A stretch of 64,000 bases of DNA, from positions 61,690,633 to 61,754,632 of the forward strand of contig OY755240.1 of assembly GCA_963576725.1 (NCBI GenBank), given 5' to 3'. The position numbers and the translations under genes were made by a program. This stretch comes from Azorinus chamasolen. Its lineage: Eukaryota > Mollusca > Bivalvia > Cardiida > Solecurtidae. Numbering within the stretch: position 1 is the stretch's first letter; each line of letters begins with the position of its first letter. Below, in pieces: positions 1 to 64,000 of the stretch. The notes below the pieces were generated by a model. It was not told the DNA's origin. It worked only from the letters and a program-made list of their open reading frames with translations, and ran no database searches.

Positions 1-890
1 TTGTTTTGTCCTTCTATTGCCTCTAAAAGCAAAGTTATTATGCATTTTCTGAACCAATGATATTTCGAAATTTACCTCCTCGCGTTACCATGGAAACCGT
101 TCAATAAAACATAGATGGGACAAAATTACTTTGGGGGAATGCTCAAAATGTGTTCTGATGACCCAAACAAACAATTTAAACCTGAATTCAATAATTTCTG
201 TGCATTAATAAGCCTATCAGACTAAACAACAAGCTCAATTTTCTAAAAAACGCATTTTTTTACATTCTCATGAATATTCATAAGAATGCATTTATGAATA
301 TTCATTAAATCATATACCATATTCAAGCTATATGTCTCTGCTTTACTTTGGTACTTGTTTTGTCCTTCTATTACCTCTAAAAGCAAAGTTATTACGCATT
401 TTCTGAACCAAGGATGTTTCGGAATTTACCTCGGGTTACCATGGAAACGGTTTAATAAAACATAGATGGGACAAAATTATTCGGAGAAATACTCATAATG
501 TGTTCTGAGGACTCCAATGAACAACTTAAACCTAAATTCAATAATTTCTGTGCATTAATAAGCCTCTCAGACTAAACAACAAACTCCTTTTTTCTAAAAA
601 AATCACATTTTTTACTTCCTCATTAATATTCATAAGAATGCATTTATGAATATTAATAAAATCATATATCATATTCAAGCTATATGTCTCTGCTTTACTT
701 TGGTACTTGTTTTGTCCTTCTATTGCTTCTAAAAACAAAGTTATGGCGCATTTTCTGAACCAAGGTAGTTTCGAAAATTACCTCGGGTTACCATGGAAAC
801 CGTTAAATAAAACATAGCTGGGACAAACTTATTTTTGGGGGCATGCTCAAAATGTGTTCTGAGGACCCCAACAAACAATTTGGTACCCAT
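1..890. repeat. Tandem repeat, about 2.5 copies of a ~353-bp unit
   Basis: Copies start at the phrase TTGTTTTGTCCTTCTATT at 1, 355 and 707, so the period is 352-354 bp. The third copy stops near 890. Each unit carries CCATGGAAAC, CATAGATGGGACAAA and TGTTCTGA at matching phase, with an AT-rich second half containing ATGAATATTCAT runs. Frames are full of stops, so this is not coding. The array continues off the left edge of the window. Confidence 0.85.
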
Positions 891-1085
891 GAAAAAAAGT
901 CTAGGGGGGGATGCTACGGTAACCACTACTAGGACCCAGCCTAATATCATTGATCTGATTATTACCATTTTATAGATTTTACTCAACGAATAAAAAGGAC
1001 CCTAACTTGTTTGGTTGTGTATATAAGCTGATCAGAATTAGAAGTTTTATGCATTCTTTGTACGCTAGTAGAGAATTTGTGATGC

Positions 1086-1172
1086 CATGAGCAAACACTT
1101 TGGCTCTTGATAAGATGCCTGGTAACTCGGTGTCCCATCGGGATCCAAACAGGCTGACGCTCTGTTTGTTGG
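1086..1172. repeat. Degenerate TTAA-2-type hairpin core
   Basis: CAAACACTTTGG, then GGTAACTCGGTGTC and GGGATCCAAACAGG resemble the TTAA-2 hairpin, but terminal repeats are not recognisable. It is an old, truncated copy. The bases between this and the ~353-bp repeats (about 890-1085) hold no gene that I can see. Confidence 0.5.
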
Positions 1173-1184
1173 TTTTATAACGTA

Positions 1185-1389
1185 CAGTAAAACCTCTCTA
1201 TAACGACCACTAAATTACACCAAATAGTTTGTGTTAAAGGCAGGTGGAAGCTTTAAGCAAGGTGAAAGTAAAACAGAACGCTCCTATAGGAGCGTTCTGT
1301 TTTACTTTCATCTTGCATTAAGCAGCCACCTGCTCTAAATACCAACTAATTAACCCAATATAGTGGTCGTTATAGAGAGCGTTTAACGT
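1185..1389. mobile_element. TA-hp MITE (pogo/Tigger-type ends)
   Basis: Starts after a TA at 1183-1184 with CAGTAAAACCTCTCTATAA and ends with the inverted copy (TTATAGAGAG...). The centre is a near-perfect hairpin with tip CTCCTATAGGAG at 1281-1292, flanked by the family core (GCAGGTGG... AAGTAAAACAGAACG). Length about 205 bp with no coding capacity. Assignment to pogo/Tigger rests on the TA target and CAG-starting ends. Confidence 0.8.
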
Positions 1390-2335
1390 AGTTGTAAACT
1401 GACATATTATTTCGCGGATACAGCGTATTCCCGAGAAAGGGAAATATAAATACATACTCCACAAAATATGAGTGTTATAGTTTATAGAGTATGTATTTAT
1501 ATCTCACTGTCTTGGGAATTGTTTCGTAGAAACTTCTTCCCCAAGTACTTACTATAGAACTACATGTATAGACGAAACTTAAGTAATCAATGTTAAGCGA
1601 AAAAAGTAGGAATTTCAAGGTATATATTTTTTTCAATTAAACATGTTGGATTTTTTTATAAATCCAATTCCATCAACTTTTATTAGTACTTTGCAGTGAC
1701 AAATGTATAGTACTATAAAACTAAACATCCATATATGTATGCCACGTAAAGCCATAGCTCGGATGAATATTCAAATACAAAAATCGCCATTTATCTATCT
1801 ATGTTGTGACCACTTTTTATAAAGACGATTCTAAAGAGTGGTCGCAGCATAGGGTTTGATGAAGTAATAAAGAACTATTCTTAAATATGTTTTTTTAAGT
1901 TCCACACCATACTGGTTGGTGGATTAATGAAGGCGCTATTTTTAAAGGTCTTGACTTATTCGTCTTATCTTTGTCTATGTGCATGTGTAAAAGGATATTT
2001 CTATTTGCATATTCTCGTATTTTCACTGAAGAAATAGCAATCACATACGTTCTAATAAAAACAAAGCATTAACATTTAATGCAGTATGGTCGTCAGATCA
2101 ACCAATTACAACTACATGTATATGTTTGTATTAATTGTTCGTTTTAGAACTTGAGACATAGTAAGAAAAAGAAGGTACGTTCTGCATGGGTTGCTCAGTT
2201 TACCTGCACGCTTTTCTAATTACTTGCAGAGCTCGTGCTGCACGAGACACTGTCACCTGTTCTTTCTTATTTTGTTCTGCAGCTGTAACAGTTTCAGGGT
2301 CCTAGATAAGTCCTTCAAACTGAACAATCTCTAAC
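1390..2335. other. AT-rich sequence without a gene
   Basis: No open frame with protein-like content. A fragment of the GATAAG family is visible near 1750-1890 (TAAAGACGATTCTAAAGAGTGGTC followed by a diverged CATAGGGTTTGATG). The rest is unassigned. Confidence 0.6.
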
Positions 2336-2560
2336 AATTTGCCTTGAACTAAACAATTTTTGAGAACGATTTCATTATTTCTTCACCAAACCATATGTTG
2401 TGACCTCTGGTTAAAATCGTTTGGTATAGTCAAACAACTAGGCCTGACGTGTCAAAGGTCAGCCGAGTCCATTTTTTAGGGAGATCAGCATTCCGCCTGT
2501 TCTCGGACCATTTTTTAAACAGACGAGTTTAGTATATAAGATAAAATTGAAGGCGGAATT

Positions 2561-2671
2561 GTTGTCAGCAGTTTAGCGCAGTGGGTAAAGTCTAGGTACG
2601 CAGAAAACATTGCGAGAGTAGTTTTTTATTGAGCGTGGATTCGAATCCCGTGTCGACCTTAAACTTTTTTT
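2561..2671 (+). ncRNA. tRNA-derived SINE-like unit with pol III boxes
   Basis: An A-box-like TTAGCGCAGTGGGTAAAG (from 2573) lies about 52 bp before a B-box-like GGATTCGAATCCC (2637-2649). A T7 run at 2665-2671 could end RNA polymerase III transcription. The T-stem and acceptor do not pair well enough for a functional tRNA, so I call it a SINE-like tRNA-derived unit, not a tRNA gene. Transcription is not shown. Confidence 0.55.
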
Positions 2672-2925
2672 AATTTTGAATGAATAGTAGAGTATTATTT
2701 TATGTCATATTGTATAATTGTAATGGCCATTTATGCACATGTTTGTCTATGTTAGGGAAGGGTACCTTTGTTTGAGTTGGAGTCCTATATTAGCCATATT
2801 TTCAATAATAAATCGATGCTAAAATATGAATATCAATATAAGTTTTAGTAAATGTTTGTACAAGTGGATTCTTATTGCACAACAAAACTAATGCTTTTAA
2901 GGGGACTGTCCTTAATATTTTTAGC

Positions 2926-3030
2926 AAAAAAATATCTTAGGTTTATGCGAGACTCGAACCTGCGCTTAATAAAATGTTCGCCGATCATATACTTCTTTAT
3001 GGTCCTACGACTTATCCACTACGCTATATT
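2926..3030 (-). ncRNA. Second tRNA-derived unit, opposite strand
   Basis: Read on the minus strand: A-box-like TAGCGTAGTGGATAAGTC (3026 downward), B-box-like GGTTCGAGTCTC (2960-2949), then a T7 run (2932-2926). It is a diverged inverted homologue of the plus-strand unit at 2561-2671; the anticodon-side text (GTAGGACCATAAAG) differs. The two units face each other, so read-through RNAs would be partly complementary. Confidence 0.55.
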
Positions 3031-3279
3031 TCCGATAACTAATGCGCTTATTCTTTATACCTATAACTGAACATTTTCTTTTATAAATGGCACGTGGATA
3101 TCCGAAATGCTGATCTCCCTTAAAAATGGACTCGGCGAACCCGTGACCCGTCAGACCTAGTTGTTTGACTATAACAAAGGGTGGTAACAACATAGAGACT
3201 AGTGGAGAAGTAAAGGAACTATTCTTGAGAATATTTTAGTTTTCACAACATATGGTTTGATTGAGAAATAAAATATATA

Positions 3280-3469
3280 CAGTAGAATCTGTCCTAAGCG
3301 GTTATCATACGATGTTTAATTATGGACCTGTAAGGCAGTTAGTAGCTTAATGCAGGTCAAAATCAATGCAGAATTCTCCTATAGGAGCTCTCTGTATTAC
3401 TTTTGTCCAGCATTAAGCAACCGCTTACTTTTAAATACCCCTATATTCTATAAATGAATGGTTCTACTG
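3280..3469. mobile_element. TA-hp MITE
   Basis: TA at 3278-3279, then CAGTAGAATCTGTCCTAAGC. It ends in TTCTACTG followed by TA at 3470-3471. Length 190 bp. Central hairpin tip CTCCTATAGGAG with flanking GCTTAATGCAGG / CCAGCATTAAGC. The 3470-3700 stretch beyond shows nothing recognisable. Confidence 0.8.
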
Positions 3470-3704
3470 TATTTTTTTCAATGCTTTAATTTACAACATA
3501 TGGTTTGATGGAGAATTGAAGGTTATATTATTTTTTACGCTCCTATATCTAGGGCTCTGAACTGCTTGTTTGAAACTACATGTATATTGTATATTCGGAC
3601 ATCTCTTTATTTTCATTGACCCTTATACAGCTGTTAAAAAAATAATGTCTACTTAAATTTTGTCTATTAAGTCTGGTGTAACTTTGACTATCTAATTCTA
3701 TCAA

Positions 3705-3911
3705 CCCTTTCGCTGCCAATGCTGGATCTGTGATTACCTATGCAAACAGTTTGGATCCAGATGAGACGCCGAGTAACTCGGCGTCTCATCAGGATCCAAA
3801 CTGTTTGTTACTGTTACTATGTTTTTGAAACAAAAATGAAGAAAATCAAAAGAATGAAATTTTGTAGCAGACGACAAAGTTCGCAGACGACAGAGTTTGG
3901 CACCGAAAGGG
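3705..3911. mobile_element. TTAA-2 MITE (piggyBac-type)
   Basis: Ends CCCTTTCGCTGCCAA / inverted CCGAAAGGG, with TTAA at 3912-3915 and TCAA on the left. The core is a long hairpin, AAACAGTTTGGATCC ... GACGCCGAGT / ACTCGGCGTC ... GGATCCAAACTGTTT. Same family and orientation-reversed layout as 21771-21977. Confidence 0.8.
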
Positions 3912-3924
3912 TTAATATTTTCAG

Positions 3925-4060
3925 AAACTATTGACCGAGTGTCAAACAGCTTTGGACTATTATACGCCCTGAAACTGGGCGTCTTATCTTCATCAACGTT
4001 GTTTGCAAATGAGCTTGAAGACTGCGAGATAAGGGTTAATTTTAGTATCTCACGAAACCA
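3925..4060. repeat. Diverged TTAA-2-like hairpin fragment
   Basis: ATTGACCGAGTGTCAAACAG ... CGCCCTGAAACTGGGCG ... GTTTGCAAATGAGCTTG resembles the related core seen at 11615, 20790 and 22170. Terminal repeats are not clear. Confidence 0.5.
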
Positions 4061-4104
4061 TTTAGTTGGTGGAATGTTTATTTCTTTGTTCATAACCCTT
4101 ACTA

Positions 4105-4313
4105 CAGTAGAGTCTGTCTTAAGCGGCCATCAAAAAGAGTTTAATTATGGGTTTGTTAGGCAGGTGGTAGCTTAATGCAGGTCAAAAGCGATGCAGAAAG
4201 CTCATTATAGGAGCTTTCTGCATTGCTTTTCCCCTGTATTAAGCAACCACCTGCGTTCTAAGACTTCAATGGTCAATAAACAAACGAATGGCAGGTTAGG
4301 ATATGTTCTACTG
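4105..4313. mobile_element. TA-hp MITE
   Basis: TA at 4103-4104, CAGTAGAGTCTGTCTTAAGC at the left and GTTCTACTG then TG/TA at the right. The hairpin core AATGCAGGTCAAAAGCGATG / GAGCTTTCTGCATTGC spans the centre. Length about 209 bp. Confidence 0.8.
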
Positions 4314-4406
4314 TGTATCATAATAGTCGGCTTGATAAAAAATCTCCATTTCAAGAAACTTTGAAGATACATGTAGTTTTACACTGTGCTCTGAAGTATG
4401 TCTTTA

Positions 4407-4648
4407 CCCTTCGCTTGCTAATCGCGTCAATATACATACCTGTAAATAGTGAAGACCCAGATGAGACAGCTCCTGCAGGAGCTGTCTCATCAGGGTCTGC
4501 ACTATTTACAAGTTTATTGTGCAACCAGTGCACTCCACAGCAGTGGTTGCACAGCGCAATACTTGTACACAGTGAAGAGATATGTAATTATACAACAGGG
4601 CATGGGTAAAGAAGGGGAAATGTATTTTAAAATTCAGCAAGCGAAGGG
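4407..4648. mobile_element. TTAA-3 MITE (242 bp)
   Basis: Perfect 13-bp ends CCCTTCGCTTGCT / AGCAAGCGAAGGG. The flanking TTAA has mutated to TTTA and TTGA. One end holds the hairpin GTAAATAGTGAAGACCC ... CTCCTGCAGGAG. The other end has unique text (CAGTGCACTCCACAGCAG). The three other copies (14804, 27217, 60687) are also exactly 242 bp. A 67-codon open frame inside is shared by all copies but looks incidental. Confidence 0.85.
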
Positions 4649-4684
4649 TTGATATATATATGTCCATGTATACAGACTTTAGAT

Positions 4685-4880
4685 CTTATAGATAAAGGGG
4701 CGTATATCAAATATACAACCAGGTCAATTTTTTTTTTTAAACAAACAGTATTTCAAGTACTGCATTCATCTTTTCTCAACCAAACCATATATTTTAACCA
4801 CCGTTAAGAATAGTTTCAAAGATCATTTACCACAAAGGGTTTGGTGGAGAAATAAGGTTTGAAAGCGGTTTACTTTATTC
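4685..4880. repeat. Degenerate GATAAG-family copy
   Basis: GATAAAGGGGCGTATATCAA at the left, then CAACCAAACCATATATTTTAACC and inverted GGGTTTGGTGGAGAAATAAGG. The central hairpin is eroded. Confidence 0.55.
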
Positions 4881-5012
4881 ATCTTATCTTTTAATTCTGC
4901 ATACGTGCTACATGTATCGAATAGTTTGAATCAGCTGCTCTATGAGGAAGGGTACCTGTGCATTCTGGTATTTGGCCATTCAGACAATATCAATCTTCAT
5001 ATCATATACGAT

Positions 5013-5207
5013 AGAGTAAAACCTCTCTATAATGGCCACTAAATTACATCAAGTATTTTGTGTTAAAGACAGGTGGCTGCTTAACGCAAGGTGACAGTAA
5101 AACAGATAGGAGCGTTCTGTTTTTACTTTCACTTTGTTTTAAGCGGCCACCTGTCCTAAATACCAAATAATTAACACAATTTAGTAGCCGTTATAGAGAG
5201 GTTTTAA
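5013..5207. mobile_element. TA-hp MITE
   Basis: Left end GAGTAAAACCTCTCTATAA, right end inverted TTATAGAGAGGTTTTA. Core AAGGTGACAGTAAAACAGAT / GAGCGTTCTGTTTTTACTTTC shows that part of the left hairpin arm is deleted, so the tip is asymmetric (compare the intact copy at 1185-1389). Confidence 0.75.
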
Positions 5208-5224
5208 TGTGAAACCCTATAATG

Positions 5225-5580
5225 TTCCAATCATATAATGCCATACATACACCTCTCTACGCATTAGCAAACACAGAAGAACTCCTATAGGAGCCGTCTG
5301 ATCTGGGTCTACTCTGTTTGCAAAGGCATAGAAAGGCATATTTATGGAGGAAAGGGTTACACTTGTCATCACTCGATCTCAACCAACACTTAATTTTTTA
5401 ACTAATGTGACTGTTACTTGGTATAGCCCCTATATCGTTATTTGTTTTTATTTTTCCTATTTCTTGTTGTCTAACCCTTTGAATTTGGAAAACGAGTGTG
5501 CTCGCATTTTGCAAACAGCGTAGACCCGTGTCACATAGGATCCCTCTGGTCAGGGTCTCCACTGTTTGTCATTCGAAACA
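5225..5580. repeat. Two TTAA-1 fragments
   Basis: First at about 5225-5356: the hairpin half CTCCTATAGGAGCCGTCTGA ... CTCTGTTTGC and the right end GGAGGAAAGGGTTA. Second at about 5472-5580: AACCCTTTGAATTTGG ... CAAACAGCGTAGACCC ... CACTGTTTG. Both lack one terminal repeat. Confidence 0.6.
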
Positions 5581-5708
5581 TCTAGCAAACTGTACCATCT
5601 CACACTGAATGGACTCTACTGTTATACAACGCTGGGTCATTCCACTTTGACTTCGAAGGGATTGTCAATGTCAATAGATGTTAACGTTAGCTTATCATCA
5701 CGTGTACA

Positions 5709-6127
5709 CAGTATAACCTTTCGTAAGCGGCCGTCAAAAAGAAGTCTAATTGTGGGTCTGTAAGGCAGGTAGTAGCTTAATGCAGGTCAAAAGTAATACA
5801 AAAAAGCTTCTATAGGAGCTTTCCGTATTACATTTGTCCTGCTTAATGCAACCACCTGCTTTCTTAACCCTTTCCGTCATATAAACGTGTTTTCACGCAT
5901 CTGCAAACAGAGTAGAGTAGTGGCTGCTCTGTTTGCTAATGGAAGTTGATAGAGTTGTTTTTATACTTTCTGTAATGGCTACAATGTTCCACCTTCTATA
6001 TTTCATTATAACTAATTTGTCCATGATTATTCAGTAGGTAATGAAATTTGTAATGCACATAGAACAGGGAAAGGGTTACGACTCCTATGTACACTACATT
6101 TATGGTCACTTAGGACAGGTCCTACTG
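5709..6127. mobile_element. TA-hp MITE split by a TTAA-1 insertion
   Basis: The left half (5709-5873) runs from CAGTATAACCTTTCG through the usual hairpin to CAACCACCTGCTTTC. The right end (6080-6127) resumes with GACTCCTATG ... GGACAGGTCCTACTG before TA. Between them sits a TTAA-1 copy. Reading across the junction restores the expected TA-hp order. Confidence 0.75.
5874..6079. mobile_element. TTAA-1 MITE, hairpin core deleted, nested
   Basis: TTAA (5874-5877) then CCCTTTCC at the left; GGGAAAGGG then TTAC (6076-6079) at the right. Where full copies carry a ~66-bp hairpin, this one has only CAAACAGAGTAGAGTAGTGG followed by CTGCTCTGTTTG, so most of the stem has been lost. Confidence 0.75.
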
Positions 6128-6255
6128 TAGATATTTTGTTTCATCTTTGAGTTGCCTTTTTGCAGATTTGTTTTCCCACCATACACGGCTTTAAGAGCAC
6201 CCAGGAATTGTAACAAGCGTAGAATAAGATCATCCTCAGCATTCATATCGCTGGT

Positions 6256-6343
6256 CTTGATATGGTTCTACACGGTAGCTGTCTATGTAACACCATAGGT
6301 CCTGATATGGTTCTACACGTAGCTGTCTATGTAACACCATAAG
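6256..6343 (+). repeat. 44-bp direct tandem duplication
   Basis: TGATATGGTTCTACACGG / TGATATGGTTCTACACG, each followed by TAGCTGTCTATGTAACACC. Two copies, one single-base indel. Confidence 0.85.
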
Positions 6344-6348
6344 AACTA

Positions 6349-6532
6349 TAAATCCCCTCTAATGCGACCACCAATAGCAGTTCTATTTCTTTGGTTGCAT
6401 ATGCAGGTGACTGCTTAATGCAGAACGAAATGTATGCAGAAAGCTCCTACATACATTTCGTTCTGCATTAAGCAGCCACCTGCTTTTAAAGACAATGGTT
6501 TATTTATCAAGTGGTCGTTTTAGAGGGATCTG
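6349..6532. mobile_element. TA-hp MITE
   Basis: Left AAATCCCCTCTAATGCGACC, right inverted GGTCGTTTTAGAGGGAT. The hairpin arms are GCTTAATGCAGAACGAAATG and CATTTCGTTCTGCATTAAGC. The tip differs from the family (GCAGAAAGCTCCTACATA), as if one arm had been copied over the other. Confidence 0.75.
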
Positions 6533-6753
6533 CTGTGTTTGTACTGAGTGCTGACAATGCGACATACCCTTGTCAGACCAGGCGTATGTGTCTCGGCTAC
6601 TGATGTGTGTCTACATTGTATGAGTTCTACTTTTGCAGCTCATTTTAAGGGAACTGGTTTCGCGTTATACATAATTTGATTAAATTCTTTTTCGTTAGGC
6701 ATAACACGTACACGTGTGTGTGTGTTGCAATAAAGACAAACGTCGGCGTGTGA

Positions 6754-7165
6754 TCAGGTCCAGATAAGATGCGTAAATTAGATTTTTTTTCAAGAATAAC
6801 TCCTTTATTTCTCCACAAAACCCGGTGGACTGACCACTCTTTAGATTCGATCTCAGAGCCGGCTCGATATTGACCCCGGCTCGATATTCGGGGTTGACGT
6901 TTGAATATCGATATCAGAGCTGGCTCGATAATCGCGCCAGATCGATATTAGCTGTTCATGTTTGGATTTCTCTCTCAGAACTGATTCGATATTGATCCCA
7001 TCTCAATATTCGCGGTCGATGTTTTAATTATGATCTCAGAGCTGGCTCGATATTGACCTCAGCTCGGTATTCGGGGTTGGCGTTTGAATGTCGATCTCAG
7101 AGCCGGCTCGACATTCGCACCAGCTCGATATTCGCTGTTGATATTTGAATTTCGATTTTCGATGT
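6754..7165 (+). repeat. GATAAG half-element running into a ~60-bp tandem repeat
   Basis: 6754-6840 is the left half of a GATAAG MITE (AGGTCCAGATAAGATGCG ... CCACTCTTTAGATTCG). From there on, about five degenerate copies follow of a unit built on CTCAGAGCCGGCTCGATATT and CGGGGTTGACGTTTGAAT, ending near 7165. The array seems to have grown where the MITE's own hairpin would continue. Confidence 0.65.
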
Positions 7166-7379
7166 TCGATGTCAGTGCCAACTCCACACACCTACATTTA
7201 TATTACGATCTTAAATTCTGTTGTAAAATGTAGGACTTGGTATTTATCTACATATCAAAATTTGGCTGTTTAAGTTTATTTTTTCTCTCGACCAAAAATC
7301 CAAGGCCGGAAAAAGCTGACGCAAAACTCACTTATCGCTTATACAGTTAGCGTCCAGATCAAATCAGAGTCGAGCATAT

Positions 7380-7775
7380 TTGATCCTAATGAGACGCATC
7401 GGACGGGCGCATCGGACGGACGGACGGACGGACAGACAGACAGACACAAAGGGGTCAAAGTAACCTGCTAACCTGTGACATGTAATGTGACCCTCATTCT
7501 GAACTCACATGCCAAGTTTGGTTACTGTTGGTATTATACTTTGGCTATAACTAACACAAACAAAAAGGTCAACCGGACGGACGGACGTTCTAACGGATTG
7601 AGTGTATGTGGCTATTCTTTTGTTCAAAATAGCCACACAAACTGAAAATAAGCCACATAAAACCGATGAGAACAAAAGATCTTTTGTTCTCGTGTAATTA
7701 TCTAGTCACATAAACAGGAATTGTTAGAGCGGCCGGACGGACGGACGGACGGACGGACGGACGGTCGGACGGCAT
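7380..7775 (+). repeat. (GGAC)n clusters
   Basis: Three tracts: about 7392-7445 (passing into CAGA repeats), 7576-7590 and 7732-7772. Between them lie an inverted pair around GTGTGGCTATTCTTTTG / CAAAATAGCCACAC and a palindrome GAACAAAAGATCTTTTGTTC near 7671. This looks like the tail of a degraded transposon. No reading frame survives. Confidence 0.75.
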
Positions 7776-8140
7776 TCGCCAATCTATAAGCCTGGATTGC
7801 GAGTAATCCGGCCAAGCACCAATCTTCCATGCCACCCTCATCACAATGATAACATACAAACATTTATAAAAGTCAAATTAGCAACAAACAACACAGTAAA
7901 AACTCGATAGTTCAAACAACCCATGAAAGATTTATTGATATAAGTTAAAGGCAGGGGGAAACAACTTATTTCACAGAGTTGTTCATTCGCCAATCTGTCC
8001 GACCATAAACATCTGGCCTTGTACATTTAGACTATAATTGTTCTAACATTAATATACATGTATTGTCTTTGATATAGTACCGTGTGGTTAATGGGGTTAG
8101 ATTTAGCCATGAGGTGTCAATTTTCACACCTTTAAACAAT
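7776..8140. other. Unassigned AT-rich DNA
   Basis: No gene-like frame and no clear repeat family. The short open frames here have no recognisable motif. Confidence 0.5.
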
Positions 8141-8143
8141 TGT

Positions 8144-8390
8144 TTAACCTTTTCCTTTCATTATAAATGCATTCCTTTGCAAACAGAGTAGGCCCAGATC
8201 AGACGGCTCCTATAGGAGCCGTCTGATCAGGGTCTGCTTTGTTTGCTTATGAGAATATAATGGATCTAACTCTAAAGTTTCTGTCAATACAAAAAATGTG
8301 TGTGCATATGTTCCACTATAAAAAACCAGCTTATTAATAATTATTACCTCATTATTTCTTTCATGAATATTAAAACAGGGAAAGCGTTAA
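8144..8390. mobile_element. TTAA-1 MITE, near full length
   Basis: TTAA then CCTTTTCCTTT at the left, CAGGGAAAGCG then TTAA at the right. The hairpin runs from GCAAACAGAGTAGGCCC to GGGTCTGCTTTGTTTGC with tip CTCCTATAGGAG at 8207-8218. Beyond the hairpin, the family's AT-rich half follows (TCTAAAGTTTCTGTCAATAC). Confidence 0.85.
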
Positions 8391-8614
8391 ACAAAAGAAA
8401 AGCCCATATTGCCAGAACGTCTGTCCGTCACTCACAGTCCACTTCGTATGTCTAAGATGGCTTGAAATAGTCTTCAAACTTGTGTCAAATGTATCTCACC
8501 AAGACAACTTGCAAAATCTTCCGTATCCTTAGCCCCGGATCAAGGTCACAATACAAGGTCAAATGTTTAAACTCTAAATTTCATATTTTCTCATTGTCTC
8601 CAAACCATTCATTT

Positions 8615-8850
8615 TATAGGTACGCCTTTGAACGCTTTTACAAAAGAGAAGACGAAGATCAGATGGCTCCTGTAAGAGTTGTTTGATCAGGCTTGCTCTG
8701 TTTGCTTTTGGAATACGATAGATCTGGGTCCATGCTTATTCAGCTTTTTAGTTGAGTCTGATTTTGTTCTCAAGCTTTTGATTGGTCAGATTTGAGCCAA
8801 AGGCTCAAATCTGACCAATCAAAAGCTTGAGAACGAACTTTATAAGCATG
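8615..8850. mobile_element. TTAA-1 fragment abutting a CTCAAG MITE
   Basis: 8615-8730 carries a worn TTAA-1 hairpin (CAGATGGCTCCTGTAAGAG ... GCTCTGTTTGC). 8731-8850 is a CTCAAG element: CATGCTTAT at the left and ATAAGCATG at the right, with long inverted arms CTCAAGCTTTTGATTGGTC and a tip of GAGCCAAAGGCTC. Confidence 0.75.
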
Positions 8851-9039
8851 GACACTGATTCTACAGTTTTACCAAGGCTATGTCTTTTCTTGTTCATATG
8901 ACATTAAAATATTATACTAATTAATATGCATACGCAATTTTTTTCTGATATGAATATTCATGAAGTAAATGGTGAAAGCTGTCCTTTTCGTCTCCACATT
9001 ACATCTTTCAATCTATGATGTGCATTTTCTAAACATATA

Positions 9040-9212
9040 CAGTAGAACCCCTCTAATTTATAAGCAGGTGGTTGCTTATGGCAGGACAAAAGTAATGACG
9101 AAAGCTCCTCTAGGAGTTTTCTGCATTACTTCGGTCCTGCATTAAGCCACCACCTGTCTGCATCACCCAGAATTATACCTTTTTAGGTGGTCGCATAAGA
9201 GGGGTTTTACTG
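9040..9212. mobile_element. TA-hp MITE
   Basis: TA at 9038-9039, CAGTAGAACCCCTCTAATT; right end AGAGGGGTTTTACTG. Hairpin with tip CTCCTCTAGGAG. At 173 bp it is slightly shorter than its relatives. Confidence 0.8.
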
Positions 9213-9299
9213 TTTATGGATTTCGTCAAAATGCATCTCCCCCGCCCCCTTCTAGACAATATGCAGTAATATGCGCCGGCTTCCTATGCCCCCAATTAA

Positions 9300-9520
9300 C
9301 CCATTCCCACTTAGGCTATTTTTAGACCTAACCTTTGATTAAATCTACCAAAAAGGAGCATTAACTAGAGAAAAGGAAATTTTCAGAATTGTGTAGTTTT
9401 GAAACCATTGTGATAAAAAAAAATAGAAAAATAGAGCATTTGCTTCTGTGGAGCAAATGCTCTATTTATCACAATGGTTTCATAAAGTGACTTTTACAGA
9501 AGCGTCAAAAGGCGGGATAA
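9300..9520. mobile_element. TTAA-4 MITE, right end lost
   Basis: TTAA at 9296-9299, then CCCATTCCCAC and GGCTATTTTTAGACC. The hairpin is AAACCATTGTGATAAA ... AGAGCATTTGCT / AGCAAATGCTCT ... ATCACAATGGTTT. After AGGCGGGA the expected right terminus is replaced by other sequence. Confidence 0.75.
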
Positions 9521-9579
9521 TCCCTATATTGTCCTGGTTCGTTCTATATCTCCCAAACAACATTAAACAGGTAAAGGGG

Positions 9580-9985
9580 TTAACCCTTTCCCTGTTCAAT
9601 ATTCATGAAAGAAGCAATGCCATGAAAATGCATCAGTTGAATTCTAATAAGGATTTTTCAAGCGAATATTTTGCTCTTACAAAAACTGTAGAATCAGATC
9701 TATTTGATGTCAAAAGCAAACAGAGTAGACTCTGATCAGACGGCTCCTACAGGAGCCGTCTGATCTGATTGTACTTTGTTTGCAAATGCGTGAAAAGTGT
9801 TTATATGGCATATGTACACAGGATGTTTTGGCTTGAGCAGAAACTGTAGGATCAGATTTTAGATATTATACCATAAGCCAACAGAGCAGACCCTGATCAG
9901 ACATCTCCTACAGGAGCCGTCGGATCTATGTCAATTCTTTTTTGCAAATGAGTGAAAAGGCGTTTAAATGAAGTACAGGATTAAA
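9580..9985. mobile_element. TTAA-1 MITE with two hairpin cores
   Basis: TTAACCCTTTCCCTG at 9580. A first core at about 9718-9785 (tip CTCCTACAGGAG) is followed by a second, more diverged one at about 9880-9950. Shared text (AAACTGTAG GATCAGAT) precedes both, suggesting a tandem duplication or two joined copies. The right terminus near 9985 is degraded (CAGGATTAAA). Confidence 0.7.
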
Positions 9986-10079
9986 CATGTGTAGAACAAT
10001 ACATTGTATATTGAAACACCATTAAAGACAATAATCACACCCTGTCATACATGATACTGGTGCATATTTCTGTGTATAG

Positions 10080-10182
10080 GAACTTTCTGCATTATATTTG
10101 ACCTGCATTAAGCTACCGTCTGTCTTACAGGACTATAGTTAGATCACTTTCTAATGATCGCTTAAGACAGGTTCTATTGTAT
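10080..10182. repeat. Right half of a TA-hp MITE
   Basis: GGAACTTTCTGCATTATATT ... CATTAAGCTACC ... GATCGCTTAAGACAGGTTCT. The left half is missing. 10183-10360 is T-rich with no gene. Confidence 0.65.
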
Positions 10183-10362
10183 TGTAGTTGAGATTATTTA
10201 AAATAAATATTTTCTATATTGTATTTACAAGAATCTTTATAAGATTAAACTCTTTTTTTATCAGTTTTATTGTTTTAGAAAACGAGACATTTCAACATGT
10301 TGGTATTGCATTGAACCTTTTTTATATTCTTTTTTATCTTTTTATTCTGATCAATTATTCTG

Positions 10363-10610
10363 TAACCCTTTTATATAAACGCCTTTTCACGCATTTGCAA
10401 ACAAAGTAGACCCAGATCAGACGGCTCCTATAGGAGCCGTCTGAGCAGGGTCTGCTCTGTTTGCTTTTGACATTATATAGATATAATTCTACAGTTTTTT
10501 GCTAAAGCTAAACATTTCCTTGAATTTTTATATCATCAAATCAGCTAATAAATACAAAATGTACTCACGCTGTCATTATTTCTTACATGAATACAGAACA
10601 AGGAAATGGG
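10363..10610. mobile_element. TTAA-1 MITE
   Basis: TAACCCTTTTATATAAACGC at the left and GAACAAGGAAATGGG at the right. Complete hairpin (GCAAACAAAGTAGACCC ... GGGTCTGCTCTGTTTGC) with tip CTCCTATAGGAG. Confidence 0.8.
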
Positions 10611-10699
10611 TAGCCAGCTGAGCTAATCATTTTTTACACACTTTTTTCACCTACTACATTTCAATCCTCACACTTTAATCAGTTTGTCTACAACAATGT

Positions 10700-10775
10700 A
10701 ATCAGGGTGTCAAACAGTTTACTTAACGTTTCATCTGAACCCAAACTGTTTGTATAGGTAATAATTTATCCGCCC
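10700..10775. repeat. Degenerate TTAA-2 core
   Basis: GTGTCAAACAGTTTACTTAA ... CTGAACCCAAACTGTTTG, then ATAGGTAATAAT as in other TTAA-2 copies. Outer ends are not preserved. Confidence 0.5.
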
Positions 10776-10858
10776 ACGTCGGCTGACTGTCTTGAGTAAC
10801 TTACCTTTATCACCAATCTTCATTACAATTTCACTTTAATCTTTGAAGTACATGTATA

Positions 10859-11062
10859 CAGTAAAACCTCTCTAAACCGGAATTATAGTACAGACCATTT
10901 TTGATACTTTTAAGCAGGTGGCTGCTTAATGCGAGGTGAAAGTCATGCAGAAAGCTCCTCTAGGAGCTTTCTGCATGACTTTCACCCCACATTAAGCTGC
11001 CACCTGTCTCCAGGATCGATATCTATACCAAATTTAACGTCCGGTTTAGTGAGGTTTTACTG
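10859..11062. mobile_element. TA-hp MITE, best preserved copy
   Basis: 204 bp between TA at 10857-10858 and TA at 11063-11064. The terminal repeats begin CAGTAAAACCTCTCTAAACC on one side and CAGTAAAACCTCACTAAACC on the other, one mismatch. The central hairpin around the CTCCTCTAGGAG tip is almost perfect (TGCGAGGTGAAAGTCATGC / GCATGACTTTCACCCCACA). Confidence 0.88.
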
Positions 11063-11084
11063 TATAAAGTTTAGAATTCGTATT

Positions 11085-11322
11085 TTATCACTCACTCAAT
11101 ATATTTCTCATTCTTCCTCTCTCACATATTCACTCACTCACTCACTCCCTTACTCACTCTCATCACTCTCTCTCTCTCTTTCTTTATCTCCCTCTCTTCT
11201 CTCTCACACTCACTCATTCACTCACACGTTCACTCTCCTCTCTCTCCCTCCATCCCCTCTCTCATCTCTCTTCTTTCTCTCCCTCGCTCCCTCATATACT
11301 CCCTCTGTGTCTGCATTTCACT
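11085..11322 (+). repeat. CT/CTCA low-complexity tract
   Basis: Pyrimidine-rich repeats of CTCA, CTCT and CTCC over ~240 bp. The Ser/Leu-rich open frame across this is a by-product of the repeat. 11340-11600 beyond it shows no gene. Confidence 0.9.
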
Positions 11323-11614
11323 CATACGCTTACATGTAAAACATGAATGTGAATATATTTTGCCCGACCGCTGACTATCTGGGTTATCGCCCTTGTAAAA
11401 TAATAATTATCGTTTGCTTAATAGAATGTTCATGTGTTTTAGTAATGAAATACAAAAGCAACCTTATTACAAGTAACAATTACATTTCTCGTACACTTTA
11501 TGCTATGAGTTTCAAATAGTTTTCCAGTGGAGAAACCAACATTATTGGACTCATAATGTTTACCAACAGATTACTCCTTATTTTCATCTTTCTTCCAGTG
11601 TCCGCGAACTGACT

Positions 11615-11715
11615 TTAATTTGCAAACAGCTTGGATCCAGATGAGACGCCGAGTTACTCGGCGTCTCATCAGGATCCAATCTGTTTGTCATTCAGTCAAT
11701 AGTTTCTCAAAAGCT
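11615..11715. repeat. TTAA-2-related hairpin
   Basis: TTTGCAAACAGCTTGGATCC ... GACGCCGAGT / ACTCGGCGTC ... GGATCCAATCTGTTTG, followed by GTCAATAGTTTCTCAAA. The stem is still near perfect, but TTAA ends are not seen. It belongs with the copies at 22165 and 38945. Confidence 0.7.
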
Positions 11716-11937
11716 TGATCATCCAAATTTGAGCAGACATTTTTTCCTAACGTGGTTAATGACAAACACTTAGAACTCTTCAGGACTACTGGATATTGCA
11801 CATGGCAATGTGTAATTATCTCCCTTATAGCTTACATGCCTTATGCTAGGTATTGACTCACGTGAGCGAATGGTTTGCATCCATAGACTAACTACTAGCC
11901 TTTCTCACTGAAAGAATGTGCAACTCTATGTGACTTA

Positions 11938-12480
11938 GCCCGTTACCTGTTCAATATTCATGTACGAAGTAATGACGTCATGAATAGGAGCCCTTAAATC
12001 AGGGTCTGTCCTGTTTGTTTCATAGGGTTCCTTACTGTATAAGTCTCAAGTCTATGTGGTTCTAGATTTATTGGTATACTATCTGAAACAATGAGAAATA
12101 TTATAAGCAAAAGGCATACATCAAATAAATAAAAGATGCAGATAGTCAAATATATCTGATCGTCGGAGACGATTTGTAAACAAACTTACATGTACAAAAC
12201 AACGGTACGGTGAATGCGTAGCATGGTTACCAAACCTTTACATGTCATTCTACAGTTTAACCAAATAATTAACGTTCAAGAAAATAAACTGTTAAACAGG
12301 AATCGTTACATGTATGGATGAAATGAAGAAATAGATAATGTAATCAAAATGATGCCAGAATTCAACAAGAGTACCGCATACGGTACATAATACGCCCACT
12401 TGCAAACTTTCTCTGATTCAACATGCCTTATAAGTGTTGACATTTTCTAATCTGTGCTTCAGATCTTGATTTCCATATTA
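11938..12480. other. TTAA-1 remnant and unassigned DNA
   Basis: 11938-12030 is a remnant (CCCGTTACCTGTTCAATATTC ... CAGGGTCTGTCCTGTTTG) with most of the hairpin gone. The rest up to 12480 shows no gene or repeat that I can name. Confidence 0.5.
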
Positions 12481-12482
12481 AG

Positions 12483-14200
12483 GTGATACTATTTTTTAAA
12501 AAAAATGAAGTGAATATCTTATTAAATAAAAAAGTTACAGCTAATCCTCATTTTTGCAGAGTTTTGTAAAGTGCAACGGCCATAACTCTGCTTAAAACAT
12601 TTGTGTTAAGTTTCATTTATAAGTTCAAGGACCATAACTTTAGAATAAAATGACATATCAAAACCCCCGCAATATATGTGTAAATTCACATTAAGGTTTA
12701 ACCATATAAACAAATTGAAGTAAATATCATTTCAAATGAAAAAGTTATGGCCATCCTCATATTTGCATGATTTTTTTAAGTGCAAGGGCCATAACTCCGA
12801 AACAACAAATCAAATGATCCTAAGAATCGACTTAGCATCAGGTCTTGATGCATTAAACATGTGGATGAAGTTTCATTAATATCTGTCAAAAAGTTTTGCC
12901 AGAAAACAGAGGACAAACTATTTGCATATATTTGCATTTTTTTTAAGTAAAAGGGCAATAACTCCGAAACGAAAAATCAAATAAACCTCAAAATTGACTC
13001 AGCATCAGATCTTGATGCATTAAACATTTTTGTGAAGTTTCATTAATATTTCTCAAATAGTTTTCCCAGAAAACAGCCGACAAACTATTTGCATTATTTT
13101 TTAAGGACAAGGGCCATAACCCTGAAACGAAAAATCAAATGATCCTCAGAATCAATTCAGTTTCAGATCTTGATGCATTAAACATTTGTGTTAAGTTTCA
13201 TTAATATCTCTCAAATAGTTTTCCCAGAAAACAGCGGACAAACTATTTGCATATTTTTTAAGGACAAGGGCCATAACTCTGAAATGAGAAATCAAATGAA
13301 CCTCAGAATCAACTCAGCTTCAGATCTTGATGCATTAAACATTTGTATGAAGTTTCATTAATATCTCTCAAATAGTTTTCCCAGAAAACAGCGGACAAAC
13401 TATTTGCATTATTTTTTAAGTAAAAGGGCCATAACTCCGAAACGACAAATCAAATGAACCTCAGAATCGAATCAGCTTCAGATCTTGATGCATTAAACAT
13501 TTGTGTGAAGTTTCATTAATATCTGTCAAATAGTTTTCCCAAAAAACAGCGGACAAACTATTTGCATGTATTTGCATTATTTTTTAAGTAAAAGGGCTAT
13601 AACTCCAAAACGAAAAATCAAATGAACCTCAGAATCGACTCAGCTTCAGAAGTTGATGCATTAAACATTTGTGTGAAGTTTCATTAATATCTCTCAAATA
13701 GTTTTCCCAGAAAACAGCGGACAAACTATTTGCATATTTTTTAAGGACAAGGGCAATAACTCCGAAACGACAAATCCAATGAACCTCAGAATCAACTCAG
13801 CTTCAGATCTTGATGCATTAAACATGTGTGTGAAGTTTCATTAATATCTCTCAAATAGTTTTCCCAGAAAACAGCTGACAAACTATTTGCATGTATTTGC
13901 ATTATTTTTTAAGGAAAAGGGCCATAACTCCGAAACGAAAAATCAAATGGACCTCAGAATCAACTCAGCTTCAGATCTTGATGCATTATACATTTGTGTG
14001 AAGTTTCATTAATATCTCTCAAATAGTTTTCCCAGAAAACAGCGGACAAACTTTGCATATTTTTTAAGGACAAGGGCCATAACTCTGAAATGAAATATCA
14101 AATGAATCTCAGAATCAACTCAGCTTCAGATCTTGATGCATTTAACATTTGTGTGAAGTTTCATTAATATCTGTCATATAGTTTTCCAAGAAAACAGTGG
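12483..14200 (+). repeat. Minisatellite, ~10 copies of a 155-168-bp unit
   Basis: Each unit has GGGCCATAACTCCGAAACG, CAGATCTTGATGCATTAAAC, GAAGTTTCATTAATATCT and CAGAAAACAGCGGACAAAC in fixed order. Phase markers fall at about 12787, 12955, 13115, 13270, 13430, 13598, 13755, 13922 and 14082, with two more diverged copies before. The length varies because a TTTGCATGTA segment is present or absent before the poly-T. The array runs straight into (CGAA)n, so it is probably the internal tandem part of a non-autonomous transposon. Confidence 0.88.
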
Positions 14201-14209
14201 ACAAACAAA

Positions 14210-14292
14210 ATGTTGACGGACGAACGAACGAACGAACGAACGAACGAACAAACGAACGAACGAACGAACGAACGAACGGACGGACGGACAGG
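14210..14292 (+). repeat. (CGAA)n(CGGA)n tract
   Basis: Follows directly after the minisatellite at the words AACAAAATGTTGACGGA and leads into GGGCCACGACAATATACG. The open frame made of Glu/Arg/Thr/Asn repeats here is the microsatellite translated. Confidence 0.92.
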
Positions 14293-14609
14293 GCCACGAC
14301 AATATACGACCACCTTTATTAGGTGGGCGTATAAAAATGGCTGTCAACGGAATATGTCGAAAATACGAATGACCCGTGATTCCCGTGATTAAAGTTAGGT
14401 TATCAGTTAGTTGTTATTTCCCTTTACCAAAACACATTTGTTAATTAAAGGGAGCTACATGTACAGAAATGTATTTGGGAAACTAAAAAGAACACGACAA
14501 ACAAGTATATTTTCAAATTATTTATTCTTTGATCCATCTATAACAAATTGTACTCTATGACATTTGTCATACAAACCATTTTCTTCAGTGATGAATGTTG
14601 ATACATGTA

Positions 14610-14782
14610 CAGAGGTCCAGTTATGATGCGTAAACTAAAATATTTTCGAGAATAGCTTCTTTACTTCTTCACCATACATGTTCTCTTCGAGACGATTCTA
14701 AAGAGTGGTCACAACATAGGGTTTGGTGGGAGGAAGGATGTTTTTAGTATTTGAGTACGCGCCATTATTTGTTGCTCTGTAA
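14610..14782. mobile_element. GATAAG MITE
   Basis: TA then CAGAGGTCCAG at the left and GTTGCTCTG then TA at the right. The right hairpin arm is intact (GAGACGATTCTAAAGAGTGG ... CATAGGGTTTGGTGG). Much of the left arm is deleted. Confidence 0.75.
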
Positions 14783-14803
14783 TTACAAGTTTTGTTTATT
14801 TAA

Positions 14804-15045
14804 CCCTTCGCTTGCTGAATTTTAAAATACATTTCTCCTCCTTTACCCATGCCATGTTGTATAATTACATATATCTTCACTGTGTACAGGCATTTCGCTG
14901 TGCAATCACTGCTGTGGAGTGCACTGGTTGCACAATCAATTTGTAAAGAGTGCAGACCCTGATGAGACAGCTCCTGCAGGAGCTGTCTCATCTGGGTCTT
15001 CACTATTTACAGGTAGGTATATTGACGTGAATAGCAAGCGAAGGG
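14804..15045. mobile_element. TTAA-3 MITE, complete
   Basis: Perfect TTAA on both sides (14800-14803, 15046-15049), perfect 13-bp ends CCCTTCGCTTGCT / AGCAAGCGAAGGG, body 242 bp. Inverted in orientation relative to the copies at 4407, 27217 and 60687. Hairpin tip CTCCTGCAGGAG. This is the type copy of the family in the window. It lies within 250 bp of the coding exon, probably in its intron. Confidence 0.92.
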
Positions 15046-15290
15046 TTAATATTCAGAAAACCTGTTTTTATGATTGAGCAGATTAAGGGCTAATATGCTA
15101 TCATACTAAAATGGTATTTTGTAAAAGAACAGAGCAGAACCTTTATTTCGTCACAGTTTACGTTACTGTAACAACATGTGAGATTACATATTATAGAGAA
15201 ATACATCCATCATGTTTTCTTTTCATCAATAACATACATGTACCTATATGTTGAATTCAAAAGACTCAAATATTTATTACTTTCTTTCAG

Positions 15291-16244
15291 AAATTTGTCA
15301 ACATCTCATACTATGAGCTGACTATGAGCGATGCCGGGCAATTCCAGTGCTATGAAGAAGAGGACGAGAAGTTTGAGAACCACACCATGCTCCTTCAGAC
15401 ATTTAGCAATGGCTGTTTCCCTCGTTTCGCGTGCCTCGAAATCAGCAAACCCTCTGCCTCAACGCTCGAGTACCGAATGGGTAACCGCGTCAAGTGGCCT
15501 CTAGCCAACTGGAACGGCCTAAAGTCTGTTGTGTGTGACAAGAAAAACTTTAAACCTAACTCTAAAGACATCATGCGCTTTGGGAAACAGATTGGCAGTA
15601 AGCCATCAACTGTTATCATTGACAGCGAGTACCATTTTGCAACATTTTGCGGACTGGAGAAGAAATGGTTTCCCGACGCCCAGATGTATATCAAAGAAAA
15701 AGGTCATTGTGACATGTGTCTTTTATATGACAGTGACAAAAAACCTAAGAGCATCATTCAAGTACCGCTGAACTGCAGTAAGGACGCGCATAACCACGTG
15801 CGGCGGTATTATAAATGCATGTATTCCTTTCCCCAGGATGACACGACGCATGCTTTCATAACACGAACGCTGCACGTACATGAGGAATACCTGTGCTGGG
15901 TGTTCGTTGAGACAGATGATGTCGAGGGGCAATTAGGCGTTATTTATATCCTGGACGCGTCACTCTGTGACAGCGTGGTTATAGAGTCTGTCAAAAACGG
16001 ACACCAGTCACCCAAAAAGGTCTACACAATTCCTAAAATATCCTCCACAAGATCCTGTCCATACAGTAGTCAGATAGCCACCACGACAACTCAAGAAACT
16101 GTCAGTACGTCACGGCCGCATTATCCAATCAGCACAGAGGGGCCGAAATTTGAAGGATCCAGTTCCTCGGAAGCTCAAAGAATTTTACCGTCTAGATTTT
16201 GTATTGTTTCTTTTATTCTTACAATCATAATTAGCTTATCATAA
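15291..16244 (+). CDS. Terminal exon of a secreted/surface protein with an Ig-like start
   Basis: I do not recognise the full protein. A 3' splice site (TTACTTTCTTTCAG, ending 15290) precedes an open frame to TAA at 16242-16244, so this looks like a last exon entered in phase 0. The first codons read YYELTMSDAGQFQCYEEED; the DAGxFxC pattern is the end of an Ig-like domain, whose start must lie on upstream exons. Numbering from Met at 15324: Cys at 9, 31, 37, 71, 109, 129, 132, 151, 165, 191, 215, 245 and 293, consistent with a disulfide-bonded ectodomain; sequons at N19 and N150; a Ser/Thr-rich stalk at about 252-284; a hydrophobic tail 292-306 with no cytoplasmic part, which suggests a GPI signal or a short anchor. 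The Met at 15324 is probably internal. A possible AATAAA is at 16576-16581. No upstream exon was identified. Confidence 0.75.
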   Translation, partial: KFVNISYYELTMSDAGQFQCYEEEDEKFENHTMLLQTFSNGCFPRFACLEISKPSASTLEYRMGNRVKWPLANWNGLKSVVCDKKNFKPNSKDIMRFGKQIGSKPSTVIIDSEYHFATFCGLEKKWFPDAQMYIKEKGHCDMCLLYDSDKKPKSIIQVPLNCSKDAHNHVRRYYKCMYSFPQDDTTHAFITRTLHVHEEYLCWVFVETDDVEGQLGVIYILDASLCDSVVIESVKNGHQSPKKVYTIPKISSTRSCPYSSQIATTTTQETVSTSRPHYPISTEGPKFEGSSSSEAQRILPSRFCIVSFILTIIISLS

Positions 16245-16309
16245 TAGTTTTAGATTTATTTCTTAATATGATATCAGGAGGGGCTTTCAGAATATTTGCT
16301 ACATCTGGG

Positions 16310-16445
16310 CTTAAGGTTATAAAACTACTGAGTCTTGATCATTCTCAAGTTTCTGATTGGTCAGATTCTGAGTAAGCTCAGAATCTGACAAATCAGATAC
16401 TTGAGACTGATCTCAGGCTCAAGCAAAAACGTTTTATAACCTCGA
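16310..16445. mobile_element. CTCAAG MITE in the 3' flank of the exon
   Basis: GGTTATAAAACTACTGAGTC / inverted GTTTTATAACC, with arms CTCAAGTTTCTGATTGGTCA and TGACAAATCAGATACTTGAG. The tip is CTGAGTAAGCTCAG. If transcription runs past the stop codon to 16576, this palindrome would sit in the 3' UTR. Confidence 0.7.
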
Positions 16446-16851
16446 GGCCTGTAGTCAGTTAGAAATGTGGATATGAAAGAGACAAGTGTCCATTACGTAT
16501 AAAGTGACCACCCAGTGATTCGTCATAGACACACATGGGTTTTTTAAAGATAGTGAGCAGCAATGCGAACCTTAAAATAAAAACTGGCTCATGAATTCAT
16601 GTAGTAAACAGGTTTGTGGAACACAGGACATGCATTGCTGCAATCATGTATGGACGAGGTTCGCGCAATGATTTCGATTGTTGCATTAACGATGTACAGG
16701 GCAGGATCGGTAAACGACAGAATGCTTGCACTCCGATTACAAAGCAGTGGAGAATATGTAAAGTGTGTGATCTTACAGGTATATTTGTAATCATTACTAT
16801 GTAACCGCAATGTTGATTTTTATGTTTAGTTGTTTGGAATACACGTCACAA

Positions 16852-17049
16852 TTCAGAAGTTCAGATAAGATGCGTAAATTAAAAACATTTTGAAGAATAA
16901 CTTCTTTATTTATCCACCAAACCCTATGTTGTGACCACTCTTTAGATTCGTCTCTTCGAGACGATTCTAAAGAGTGGTCACAACATAGGGTTTGGTAGAG
17001 AAATGGCGATTTTTATATTTGAGTACGCCCCTTTATCTGTAACTCTGAT
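16852..17049. mobile_element. GATAAG MITE, complete
   Basis: CAGAAGTTCAGATAAGATGC at the left; GCCCCTTTATCTGTAACTCTG at the right. The long hairpin has arms CCAAACCCTATGTTGTGACC ... CGTCTC and the exact reverse, with a TTC tip. It is the clearest copy of this family. Confidence 0.85.
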
Positions 17050-18020
17050 GTTTACGTGTACACATATTCTCAGCTGGCTGAGAAACAGATATGTAATAAT
17101 ACACGTTCCCAGTGTTGCCTCAGCAACAAGCTCTCGCCAGTTTCCTTGGCACCTTAGGGATATTTTAAAAGTCTCTTCACAAATTGTAATCGGCTTAACC
17201 CTTTGCATAATAGGAACGCCTTTCACGCATTTGCAAAAGTATATGCTACCATGTCAAACAGTTGCCACCGTTCGGTGTCTCTTCTGATTCCATAAACTTT
17301 CAATCAAGAGTGGGCTGCTAGTGTACCGAGCATTAGGGTCTGTGCCGCTCCCTGGGAGTCTATTTGTACTACATGTACCAACTGACAGAACGGGCATCCG
17401 TGTACCACAAGTACAAACAAGAATGTAACTTTTACAATTTAAATGATAATTTCGGAATTCATTCGGCTGTACAGCGCTAATATATATTACTACTAAATAA
17501 ACATAATTACCTTACGGTAACTTATGCACTATTATAAATCTAACAATGATTTTCTCAAAATTGTACGTGTTTCCTGGGTAATTGACAAACCTTCGTTCAT
17601 CCCGGTTTCACCCTATCACAACAGGAACCTGGCGATTTGCAGTTCAAAAGATGGCGAGTTTTACTAGGACTAGGTCTAAGATTATGCACTCTCGACGCGT
17701 AGGGAATGTCCTTTTCTATCAGGACCACCGAAGCATGACACACGAAAAAGGGGATATTGGTCATTGACTAACAGTGCAGACCCATGTCTGACGATGACGA
17801 TGATTAGCGTTTTTGTCACATTTATGGACAAAACACTATATTGCTACTGACCAATGACGATGTGAAAACTGACACAACGATATGGTATTTTGGAGTCTAT
17901 GCAGTGTGTGCAAAACTGACGCTAGGTATATGATATACGGTGGTAGATCTAGTTAGAACTAATACGTTCAAGCATGACTAAGAGGGGCACTAAACTAGGC
18001 ATTTTATTCCACATCGGTAC
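17050..18020. other. No gene seen
   Basis: Contains a TTAA-1 left-end fragment at about 17194-17255 (CTTAACCCTTTGCATAATAG ... GCATTTGCAAA). The rest is unassigned. The short open frames have no domain-like content. Confidence 0.5.
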
Positions 18021-18024
18021 TTCA

Positions 18025-18256
18025 TTAACCTTTTCCTCCATAAATACACTTTTGCAAACAGAGTAGAACAAACAGAGTATAGGAACCGTCTGATCAGGGT
18101 CTGCTCTGTTTGCTTATGATATAATATTGGTATGATTCTACAGTTTCTGTCAATGTCAAAACTTCATGTGTCCATGTGCTATTATAACATATTAATCATA
18201 TTAATATTCATGACGTCATTATTTATCACATGAATATTCATGGAGGAAAGGGTTAA
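18025..18256. mobile_element. TTAA-1 MITE, damaged hairpin
   Basis: TTAACCTTTTCCTCC at the left, GGAGGAAAGGGTTAA at the right. One hairpin arm has a replaced segment (GAGTAGAACAAACAGAGTAT), so the stem is incomplete. Confidence 0.8.
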
Positions 18257-18349
18257 ACTTTAGCCTATTGCCAGCGGACCCATAATTCACCTTTACGAAG
18301 TTTGCTCAGCAGACCAATGGTTATTGTTTTCCAGTTTTACAACGGGAAC

Positions 18350-18455
18350 AGAGGTCCAGATAAGATGCGTAAATTAAAACACTTTCAAGAATAACTTCTT
18401 TAGAAAATGAACATTTTAGTACTTGAGTACGCACGTTGTATCTGTTGCTCTGCAG
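18350..18455. repeat. GATAAG MITE with internal deletion
   Basis: CAGAGGTCCAGATAAGATGC at the left and TTGAGTACGCACG ... TGTTGCTCTG at the right, with the hairpin gone. 18456-18700 shows nothing recognisable. Confidence 0.65.
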
Positions 18456-18704
18456 CGAGAATTTAGCGTCCTATTGTTGTTTCAAATTTCAATTTTGAGA
18501 ATTGTGTTTGTTTGTTTTGAATGCTTTTCTTTAAACAATTTCCTTTTACAGTTTTCCTTCCTCGAGTTTACATCGACTACATGTATTTTTTTTTCAAATC
18601 CCTGATAATATTTTGAAGACAATATAACAACACGGCCTTGAAGAGTTTTCGGTTTTTCCTCCATCCAAGAACTGTGACAACTTGACAACCATATTATCTT
18701 TACT

Positions 18705-18845
18705 TCATAGATAGGCCTTTTGACGCAAACGGAGAAAATTCAGATCAGACGGCTGTAACAATCGTCGGATCTGGGTCTGTTGTGGTTGCGTATGAAAGTA
18801 TACAGATCTGATTCTACAGTTTCTACCATTGTCAAAAATCCCTTC
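18705..18845. repeat. TTAA-1 fragment
   Basis: AGGCCTTTTGACGCAAACGG ... CAGATCAGACGGCTG ... GTCTGTTGTGGTTGC. The tip of the hairpin and the left terminus are lost. Confidence 0.6.
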
Positions 18846-18893
18846 GCCGAACGTGAACTTGTCCGTTGATTTTCCCAATTTTCTGTCTCTTAA

Positions 18894-19113
18894 CACGTTC
18901 CCTTATAGGCTATTTTTAGATCCAACCTCTTCAAATAAATCTACCGAAAAGGAGCATTAACTAGAGAAAAGGAACATTTTAAAATTTTGTAGTTAAAACC
19001 ATGGTGATAAATAGAGCATTTGCTCCTATAGGAGCAAATGCTCTATTTATCACAATGGTTTCCGCAGGAGACTTTTGCAGAGGCATCAAAAGGCGACAAT
19101 ATGACGGAATGGG
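18894..19113. mobile_element. TTAA-4 MITE
   Basis: TTAA on both sides (18890-18893, 19114-19117). Left CACGTTCCCTTATAGGC, right GACGGAATGGG. The hairpin GAGCATTTGCTCCTATAG spans the tip CTCCTATAGGAG at 19023-19034, with arms AAACCATGGTGATAAATAG / CTATTTATCACAATGGTTT. Confidence 0.88.
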
Positions 19114-19378
19114 TTAAATAGTATAAGCAGATACGGTAATATGTGGCTGAATATATGTATACCGAGGAAATCTCGGCCGTAATCATTATTTCATGTATAC
19201 GTGTACATTTGGTTTTAATCGACTCATACGAAAAAAAGGACAAAATATTACTTGAATCAAATTTATCAAACTTTGCAAATAGTGTAGACCCAGACCCAAT
19301 CAACAGTGTGGTGTCCGTTCTGTCTTTTAAGAGATTGAGTCACACTAGCCAATACGGTGTTAAACTATTTGTAGACTA

Positions 19379-19697
19379 CCGTTGAACTTCGATATCTCGA
19401 ATTCGGATAATTCGAAATACTGGATAACTCGAATTTAAGGTTCGGTCCTTCCAAACTTTACAATACAGAATTGATCTAAAATGTATCACGACACATATCT
19501 AGAAACACACGTGACAGCTTAATGCAGGTCGAAAGTAATGCTGAAAGCTCCCGCAGGAGCTTTCAGCGTTACTTTAGACCTGAATTAAGCTGTGAACTTG
19601 AGATATTAATCAGATTATAAATCGAATGACTCGAACCTCTGTTATATCGACCTAATTTGTATGTCCCTTGAAGTTCGAGATATCGAAGTTCAACGTG
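19379..19697. mobile_element. Long TA-hp relative (319 bp)
   Basis: TA at 19377-19378 and 19698-19699. Ends carry GTTGAACTTCGATATCTCGA, exactly inverted on the other side, which is the AACTTCGATAT type seen in pogo-like ends. The central hairpin (AGCTTAATGCAGGTCGAAAG ... CTTTAGACCTGAATTAAGCT) is the TA-hp core, so the same hairpin sits inside a different terminal repeat. Confidence 0.82.
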
Positions 19698-19718
19698 TAT
19701 GTTTTTATTATGATTTCA

Positions 19719-19926
19719 CCCATTCCCTCATATTAACGCCTTTTTGACGACTCTGTAAATGTCACTTTTTGAAACCATTGTGATAAGTAGAGTATTTGCT
19801 CCATAAGAGAAAATGCTCTATTTATCACAATGGTTTTAAACTACACTATTTGTTTTTTCTTTCCCCTAATAGATTCGTTAGATTTATTCAAAGTGATTGT
19901 CTGAAATTCGTTTTTGAGGGAATGGG
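19719..19926. mobile_element. TTAA-4 MITE
   Basis: CCCATTCCCTCATA at the left (TTCA for TTAA), GAGGGAATGGG then TTAA (19927-19930) at the right. Arms AAACCATTGTGATAAGTAG / CTATTTATCACAATGGTTT. The tip is partly deleted. 19931-20220 is AT-rich without a gene. Confidence 0.82.
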
Positions 19927-20221
19927 TTAAATATATAATTGATTGAACATAGTTGAAATCCTGCTTAACGTATATTATGCTTTATACTAGATTAGTTTCA
20001 TTTGTTTTAAACAAAAGATATTTTACTGTGCTTTATATTTAACCCTATACATGTACATGTTATTAATATATTACAAACTACAAACATTCCTGGTCCTAAA
20101 TACATGTACATACCGGTATGGTTTTTCGACCAAGGTTTCTCATTCCTGTAATGTTATTTATTTGTAATATATTTCGAGTTATTTACTTTTCATCCAAACA
20201 ATCTACACTATTTATTTCAAC

Positions 20222-20680
20222 TTAACCCTTTCCTTAACCCATTTGCTCCCACGATCCCATATATGGGACGTAGGCAAACAGTGTAGACTCTGATCAGACG
20301 CCGCATAATGCGGTGTCTGATCAGGGTCTACACTGTTTGCTGATAGGAATTTCAATATAAAACATATTGAAAACTTAGGCCAGGCACCCCTTAGATAAAA
20401 GATAGATTAATCCAGTATATAAGCATGGAATACTTCACTGGGAGCAAATGGGTTAATATAACGCCTTTTCACGCTGCTGTTGCATTAGCAAGCAGAGGAG
20501 ACCAATATCAGACGGCTCCTATAGGAGGCGTCTGATCAGTGTCTGCTCTGCTTGCTGATGGAATTTTAGAGATCTGTTGCTTCAGTTTCTGAAATGGCTA
20601 TAATGTTTCACCTTCCAGTTTTCATCCTTTATAACTATTTTGCCCATGAATAGCCAATACGTGATTTTGAATAAATATAC
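20222..20680. mobile_element. TTAA-1 MITE hosting a nested TTAA-5
   Basis: The left end TTAACCCTTTCC (20222-20233) is cut by the insertion and resumes at 20457 with TATAACGCCTTTTCACGC, giving the normal TTAA-1 order once the insert is removed. The hairpin at about 20495-20560 has tip CTCCTATAGGAG. The right terminus near 20680 is not clear. Confidence 0.8.
20238..20452. mobile_element. TTAA-5 MITE, perfect TTAA duplication
   Basis: A 215-bp body with perfect 14-bp ends CCCATTTGCTCCCA / TGGGAGCAAATGGG, flanked by TTAA at 20234-20237 and 20453-20456, inside TTAA-1. A palindrome GATCCCATATATGGGA lies next to the end. The hairpin CAAACAGTGTAGACTCTGA ... CGCCGCATAATGCGGTG occupies the left half only. 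Confidence 0.92.
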
Positions 20681-20714
20681 CGTAGTATGCTATAAGCGAA
20701 TCCATTATAACTTT

Positions 20715-20850
20715 TGCAAACAGTTTTGATCCAGATGAGACGCCGAATAAATCGGCATCTTATCAGGATCCAAACCATTGACTGAGTGTCAAACAGCTTG
20801 AACCCTGATGAAATGCCGAGTTACTCGGTGTCTCATCGGGATCCAAGTTG
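20715..20850. repeat. Two TTAA-2-type hairpins in a row
   Basis: First GCAAACAGTTTTGATCC ... CGCCGAATAAATCGGC ... GGATCCAAACC; then TGTCAAACAGCTTGAACC ... GCCGAGTTACTCGG ... GGGATCCAAGTTGTTTG. Neither has TTAA ends. Confidence 0.65.
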
Positions 20851-20856
20851 TTTGTA

Positions 20857-21242
20857 CTGTAAACCCCCTATAAACCGGAATTCTAGTAGAGAAGGTGACT
20901 GCTTAATACAGGGTGAAAGTCATGCAGAAAGCTCATAGAGGAGCTTGCTGCATGACTTACACCATGCATTAAGCTGTCAACTGTCTCCAAGACCGATATT
21001 TCTACTAAATTTAACGTCCGGTTTATAGGGGCATTACAGTAAATGTGACTCAGGACGCAGAGCGTGGCATAGGGAATAAGTTGAGTACAATAGAACCCTT
21101 CCAAACCGGAATTTTATTAAAGAATAATTTCGGTGTTTTATGCAGATGGATGCTTAATGCAAGATAAAAGTAATGCAGAAAGCAAGCTCCTCTTGGAGCT
21201 TTCTGCATGACTTTAACATATCCGGTTAGGAGAGGTTTTACT
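20857..21242. mobile_element. Two consecutive TA-hp MITEs
   Basis: 20857-21039: CTGTAAACCCCCTATAAACC to the inverted GGTTTATAGGGGCATTACAG, with TA flanks. 21091-21242: CAATAGAACCCTTCCAAACC to GGTTAGGAGAGGTTTTACTG. Both have the usual hairpin. In the second, AGCAAGCTCC is duplicated at the tip and part of the right arm is deleted. Confidence 0.78.
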
Positions 21243-21265
21243 GTACCACTTGCTGATAAGATAAT

Positions 21266-21342
21266 TCGAGGGCTTGGTGCAAAACTATTCTAACTCCTTC
21301 ACTTTGTGAAGGAGTTAGAATAGTTTTGCACCAAGCCCTCGA
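21266..21342. repeat. Perfect 37-bp hairpin with 3-nt loop
   Basis: Arms 21266-21302 and 21306-21342 are exact reverse complements, starting TCGAGGGCTTGGTGC, with loop TTT. It does not match the core of any MITE family in this window. Confidence 0.93.
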
Positions 21343-21364
21343 TATATGCGTCTTTAGAATCAGA

Positions 21365-21510
21365 GGATTGAGTAATGCACGGGCAAACGGAATGCAGAAA
21401 GCTCCTTTGGGAGATTTGGTCATTGGATTTATGCCGCATTATGCTACAACTGCATTAAATGCTGACAATATAACTTTTTAATGATCGCTTAAGACAGGGT
21501 CTACTGTAAT
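21365..21510. repeat. TA-hp remnant
   Basis: GCAAACGGAATGCAGAAAGC TCCTTTGGGAG at the left; GATCGCTTAAGACAGGGTCT at the right. One arm is missing. Confidence 0.6.
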
Positions 21511-21770
21511 AAGTATCTACGAGTGTACACTTGTGACGTCATCATTAATTGCCCTCATTGTCATTATGGTTAATGTACAGACTATTCAAATTTATAAGGG
21601 AAAGTACCAAAGTTTTTCATTTTCTATTTAATCTTCTGTACTTTAAGTAATTGTTGCCTGCTTCAAGTCTGATAGTACATTTTTCTTGCAGTAAAATCAA
21701 GTCATTCAGTGTCTCATCCGGATCCAGACTGTTTGCAAAGGTTATTATAAATTCGATGTAGAGTCCTTAA

Positions 21771-21977
21771 CCCTTTCGCTGCCAAACTCTGTCGTCTGCT
21801 AACTTTGTCGTCTGCTACAAATTTTCATTTTCTTGATTTTCTTCATTTTTATTTCAAAAACATAGTAACAGTAACAAACAGTTTGGATCCTGATGAGACG
21901 CCGAGTTACTCGGCGTCTCATCTGGATACAAACTGTTTGCATAGGTAATCACAGATCCGGCATTGGCAGCGAAAGGG
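21771..21977. mobile_element. TTAA-2 MITE, complete
   Basis: 207 bp flanked by TTAA at 21767-21770 and 21978-21981. Ends CCCTTTCGCTGCCAA / TTGGCAGCGAAAGGG. The hairpin AACAGTTTGGATCCTGATG ... ACTCGG sits toward the right side. The 21510-21766 stretch holds only a half hairpin (CATCCGGATCCAGACTGTTTG). Confidence 0.9.
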
Positions 21978-22139
21978 TTAAGGTTTGTATGATGGCCTAT
22001 TACATCACTGCATGTATATTTGTCTCATTGCTATTGCCATGGCAACCATACAAATGCATAATGTTTAGGCTTACTTATATACAAAATACATATATACATG
22101 TATATCAAATTACTAATAGTATCATACAGAAAACCCTTA

Positions 22140-22275
22140 TCATGCTAAGCTCGACTTGACTCGCATAAATTCGCAAACAGCTTGGATCCAAATGAGACGC
22201 CGAGTAACTCGGCATCTCATCAGGATCCAATGCGTTTGACACTCCGTCAACGGTTTTCTAAATGCTTGTTTTTAA
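22140..22275. repeat. TTAA-2-related hairpin
   Basis: ATGCTAAGCTCGACTTGACT leads into CAAACAGCTTGGATCC ... GACGCCGAGTAACTCGG ... GGATCCAATGCGTTTG and GTCAACGGTTTTCTAAATGC. The same flanks recur at 38930-39035, so these flanks belong to the repeat. Confidence 0.7.
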
Positions 22276-22344
22276 AAGGTCAGTGTGGCAAATAAAGTCT
22301 TACAGAAACTCGCCTCAAATGAAACTCTTGAGGTCGTAAAACTT

Positions 22345-22935
22345 CTGGGTTGTGTCTGAGCTCGTTCTTTAGAATCTGATTGGTCAGATTTAGAGTCCCG
22401 TTCAAACTATATCCAATCAGGTTCTTGCGATCGAAATCCGAGCTAAACGTTTTTTAATGTCGGGCTAATGTCGCGAGTAAATATGTTTTTACTACTTTGT
22501 ATAAACTGATGCAAGCTTTTATAAGTACTGTAAATCCCGTCTAATACGACCAGCAAAAAGGGGCATAATTCACAGTGACAAATGCAGGTGGTAGCTTAAT
22601 ACAGGACGAAAGTTATGCAGAAAGCTCCTATAGGATCTTTCTGCATAACTTTCGTCCTGCATTAAGCAACTACTTGCTTATAAAGACAGTCATGTTTATT
22701 CAAAGGCGGAAATCTTACCAATCAAAAACTTGAGAACGAACTCAGACTCAACTAAAAAGTTTTATAAGAATGGATACAGAGTTCGATTATACGAAACCCT
22801 TTGCATGAGTCTTGGTTCATTTTCAAGCATCTAAGTGGTCAAATTTTGGTAAGCTCAAAACATATGACCAATCAGATACTTGGGAATAAACTCAGCTTTA
22901 AACCTAGACGTTGTATAACACCAGAGCCAGGCTGT
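22345..22935. repeat. CTCAAG fragments around a truncated TA-hp MITE
   Basis: 22345-22470 and 22690-22930 hold CTCAAG pieces (TCTGATTGGTCAGATT, ACTTGAGAACGAACTCAG, CCAATCAGATACTTGGG). Between them 22528-22690 is a TA-hp copy (GTAAATCCCGTCTAATACG ... hairpin tip CTCCTATAGGATC) cut off after AAAGACAGTCATG. Confidence 0.65.
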
Positions 22936-23230
22936 GTTATAAAATATATGAGTGTGAATCTGGATTGGTCCTCTAGAATCTGGTTAGTCATAATTTGATT
23001 TACTTATAATCTGAGCAGTTATATGATTGAAACGATACTCAGGCTCAGGCAAACTGTTTGTACCCACGGGACCAATTGTCGCGTTAAACACGGTGTCTGA
23101 GAATGGTTTGGCATTAATCACAATCTGTCAATATTATTGTTTTACAAACCAATCTGAAATATGCGGAAGACTCATTTCTTTCATAGACTTATTTTTTGTC
23201 AAAAAGCTTGAACCTACGTGCTTTTCCGCT

Positions 23231-23458
23231 AGCCCTTTCCCTCATATAAACACCTTTTCATGCATTTGCAAACAGAGTGCACCCAGATCAGTCTTGACAA
23301 GGGTCTGCTCTGTTTGTTTTTTGACAGGATAAAGATCTGATTCTACAGTTTTTGTCAAAGCAAAACATTCCCTAAGAAAGTTTACATTATAAAAATTGAG
23401 CTAATAAATATTCATGTTGTAATTATTTCTTACAGGAATATTCAAACAGGGTAAGGGT
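23231..23458. mobile_element. TTAA-1 MITE, short hairpin
   Basis: CCCTTTCCCTCATATAAACAC at the left, CAAACAGGGTAAGGG at the right. The hairpin tip is deleted (CAGATCAGTCTTGACAAGGG). Confidence 0.78.
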
Positions 23459-23489
23459 GAACCATAAGAGTGCTAAATATTCAAAATGG

Positions 23490-23945
23490 AACAGTCCACT
23501 AGTGTTGAATGGTAAAGTCCATTGAGTATAAAAGGGGTGATTTTGAATAAAGAAACATTATAGACCCTGATCAGAGCTCTGTCATTTGACCTGGGTCTAC
23601 ACTGTTTGCAAATGCAAGAACATTCGTTTCTCGCATTAAAATGATTAATATATATCATATTAATTTATTACCCCTAATGATGTTTCCAAATTTCTTAAAA
23701 TGTTCACATGTTTAAAATTTAACACTTACAACGCTGAATTTTAGGATACTCTATTCTAAAATTCAAACAGGTCAAGCTTATGGTGACTATTTAGAGGTTT
23801 TTCTAAAAATAAGTGTAACATGACAAACAGTGCAGACCCTGATGAGAGGGCACAATAGGAACTTTAGGAGCTTTCTGTACTACTTTTGTCCTACATTAAG
23901 CAACCACCTGCTTTTAAATTAGCGACTGTTATTTATAGTGATCAC
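23490..23945. repeat. Diverged hairpin MITE pieces
   Basis: 23560-23610 carries TAGACCCTGATCAGAG ... GACCTGGGTCTACACTGTTTG. 23825-23940 begins as ACAAACAGTGCAGACCCTGA and continues as the right half of a TA-hp element (GGAGCTTTCTGTACTAC ... CATTAAGCAACC), a chimera of two families joined at the hairpin tip. Confidence 0.6.
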
Positions 23946-24014
23946 ATTGGCGGTGTTCTATTTTGGATTTTTTAGTGGTATTTGTAGAGAAGTGTTACAT
24001 TATCTCCCATTATT

Positions 24015-24290
24015 AAGGTCCAGATAAGATACTGAGGTCCAGATAAGATTCGTTAATTAAAACATTTTCCAGAATAACTTTTTTTATTTCTGCACCGAAC
24101 CTTGTGCTGTGACCACTCTTCAGAATCGCCCATTAAATCCTATATTCTAAACACTCTTTAAATCGTCTCTTTGAGACGAAAGAACGATTTTTAGAATCAT
24201 CACGAAGAGACGATTCTAAACATTGGTCAACACATAGGGTTGGTGGAGGGTTATTCTTGAAAAAAGAAATTGGTTTAATTTGCGCATGTT
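24015..24290. mobile_element. GATAAG MITE with partly duplicated arms
   Basis: GGTCCAGATAAGATAC is directly repeated at the left (24016, 24033). The centre has repeated hairpin pieces (AATCGTCTCTTTGAGACG, GAGACGATTCTAAACATTGG). The right side is TTGAAAAAAGAAATTGG TTTAATTTGCGCATG. Confidence 0.7.
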
Positions 24291-24624
24291 ATGTACAAAT
24301 GCCTCTAGCTGCAATAATTTCACTCTATGCCCGGGTTTTAAGGCCATTGAAATGAGGGGAGGCAACTATAACGTTGTGAATGTACTTATCCAGTCTGAAT
24401 GTTTTTATTTAAAGACGCATTCGGTTTTTTTTAACTTGACGCTTCCAGCCCTATGTAATTGATTTATCACTTTGGATGACATTGTTGAACCTTTGGTTAC
24501 ATTTGCAAGCAATTTGGATCCATGTGCGACCCTGTATTAGTTTGATTAGGACCAAAACAGTTCGATATTGTGATCATGTTTTGAAACGAGAGGGAAAAAA
24601 TAACAAAAATAGAGCTACAAATAT

Positions 24625-24800
24625 GGGTGCGTACTTAAATACTAAAATCTTCATTTCTCAACCAAAACCTATACTATGATCACTCTTTAGAATCGTCTCG
24701 AATCGTCTCTTCGAGACGATTCTAAAGAGTGGCCACAGAAAAGGGTTTGGTTCAGAAATAAAGGAGTTATTCTTATCTGGAACTTTGACAAAAACGTTTC
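24625..24800. mobile_element. GATAAG MITE
   Basis: GGGTGCGTACTTAAATAC ... CCAAAACCTATACTATGATC ... hairpin GAATCGTCTCTTCGAGACG ... GGGTTTGGTTCAGAAATAAAG ... TTATCTGGAAC. AATCGTCTCG is duplicated at the tip. Confidence 0.75.
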
Positions 24801-24914
24801 ACATTCTGCAATAATTGGCAGTTTTACCCTTCACTTCATTAATGTATACGCCTATCCACGCCTTGCTGTTGGAAACTCAGACAATAGTATCTAATAACCT
24901 TAACAGAGTAACAG

Positions 24915-25135
24915 CCCATTCCCTCATAGGCTAATTTTATATCCAACCTCTTTGAACGAACCTACTGAACAGGAGCATTAACTAGAGAAAATGAAAATTT
25001 TAGAATTTTGTAGTTTTGAAACCATTGTGATGAATAGAGCATTTGCTCCTAAAGAGCAAATGCTCTATTTATCACAATGGTTTCAAAACGTGACTTTTGC
25101 AGAGGCGTTAAAAGGCGTCAATATGAGGGAGTGGA
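24915..25135. mobile_element. TTAA-4 MITE
   Basis: CCCATTCCCTCATAGGC at the left (ACAG in place of TTAA), GAGGGAGTGG then ATTAA at the right. The hairpin AAACCATTGTGATGAATAG ... AGAGCATTTGCTCCTAAAG is slightly shortened at the tip. Confidence 0.85.
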
Positions 25136-25139
25136 TTAA

Positions 25140-25310
25140 CAGAGTAACATATTAACGTGCGTTCTTAAGTACTAAATTCTTCATTTCTCCACCAAACCCT
25201 ATGCTGTGACGATTCTAAATAATTGTCACAACAAACGGTTTGGTGGAGAAATAAAGAAATTACGCTAGAACATGTTTTAATTTACGCGTCTTATCAGGGC
25301 ATCTGCCTTA
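25140..25310. repeat. GATAAG MITE, hairpin tip lost
   Basis: GTGCGTTCTTAAGTAC ... CACCAAACCCTATGCTGTGA ... CAAACGGTTTGGTGGAGAAA ... TTTACGCGTCTTATCAGGGC. The arms remain but the inner stem is deleted. Confidence 0.7.
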
Positions 25311-25449
25311 AGCAAATCGGAACTACATTTGTACATGTAGTCAAAATTGTACCAGATCCGAAACTGTCATATGCAGTTTCGCATCGACACTCTGATTGCA
25401 GTTTTTCATCGACACTCTGATTGCAGTTTTGTTGAGACATCGAAAATAT

Positions 25450-25962
25450 AGTAAAGTCAGCCTAATACACCCCCAATCAAAAGAAGTATAATTGCTTGAT
25501 TTGAAAATAGATGGTAGCTTAATGCAACAGGACGAAAAACGTAAACCAGACAGCTCCTGTATGAGTTTTCTGTATCAGTTTTGCCCTGTATTACATTTAT
25601 TGTAAGCAACCACCTGCTTTACAGTTTCCTATGTTAATAAATCATCCTTTTTCTTTAGCGAGACTTTATACTGTGCCTCTAGTATTTTGAAGATGATGTG
25701 TATGAATACGTGTACAAATAAAATCTCAGCAGGCTAAACTATAATGTTCTTAACCTTGCATGGTTTATTCACTATAAACCGAACACTAAATTTAGTATCA
25801 ATATCGGTCATAGAGACAGGTGGCAATTTAATGCAGGGTGAAAGTCCTGCAGAAAGCTCCTCTAAGAGCTTTCTGCAAGACTTTCACTCTGCACTAAGCA
25901 ACCATCTGCACAAAAGTATTTGAATTCTTCTCTTCTGGAATTCCGGTTAAGAGGGAATTTAC
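25450..25962. mobile_element. Two TA-hp MITEs
   Basis: 25450-25674: AGTAAAGTCAGCCTAATAC to TAGCGAGACTTTATACTG, with a worn hairpin (GACAGCTCCTGTATGAG). 25775-25962: CACTATAAACCGAACAC to CGGTTAAGAGGGAATTTACAG, hairpin GAAAGCTCCTCTAAGAGC. Confidence 0.72.
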
Positions 25963-25966
25963 AGTA

Positions 25967-26455
25967 CCTACCGCTCTGTCCACATGTTTATGGTTTGTTC
26001 ACTATACCTACCGCTTTGTCCATAGGTTTATGGTTTGTTCACTATACCTGCCGCTTTGTCCATAGGTTTATGGTTTGTTTACTATATAGATCTACCTACC
26101 GCTTTGTCCATAGGTTTATAGTTTGTTTACTATACCTACTGCTTTGTCCATAGGTTTATGGTTTGTTCACTATACCTGCCGCTTTGTCCATAGGTTTATG
26201 GTTTGTTCACTATACCTACCGCTTTGTCCATAGGTTTATTGTTTTTTTCACTATACCTACCGCTTTGTCTATAAGTTTATGGTTTGTTCACTATACCTTC
26301 GGCTTTGTCCATATGTTTATGGTTTGTTCACTATAGATCTACCTACCGCGTTGACCATAGGTTTATGGTTTGTTTACTATAGATCTACCCACCGCTTTGT
26401 CCAAACGTTTATGGTTTGTTCACTATAGATCTACCTACCGCTTTGTCCATAGGTT
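25967..26455 (+). repeat. ~40-bp tandem repeat, about 12 copies
   Basis: Unit: CCTACCGCTTTGTCCATAGG then TTTATGGTTTGTTCACTATA. Spacing is 39-41 bp, but some units are about 45-47 bp because AGATCTAC is inserted after CTATAG. Open frames through here (repeated Tyr/Arg/Phe/Val/His) come from the repeat. Confidence 0.9.
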
Positions 26456-26624
26456 TCAGGCTTATTGTATTTTTCTATCTCTTCTTTTTTTCTTATCGTT
26501 TGTTATATGTGGTCATATTTATTCTGTACAGTGTATATGTATAAACTATCGGATCATAATATATCTCAAAGTTTGCGATTGAATGTGAAAATGAGATTGA
26601 AGAATTATATCTACCCTAAATATA

Positions 26625-26824
26625 GTAACACCCCTCTAATGCAACCATCAAAAATGGGCACAGTTCACATTGGCAAAGGCAGGTGGTAGCTTAATGCAGG
26701 ACATTTATGCAGAAAGCTCCTATAGGAGCTTTCGTCATAACTTCCGTCCTGCATTAAGCAACCACCTGCTTATGAAGACAGCCATGTTTGCTCATTAAGT
26801 GGTCGCATTAGAGGGATTTTACTG
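26625..26824. mobile_element. TA-hp MITE
   Basis: TA then AGTAACACCCCTCTAATGC at the left; GCATTAGAGGGATTTTACTG then TA at the right. Hairpin tip CTCCTATAGGAG at 26717-26728. Confidence 0.82.
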
Positions 26825-26864
26825 TACCCGAAGTATTCGGACAAACAAAAACAAGCCCATAAGA

Positions 26865-26940
26865 CAAATAGTACAGACTCATATCAAACGGTTCCTAAAA
26901 TAGCCGTTTGATCAGTGTCTACACTATTTGATATGTCAGT
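26865..26940. repeat. Solo hairpin, TTAA-1-like
   Basis: CAAATAGTACAGACTCATAT ... AACGGTTCCTAAAATAGCCG ... GATCAGTGTCTACACTATTTG: a hairpin like the MITE cores but without recognisable ends. Confidence 0.6.
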
Positions 26941-27216
26941 CTAATTCAAAGTTATCAAAATAGTGTCACTTTGCATTGTCCAGCTTTACAAATCAATGTA
27001 TAGAGGAGAGAATTGGTGTCCGAATGTACGGGTAATTTGGATATGTACATTGGCAATGATTGTTGTGAAAGGACGAATGTATATAAACATTTTGATGTTG
27101 AAGTTTACTCTTTTTCAAACTTATTTCCTATAAAATGTTAATTTCAAATAAAAGCTATAAAATTTCTGCATTTTTGTGTTATCTGCGTTTATTGTACACC
27201 CTTCCTTTGATATTAA

Positions 27217-27458
27217 CCCTTCGCTTGCTATTCACGTCAATATACGTGCCTGTAAATAGTGAAGACCCAGATGAGACAGCTCCTGCAGGAGCTGTCTCAT
27301 CAGGGTCTGCACTATTTACAAATTGATTGTGCAACCAGTGCACTACACAGCAGTGATTGTACAGCGAAATACGTGTACACAGTAAAGATATATGTAATTA
27401 TACCACAGGGCATGGGTAAAGAAGGAGAAATGTATTTTAAAATTCAGCAAGAGAAGGG
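27217..27458. mobile_element. TTAA-3 MITE, complete
   Basis: TTAA at 27213-27216 and 27459-27462, left CCCTTCGCTTGCT, right AGCAAGAGAAGGG (one mismatch). Body 242 bp, same length as the other three copies. Confidence 0.9.
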
Positions 27459-27482
27459 TTAAGCCTTTACTGAACTTTCAAT

Positions 27483-27885
27483 CCTTTCCCTTTCCCTGAT
27501 GGATATTCATGTACGAAATGATGGCCTCGTGAATATTTATTACCTGAAACTTCATAATTGCACATAAACATATGATTGTTTAGTATTGTAGAAACTGGAG
27601 AATGAGATCTATTATAATTCCATAAGAGAACTGGTCAAACCCTGATCAGACGGCTCCTATAGGAACGGCTCCTAAATTTTCAAATGGACTATTCCAAATT
27701 TTCAAACATGTCAAGCTCATGGTAAATATTTAGGGGGGGGGGGGGAGTTCTAAAGAAAAGTGTAACATGACACACAGTGAAGACCCTGATGAGAGGGCTC
27801 CTCTAGGAACCCTCTCATCTGTGTCTACACTGTTTGAAAAGGACATTAGTAGCTTGTGTCTCGCATTGTAAGTGTTAACATTCTA
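27483..27885. repeat. TTAA-1 left part and a related hairpin
   Basis: 27483-27690 carries CCTTTCCCTGATGGATATTC and half a hairpin (CAGACGGCTCCTATAGGAAC). 27700-27885 carries a G-run (GGGGGGGGGGGGG near 27735) and a near-complete hairpin ACACAGTGAAGACCCTGATG ... CTCCTCTAGGAAC ... GTCTACACTGTTTG. 27886-28600 has no gene that I can support. Confidence 0.6.
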
Positions 27886-28607
27886 AGTGCAGTTTGGTAG
27901 ACAAACTAATTAAAGATTATGAAAATGTGGGTGAAAAGGTGTGTAAAAATACTATGTTTGGACCGGGTTTTACTGTAGCAGTAATCACTATAACAGTACT
28001 TCAGTCATATCGCGACGTCAAGCTAATTACTGGTGAAGAAAGACGTCAGAGTGGGATTTTTTCATGCGCAGAACAAATTAGTTTAAACATATTTTATTTT
28101 TTTCGGTTATATACAATTCGGAAATTACATCAGCATATGAGAAAAAGGATCGGATCGAAAGCTTACAGTTTATATGGATCCTCTCCTTGATACAATATTT
28201 TACAAAAGATATGGCGTACGATACTCCCCGTATGTCATAACAAGGTATAATATACCAACATATGAAGTCTTGTACTAGTCTCTATGTTTGCCACTGTCAT
28301 ACTAATATTATCAAAAGCTGTGGAAGATTACATCGAGTAGTATATACGGGTAGAATTTATTAATACGTCTGCACACAGTATAGAAATATACAGTTAATAC
28401 TAAAATATACAGCTACAAAATACTATGAAATGACATACATATACTGTAAACCAAGTACAGACTTCTTACGCTTGGTAACGTATAACGGTGATTGGCAAAG
28501 TTCATTGTTTCGTGCAATGAAAAACATTTGGATAGAACCCCCGACCTACCGCAAGCCAGCACGAGACTAAAGGTTAACGAATATCCATGTAAGAATTTAT
28601 TATTTAA

Positions 28608-28849
28608 CCCTTTCCCTGTTCTATGTTTAGTCGAAATTTTAATGCCCATTAAATATTCATGAACAAAACACTTATAATCAAATCTGGAAGGTGGTGCATT
28701 GTAGCTATTTTAGAAAGTAAAGACACATATCTATCAAATTCCATAAGCAAACAGAGCAGACCCTGATCAGACGGCTCCTCTAGGAGCCGTCTGGTCAGGG
28801 TCTACTCTGTTTGCAAATGCGTGAAAACACGTTTCTATGAGGGAAAGGG
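28608..28849. mobile_element. TTAA-1 MITE, complete type copy
   Basis: TTAA at 28604-28607 and 28850-28853. Ends CCCTTTCCCTG / GAGGGAAAGGG. The hairpin GCAAACAGAGCAGACCCTGA ... tip CTCCTCTAGGAG ... TCAGGGTCTACTCTGTTTGC is nearly perfect. Body 242 bp. It ends only 23 bp before the target duplication of the giant foldback element. Confidence 0.92.
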
Positions 28850-28876
28850 TTAATGAGTATGAAATAAGTGAGTTGG

Positions 28877-28885
28877 GTTAATCAT
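28877..28885 (+). repeat. Left 9-bp target site duplication
   Basis: GTTAATCAT here equals GTTAATCAT at 55109-55117, immediately outside the two ends of the inverted element. 9-bp duplications are typical of Mutator-like and Drosophila FB-type foldback insertions. Confidence 0.85.
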
Positions 28886-28973
28886 ATGTCCGTGAAGTTG
28901 GCTACTTGTTCCTTGTTCCCTGTTCGACATTCAATGGATTGTGAATGTTCAATAGCAAACAAGTAGCTAACTT
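28886..28973 (+). repeat. Left terminal module
   Basis: Differs at one base (CTGTTCGAC versus CAGTTCGAC) from the complement of 55021-55108. It is itself palindromic: GTGAAGTTGGCTACTTGTT near the outer edge faces AACAAGTAGCTAACTTCAC at the inner edge, around CATTCAATGGATTGTGAATG. The satellite orientation therefore flips within the first 90 bp. Confidence 0.9.
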
Positions 28974-31900
28974 CACATCCCGTTACTTATTCGACTGTTT
29001 TCGTTTTTGTGAATAACGAACCGGGAATAAGTAGCTAACATCACATCCCGTTACTTATTCGATTATTTTCATTATTCTGAATAACGAACCGGGAATAAGT
29101 AGCTAACTTCACATCCCGTTACTTATTCAATTATTTTCATTATTTTGAATAAGGAACCGGGAATAAGTAGCTAACTTCACATCCAGTTACTTATTCGATT
29201 ATTTTCGTTTTTGTGAATAACGAACCGGGAATAAGTAGCTAACTTCACATCCCGTTACTTATTCAATTATTTTCATTATTTTGAATAAGGAACCGGGAAT
29301 AAGTAGCTAACTTCACATCCAGTTACTTATTCGATTATTTTCGTTTTTGTGAATAACGAACCGGGAATAGGTAGCTAACTTAACATCCCGTTACTTATTC
29401 GACTATTTTCGTTATTCTGAATAACGAACCGGGAATAAGTAGCTAACTTCACATCCAGTTACTTATTCGATTATTTTCGTTTTTGTGAATAACGAACCGG
29501 GAATAAGTAGCTAACTTAACATCCCGTTACTTATTCGATATTTTCGTTTTTGTGAATAAGGAACCGGGAATAAGTAGCTAACTTCACATCCCGTTACTTA
29601 TTCGATTATTTTCGTTTTTCTGAATAACGAACCGGGAATAAGTAGCTAACTTCACATCCCGTTACTTATTCGATTATTTGCATTATTCTGAATAACGAAC
29701 CGGGAATAAGTAGCTAACTTCACATCCCGTTACTTATTCAATTATTTTCATTATTTTGAATAAGGAACCGGGAATAAGTAGCTAACTTCACATCCCGTTA
29801 CTTATTCGATTATTTTCGTTTTTGTGAATAACGAACCGGGAATAAGTAGCTAACTTCACATCCCGTTACTTATTCGAATATTTTCGTTATTCTGAATAAC
29901 GAACCGGGAATAAGTAGCTAACTTCACATCCCGTTACTTATTCGATTATTTTCGTTGTTCTGAATAACGAACCGGGAATAAGTAGCTAACTTCACATCCC
30001 GTTACTTATTCAATTATTTTCGTTATTTTGAATAACGAACCGGGAATAAGTAGCTAACTTCACATCCAGTTACTTATTCGATTATTTTCGTTTTTGTGAA
30101 TAACGAACCGCGAATAAGTAGCTAACTTCACATCCCGTTACTTATTCGATTATTTTCGTTATTCTGAATAACGAACCGGGAATAAGTAGCTAACTTCACA
30201 TCCCGTTACTTATTCGATTATTTTCGTTAATTTGAATAACGAACCGGGAATAAGTAGCTAACTTCACATCCCGTTACTTATTCGATTATTTTCGTTTTTG
30301 TGAATAACGAACCGGGAATAAGTAGCTAACTTAACATCCCGTTACTTATTCGATTATTTTCATTATTCTGAATAACGAACCGGGAATTAGTAGCTAACTT
30401 CACATCCCGTTACTTATTCAATTATATTCAATATTTTGAATAAGGAACCGGGAATAAGTAGCTAACTTCACATCCAGTTACTTATTCGATTATTTTCGTT
30501 TTTGTGAATAACGAACCGGGAATAGGTAGCTAACTTCACATCCCATTACTTATTCGACTATTTTCGTTATTCTGAATAACGAACCGGGAATAAGTAGCTA
30601 ACTTCACATCCCGTTACTTATTCGATTATTTTCGTTTTTGTCAATAAGGAACCGGGAATAAGTAGCTAACTTCACATCCCGTTACTTATTCGAATATTTT
30701 CGTTTTTGTGAATAACGAACCGGGAATAAGTAGCCAACTTCACGTCCAGTTACTTATTCGATTATTTTCGTTTTTGTGAATAACGAACCGGGAATAAGTA
30801 GCTAACTTCACATCCTGTTACTTATTCGATTGTTTTCGTTATTCTGAATAACGAACCGGGAATAAGTAGCTAACTTCACATCCCGTTACTTATTCATTTA
30901 TTTTCGTTAATTTGAATAACGAACCGGGAATAAGTAGCTAACTTCACATCCAGTTACTTATTCGATTATTTTCGTTTTTGTGAATAACGAACCGGGAATA
31001 AGTAGCTAACTTCACATCCCGTTACTTATTCAATTATTTTTCGTTATTTTGAATAAGGAACCGGGAATAAGTAGCTAACTTCACATCCCGTTACTTATTC
31101 GATTATTTTCGTTGTTCCGAATAACGAACCGGGAATAAGTAGCTAACTTCACATCCCGTTACTTATTCGATTATGTTCGTTTTTGTGAATAACGAACCGG
31201 GAATAAGTAGCTAACTTCACATCCCGTTACTTATTCGATTATTTTCGTTATTTTGAATAACGAACCGGGAATAAGTAGCTAACTTCACATCCCGTTACTT
31301 ATTCAATTATTTTCGTTATTTTGAATAACGAACCGGGAATAAGTAGCTAACTTCACATCCCGTTACTTATTCAATTATTTTCGTTATTTTGAATAACGAA
31401 CCGGGAATAAGTAGCTAACTTCACGTCCAGTTACTTATTCGATTATTTTCGTTTTTGTGAATAACGAACCGGGAATAAGTAGCTAACTTCACATCCCGTT
31501 ACTTATTCGATTATTTTCGTTATTCTGAATAACGAACCGGGAATAAGTAGCTAACTTCACATCCCGTTACTTATTCGATTATTTTCGTTAATTTGAATAA
31601 CGAACCGGGAATAAGTAGCTAACTTCACATCCAGTTACTTATTCGATTATTTTCGTTTTTGTGAATAAGGAACCGGGAATAAGTAGCTAACTTCACATCC
31701 CGTTACTTATTCGATTATTTTCGTTTTTGTGAATAACGAACCGGGAATAAGTAGCTAACTTAACATCCCGTTACTTATTCGATTATTTTCATTATTCTGA
31801 ATAACGAACCGGGAATTAGTAGCTAACTTCACATCCCGTTACTTATTCAATTATATTCAATATTTTGAATAAGGAACCGGGAATAAGTAGCTAACTTCAC

Positions 31901-34900
31901 ATCCCGTTACTTATTCGATTATTTTCGTTTTTGTGAATAACGAACCGGGAATAGGTAGCTAACTTCACATCCCATTACTTATTCGACTATTTTCGTTATT
32001 CTGAATAACGAACCGGGAATAAGTAGCTAACTTCACATCCCGTTACTTATTCGATTATTTTCGTTTTTGTCAATAAGGAACCGGGAATAAGTAGCTAACT
32101 TCACATCCCGTTACTTATTCGAATATTTTCGTTTTTGTGAATAACGAACCGGGAATAAGTAGCCAACTTCACGTCCAGTTACTTATTCGATTATTTTCGT
32201 TTTTGTGAATAACGAACCGGGAATAAGTAGCTAACTTCACATCCTGTTACTTATTCGATTGTTTTCGTTATTCTGAATAACGAACCGGGAATAAGTAGCT
32301 AACTTCACATCCCGTTACTTATTCATTTATTTTCGTTAATTTGAATAACGAACCGGGAATAAGTAGCTAACTTCACATCCAGTTACTTATTCGATTATTT
32401 TCGTTTTTGTGAATAACGAACCGGGAATAAGTAGCTAACTTCACATCCCGTTACTTATTCAATTATTTTTCGTTATTTTGAATAAGGAACCGGGAATAAG
32501 TAGCTAACTTCACATCCCGTTACTTATTCGATTATTTTCGTTGTTCCGAATAACGAACCGGGAATAAGTAGCTAACTTCACATCCCGTTACTTATTCGAT
32601 TATGTTCGTTTTTGTGAATAACGAACCGGGAATAAGTAGCTAACTTCACATCCCGTTACTTATTCGATTATTTTCGTTATTTTGAATAACGAACCGGGAA
32701 TAAGTAGCTAACTTCACATCCCGTTACTTATTCAATTATTTTCGTTATTTTGAATAACGAACCGGGAATAAGTAGCTAACTTCACATCCCGTTACTTATT
32801 CAATTATTTTCGTTATTTTGAATAACGAACCGGGAATAAGTAGCTAACTTCACGTCCAGTTACTTATTCGATTATTTTCGTTTTTGTGAATAACGAACCG
32901 GGAATAAGTAGCTAACTTCACATCCCGTTACTTATTCGATTATTTTCGTTATTCTGAATAACGAACCGGGAATAAGTAGCTAACTTCACATCCCGTTACT
33001 TATTCGATTATTTTCGTTAATTTGAATAACGAACCGGGAATAAGTAGCTAACTTCACATCCAGTTACTTATTCGATTATTTTCGTTTTTGTGAATAAGGA
33101 ACCGGGAATAAGTAGCTAACTTCACATCCCGTTACTTATTCGATTATTTTCGTTTTTGTGAATAACGAACCGGGAATAAGTAGCTAACTTCACATCCCGT
33201 TACTTATTCGATTATTTTCATTATTCTGAATAACGAACCGGGAATTAGTAGCTAACTTCACATCCCGTTACTTATTCAATTATATTCATTATTTTGAATA
33301 AGGAACCGGGAATAAGTAGCTAACTTCACATCCAGTTACTTATTCGATTATTTTCGTTATTCTGAATAACGAACCGGGAATAAGTAGCTAACTTCACATC
33401 CCGTTACTTATTCGACTATTTTCGTTATTCTGAATAACGAACCGGGAATAAGTAGCTAACTTCACATCCCGTTACTTATTCGATTATTTTCGTTTTTGTG
33501 AATAACGAACCGGGAATAAGTAGCTAACTTCACATCCCGTTACTTATTCGATTATTTTCGTTTTTGTCAATAACGAACCGGGAATAAGTAGCTAACTTCA
33601 CATCCCGTTACTTATTCGATTATTTTCATTATTCTGAATAACGAACCGGGAATTAGTAGCTAACTTCACATCCCGTTACTTATTCAATTATATTCATTAT
33701 TTTGAATAAGGAACCGGGAATAAGTAGCTAACTTCACATCCAGTTACTTATTCGATTATTTTCGTTTTTGTGAATAACGAACCGGGAATAGGTATCTAAC
33801 TTCACATCCCGTTACTTATTCGACTATTTTCGTTATTCTGAATAACGAACCGGGAATAAGTAGCTAACTTCACATCCCGTTACTTATTCGATTATTTTCG
33901 TTTTTGTGAATAACGAACCGGGAATAAGTAGCTAACTTCACATCCTGTTACTTATTCGATTGTTTTCGTTATTCTGAATAACGAACCGGGAATAAGTAGC
34001 TAACTTCACATCCCGTTACTTATTCATTTATTTTCGTTAATTTGAATAACGAACCGGGAATAAGTAGCTAACTTCACATCCAGTTACTTATTCGATTATT
34101 TTCGTTTTTGTGAATAACGAACCGGGAATAAGTAGCTAACTTCACATCCCGTTACTTATTCGATTATTTTCGTTTTTGTGAATAACGAACCGGGAATAAG
34201 TAGCTAACTTCACATCCCGTTACTTATTCGATTATTTTCGTTTTTGTGAATAACGAACCGGGAATAAGTAGCTAACTTCACATCCCGTTACTTATTCGAT
34301 TATTTTCGTTTTTGTGAATAACGAACCGGGAATAAGTAGCCAACTTCACGTCCCAGTTACTTATTCGATTATTTTCGTTTTTGTGAATAACGAACCGGGA
34401 ATAAGTAGCTAACTTCACATCCTGTTACTTATTCGATTGTTTTCGTTATTCTGAATAACGAACCGGGAATAAGTAGCTAACTTCACATCCCGTTACTTAT
34501 TCATTTATTTTCGTTAATTTGAATAACGAACCGGGAATAAGTAGCTAACTTCACATCCAGTTACTTATTCGATTATTTTCGTTTTTGTGAATAACGAACC
34601 GGGAATAAGTAGCTAACTTCACATCCCGTTACTTATTCAATTATTATTCGTTATTTTGAATAAGGAACCGGGAATAAGTAGCTAACTTCACATCCCGTTA
34701 CTTATTCGATTATTTTCGTTATTCTGAATAACGAACCGGGAATAAGTAGCTAACTTCACACTCCGTTACTTATTCGATTATTTTCGTTTTTGTGAATAAC
34801 GAACCGGGAATAAGTAGCTAACTTCACATCCCGTTACTTATTCGATTATTTTCGTGTTTGTGAATAACGAACCGGGAATAAGTAGCTAACTTCACATCCA

Positions 34901-35005
34901 GTTACTTATTCGATTTTTTTATGGAACCGGGAATAAGTAGCTAACTTTACATCCAAATACTGATTCAATTATATTAGTCATTTGGAATAAGGAACCGGGA
35001 ATAAG
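28974..35005 (+). repeat. Satellite A, left arm (~89 copies of a 68-bp unit)
   Basis: Unit landmarks: CGAACCGGGAATAAGTAGCT, AACTTCACATCCCG, TTACTTATTCGATTATTTTC, then a variable segment (GTTTTTGTG, GTTATTCTG, GTTATTTTG or GTTAATTTG) and GAATAA. Each unit contains a 9-bp stem GAATAAGTA / TACTTATTC, and in the GTTATTC type a second one, GTTATTC / GAATAAC. A few units are 67 or 69 bp. No open frames cross the array. The array decays over the last units (34910-35005). Confidence 0.95.
30240..33300 (+). repeat. Higher-order duplication in left arm, shift 1,429 bp
   Basis: Rare variants recur 1,429 bp apart: CATCCTGTTA at 30811 and 32240, TCAATAAGGA at 30641 and 32070, plus the six-T variant CAATTATTTTTCG at both places. 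The shift equals 21 units plus one base. Further CATCCTGTTA units near 33941 and 34420 show additional, shorter duplications. Confidence 0.85.
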
Positions 35006-37218
35006 AAACTATATACATGTATACAATGGACTCTCGTTACCACGGCATTCCTTCCAACGTTAATCTTTTGTAGCGACAGTATACTTTTAAACCGAGTTAC
35101 TGCATCGTAACTCTGCAACTCCATCGTAGATCTTTATGTGTTTGCTGCGTTAAGTAATTACAGTGGAGAAACTGTTATTCTTTCCAACTTATTGCGTTTC
35201 AAACGCGTTTTAAAGCCGTTTAAGCCAATGACTTGGGTCTACAATTATAAAAAAGGATATGTTACATTCTATTATGAATGTGACTTTAGAGGTTAGCACT
35301 GTAGGTTAATGGGTCTTTTCGTATTGGAAAATTATTCTATTCTTCTATTCAAACTTTTTGTGAACAGCGTAAACCTAAATCACGTAGAAACTGTCTGATC
35401 AGGATCTGCTCTGATTTCTTAGTCCGTAGACTTATTTCTTTAGATTCGATCATGGTTGTCTAGCGTCTCTGTAATCCCTGTAAATGAATATGCATGAGGT
35501 CATGAAATCTTTAATAAATATTCTTAAGAGAAAAAATAATTAATAAACACCAGTTAGCTCTGTTGACAGCAGACACCAAATTTGCTTTAAAATCAATTTC
35601 CCAATCCTTCTCGTATTATGTAAACGGCTTCACGCACGTTTGCAAATAGAGTAGATCCAGATCGGACAGTTCCTGAAGGAGCTGTCTGACCAGGTTCTGC
35701 TCTGTTGCTTATGAAATTCTGTTGATCTAATCCTATAGTTTCTGTCAGAGCCAAAGATCCCTTTGAAAAATTAGCATTGTGAAAAAAGGGCGTGTAAGAA
35801 AAAAATGATTTCATGGAGATCGAGTTTTTGTAATGATACATGAGTACATGAAAGTTTGGCTTTGACAGTAATTGTACAACCAGACCTACCGGTATATTAT
35901 TTCATAAGCAAACCGATAAGAGTTAGACCCTGATCAGTGATCAAGGAGCTACAACAGAAGCTGTCTGATCTGGATGTACTCTGTTTGTAAATTTGTTTCA
36001 TTACGTTTGATCTGGGTCTACTGTGTTTGCATTGACATAAACAGGCACGTGGAGTGTACATGTAGGGTTTATAGTCGTGAAGAGATTTACTCACACATAA
36101 TTGTTCATCGATTTCAATACCTAAAGATATTGGCAAAGAACACATCTTGCATTTTTCTTTCGGTGATGGAATTTTTTTATCAGTGTTTAAAATTTTACTC
36201 CTTCTTTTATTTTGATAAGATCTAGATCTTACTCCTCCTTTTAATTTGGTAAGATCTAGATAAGATATAATTATAACATGTATTTATACAGTCTCATGGC
36301 CTTCATTCATGGTGTGTAAAATGTCTTTCCGGCTACTGTACAGTAGGGTCCGTAGCAAATCTGGTAAAATAATTGTTGAATAGATCTAGATCAAATCAAG
36401 CTAAACTATCTAGAATTCACTTTATCTAAATTTAAAAAGATCTAAATCGTTGGGATTCAATTGTGCTAAGGTATAGATCTAATTAGTCAAAATATATATT
36501 TCTTCTATTTATTCGTGAACTAGTGCCATGAGTGTTCACAGAGTTAATTTTAAAATTATGTTTATTGCGCAGCAATGTCAGGCTGTAAAAATTATCCACC
36601 ACATAACTCATCTTTTCAATTCCCAGTTTAAAGGAATTAAAATATGCAATAAGAAATACGGTTGGAAAATCTATTGGGAAAACAGTAGAGTAGGTAAGCC
36701 ATTCCACAGTGTAGCTATTGAGAACTAATTACATGTACAGTGGAATTTTAATATCTCTAATTTCAAGGGAACTAGACAATTCATATGAAGAGAAAAGTTG
36801 ACATCCAATTTCTAGCCTAATAATGGTCCGTTGGTGACAGCCTAATGTAGTTCGAAAACATAGAGAGCACGTACATGAGCGTGCAGCATTGTTTTTGACA
36901 TGTATTAAGCTGTAGACGGAAACTTTAGAAAATTTACATAAAATAGATAATTTGCAAATTGTTGAAGGGAAAGAAATTGTACCTCGAAATATCTGATGTT
37001 TCGAGGCACCCGACTTCGATATAAAAAATCAACTGTTTTCCTAAAATGTCCTGAAAGTGAAACAAATCGCGAAAAGTCAGTTTCAATTGTTCGGATATGT
37101 TACAATGCGCAATTTGTTTTTCTTTCGTAGCTAATATGTACTAATCTTGTATTTTCTGAAATTTAAAATGCATTAACAAGGCACTAAATGAGATCGCTTG
37201 TAAAAATCTAACCCTCAG
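35006..37218. other. Left part of the foldback centre
   Basis: No gene. It holds worn MITE copies: TTAA-1-like hairpins near 35345-35420, 35620-35730 (GAGTAGATCCAGATCGGAC ... GTTCTGCTCTG) and 35905-36040; AGATCTAGAT-rich text at 36205-36480; and a TA-hp-like element at about 36736-37030 (CAGTGGAATTTTAATATC ... GCACGTACATGAGCGTGC ... CACCCGACTTCGATATA). These insertions are much older-looking than the arms. Confidence 0.65.
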
Positions 37219-38080
37219 ATGTGCGTGAAGTTAGCTGCCATTTGCCAGCCAATTCCACTATACGGCTTCCAATTCAATATGATACTCGCGAGTCGTCAAC
37301 TAGCAACTGGCAGCCAGTTGCCAATTCAAATGAAACTTCATGAATTGTGATTACTAGAGAACCGTGAATTGTCAACTGACAGCCAGCTGCCAATTCGAAT
37401 TTTATTATACATAGAAACATAGTCATGTGAATTGTCAACTGGCAAATGTCAGCCAGCTGACAATTCGCTCTTAAACTATCAAAACAGAGGTGATTACGAA
37501 TAGGTAACTGGCATCTGGCAGCCAGCTGCCAATTCAAATATAAAATAAGAAATTGTGTTTAAAGGCGAACTGGCAACTGGCAATCAGCTGCCAATTCAAA
37601 TGTAACTCCTGACATTGTTTGTGTTAGCAAACAGACACCTGGCAACTGGCAGCCAGCTGCCAATTCGACTTTTATTATACATCAGGTATTGTGATTACTA
37701 ACGAACCGACAACAGGCAGCCAGTTGCCAATTGAAATGTAACTTCAGAAATTGTATTTACTAGCCAAAAGTCAACTAGCAACTGGCAGCCAACTGCCAAT
37801 TCGAATTTTATCATACATAGATACGTATTCAGGTGAATTGTCAACTGGCAGCCATCTTCCAAATCGCTCTTAACATATCAAAACAGGGTTGACCACGAAT
37901 AGTCAACTGGCAACTGACAGCCAGCTGCCAATTCAAATGTAACATAAGAAACTGTATTTACAGGTGAACCGTCAATTGGCAACTGGCAGCCAGCAGCCAA
38001 TTCAAATGTTACTTCAGGTATTGTGCTTAATGAACCGTCTACTGACAACTGGCAGCCAGCTGCCAATTCACTCTTAACAT
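37219..38080 (+). repeat. Satellite B, 12 units of ~68 bp
   Basis: The key block CAGCCAGCTGCCAATTC recurs near 37312, 37381, 37453, 37521, 37583, 37651, 37717, 37786, 37849, 37919, 37988 and 38056 (spacing 62-72 bp). GAACCGTCAACTGGCAACTG precedes it, so each unit folds as TTGGCAGC / GCTGCCAA. The first unit begins ATGTGCGTGAAGTTAGCTGC, close to the end of the giant element. Long minus-strand open frames here are repeats of one unit. Confidence 0.88.
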
Positions 38081-38099
38081 GTCAACTATTAAATCAAAT

Positions 38100-38492
38100 C
38101 AGATTAGATGAAGTATATTTCAATATCTTATTCAGATCAATATCCATATCTGATTAGAATAGATCTGGATATGATCAGGATCTGATCAGGGTCTGATCCG
38201 ATCTGGCCCTGATCTTAATTAGAGTTTTCGCTTGTCTTGATCAGATCAGATAAGAACAGCCAGATCCAGATCCAGATTATGTCAGATCAGATTAGATCAA
38301 GATGCAAATCAAATCAGATCAAATCAGACCAAATCAGAAATGATTCAATCCAGATAAGATCCAACTCATATCCAGATCAGATTAGATCAGATTAGATCAT
38401 ACCATATCAGGTCAGAAGTGATTCAGATCCAGATCCAAATCAGATCAAGATCAGACGAGATCTAGATCCAGATCAGATAAGATCAGATCGGG
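38100..38492 (+). repeat. GATC-rich block C
   Basis: Dense degenerate repeats of CAGATCAGAT, AGATCCAGATC and GATCTGGATC. The step is 5-6 bp with no strict period. Confidence 0.85.
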
Positions 38493-39180
38493 TTTGTTCA
38501 TGTAATGAGAGTAGTTGAGTAACTTTAGCGTGCGCAATTGACAAATTCATGATTAACAGATGTGCGACTCAACTCTATGTCATGTTATCAAGTCACACAT
38601 ACGTTGTAGCAGGTTGTACACATTGTTAGTAAATAAACATTACCAGCCTAGATTAAACAAGACGTATCTCATCGTCTGATTTGAATCCAAACTGTTAAAA
38701 TATGTAACCAGATAAAGATCAACAAAGTCTTGAAATAATGAAAATCTACAAAATAATAAATGTATGCTCTAAAAATGTGATGTCGGAAATCTTACGTAAT
38801 TAGTGCGATATAAAACAGCATAGATCGAGGTTCTCTATCTATTAAACTCTATCACCGATTATCCTTTCACTCGTTCTCCTGAATACAGCTGTTATTTATC
38901 TAAGTGTTTTGTGACCTTTATTATGCTAAGCACGATATGACTTGCATTTGTAAACACCTTGGATCCAGATGAGGCACCGAGATGAGGATCCAAGCTGTTT
39001 GACACTTGTTCAATAGTTTCTCAAACAGTTGTAACGAATCAGAAGTAAGTAAACAATGTAACAAAGCAAGTAAAAATGAAACACATCAGAGTTGTGGCAG
39101 AATAATTTTCAGCACAAAATGAGTTAATTTAGATGCTGTGCAGTAACTGCAAACTCCGCCCAATTAGCCGGATCAACATA
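38493..39180. other. Central loop of the foldback
   Basis: About 0.7 kb between the inverted GATC blocks. It contains a TTAA-2-related hairpin at about 38930-39035 (ATGCTAAGCACGATATGACT ... CCTTGGATCCAGATGAG ... GAGGATCCAAGCTGTTTG). Otherwise there is no recognisable gene. Confidence 0.65.
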
Positions 39181-39560
39181 TCTGTATAAATCTTGATTTA
39201 GACTGGATAAACATATGATCTGATCGGTTCTGATCTGGATCAAGATCTGGATCTGGATCTCCTCTGGTCATATCTAGTCTGACTTTATGTAATCTGGGAT
39301 GATATGATCTAATCGAATCTTATCTGATCTGATCTGGATCTAGATCTGATCCGATCTGCTTTGCTCAAAACAAGTACAATATTAGATTTAGATCAGAACT
39401 AGATCAGATCCAGATCAGATTCTGATCTAATATAATCGTATCTGGATCTGAGCTGATCTTGATCTGAGTTGATCTGATCGGATACAAACCAGATACAGAT
39501 CAGATTCCGATCAGCTTTATATCTGATCTATTCTTATCTCATTTCATCTCATCTCACACT
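39180..39560 (-). repeat. GATC-rich block C', inverted relative to C
   Basis: Mirror of block C in type: ATCTGATCTG, GATCTGGATCTGGATCTC and GATCTGATCTGGATC dominate, where C mostly has CAGATCAGAT and AGATCCAGATC. Because GATC is self-complementary, orientation is read from the flanking bases. Confidence 0.75.
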
Positions 39561-39599
39561 ATCTCATCAATTCACATGAATATGTATCTAGGGATTATA

Positions 39600-39783
39600 G
39601 AAGTCGAATTGGAAGCTGGCTGCCAGTTGCCAGTTGACTAGTCGTGATCAACTCTGTTTTGATATGTTAAGAGCGAATTTGAAGCTGGCTGCCAGTTGCC
39701 AGTTGACGGTTCGCTAGTAAACAATTTCTGAAGTTACATTTGATTTGGCAGCTGGCTGCCAATTGCCGGTTGACTATTCAAAT
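39600..39783 (-). repeat. Satellite B', inverted, ~2.5 units
   Basis: AAGCTGGCTGCCAGTTGCC occurs twice and GGCAGCTGGCTGCCAATTGCC once, with TGACGGTTCGC between: the complement of satellite B, at the same ~70-bp spacing. TTTTGATATGTTAAGAGCG matches the complement of a segment in B near 37870. Confidence 0.85.
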
Positions 39784-39787
39784 GAGT

Positions 39788-40190
39788 ATTTATTACCAGT
39801 CAGAGTAAATCCTTGGAATTTGATTGGCAAGTTTGCTAAACCGTAAAAACCGTATTCGGGGGCTTCCACGGAGAATACAGAATTCAAATTTGACGTCGAT
39901 TCGAAATTTCATATCGTCCTTAGTCCATTAATTCTTGACGGATTACGACCAAAAATCGATAATAAACGTAAAAGATTGTTCCTCGTATGTTCCTCAATTT
40001 GACACTATCAACTTCTAGGTACAACGTGTAACCGTTTAAACTCAAATGTTTACAAGTGAAGATTGAATTCCTCTTTCGAAATTGCTCTGAGACGACGTCA
40101 TATTTGCTCTGTGATGACGTCTCATGTCAGCAATAATAAGAGTTGTTCCTTTCTTAATTAGGTAAGTCGGATCTCTGACTGGTAATAAAT
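39788..40190. repeat. ~400-bp stretch bounded by an 18-bp inverted repeat
   Basis: ATTTATTACCAGTCAGAG (39788-39805) is matched by CTCTGACTGGTAATAAAT (40173-40190). Between them is single-copy-looking sequence with no gene. It sits at the junction of satellite B' and the right arm, so it may be a separate insertion that removed the B' outer end. No target duplication was identified. Confidence 0.55.
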
Positions 40191-40211
40191 TAATTACACG
40201 GTAATTTGGCA

Positions 40212-43200
40212 GGGTGTGAAGTTAGTTACTTATTCCTGGTTCCTTATTGAGAATAACGAAAATAATTGAATAAATAACTGGGTGTGAAGTTAGCTACTTA
40301 TTCCCGGTTCGTTATTCAAAATAACGAAACTAATTGAATAAGTAACTGGATGTGACGTTAGCTACTTATTCCCGGTTCGTTATTCAAAATAACGAAAATA
40401 ATTGAATAAGTAACGGGATGTGAAGTTAGCTACTTATTCCCGGTTCGTTATTCACAAAAAAGAAAATAATCGAATAAGTAACGGGATGTGAAGTTAGCTA
40501 CTTATTCCCGGTTCGTTATTCACAAAAACGAAAATAATCGAATAAGTAACGGGATGTGAAGTTAGCTACTTATTCCCGGTTCGTTATTCAAAATAACGAA
40601 AATAATTGAATAAGTAACGGGATGTGAAGTTAGCTACTTATTCCCGGTTCGTTATTCAGAATAATGAAAATAATCGAATAAGTAACTGGATGTGAAGTTA
40701 GCTACTTATTCCCGGTTCGTTATTCACAAAAACGAAAATAATTGAATAAGTAACGGGATGTGAAGTTAGCTACTTATTCCCGGTTCCTTATTCAAAATAA
40801 TGAAAATAATTGAATAAGTAACAGGATGTGAAGTTAGCTACTTATTCCCGTTTCGTTATTCAGAATAACGAAAATAATCGAATAAGTAACGGGATGTGAA
40901 GTTAGCTACTTATTCCCGGTTCGTTATCCACAAAAACGAAAATAATCGAATAAGTAACGGGATGTGAAGTTAGCTACTTATTCCCGGTTCGTTATTCGGA
41001 ACAACGAAAATAATCGAATAAGTAACGGGATGTGAAGTTAGCTACTTATTCCCGGTTCGTTATTCAGAAAAACGAAAATAATCGAATAAGTAACGGGATG
41101 TGAAGTTAGCTACTTATTCCCGGTTCGTTATTCACAAAAACGAAAATAGTCGAATAAGTAACGGGATGTGAAGTTAGCTACTTATTCCCGGTTCGTTATT
41201 CAGAACAACGAAAATAATTGAATAAGTAACGGGATGTGAAGTTAGCTACTTATTCCCGGTTCGTTATTCAGAATAACGAAAATAGTCGAATAAGTAACGG
41301 TATGTGAAGTTAGCTACCTATTCCCGGTTCGTTATTCACAAAAACGAAAATAATCGAATAAGTAACTGGATGTGAAGTTAGCTACTTATTCCCGGTTCCT
41401 TATTCAAAATAATGAAAATAATTGAATAAGTAACGGGATGTGAAGTTAGCTACTTATTCCCGGTTCGTTATTCAGAATAATGAAAATAATCGAATAAGTC
41501 ACGGGATGTGAAGTTAGCTACTTATTCCCGGTTCGTTATTCACAAAAACGAAAATAATCGAATAAGTAACGGAATGTGAAGTTAGCTACTTATTCCCGGT
41601 TCCTTATTCACAAAAACGAAAATATCGAATAAGTAACGGGATGTGAAGTTAGCTACTTATTCCCGGTTCGTTATTCACAAAAACGAAAATAATCGAATTA
41701 GTAACTGGATGTGAAGTTAGCTACTTATTCCCGGTTCCTTATTCCAAATAATGAAAATAATTGAATAAGTAACGGGATGTGAAGTTAGCTACTTATTCCC
41801 GGTTCGTTATTCAGAATAACGAAAATAATCCAATAAGTAACGGGATGTGAAGTTAGCTACTTATTCCCGGTTCGTTATTCACAAAAAGGAAAATAATCGA
41901 ATAAGTAACGGGATGTGAAGTTAGCTACTTATTCCCGGTTCGTTATTCACAAAAACGAAAATAATTGAATAAGTAACGGGATGTGAAGTTAGCTACTTAT
42001 TCCCGGTTCGTTATTCAGAATAACGAAAATAATCGAATAAGTAACGGGATGTGAAGTTAGCTACTTATTCCCGGTTCCTTATTCACAAAAACGAAAATAA
42101 TCGAATAAGTAACGGGATGTGAAGTTAGCTACTTATTCCCGGTTCCTTATTCACAAAAACGAAACTATCGAATAAGTAACGGGATGTGAAGTTAGCTACT
42201 TATTCCCGGTTCGTTATCCACAAAAACGAATATAATCGAATAAGTAACGGGATGTGAAGTTAGCTATTTATTCCCGGTTCGTTATTCGGAACAACGAAAA
42301 TAATGGAATAAGTAACGGGATGTGAAGTTAGCTACTTATTCCCGGTTCGTTATTCAGAAAAACGAAAATAATCGAATAAGTAACGGGATGTGAAGTTAGC
42401 TACTTATTCCCGGTTCGTTATTCACAAAAACGAAAATAGTCGAATAAGTAACGGGATGTGAAGTTAGCTACTTATTCCCGGTTCGTTATTCAGAACAACG
42501 AAAATAATTGAATAAGTAACGGGATGTGAAGTTAGCTACTTATTCCCGGTTCGTTATTCAGAATAACGAAAATAGTCGAATAAGTAACGGTATGTGAAGT
42601 TAGCTACTTATTCCCGGTTCCTTATTCACAAAAACGAAACTATCGAATAAGTAACGGGATGTGAAGTTAGCTACTTATTCCCGGTTCGTTATCCACAAAA
42701 ACGAATATAATCGAATAAGTAACGGGATGTGAAGTTAGCTATTTATTCCCGGTTCGTTATTCGGAACAACGAAAATAATCGAATAAGTAACGGGATGTGA
42801 AGTTAGCTACTTATTCCCGGTTCGTTATTCACAAAAACGAAAATAATCGAATAAGTAACGGGATGTGAAGTTAGCTACTTATTCCCGGTTCGTTATTCAC
42901 AAAAACGAAAATAGTCGAATAAGTAACGGGATGTGAAGTTAGCTACTTATTCCCGGTTCGTTATTCAGAACAACGAAAATAATTGAATAAGTAACGGGAT
43001 GTGAAGTTAGCTACTTATTCCCGGTTCGTTATTCAGAATAACGAAAATAGTCGAATAAGTAACGGTATGTGAAGTTAGCTACCTATTCCCGGTTCGTTAT
43101 TCACAAAAACGAAAATAATCGAATAAGTAACTGGATGTGAAGTTAGCTACTTATTCCCGGTTCCTTATTCAAAATAATGAAAATAATTGAATAAGTAACG

Positions 43201-46200
43201 GGATGTGAAGTTAGCTACTTATTCCCGGTTCGTTATTCAGAATAATGAAAATAATCGAATAAGTCACGGGATGTGAAGTTAGCTACTTATTCCCGGTTCG
43301 TTATTCACAAAAACGAAAATAATCGAATAAGTAACGGAATGTGAAGTTAGCTACTTATTCCCGGTTCCTTATTCACAAAAACGAAAATATCGAATAAGTA
43401 ACGGGATGTGAAGTTAGCTACTTATTCCCGGTTCGTTATTCACAAAAACGAAAATAATCGAATTAGTAACTGGATGTGAAGTTAGCTACTTATTCCCGGT
43501 TCCTTATTCCAAATAATGAAAATAATTGAATAAGTAACGGGATGTGAAGTTAGCTACTTATTCCCGGTTCGTTATTCAGAATAACGAAAATAATCGAATA
43601 AGTAACGGGATGTGAAGTTAGCTACTTATTCCCGGTTCGTTATTCACAAAAACGAAAATAATCGAATAAGTAACGGGATGTGAAGTTAGCTACTTATTCC
43701 CGGTTCCTTATTCACAAAAACGAAAATATCGAATAAGTAACGGGATGTGAAGTTAGCTACTTATTCCCGGTTCGTTATTCACAAAAACGAAAATAATCGA
43801 ATAAGTAACGGGATGTGAAGTTAGCTACTTATTCCCGGTTCGTTATTCGGAACAACGAAAATAATCGAATAAGTAACGGGATGTGAAGTTAGCTACTTAT
43901 TCCCGGTTCGTTATTCAGAACAACGAAAATAATCGAATAAGTAACGGGATGTGAAGTTAGCTACTTATTCCCGGTTCGTTATTCAGAATAACGAAAATAG
44001 TCGAATAAGTAACGGGATGTGAAGTTAGCTACTTATTCCCGGTTCGTTATTCAGAATAACGAAAATAGTCGAATAAGTAACGGGATGTGAAGTTAACTAC
44101 CTATTCCCGGTTCGTTATTCACAAAAACGAAAATAATCGAATAAGTAACTGGAGGTGAAGTTAGCTACTTATTCCCGGTTCCTTATTCAAAATAATGAAA
44201 ATAATCGAATAAGTAACGGGATGTGAAGTTAGCTACTTATTCCCGGTTCGTTATTCAGAATAATGAAAATAATCGAATAAGTAACGGGATGTGAAGTTAG
44301 CTACTTATTCCCGGTTCGTTATTCACAAAAACGAAAATAATCGAATAAGTAACGGGATGTGAAGTTAGCTACTTATTCCCGGTTCCTTATTCACAAAAAC
44401 GAAAATATCGAATAAGTAACGGGATGTGAAGTTAGCTACTTATTCCCGGTTCGTTATTCAGAACAACGAAAATAATCGAATAAGTAACGGGATGTGAAGT
44501 TAGCTACTTATTCCCGGTTCGTTATTCAGAATAACGAAAATAGTCGAATAAGTAACGGGATGTGAAGTTAGCTACCTATTCCCGGTTCGTTATTCAGAAT
44601 AACGAAAATAATCGAATAAGTAACGGGATGTGAAGTTAGCTACTTATTCCCGGTTCCTTATTCAAAATAATGAAAATAATTGAATAAGTAATGGGATGTG
44701 AAGTTAGCTACTTATTCCCGGTTCGTTATTCAGAATAACGAAAATAGTCGAATAAGTAACGGGATGTGAAGTTAGCTACTTATTCCCGGTTCGTTATTCA
44801 GAATAACGAAAATAGTCGAATAAGTAACGGGATGTGAAGTTAACTACCTATTCCCGGTTCGTTATTCACAAAAACGAAAATAATCGAATAAGTAACTGGA
44901 TGTGAAGTTAGCTACTTATTCCCGGTTCCTTATTCAAAATAATGAAAATAATTGAATAAGTAACGGGATGTGAAGTTAGCTACTTATTCCCGGTTCGTTA
45001 TTCAGAATAATGAAAATAATCGAATAAGTAACGGGATGTGAAGTTAGCTACTTATTCCCGGTTCGTTATTCACAAAAACGAAAATAATCGAATAAGTAAC
45101 GGGATGTGAAGTTAGCTACTTATTCCCGGTTCCTTATTCACAAAAACGAAAATATCGAATAAGTAACGGGATGTGAAGTTAGCTACTTATTCCCGGTTCG
45201 TTATTCAGAACAACGAAAATAATCGAATAAGTAACGGGATGTGAAGTTAGCTACTTATTCCCGGTTCGTTATTCAGAATAACGAAAATAGTCGAATAAGT
45301 AACGGGATGTGAAGTTAGCTACCTATTCCCGGTTCGTTATTCAGAATAACGAAAATAATCGAATAAGTAACGGTATGTGAAGTTAGCTACTTATTCCCGG
45401 TTCCTTATTCAAAATAATGAAAATAATTGAATAAGTAATGGGATGTGAAGTTAGCTACTTATTCCCGGTTCGTTATTCAGAATAACGAAAATAGTCGAAT
45501 AAGTAACGGTATGTGAAGTTAGCTACCTATTCCCGGTTCGTTATTCACAAAAACGAAAATAATCGAATAAGTAACTGGATGTGAAGTTAGCTACTTATTC
45601 CCGGTTCCTTATTCAAAATAATGAAAATAATTGAATAAGTAACGGGATGTGAAGTTAGCTACTTATTCCCGGTTCGTTATTCAGAATAATGAAAATAATC
45701 GAATAAGTCACGGGATGTGAAGTTAGCTACTTATTCCCGGTTCGTTATTCACAAAAACGAAAATAATCGAATAAGTAACGGAATGTGAAGTTAGCTACTT
45801 ATTCCCGGTTCCTTATTCACAAAAACGAAAATATCGAATAAGTAACGGGATGTGAAGTTAGCTACTTATTCCCGGTTCGTTATTCACAAAAACGAAAATA
45901 ATCGAATAAGTAACTGGATGTGAAGTTAGCTACTTATTCCCGGTTCCTTATTCCAAATAATGAAAATAATTGAATAAGTAACGGGATGTGAAGTTAGCTA
46001 CTTATTCCCGGTTCGTTATTCAGAATAACGAAAATAATCGAATAAGTAACGGGATGTGAAGTTAGCTACTTATTCCCGGTTCGTTATTCACAAAAACGAA
46101 AATAATCGAATAAGTAACGGGATGTGAAGTTAGCTACTTATTCCCGGTTCCTTATTCACAAAAACGAAAATATCGAATAAGTAACGGGATGTGAAGTTAG

Positions 46201-49200
46201 CTACTTATTCCCGGTTCGTTATTCACAAAAACGAAAATAATCGAATAAGTAACGGGATGTGAAGTTAGCTACTTATTCCCGGTTCGTTATTCGGAACAAC
46301 GAAAATAATCGAATAAGTAACGGGATGTGAAGTTAGCTACTTATTCCCGGTTCGTTATTCAGAACAACGAAAATAATCGAATAAGTAACGGGGTGTGAAG
46401 TTAGCTACTTATTCCCGGTTCGTTATTCAGAATAACGAAAATAGTCGAATAAGTAACGGGATGTGAAGTTAACTACCTATTCCCGGTTCGTTATTCACAA
46501 AAACGAAAATAATCGAATAAGTAACTGGATGTGAAGTTAGCTACTTATTCCCGGTTCCTTATTCAAAATAATGAAAATAATTGAATAAGTAACGGAATGT
46601 GAAGTTAGCTACTTATTCCCGGTTCGTTATTCAGAATAATGAAAATAATCGAATAAGTAACGGGATGTGAAGTTAGCTACTTATTCCCGGTTCGTTATTC
46701 AGAAAAACGAAAATAATCGAATAAGTAACGGGATGTGAAGTTAGCTACTTATTCCCGGTTCGTTATTCAGAATAACGAAAATAGTCGAATAAGTAACGGG
46801 ATGTGAAGTTAACTACCTATTCCCGGTTCGTTATTCACAAAAACGAAAATAATCGAATAAGTAACTGGATGTGAAGTTAGCTACTTATTCCCGGTTCCTT
46901 ATTCAAAATAATGAAAATAATTGAATAAGTAACGGGATGTGAAGTTAGCTACTTATTCCCGGTTCGTTATTCAGAATAATGAAAATAATCGAATAAGTAA
47001 CGGGATGTGAAGTTAGCTACTTATTCCCGGTTCGTTATTCACAAAAACGAAAATAATCGAATAAGTAACGGGATGTGAAGTTAGCTACTTATTCCCGGTT
47101 CCTTATTCACAAAAACGAAAATATCGAATAAGTAACGGGATGTGAAGTTAGCTACTTATTCCCGTTTCGTTATTCAGAACAACGAAAATAATCGAATAAG
47201 TAACGGGATGTGAAGTTAGCTACTTATTCCCGGTTCGTTATTCAGAATAACGAAAATAGTCGAATAAGTAACGGGATGTGAAGTTAGCTACTTATTCCCG
47301 GTTAGTTATTCAGAATAACGAAAATAATCGAATAAGTAACGGGATGTGAAGTTAGCTACTTATTCCCGGTTCCTTATTCAAAATAATGAAAATAATTGAA
47401 TAAGTAATGGGATGTGAAGTTAGCTACTTATTCCCGGTTCGTTATTCAGAATAACGAAAATAGTCGAATAAGTAACGGTATGTGAAGTTAGCTACCTATT
47501 CCCGGTTCGTTATTCACAAAAACGAAAATAATCGAATAAGTAACTGGATGTGAAGTTAGCTACTTATTCCCGGTTCCTTATTCAAAATAATGAAAATAAT
47601 TGAATAAGTAACGGGATGTGAAGTTAGCTACTTATTCCCGGTTCGTTATTCAGAATAATGAAAATAATCGAATAAGTCACGGGATGTGAAGTTAGCTACT
47701 TATTCCCGGTTCGTTATTCACAAAAACGAAAATAATCGAATAAGTAACGGAATGTGAAGTTAGCTACTTATTCCCGGTTCCTTATTCACAAAAACGAAAA
47801 TATCGAATAAGTAACGGGATGTGAAGTTAGCTACTTATTCCCGGTTCGTTATTCACAAAAACGAAAATAATCGAATAAGTAACGGGATGTGAAGTTAGCT
47901 ACTTATTCCCGGTTCCTTATTCACAAAAACGAAAATATCGAATAAGTAACGGGATGTGAAGTTAGCTACTTATTCCCGGTTCGTTATTCAGAACAACGAA
48001 AATAATCGAATAAGTAACGGGATGTGAAGTTAGCTACTTATTCCCGGTTCGTTATTCAGAATAACGAAAATAGTCGAATAAGTAACGGGATGTGAAGTTA
48101 GCTACCTATTCCCGGTTCGTTATTCAGAATAACGAAAATAATCGAATAAGTAACGGGATGTGAAGTTAGCTACTTATTCCCGGTTCCTTATTCAAAATAA
48201 TGAAAATAATTGAATAAGTAATGGGATGTGAAGTTAGCTACTTATTCCCGGTTCGTTATTCAGAATAACGAAAATAGTCGAATAAGTAACGGGATGTGAA
48301 GTTAGCTACTTATTCCCGGTTCGTTATTCAGAATAACGAAAATAGTCGAATAAGTAACGGGATGTGAAGTTAACTACCTATTCCCGGTTCGTTATTCACA
48401 AAAACGAAAATAATCGAATAAGTAACTGGATGTGAAGTTAGCTACTTATTCCCGGTTCCTTATTCAAAATAATGAAAATAATTGAATAAGTAACGGGATG
48501 TGAAGTTAGCTACTTATTCCCGGTTCGTTATTCAGAATAATGAAAATAATCGAATAAGTAACGGGATGTGAAGTTAGCTACTTATTCCCGGTTCGTTATT
48601 CACAAAAACGAAAATAATCGAATAAGTAACGGGATGTGAAGTTAGCTACTTATTCCCGGTTCCTTATTCACAAAAACGAAAATATCGAATAAGTAACGGG
48701 ATGTGAAGTTAGCTACTTATTCCCGGTTCGTTATTCAGAACAACGAAAATAATCGAATAAGTAACGGGATGTGAAGTTAGCTACTTATTCCCGGTTCGTT
48801 ATTCAGAATAACGAAAATAGTCGAATAAGTAACGGGATGTGAAGTTAGCTACCTATTCCCGGTTCGTTATTCAGAATAACGAAAATAATCGAATAAGTAA
48901 CGGTATGTGAAGTTAGCTACTTATTCCCGGTTCCTTATTCAAAATAATGAAAATAATTGAATAAGTAATGGGATGTGAAGTTAGCTACTTATTCCCGGAT
49001 CGTTATTCAGAATAACGAAAATAGTCGAATAAGTAACGGTATGTGAAGTTAGCTACCTATTCCCGGTTCGTTATTCACAAAAACGAAAATAATCGAATAA
49101 GTAACTGGATGTGAAGTTAGCTACTTATTCCCGGTTCCTTATTCAAAATAATGAAAATAATTGAATAAGTAACGGGATGTGAAGTTAGCTACTTATTCCC

Positions 49201-52200
49201 GGTTCGTTATTCAGAATAATGAAAATAATCGAATAAGTCACGGGATGTGAAGTTAGCTACTTATTCCCGGTTCGTTATTCACAAAAACGAAAATAATCGA
49301 ATAAGTAACGGAATGTGAAGTTAGCTACTTATTCCCGGTTCCTTATTCACAAAAGCGAAAATATCGAATAAGTAACGGGATGTGAAGTTAGCTACTTATT
49401 CCCGGTTCGTTATTCACAAAAACGAAAATAATCGAATAAGTAACTGGATGTGAAGTTAGCTACTTATTCCCGGTTCCTTATTCCAAATAATGAAAATAAT
49501 TGAATAAGTAACGGGATGTGAAGTTAGCTACTTATTCCCGGTTCGTTATTCAGAATAACGAAAATAATCGAATAAGTAACGGGATGTGAAGTTAGCTACT
49601 TATTCCCGGTTCGTTATTCACAAAAACGAAAATAATCGAATAAGTAACGGGATGTGAAGTTAGCTACTTATTCCCGGTTCCTTATTCACAAAAACGAAAA
49701 TATCGAATAAGTAACGGGATGTGAAGTTAGCTACTTATTCCCGGTTCGTTATTCACAAAAACGAAAATAATCGAATAAGTAACGGGATGTGAAGTTAGCT
49801 ACTTATTCCCGGTTCGTTATTCGGAACAACGAAAATAATCGAATAAGTAACGGGATGTGAAGTTAGCTACTTATTCCCGGTTCGTTATTCAGAACAACGA
49901 AAATAATCGAATAAGTAACGGGGTGTGAAGTTAGCTACTTATTCCCGGTTCGTTATTCAGAATAACGAAAATAGTCGAATAAGTAACGGGATGTGAAGTT
50001 AACTACCTATTCCCGGTTCGTTATTCACAAAAACGAAAATAATCGAATAAGTAACTGGATGTGAAGTTAGCTACTTATTCCCGGTTCCTTATTCAAAATA
50101 ATGAAAATAATTGAATAAGTAACGGAATGTGAAGTTAGCTACTTATTCCCGGTTCGTTATTCAGAATAATGAAAATAATCGAATAAGTAACGGGATGTGA
50201 AGTTAGCTACTTATTCCCGGTTCGTTATTCAGAAAAACGAAAATAATCGAATAAGTAACGGGATGTGAAGTTAGCTACTTATTCCCGGTTCGTTATTCAG
50301 AATAACGAAAATAGTCGAATAAGTAACGGGATGTGAAGTTAACTACCTATTCCCGGTTCGTTATTCACAAAAACGAAAATAATCGAATAAGTAACTGGAT
50401 GTGAAGTTAGCTACTTATTCCCGGTTCCTTATTCAAAATAATGAAAATAATTGAATAAGTAACGGGATGTGAAGTTAGCTACTTATTCCCGGTTCGTTAT
50501 TCAGAATAATGAAAATAATCGAATAAGTAACGGGATGTGAAGTTAGCTACTTATTCCCGGTTCGTTATTCACAAAAACGAAAATAATCGAATAAGTAACG
50601 GGATGTGAAGTTAGCTACTTATTCCCGGTTCCTTATTCACAAAAACGAAAATATCGAATAAGTAACGGGATGTGAAGTTAGCTACTTATTCCCGTTTCGT
50701 TATTCAGAACAACGAAAATAATCGAATAAGTAACGGGATGTGAAGTTAGCTACTTATTCCCGGTTCGTTATTCAGAATAACGAAAATAGTCGAATAAGTA
50801 ACGGGATGTGAAGTTAGCTACTTATTCCCGGTTAGTTATTCAGAATAACGAAAATAATCGAATAAGTAACGGGATGTGAAGTTAGCTACTTATTCCCGGT
50901 TCCTTATTCAAAATAATGAAAATAATTGAATAAGTAATGGGATGTGAAGTTAGCTACTTATTCCCGGTTCGTTATTCAGAATAACGAAAATAGTCGAATA
51001 AGTAACGGTATGTGAAGTTAGCTACCTATTCCCGGTTCGTTATTCACAAAAACGAAAATAATCGAATAAGTAACTGGATGTGAAGTTAGCTACTTATTCC
51101 CGGTTCCTTATTCAAAATAATGAAAATAATTGAATAAGTAACGGGATGTGAAGTTAGCTACTTATTCCCGGTTCGTTATTCAGAATAATGAAAATAATCG
51201 AATAAGTCACGGGATGTGAAGTTAGCTACTTATTCCCGGTTCGTTATTCACAAAAACGAAAATAATCGAATAAGTAACGGAATGTGAAGTTAGCTACTTA
51301 TTCCCGGTTCCTTATTCACAAAAACGAAAATATCGAATAAGTAACGGGATGTGAAGTTAGCTACTTATTCCCGGTTCGTTATTCACAAAAACGAAAATAA
51401 TCGAATTAGTAACTGGATGTGAAGTTAGCTACTTATTCCCGGTTCCTTATTCCAAATAATGAAAATAATTGAATAAGTAACGGGATGTGAAGTTAGCTAC
51501 TTATTCCCGGTTCGTTATTCAGAATAACGAAAATAATCGAATAAGTAACGGGATGTGAAGTTAGCTACTTATTCCCGGTTCGTTATTCACAAAAACGAAA
51601 ATAATCGAATAAGTAACTGGATGTGAAGTTAGCTACTTATTCCCGGTTCCTTATTCCAAATAATGAAAATAATTGAATAAGTAACGGGATGTGAAGTTAG
51701 CTACTTATTCCCGGTTCGTTATTCAGAATAACGAAAATAATCGAATAAGTAACGGGATGTGAAGTTAGCTACTTATTCCCGGTTCGTTATTCACAAAAAC
51801 GAAAATAATCGAATAAGTAACGGGATGTGAAGTTAGCTACTTATTCCCGGTTCCTTATTCAAAATAATGAAAATAATTGAATAAGTAACGGGATGTGAAG
51901 TTAGCTACTTATTCCCGGTTCGTTATTCAGAATAATGAAAATAATCGAATAAGTAACGGGATGTGAAGTTAGCTACTTATTCCCGGTTCCTTATTCACAA
52001 AAACGAAAATATCGAATAAGTAACGGGATGTGAAGTTAGCTACTTATTCCCGGTTCGTTATTCACAAAAACGAAAATAATCGAATAAGTAACGGGATGTG
52101 AAGTTAGCTACTTATTCCCGGTTCGTTATTCAGAACAACGAAAATAATCGAATAAGTAACGGGATGTGAAGTTAGCTACTTATTCCCGGTTCGTTATTCA

Positions 52201-55020
52201 GAACAACGAAAATAATCGAATAAGTAACGGGATGTGAAGTTAGCTACTTATTCCCGGTTCGTTATTCAGAATAACGAAAATAGTCGAATAAGTAACGGGA
52301 TGTGAAGTTAGCTACTTATTCCCGGTTCGTTATTCAGAATAACGAAAATAGTCGAATAAGTAACGGGATGTGAAGTTAGCTACTTATTCCCGGTTCGTTA
52401 TTCAGAATAACGAAAATAGTCGAATAAGTAACGGGATGTGAAGTTAACTACCTATTCCCGGTTCGTTATTCACAAAAACGAAAATAATCGAATAAGTAAC
52501 TGGAGGTGAAGTTAGCTACTTATTCCCGGTTCCTTATTCAAAATAATGAAAATAATCGAATAAGTAACGGGATGTGAAGTTAGCTACTTATTCCCGGTTC
52601 GTTATTCAGAATAATGAAAATAATCGAATAAGTAACGGGATGTGAAGTTAGCTACTTATTCCCGGTTCGTTATTCACAAAAACGAAAATAATCGAATAAG
52701 TAACGGGATGTGAAGTTAGCTACTTATTCCCGGTTCCTTATTCACAAAAACGAAAATATCGAATAAGTAACGGGATGTGAAGTTAGCTACTTATTCCCGG
52801 TTCGTTATTCAGAACAACGAAAATAATCGAATAAGTAACGGGATGTGAAGTTAGCTACTTATTCCCGGTTCGTTATTCAGAATAACGAAAATAGTCGAAT
52901 AAGTAACGGGATGTGAAGTTAGCTACCTATTCCCGGTTCGTTATTCAGAATAACGAAAATAATCGAATAAGTAACGGGATGTGAAGTTAGCTACTTATTC
53001 CCGGTTCCTTATTCAAAATAATGAAAATAATTGAATAAGTAATGGGATGTGAAGTTAGCTACTTATTCCCGGTTCGTTATTCAGAATAACGAAAATAGTC
53101 GAATAAGTAACGGGATGTGAAGTTAGCTACTTATTCCCGGTTCGTTATTCAGAATAACGAAAATAGTCGAATAAGTAACGGGATGTGAAGTTAACTACCT
53201 ATTCCCGGTTCGTTATTCACAAAAACGAAAATAATCGAATAAGTAACTGGATGTGAAGTTAGCTACTTATTCCCGGTTCCTTATTCAAAATAATGAAAAT
53301 AATTGAATAAGTAACGGGATGTGAAGTTAGCTACTTATTCCCGGTTCGTTATTCAGAATAATGAAAATAATCGAATAAGTAACGGGATGTGAAGTTAGCT
53401 ACTTATTCCCGGTTCGTTATTCACAAAAACGAAAATAATCGAATAAGTAACGGGATGTGAAGTTAGCTACTTATTCCCGGTTCCTTATTCACAAAAACGA
53501 AAATATCGAATAAGTAACGGGATGTGAAGTTAGCTACTTATTCCCGGTTCGTTATTCAGAATAACGAAAATAATCGAATAAGTAACGGGATGTGAAGTTA
53601 GCTACTTATTCCCGGTTCGTTATTCACAAAAACGAAAATAATCGAATAAGTAACGGGATGTGAAGTTAGCTACTTATTCCCGGTTCCTTATTCAAAATAA
53701 TGAAAATAATTGAATAAGTAACGGGATGTGAAGTTAGCTACTTATTCCCGGTTCGTTATTCAGAATAATGAAAATAATCGAATAAGTAACGGGATGTGAA
53801 GTTAGCTACTTATTCCCGGTTCCTTATTCACAAAAACGAAAATATCGAATAAGTAACGGGATGTGAAGTTAGCTACTTATTCCCGGTTCGTTATTCACAA
53901 AAACGAAAATAATCGAATAAGTAACGGGATGTGAAGTTAGCTACTTATTCCCGGTTCGTTATTCAGAACAACGAAAATAATCGAATAAGTAACGGGATGT
54001 GAAGTTAGCTACTTATTCCCGGTTCGTTATTCAGAACAACGAAAATAATCGAATAAGTAACGGGATGTGAAGTTAGCTACTTATTCCCGGTTCGTTATTC
54101 AGAATAACGAAAATAGTCGAATAAGTAACGGGATGTGAAGTTAACTACCTATTCCCGGTTCGTTATTCACAAAAACGAAAATAATCGAATAAGTAACTGG
54201 ATGTGAAGTTAGCTACTTATTCCCGGTTCCTTATTCAAAATAATGAAAATAATTGAATAAGTAACGGAATGTGAAGTTAGCTACTTATTCCCGGTTCGTT
54301 ATTCAGAATAATGAAAATAATCGAATAAGTAACGGGATGTGAAGTTAGCTACTTATTCCCGGTTCGTTATTCACAAAAACGAAAATAATCGAATAAGTAA
54401 CGGGATGTGAAGTTAGCTACTTATTCCCGGTTCCTTATTCACAAAAACGAAAATATCGAATAAGTAACGGGATGTGAAGTTAGCTACTTATTCCCGGTTC
54501 GTTATTCAGAACAACGAAAATAATCGAATAAGTAACGGGATGTGAAGTTAGCTACTTATTCCCGGTTCGTTAGTCAGAATAACGAAAATAGTCGAATAAG
54601 TAACGGGATGTGAAGTTAGCTACCTATTCCCGGTTCGTTATTCAGAATAACGAAAATAATCGAATAAGTAACGGGATGTGAAGTTAGCTACTTATTCCCG
54701 GTTCCTTATTCAAAATAATGAAAATAATTGAATAAGTAATGGAATGTGAAGTTAGCTACTTATTCCCGGTTCGTTATTCACAAAAACGAAAATAATCGAA
54801 TAAGTAACTGGATGTGAAGTTAGCTACTTATTCCCGGTTCGTTATTCAAAATAACGAAAATAATTGAATAAGTAACGGGATGTGAAGTTAGCTACTTATT
54901 CCCGGTTCGTTATTCAGAATAACGAATATAATTGAATAAGTAACTGAGTGTGAAGTTAGCTACTTATTCCCGGTTCGTTATTCACAAAAACGAAAACAGT
55001 CGAATAAGTAACGGAGTGTG
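40212..55020 (-). repeat. Satellite A', right arm (~218 copies, inverted)
   Basis: The complement of the left-arm unit: GTGAAGTTAGCTACTTATTC, CCGGTTCGTTATTC, a variable segment, AATAATCGAATAAGTAACGG. Variants in the segment (ACAAAAACG, AGAATAACG, AAAATAATG, GGAACAACG) occur in recurring order, showing higher-order structure. Some units are 66 bp (GAAAATATCGAA lacks two bases). There are no open frames. The arm is about 2.5 times the length of the left one. Confidence 0.95.
44270..51400 (-). repeat. 3,530-bp higher-order tandem duplication in right arm
   Basis: Rare variants recur exactly 3,530 bp apart: GGGTGTGAAG at 46391 and 49921, CCCGTTTCGT at 47161 and 50691, GTTAGTTATT at 47301 and 50831. 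Copy 1 spans about 44270-47800, copy 2 about 47800-51400. I noticed only a few single-base differences (e.g. CCCGGATCG at 48994 against CCCGGTTCG). About 52 satellite units per copy. Confidence 0.88.
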
Positions 55021-55108
55021 AAGTTAGCTACTTGTTTGCTATTGAACATTCACAATCCATTGAATGTCGAACTGGGAACAAGGAACAAGTAGCCAACTTC
55101 ACGGACAT
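55021..55108 (-). repeat. Right terminal module
   Basis: Complement of 28886-28973 with one mismatch. Ends GTAGCCAACTTCACGGACAT against the target duplication. The last satellite units before it carry the ACGGAGTG variant. Confidence 0.9.
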
Positions 55109-55117
55109 GTTAATCAT
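55109..55117 (+). repeat. Right 9-bp target site duplication
   Basis: GTTAATCAT, identical to 28877-28885. Confidence 0.85.
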
Positions 55118-55134
55118 AGCACATAAAATAGGGG

Positions 55135-56901
55135 CGGGTGCAATTGCATACGCCAGGTCTAAACCATTATCTAACCCATTACCTCATAGACAAAATGCGG
55201 GCAGATATTGCATCAGTCACTGTATTCAGTGTGCCGATTACCACTGAGATGCAGCATTCAACAAACTTTTTAGAAAAGTTTGGTACAGCTACAGTAGAAG
55301 AAGTAGAACAGATCATTAAGGCACCCCCACCCGCCCCCCCCCCCCCCCCCCCCCTGTAAGTCTTGCGAACTGGATCCAATACCTACATGGCTGCTAAAGG
55401 TATGCCTTGATGAACTCCTACCAATTTTGTCAAACATTGTTGACTCCCATTTAAACACTGCCTACGTTCGAAAAGGTTTCAAAAGGTCACATGTCAGACC
55501 TCTTTTAAAGAAACCTGATATCGATTCAAATGGACTTAAGAATTATAGGCCTGTATTGAGTCTGTCATTTGTCTCCAAAGTGTTAGAAAAAGTGGTTGAC
55601 ACTTTTCCAGACCTCAAACAATCTACATGAGCACCATCAGTCAGCATACCGACATCATCATTCAACAGAGAATGCTCTACTGAAAGTTCAAAACGACACC
55701 CTTCAATCCTTAGATAAAAATGAAATTACGATTCTGGTGATGCTTGACTTATCTGCTGCATTTGATACTATCGATCACGAAACGTTGCTGAAACGCATAG
55801 AAAAAGACTTCAGAATCATTGAAAAACCCCTTGAGTGGATGACCTCCTATCTAAATGACGGCCATCAAATAGTGTCAGTAGATGGGGAATTGTTCACTCT
55901 AGGTAACATGAGATGTAGCGTGCCACAGGGATCGGTCCTAGGTCCAAAAAATACATAATTTACACAAAACCTGTAGGCTCAATATGCAAAAACCATGGGA
56001 CTGAACCACCATGTTTATGCCGATGACTCACAATTATACCTATCCTTAAAGCCCAAAGGCATTTACTGTCAACAAGAAGCTTTATCACGAGTCGAGAACT
56101 GTCTCAAAGAAATAGTCTCTTGGATGCACCAAAACATGCTGAAGCTCAATACTGACAAAACTGAGGTAATTCATGTGCAAGTAGGACCCTCTAAAATAAA
56201 GCCGTCTTTGTGTATAAAGAATTTCGGTGCATGGCTCGATTCACAAATGGAAATGACATCACACATCAATTCCGTGTGTAGGTCTAGTTATGCACAGCTC
56301 CGACGAATAGGTCATACATGTATAAGAAAGTACGAATAGATCATATAAGAAAGTATCTCTCACCTGCTGCTACCAAGACTTTTGTGAACTCTCTGGTTAC
56401 ATCAAAAATAGACTACTGCAACTCATTGCTGCATGGAATTTCGAGCAAAACACTGCGGAAACTTCAAACAGTGCAAAACACAGCAGCCCGCATTATAACC
56501 AGGACTTCTCGATATAATCATCATATCACGCCGGTTGTGAAGGAACTTCAATGGCTTCCGGTTCAACGTCGGATTTAATTCAAAAGTCTGACACTTACGT
56601 ATAAAGCCACGCACAGTGAATCCGCCAAGTACATTGTCGGCATGCTTGACGTGTACAGGCCCCGCAGAGAATTAAGATCAGCAGGTAGTTCTTTGTCGTT
56701 GGTTGTACCAAAACGTCGTAAGGTAAAATACGGTGAGAGAAGTTTCATGCATGCAATTCCGAAACTCTGGAATGCTCTACCATCAGGTATTAGAGATGCA
56801 ATCTCACTGGCATTTTTCAAATGATCTCTGAAAACGTATTTCTTCCACATATATTATAAGGGCAGTTTAGAAAACGTAGCTAATAAGCGTCGATTATCAT
56901 A
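55135..56901 (+). mobile_element. Broken CR1/L2-like LINE reverse transcriptase
   Basis: 5'-truncated non-LTR retrotransposon coding region in several frames. It starts with the segment before the RT (LTHYLIDKMR ... EVEQII), where a 21-C run (55334-55354) has expanded, then CELDPIPTWLLK, then LKNYRPV (about 55535). Palm motifs follow: LDLSAAFDTIDHETLL with first catalytic Asp at 55746, PQGSVLGP from 55923 and YADDSQLY at 56016-56039. The thumb-like part continues to WLPVQRR, then KLWNALPSGIR near the end. Breaks: a frameshift near 55600, a frameshift or small deletion near 55945, a frameshift near 56320, a stop at about 56577, and an in-frame TGA at 56822-56824 before LKTYFFH; the old end is TAA at about 56899-56901. 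No endonuclease domain is present, so it cannot be autonomous. Confidence 0.88.
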
Positions 56902-58270
56902 ACTGCTGTATTAGCCATAGCGTGTTGATCCTGCCACTCTCTTATGATTGTTGGACATTTTAAACCCCCTTTTCAAACATAAGGCTCCACAAATGTAGAA
57001 AAAAAGAAAAAGAAAACAAAATAGATAAACGAACAACAAGAACCTCATCAATATTTTTATGGAATTCTAGGGAATCCCCTTGCTGTTGTACGTGCGGGTG
57101 TTGTCACTGTTATGTCAGCGGGATTCCACTGTCCAGGAGTTGGATTCCGAGGGAGTGCTGTTGTCAAACTGGGCATCCCTATATGCTTGGTACCTCTGAT
57201 AACTCTAGTTCCAATGCCGGAGGGAGCACCGTAGTGAAACAAGGCATCCCTATTCCCACTGGTACATTGGGAGTATTGCTGGCATGACTTGCTACCCTGC
57301 CCTCAACCAGTGCCAGGAATTCCTGTTAAGCTAACCCAGTTTAATTATTTTTGCTTACCAGTGACTGGGTCACGTAATATATGGACAGTGGGCAGGTTAA
57401 GCCTGTACGGTTCGATGCAGCATCGCGTACCTCAGTCAGTCTCGATTTGTCCGATATGATGCCTTTGCCATTGCTGCCGGTGGCATATGTTTTAGGAACA
57501 ACAAAGTTGTAGCTCTACTTTGGCTGGGCCTTTCGGGTTCCCATAATAGGACATTTTACTCTGTAATTAATATTTGGATGTACCCAATTACAACTCCGTT
57601 AAAATACGAGTTATCCTTTGTGTACTCCCTCATTGCCATAGCGGGTCGAGTAGTGTTTGACTGGTACTCCCTCATTGCCATAGCGGGTCGAGTAGTGTTT
57701 GACTGGTACTCCCTCATTGCCATAGCGGGTCGAGTAGTGTTTGACTGGAGGGGTTGCATATTGCGGGTATATAACAGTTGTTTATTGTATTGCTTACTAT
57801 AATAGTTTATATGCATGAACTTCAAATTGATCTGTTCTGTTATCCAATTTTCCAATATATGTAAGGCAATATTTTATGTGTAGTGTTGTATACCAAAAAA
57901 ATGTACCCACGTCTATTGGTTCTGGGTTATAACTGTGTGACGTACTGGCACTGTACATAGACTGTTATATTCAAGTTTGTTTTTTGTGATCTGAGTGCGT
58001 TAACAAAATATAATAGAGCATAATATGACAGACAGATAAACTTATGGAAAGGATGAAGTTGGTTTACCTACACTCTGAATAAATTCATTTTTATTATTAT
58101 TCTTATCTATATATAAGTATCAAATATATTTTATTTTAAATGTTCTATAATTATGTATCGAATATACCCTGTTTTGTACATAAAATGTATCTATGTGAAG
58201 CGCTTTTGAACGCACATATCCTATGTGAAAAGAGCGCTATATAAATGTGGTATAGTAATGATAATAATAT
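56902..58270 (+). other. LINE 3' region and unassigned insert
   Basis: 58195-58270 has GAAGCGCTTTTGAACGC and AAAGAGCGCTATATAAATG then ATGATAATAAT, the tail style of CR1/L2 elements. 57040-57560 is a more GC-rich block with repeated GGGAATCCC / GGCATCCCTAT pieces that I cannot assign; no coding frame is convincing. Confidence 0.55.
57623..57748 (+). repeat. 42-bp repeat, three exact copies
   Basis: TACTCCCTCATTGCCATAGC ... GTTTGACTGG at 57623-57664, 57665-57706 and 57707-57748 with no differences. 42 is a multiple of three, so the translated frame repeats a 14-residue block; this is not evidence of a gene. Confidence 0.95.
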
Positions 58271-58344
58271 ATTTGGAACAACACGCACTTTCCTTATATA
58301 AAACCTACAGTAAAATCACATATACGTACAAATGTATTGTTCTT

Positions 58345-58935
58345 TAACCCGTCCTTCTTCAACATTCATGTAACAAATAACTACAAAATGAATAACTGAA
58401 TATTAATTAGCTGACTTTTTATGATATAAAAAATTAAGGAAATACTTTACTTTGACAAAAAGTGTAGGATCATATCTATATTATGTCAAAAGCAAACATA
58501 GCAGATCCTGATCAGACGAGCCGTATGATCCCGGTCTACTATGTTTGCAAAGTGGTGAAAATTCGTTTATATGAAGGAAAGGATAAAAGAAGGCAGTTGG
58601 TTACTCTTGTGGGACCTTTCTAACCAGGCTCTGTTCTGTTAGCTTTTGAAATACTACACAGTTTCTGTCACGGTAAAAAAAAAAATACTTAACCCTTTCC
58701 CTGTTCTGTGTTTATTTCAAATTTCAATACCTACTGAATATTCATGAATAAAATAGTTAAAATGAAATATGGAAGGTGGAATATTGTAGCCATTTCAGAA
58801 GGTAAAGAAACTAATCTTTCAAAATCCATTAGCAAACAGGGCAGATCCTGATCAGACGGCTTCTCTAGGAGCCGTCTGATCTGGGTCTACTCTGTTTGCA
58901 AATGCGTGAAAAGTGGTGAAAATAATACTTAACTC
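58345..58935. mobile_element. Two TTAA-1 MITEs
   Basis: 58345-58586: TTTAACCCGTCCTTC ... hairpin AGCAAACATAGCAGATCC ... with shortened tip ... GAAGGAAAGGATAA. 58689-58935: TTAACCCTTTCCCTG, hairpin GCAAACAGGGCAGATCC ... TTCTCTAGGAGCC ... CTACTCTGTTTGC, with right end decayed to GTGAAAATAATACTTAA. Confidence 0.78.
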
Positions 58936-59114
58936 ATTTTAAACCTGAGTCAATCAATATACCCACAGTAATTGTTTCTTACATAAATATTTATCAGATA
59001 CATGAATCGCATATCTATAAGTATAGCAATCATTCACAGTATGTTTTATCATTTGCCCCTGATACAAAACCTACCTAAAGCGACCATTAAAATGAAGTAT
59101 GACTGTGAGTCTTT

Positions 59115-59500
59115 CGCATATTCCCTCATAGGCTATTTTTAGATTCTACCTCTTTGGATACATCTACCGAAAAGGAGCATTAACTGGAGGAAAGGATTTT
59201 TATAGAATTGTGCAGTGTTGAAACCATGGTGATGAATAGAGCATTTGCTCCTATGGCGCAAAAGCTATATTTATCACAATGGTTTCAAAAAGTGACTTTT
59301 ACAGAGTATTTATTGAGGAAAGGAGTATTTATGGAGGAAAGGGTTAAGACATGCGGTAGCTTAGTGCTGGTCGCAAGTAATGCAGAAAGCTCCTATATGA
59401 ATTTTCTGCATTACAGACTTTTGCCATGTATTAAGCAACCACCTCTTATTTAAGAATCCTAGTTCCATCAATCAATGGCAGCGTAAGACATATTCTACGG
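59115..59500. repeat. TTAA-4 copy with TTAA-1-like end, then a TA-hp fragment
   Basis: 59115-59345: CATATTCCCTCATAGGC, arms AAACCATGGTGATGAATAG / ATATTTATCACAATGGTTT, then an end of TTATGGAGGAAAGGGTTAA as in TTAA-1. 59346-59500: GCGGTAGCTTAGTGCTGGTC ... GAAAGCTCCTATATGAATTT ... ATTAAGCAACCACC, a TA-hp core without ends. Confidence 0.65.
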
Positions 59501-59804
59501 TATATTATTTCATTTCTATCGGACTCTTCGACGAGGTTCATTGCAAAGGCATCCCTGAACATGTGCAGAAAAAATTGACTTAACTAGTTATGCCATATTT
59601 TTACCCCCAGGGAGAAAACTTACAGAGAATTGTATATAACGAATCGATACAAGTGCAATTTCTAAATACATCTATACAAACAAGATATGACCGTATTTAC
59701 CCTTACACCCACTGTACAAAAAATGTCTGCTCAAATTTGAATACTGGGTAAGTTTGACTATTTCCGATTCGTCCATTTTTTGAGACAGTTTCAACCGGAT
59801 ATTT

Positions 59805-59880
59805 AAATAGCTTGGATCCTGGTGAAACGCCGAGTTAATCGGTGTCTTATCTGGATCAAAACTGTTTGCAAATGCGTGAA
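59805..59880. repeat. TTAA-2-type solo hairpin
   Basis: AAATAGCTTGGATCCTGGTG ... CGCCGAGTTAATCGGTG ... GGATCAAAACTGTTTGCAAA. No ends. 59880-60190 shows no gene. Confidence 0.6.
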
Positions 59881-60194
59881 AGTTGCTCTGAACATTATAA
59901 CGGTTAAATATATGGTACAAAACATAGCCTGGCATATCATTGTACATCTAGAAATTTACATTTTATTTACATATATCCACGGATGTTATATGTGAAAATA
60001 TTGGAAACTGTCTGAAAAGAAAACATTTTGCAGCAATACATGACTGGTTAGCACCGTAAAAGAATAAACCAAAAGCAAATATTCTCAGGAGGGTTTAAGA
60101 TTATCGTTTCCTTGCTAAAGCCAATTCGTTCTTGAAAGATCAGCAGAATTTCAAATTGTAAATCGAAGACTTATTGCAACACTATTTTAGTAGA

Positions 60195-60470
60195 GTAACA
60201 GACAAAGACGCATACTCAGATACTAAAATCATCATTTCTCCACCAAACACTACTCAGACACTAAAACCATCATTTCTCCACCAAACCTACTCAGATACTA
60301 AAATCAACATTTCCCCACCAAACCCTATGTTGTAACCACTCTTTAGAATCGTCTCGAAGAGACGATTCTAAAGAGTGGTCACAACATATGGTTATGTTGA
60401 GAAATTTAAAAAAAGTTGTTTTTGAAAATATTTTAATGTACGCATCTTATCTGGACATCTGTATAAAACA
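60195..60470. mobile_element. GATAAG MITE with triplicated arm start
   Basis: The left arm begins with three near copies of TACTCAGATACTAAAATC ... CATTTCTCCACCAAAC, about 46 bp each. The hairpin is perfect at the tip (AGAATCGTCTCGAAGAGACG). Right side GTACGCATCTTATCTGGAC. Confidence 0.8.
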
Positions 60471-60539
60471 TGGTCCAATATTAACAGTTTAAATCCAACC
60501 GAAACGTCGAATTATTCGACGAGTAATAAAGGCCCAAAA

Positions 60540-60928
60540 TATTTAATTTTTTCGCTACCGAATCTAGTCGTCTGCTAAAAAAAAATAATTAGTTTTTCAT
60601 TCTTGTTTCAAAAACAATCTCAGTAACATCTCAGTAACTGGTTGCATATGTAATCACAGATGCGACATTGACAGAGAAAGAGTTAACCCTTCGCTTGCTA
60701 TTCACGTCAATATACCTACCAGTAGATAGCGAAGACCCAGATGAGACAGCTCCTGCAGGAGCTGTCTCATCAGGGTCTGCACTATTTACAAGTTCATTGT
60801 GCAACCAGTGCACCCCACAGCAGTGATTGCACAGCGAAATACTTGTACACAGTGAAGATATATGTAATTATACAACAGGGCATGGGTAAAGAAGGAGAAC
60901 TATATTTTAAAATTCAGCAAGAGAATGG
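60540..60928. mobile_element. Degenerate TTAA-2 next to a complete TTAA-3, sharing one TTAA
   Basis: 60540-60682: TTCGCTACCGAATCTAGTCG ... GATGCGACATTGACAGAGAAAGAG, a TTAA-2 copy lacking its hairpin. 60687-60928: TTAA-3, left CCCTTCGCTTGCT after TTAA (60683-60686), right end decayed (CAGCAAGAGAATGG then TCAT), body 242 bp. Confidence 0.78.
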
Positions 60929-61061
60929 TCATTACTGAGGTTAGTTTGAAAATAAACAGCCGGCTAATAAATAGACTTGATATGTTTCAGTAATCATTTG
61001 ATCGTAATCAATGGCTGTCCTTCAAACAGTTTCATTCGAGTTTTGTAGTGCGATAGCATTA

Positions 61062-61864
61062 TTAGACCACATTCGTAACAAATCACATTCGTAACACGTG
61101 TTACGAATGTGACCACATTCGTAACACGTGTTACAAATGTGATCCGGAAATCGAGCACATGTGTAACACATTTTGTGACGAATGTGATCGATGCCGATTT
61201 TTGATGTGACATACAATCACATTTGTAACACGTCAAATTTCATACAGAAAGGGAAGCTAAAAAAGTGCATGTGCATCATCTCTCATCGCAAAAATGAAAC
61301 ATTGTTCAAATTTTAACAACAGACTAAATAATAACAAAAGAAATGACTAAGTTTGTTTTGTTTCCTAAAGGTATATCATTAGATTTATAGTTGGTAAAAT
61401 ATTTGGCATAGTGTATTAATTACATGTACTCAATTTAAAAGCAAATACAGGAACTAAGAAGTAACATTTATTCAATCATAGGCACACAATATCATCATTG
61501 CCTAGGTGTGTGTACACGTATAGGACAAGTTCTATAAAAAATGGAAACTCTTCAATATATTTTAGGCAGGTATCCTAAAACATATTACAAGCATGTACAT
61601 TATATCTTTAAATTGTGCTCTAAAGGTTGTGAAAAGTTGAGACATAACCCTCAAGGAAATATAGTAACATGTACAAGGATAATCCTATTACAATTAACTA
61701 ATGGAACGTTGTCGTTCGGGAACTCAACCTGTTACGTATACGTGATTCTAATGTCAACCCCAATGTCGGACACTCACATTTGTAACACATTTTACCTGTT
61801 ACGAATGTGATCACATTCGTAAAATATCTGTTATAAATATGATCCGTTACGAATGTGGTCTAAC
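61062..61864. mobile_element. Small foldback-like element (803 bp)
   Basis: The ends are inverted: TTAGACCACATTCGTAAC at the left, GTTACGAATGTGGTCTAAC at the right. Both arms are built from repeats of CACATTCGTAACACG and its complement, so each arm is internally palindromic. Outside, ATAGCATTA (61053-61061) and ATAGCGTTC (61865-61873) match at 7 of 9 positions, a possible worn 9-bp duplication. The centre (61250-61760) is AT-rich without a gene. Confidence 0.65.
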
Positions 61865-61882
61865 ATAGCGTTCTCGATTTAG

Positions 61883-62125
61883 CCCTTAGCCTGCCAGTCA
61901 CAACTATTGTTACAATTTGCAAACAGTGTAGACCCAGATGAGAGAGCTCCTTTCGGAGCTCTCTCATCTGGGTATGCACTGTTTGCCATGGAAAATCCAC
62001 GCTCGTATGCTCTATGCTTTTGTCTAGGAAACTCGTTTCAGCATATCTTGTATATTTTTTTTAAATATTTTACTAATTCATATTCAAAGAGAACAGAGTG
62101 ATAAAAATATGTGACAGGCTAAGGG
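61883..62125. mobile_element. TTAA-6 MITE
   Basis: CCCTTAGCCTG at the left, ACAGGCTAAGGG then TTAA (62126-62129) at the right; the left target has become TTAG. Hairpin GCAAACAGTGTAGACCCAGA ... GAGAGCTCCTTTCGGAGC ... GGGTATGCACTGTTTGC. It begins 18 bp after the small foldback-like element. 62130-62510 shows only short repeats (TTGTATTGCACGGTGTTG twice). Confidence 0.85.
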
Positions 62126-62524
62126 TTAACGTCCCGTCACATCATCAGTGTTTCAGATATATTGAGACTGCGTGTCTACTTTCTACTTGAGACATATATA
62201 ATACTGCAACGTTGTATTGCACGGTGTTGGCACACGTGGTTGATACCACATTGTATTGCATGGTGTTGAAACAATTTCATGACACCATACCTAGTCACAT
62301 TATAATCTGACACCAGGTAAATCATTCATTCGCAGTTCGTTGCACGTACTTTAAAATTCCGAGAACTAATCAGGAAGCTGCTACATTTAATTCATTTCAT
62401 TTGAACACCTTTGGTAAGTCGCGTCAGGTGATTAAACTCTAAAAGCCGACGCTCCGCCATCTTGCCTTTCTTTGTAGATCTCGATATATTTATACATTAA
62501 TACATGTATAGTTATACATTTACC

Positions 62525-62768
62525 TTTGCCCTATTCTATATTTATTCCAAATTTCAATACCTACTGAATATTTATGTAGAAACTAGTAATAATGAAATAT
62601 GGCTGATGGAACATTGTAGCCATTTTAGAAACTAAACAAACAGATCTGCCAAATTCAATTAGCAAACAGAGCAGACCCTGATCAGACGGCTCCTCTAGGA
62701 GCCGTTTGATCAGGGTCTTCTCTATTTGCAAATGTGTGAAAAGGTGTTTATATGAAGAAAAGGATTAA
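62525..62768. mobile_element. TTAA-1 MITE
   Basis: CCTTTGCCCTATTC at the left, GAAGAAAAGGATTAA at the right. Hairpin GCAAACAGAGCAGACCCTGA ... tip CTCCTCTAGGAG ... CAGGGTCTTCTCTATTTGC. Confidence 0.8.
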
Positions 62769-62850
62769 ACTCCTAAAGCTGAAGCTTCGCCTAATTGTCT
62801 TTCTTTGTAGATGTCGATTTACTAGTATTTATTCGAGGTATACATTAAGC

Positions 62851-63011
62851 ATCTGGGACCCGCTTTACGAAGATCTTTTGACTGAAACTTTTGACTGAAA
62901 TGGAAGTTGCGATCTTAGTATGTTAGCACTTGCGATAGTTTCCGCTGTGCTAATTATAGCGAGTGTCGTTACTTAATTTTAGTCAAAAGATTTTTCGTCA
63001 CATGGGACCCT
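62851..63011. mobile_element. ~160-bp MITE, GGGACCC ends
   Basis: GGGACCCGCTTTACGAAGAT then CTTTTGACT at the left; AGTCAAAAG ... CGTCACATGGGACCC inverted at the right. No duplication seen. It is not related to the other families here. Confidence 0.6.
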
Positions 63012-63239
63012 ACTTTTTGCTTACTCTCTACGATAGCTATAAGCCAAAAGCGTTTTAAGGACAAATCCTAAAATCAATTAATCTAGATTCAAATTTCATC
63101 GTTTACTTATCTGCAATTGTTTACAGTAAAGTTATCTATACTAGAGCAGATTCTACTTGAATTGGAAATTAAAGCATTTGCCTGCAAGTACGATGAGTTT
63201 TACATATGTAGTCCAAGTAAGTTTTATATGAAACCGGCG

Positions 63240-63251
63240 AGGAGAGAGAGA

Positions 63252-63289
<38 letters not shown>

Positions 63290-63325
63290 TAGAGAGAGAG
63301 AGGGGAGAGAGGAGAGAGAGAGGGG
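63240..63325 (+). repeat. (GA)n microsatellite
   Basis: About 86 bp of GA with occasional GATA and GGGG interruptions. The Arg/Glu-rich open frame is the microsatellite translated. Confidence 0.95.
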
Positions 63326-63554
63326 TATGCTTGTTTGCGTGTTCTAGTGTTCTAGTATGTTAAAAACGCAAGATGTAATTCGTTGCAATTCTTTGATGCG
63401 TGAAACTATTTTAGAAACAATTACCAAGCATTAAGGGTTTCCACCATTAATAACGATAAAGACACAATTATTAACATTAATCAAGCATCCAAAGATTCCG
63501 TATTTACATTGCAAAAAGTGTGGAACCAGATGAGTAGTCGAGTAGCGTGGTAAT

Positions 63555-63868
63555 TAACCCTTTACTCCATGAATACTCATGTAAAAAATAAAGATACCAT
63601 GAATACCAATTAGACTTTTATAATACCACATGGGCACAAGCTTTTGATTGGTCAGATTTGAGTTCTCAAGCTTTTGATTGGTCAGATTTGAGCCAAAGGC
63701 TCAAATCTGACCAATTAAAAGCTTGAGAACGATCTCAGACTCAACTAAAAGCTTTATAAGCATGAACCCATATCTATGTTGTATCGTAAGCAAACAGGAC
63801 ATACTCTGATCTGGATCTACTCTGTTTTCAAAGGCGTGGAATGGTGTATTCATGAAGTAAAGGGTTCA
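63555..63868. mobile_element. TTAA-1 MITE carrying a nested CTCAAG MITE
   Basis: TTAACCCTTTACTCC at the left, GAAGTAAAGGGTTCAA at the right. Inside, about 63636-63763 is a CTCAAG element whose first arm is partly duplicated (CAAGCTTTTGATTGG twice). The TTAA-1 hairpin itself is shortened (CAAACAGGACATACTCTGAT ... CTACTCTGTTTTC). Confidence 0.75.
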
Positions 63869-63949
63869 AATGAGAAGAGAAACAATATCAAAATTGATGT
63901 TGACGACGCTTTCTGCCTATAAGAACTTTCTCTGCAAGTTAAATATCAA

Positions 63950-64000
63950 AAGCCCTTTGAACTGCAAACAGTGTAGACCCAAATCGGAGGACTCGCAGAG
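63950..64000. repeat. Start of another MITE hairpin, cut by window edge
   Basis: GCCCTTTGAACTGCAAACAG then TGTAGACCCAAATC matches the opening of TTAA-family cores. Confidence 0.55.

Follow-up and report, generated by a model that had tools for sequence, protein, structure and literature searches.

Long opposing satellite arms in a foldback-type element of the bivalve Azorinus chamasolen

Many satellite DNAs have been proposed to derive from transposons, mostly from their remnants. Foldback (FB-NOF) elements are of the Mutator type and have 9-bp duplications and composite terminal inverted repeats (TIRs) with unequal numbers of tandem units. Among the closest described systems, Tetris of Drosophila virilis is presented as a non-autonomous foldback element whose TIRs hold variable numbers of tandem repeats and which makes 8-10 bp duplications (PMC4079207). 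Its repeat unit shares sequence with the end of the TIR and its arrays expand into satellite DNA; the same account gives TIRs of up to 1,735 bp and three structurally complete copies, reports no autonomous copy, and suggests a possible disruption of transposition by larger arrays (PMC4079207). Rehavkus-1_TC of Tribolium is described with a 9-bp duplication and inverted termini that contain a tandem 164-bp satellite, mostly as five and eight monomers, and Rehavkus transposases are reported to have a PHD finger (PMC10218199, PMC6446971). Tm1 is portrayed as Mutator-type, with 9-bp duplications and composite TIRs whose tandem units differ in number per side, its transposase-bearing and non-autonomous members having ends in common (PMC3169594). 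Galileo, of the P superfamily, is described with long TIRs that contain tandem repeats, the two TIRs changing independently (PMC3573991), and these repeats are reported to hold extra transposase binding sites (PMC3688188). Plant MULEs with tandem TIRs, as reported, have repeated end sequences and still amplify (PMC3310237).

Here we describe an element of the foldback structural class, i.e. with inverted arms of tandem units that are unequal between sides and between copies. It lies in a window of 64,000 nucleotides, the whole stretch of DNA that was analysed, which is part of contig C6 in a 1.72-Gb assembly of 137 contigs. We consider it very likely that the element belongs, as a non-autonomous copy, to a family of DNA transposons that move as units and make a 9-bp duplication, a judgement that also covers the mobilisation in trans and the arm growth that we infer below.

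Structure of the element in the window

The element has a length of 26,223 bp and is bounded by two copies of the 9-bp sequence GTTAATCAT (Table 1), which has no further occurrence on the + strand of the window. The end modules are inverted, and their inverted similarity continues inward into the first satellite units. Analysed by TRF, both arms have a period of 68 and 93% matches, with 87.6 copies on the left (28961-34920) and 218.2 copies on the right (40215-55033), and the two arrays run in opposite orientation. The non-satellite core that separates the arms has no ORF longer than 128 aa, counted from stop to stop, and no N is present anywhere in the window. The initial annotation had described terminal inverted modules with one mismatch, a perfect 9-bp direct repeat just outside them, and one 68-bp satellite filling both arms in opposite orientation, all of which stands, with the modules measured at 92 bp. 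Its arm lengths of about 6 and 15 kb were also right, but the arms do not meet, as the 5,195-bp core lies between them. The term 'foldback-like' proved structurally correct, the transposase-bearing partner discussed below having been outside its view.

Table 1. Features of the element, with positions in the window
Feature	Position	Strand	Remarks
Target-site duplication, left copy, 9 bp GTTAATCAT	28877..28885	.	perfect match to right copy
Element between the duplications	28886..55108		26,223 bp
Left terminal module, 92 bp	28886..28977	+	19-bp inverted repeat around spacer; outer 27 bp satellite-like
Left satellite arm, 68-bp unit	28961..35019	+	with terminal module 28886-35019, 6,134 bp
Non-satellite core, 5,195 bp	35020..40214	+	defines E-type within family
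Inner diverged tandem array, ~69-bp unit	37219..38085	+	left half, nested inverted structure in core
GATC-rich inner repeat, left half	38160..38490	+	
GATC-rich inner repeat, right half	39210..39540	-	
Inner 69-bp-type repeats, inverted orientation	39590..39780	-	
Right satellite arm, 68-bp unit, inverted	40215..55033	-	with terminal module 40215-55108, 14,894 bp
Right terminal module, 92 bp	55017..55108	-	1 mismatch vs left module
Target-site duplication, right copy, 9 bp	55109..55117	.	

Compared with the minus strand of the satellite unit, the outermost 27 bp of the end agree at 23 of 27 positions, a score that 0 of 2,000 shuffles reach. The module at each end is in addition a 19-bp inverted repeat, and a 21-bp palindrome with one mismatch lies within the unit. 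These observations indicate that each unit repeats the end sequence. By analogy with Galileo, the unit motifs may be regarded as candidate transposase binding sites. The motif columns have a higher conservation, 0.976 vs 0.940, a difference that is biased because the units were selected by that same motif.

Several other features were observed in the window. The nested inverted arrays in the core (37219-39780), the left one of which opens, to judge by eye, with a sequence similar to the end of the element, may be the relic of an older related foldback. Just beyond the right end, two ORFs at 55587-56339 (+) are non-LTR reverse transcriptase-like by eye. Other tandem arrays are present at 12760-14207 (157/325-bp periods) and 1-878 (352-bp period), and a 42-bp repeat occurs in three perfect copies within an open frame at 57622-57748.

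A genome-wide family and its transposase-like gene

The end module was searched for genome-wide with a 26-base end motif (<=2 mismatches), module copies without paired ends or 9-bp duplications having been named at the outset as what would refute the transposon reading. The search gave 92 forward and 92 reverse places, and the backward control gave 0 + 0. The pairing analysis covers the 100 ends listed among these 184 places, all of them exact matches on C1-C9. They form 47 inverted pairs (94 ends), with 6 ends unpaired, and the spacing of the pairs ranges from 9,626 to 40,014 bp with a median of 13,338. When the 100 listed ends were placed at random, inverted pairs within 60 kb averaged 0.18, with a maximum of 2 in 2,000 simulations. 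At least 31 copies are of the E-type, the core type of the window copy, with cores 98-99% identical, and at least 38 are of a shorter S type that is without core positions ~1526-3342. The smallest copy read, E8, is 9,007 bp. In eight copies the arms measure 1.0-17.4 kb, unequal between left and right, as taken from a single assembly in which some array lengths could be wrong. The core of copy E7 (C9:35.2 Mb) has an additional segment, a second copy of core positions 224-1110 that is 88% identical.

The 9-bp duplication is perfect in 23 of the 25 copies read on both sides, and its sequence differs between copies. With these duplications and with 94 of the 100 listed ends paired, the transposon reading withstood the refuting condition set at the outset. 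The 25 copies comprise the one in the window, 6 out of an initial set of 7, 15 with both ends listed and 3 of the largest; 2 of the 23 perfect duplications were obtained after a 1-base register correction, made after the cross-pair control. In that control, the flanking 9-mers of different copies (462 cross pairs, 22 copies) gave none at 0-1 mismatch, the best having 2. The imperfect duplications are those of C9_20, with 1 mismatch, and C10_80, with 2 mismatches in a T run. In a 26th copy, E6, masking covers the right flank except for 2 bases, which agree. When the flanks of copy C9_15 were joined with a single copy of the duplication between them, 9 further places matched over 210-211 of 211 bases, one of them at 100% with no gap. 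These nine places are uninterrupted empty sites (paralogous) of a repeat that C9_15 inserted into.

No ORF longer than 136 aa was present in the eight cores and six S loci examined. A transposase-like gene was found by way of samples from the middles of three of the largest elements. In the element C1_42 (C1:42739772-42772462) its open frame has 1,073 codons, or 1,057 aa from the first Met, and ends at a splice-donor-like site; homologous predicted proteins end there too, and part of the 3' end of the gene may be missing. It is present at three places in the genome with 100% identity, as rounded, over 744 aa, and the next-best genome matches are at 51-53% and then about 40%. Both in C1_42 and in C6:30246771-30286099 the gene lies between paired ends with perfect duplications, and in the C15 copy, just like those on C1 and C6, a right end follows 17.8 kb downstream. 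Six 80-bp samples from C1_42 showed the satellite in forward orientation at two left places and in reverse at two right places; the two inner samples were non-satellite, one of them 89% identical to window positions 39292-39376. When 6.4 kb of transposase-element interior was compared with the window core, no other similarity was detectable, and the link between C1_42 and the window copy consists of the ends, the satellite and this one 80-bp sample.

At least six homologues of the protein, with 25-50% identity, are found in the protein collection (8,000 candidates scored). Its D, D, CxxH and E motifs, at 539, 610, 657 and 842, may correspond to the D..D..CxxH..E catalytic pattern that Mutator transposases have in an RNase H-like fold; D, D, C and H are invariant in the six homologues, and E is present in 5 of 6. 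The protein has no match in Pfam, NCBIfam, PHROGs or PDB, and its six homologues have no Pfam match except two weak unrelated ones. Pfam finds no PHD finger in the ORF, which stops at the splice-donor-like site. A genome search with PF10551 (MULE) gave 36 matches, the transposase-like gene not among them, a result that is still compatible with distant kinship. As candidates for the partner, these MULE-domain genes were rejected: none of the 36 lies closer than 331 kb to any of the 79 ends examined, or closer than 1.3 Mb to the 100 listed ends on C1-C9. Diverged relatives of the gene, at 39-53% identity, were seen at C7:62276921, C1:51670637, C4:30305386 and C3:94295317, some with long open frames, and are possibly members of related families with other ends.

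On these sequence comparisons, the gene-bearing elements are the probable autonomous partner of the window-type copies. The MULE-domain matches in the genome, together with a gene that was found without a Pfam domain, leave some room for an unrelated transposase to move the family, the gene inside two members being a passenger. We regard this as improbable, since the gene copies are identical at the rounded figure given and lie between the family's own ends, the D, D and CxxH positions are conserved, with E in 5 of 6 homologues, and the nearest MULE match is 331 kb from the 79 ends examined.

Inheritance and growth of the satellite arms

Two copies, X79 (C10:79680798-79696697) and X77 (C10:77737149-77752980), have different duplications, TCAATTCAT and GGAAATTCA, and their flanks have no 14-mer in common within 300 bp on either side. 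Across 15,696 aligned bases (left arm 6,135, core 5,191, right arm 4,370) they show 0 substitutions, and their sole differences are a 136-bp indel (2 units) and a 204-bp indel (3 units). The identity of these copies at unrelated sites shows that long arms transpose whole and have done so recently, in this case in 16-kb elements with arms of 6.1 and 4.4-4.6 kb. Since the two differ by whole-unit indels without any substitution, array length changes faster than bases do. A second pair, E2 and E4, on two other contigs, has 5 substitutions in 3,400 core bases. Exact blocks of 204 bp or more that are common to both cover 99% of the right arm and 66% of the left arm, the latter measuring 7.9 kb in E2 and 17.4 kb in E4.

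In the window copy itself, the core shows 22 substitutions relative to X79 over 5,180 aligned bases. The right arm of this copy, 14,894 bp, compares with 4,574 bp in X79 and 4,370 bp in X77, measured from sequence, and with 4,176 bp in C9_25 and 4,652 bp in C2_20, measured by coordinates; it is thus about 10 kb longer than in the four closest sisters. Exact duplicates internal to this arm reach 2,051 bp, with an offset of 3,530 bp. These results show that the right arm of the window copy has grown, either before or after landing here. In a fifth relative, C3_23 (34,347 bp), the coordinates give arms of about 23 kb on the left and about 6.0 kb on the right, and this long left arm indicates that growth is peculiar neither to the window copy nor to one side. 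The initial annotation had left open whether the satellite-armed unit inserts as a whole or the arms grow, and both occur, the former in X79 and X77 as other copies of the family and the latter in the window copy relative to X79.

That a small palindromic element inserted first and the satellite grew at the site later would agree with the wide differences between close sisters, i.e. the 14.9-kb right arm in the window against 4.2-4.7 kb in four sisters and the 17.4-kb left arm of E4 against 7.9 kb in E2, as well as with the long exact internal duplicates. As the sole route, however, growth is refuted by the identical 6.1-kb and 4.4-kb arms of X79 and X77 at unrelated sites, unless these two are really a single misplaced locus, and the arm sequence that E2 and E4 have in common also speaks against it. 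We therefore hold this explanation to be very improbable; growth adds to arms that are already long on arrival. Least credible of all is the view that an assembly join or an inversion of the satellite, and not a mobile unit, accounts for the inverted structure, for although long near-identical arrays are hard to assemble, the 47 inverted pairs against 0.18 by chance, the distinct perfect duplications in 23 of 25 copies, a window without N and the empty site for one copy reduce its probability to almost nothing.

We further examined how the arms change in relation to the core and to each other. Same-side arm sharing drops with core divergence, with a Spearman coefficient of -0.58 for 55 left pairs and -0.65 for 45 right pairs, drawn from 11 copies so that the pairs are not independent. 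Left-right sharing is 0.07 within one copy vs 0.05 between copies, and homogenisation between the two arms of one copy was rejected on these values. Mean unit identity is ~94-95% both within and between 16 arms, and this equality led us to reject copy-specific unit homogenisation as well. The arms are inherited together with the core and change separately.

Returning to the transposon family, we propose the following mechanism. Each end is formed by a 92-bp module followed inward by a long 68-bp array whose unit repeats the outermost end sequence. A transposase from the 33-39 kb members, which have the identical end type, would bind the ends, and probably also the motif in each unit, and would move all family members in trans. 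The whole-unit indels and the long internal duplicates suggest that the two arms may grow independently of each other, whether through unequal exchange, through slippage or through gap repair between identical units. A more far-reaching proposal is tentative, and we rate it as rather unlikely: the arrays could be working parts of the transposon, with the end sequence in each unit bound by the transposase, long arms aiding movement, and excision and repair re-setting arm length by whole units, the transposase belonging to a lineage outside the profile libraries. If this were true, a living transposon would produce, select and export satellite DNA, in place of an origin from dead ones.

Classification and comparison with described systems

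The 9-bp duplication lies within the 8-10 bp, mostly 9 bp, by which Mutator elements (MULEs) are recognised (PMC6446971), and the combination given for Rehavkus, a 9-bp duplication with satellite or minisatellite near the ends (PMC10218199, PMC6446971), is found here. Judged against the published descriptions, these features point to the Mutator/Rehavkus group. As the protein has no MULE match in Pfam, we do not file the element as a Mutator/Rehavkus member. The P superfamily (Galileo type, 7-bp duplication) is ruled out by a duplication of 9 bp in 23 of 25 copies. Helitrons and Helentrons have neither TIRs nor a target duplication. A satellite carrier of this type was rejected because paired inverted ends and 9-bp duplications exist.

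The family shows long satellite arms travelling with a recently active element, which is one way in which satellite DNA is made and spread. Sisters of near-zero age that differ by whole units make the gain and loss of units per transposition measurable against a substitution clock. X79 and X77 spread in spite of arms of 6.1 and 4.6 kb, an observation relevant to the idea, put forward for Tetris, that transposition may have been disrupted by larger arrays (PMC4079207). No element with satellite arms this long was found in the open-licence PMC literature.

Judged by the published descriptions, Tetris is alike in its tandem-repeat TIRs, in a unit that shares the sequence of the TIR end and in the size of its duplication. 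The present family differs in having arms of up to 17 kb, about 92 end pairs and near-identical long-armed copies at different sites, and in a transposase-like gene within members that have the same ends, whereas Tetris is described without an autonomous copy. A 9-bp duplication and satellite termini are common to Rehavkus-1_TC and the elements studied here, Rehavkus-1_TC being given as 9.5 kb with short arrays; the PHD finger reported for Rehavkus was not seen here, in a gene that may lack its 3' end. Tm1 is described with a unit of ~14 bp and elements of ~1 kb or less (PMC3169594), compared with 68 bp and 9-40 kb here. Galileo, of another superfamily, is reported with 7-bp duplications and TIRs of up to ~1.26 kb (PMC3573991), and the plant MULEs are reported with few tandem TIRs (PMC3310237) where the present elements carry satellite arrays. 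Set beside these accounts, the system is foldback-type and, as we infer for its superfamily, Mutator/Rehavkus-like, and is of unusual scale.
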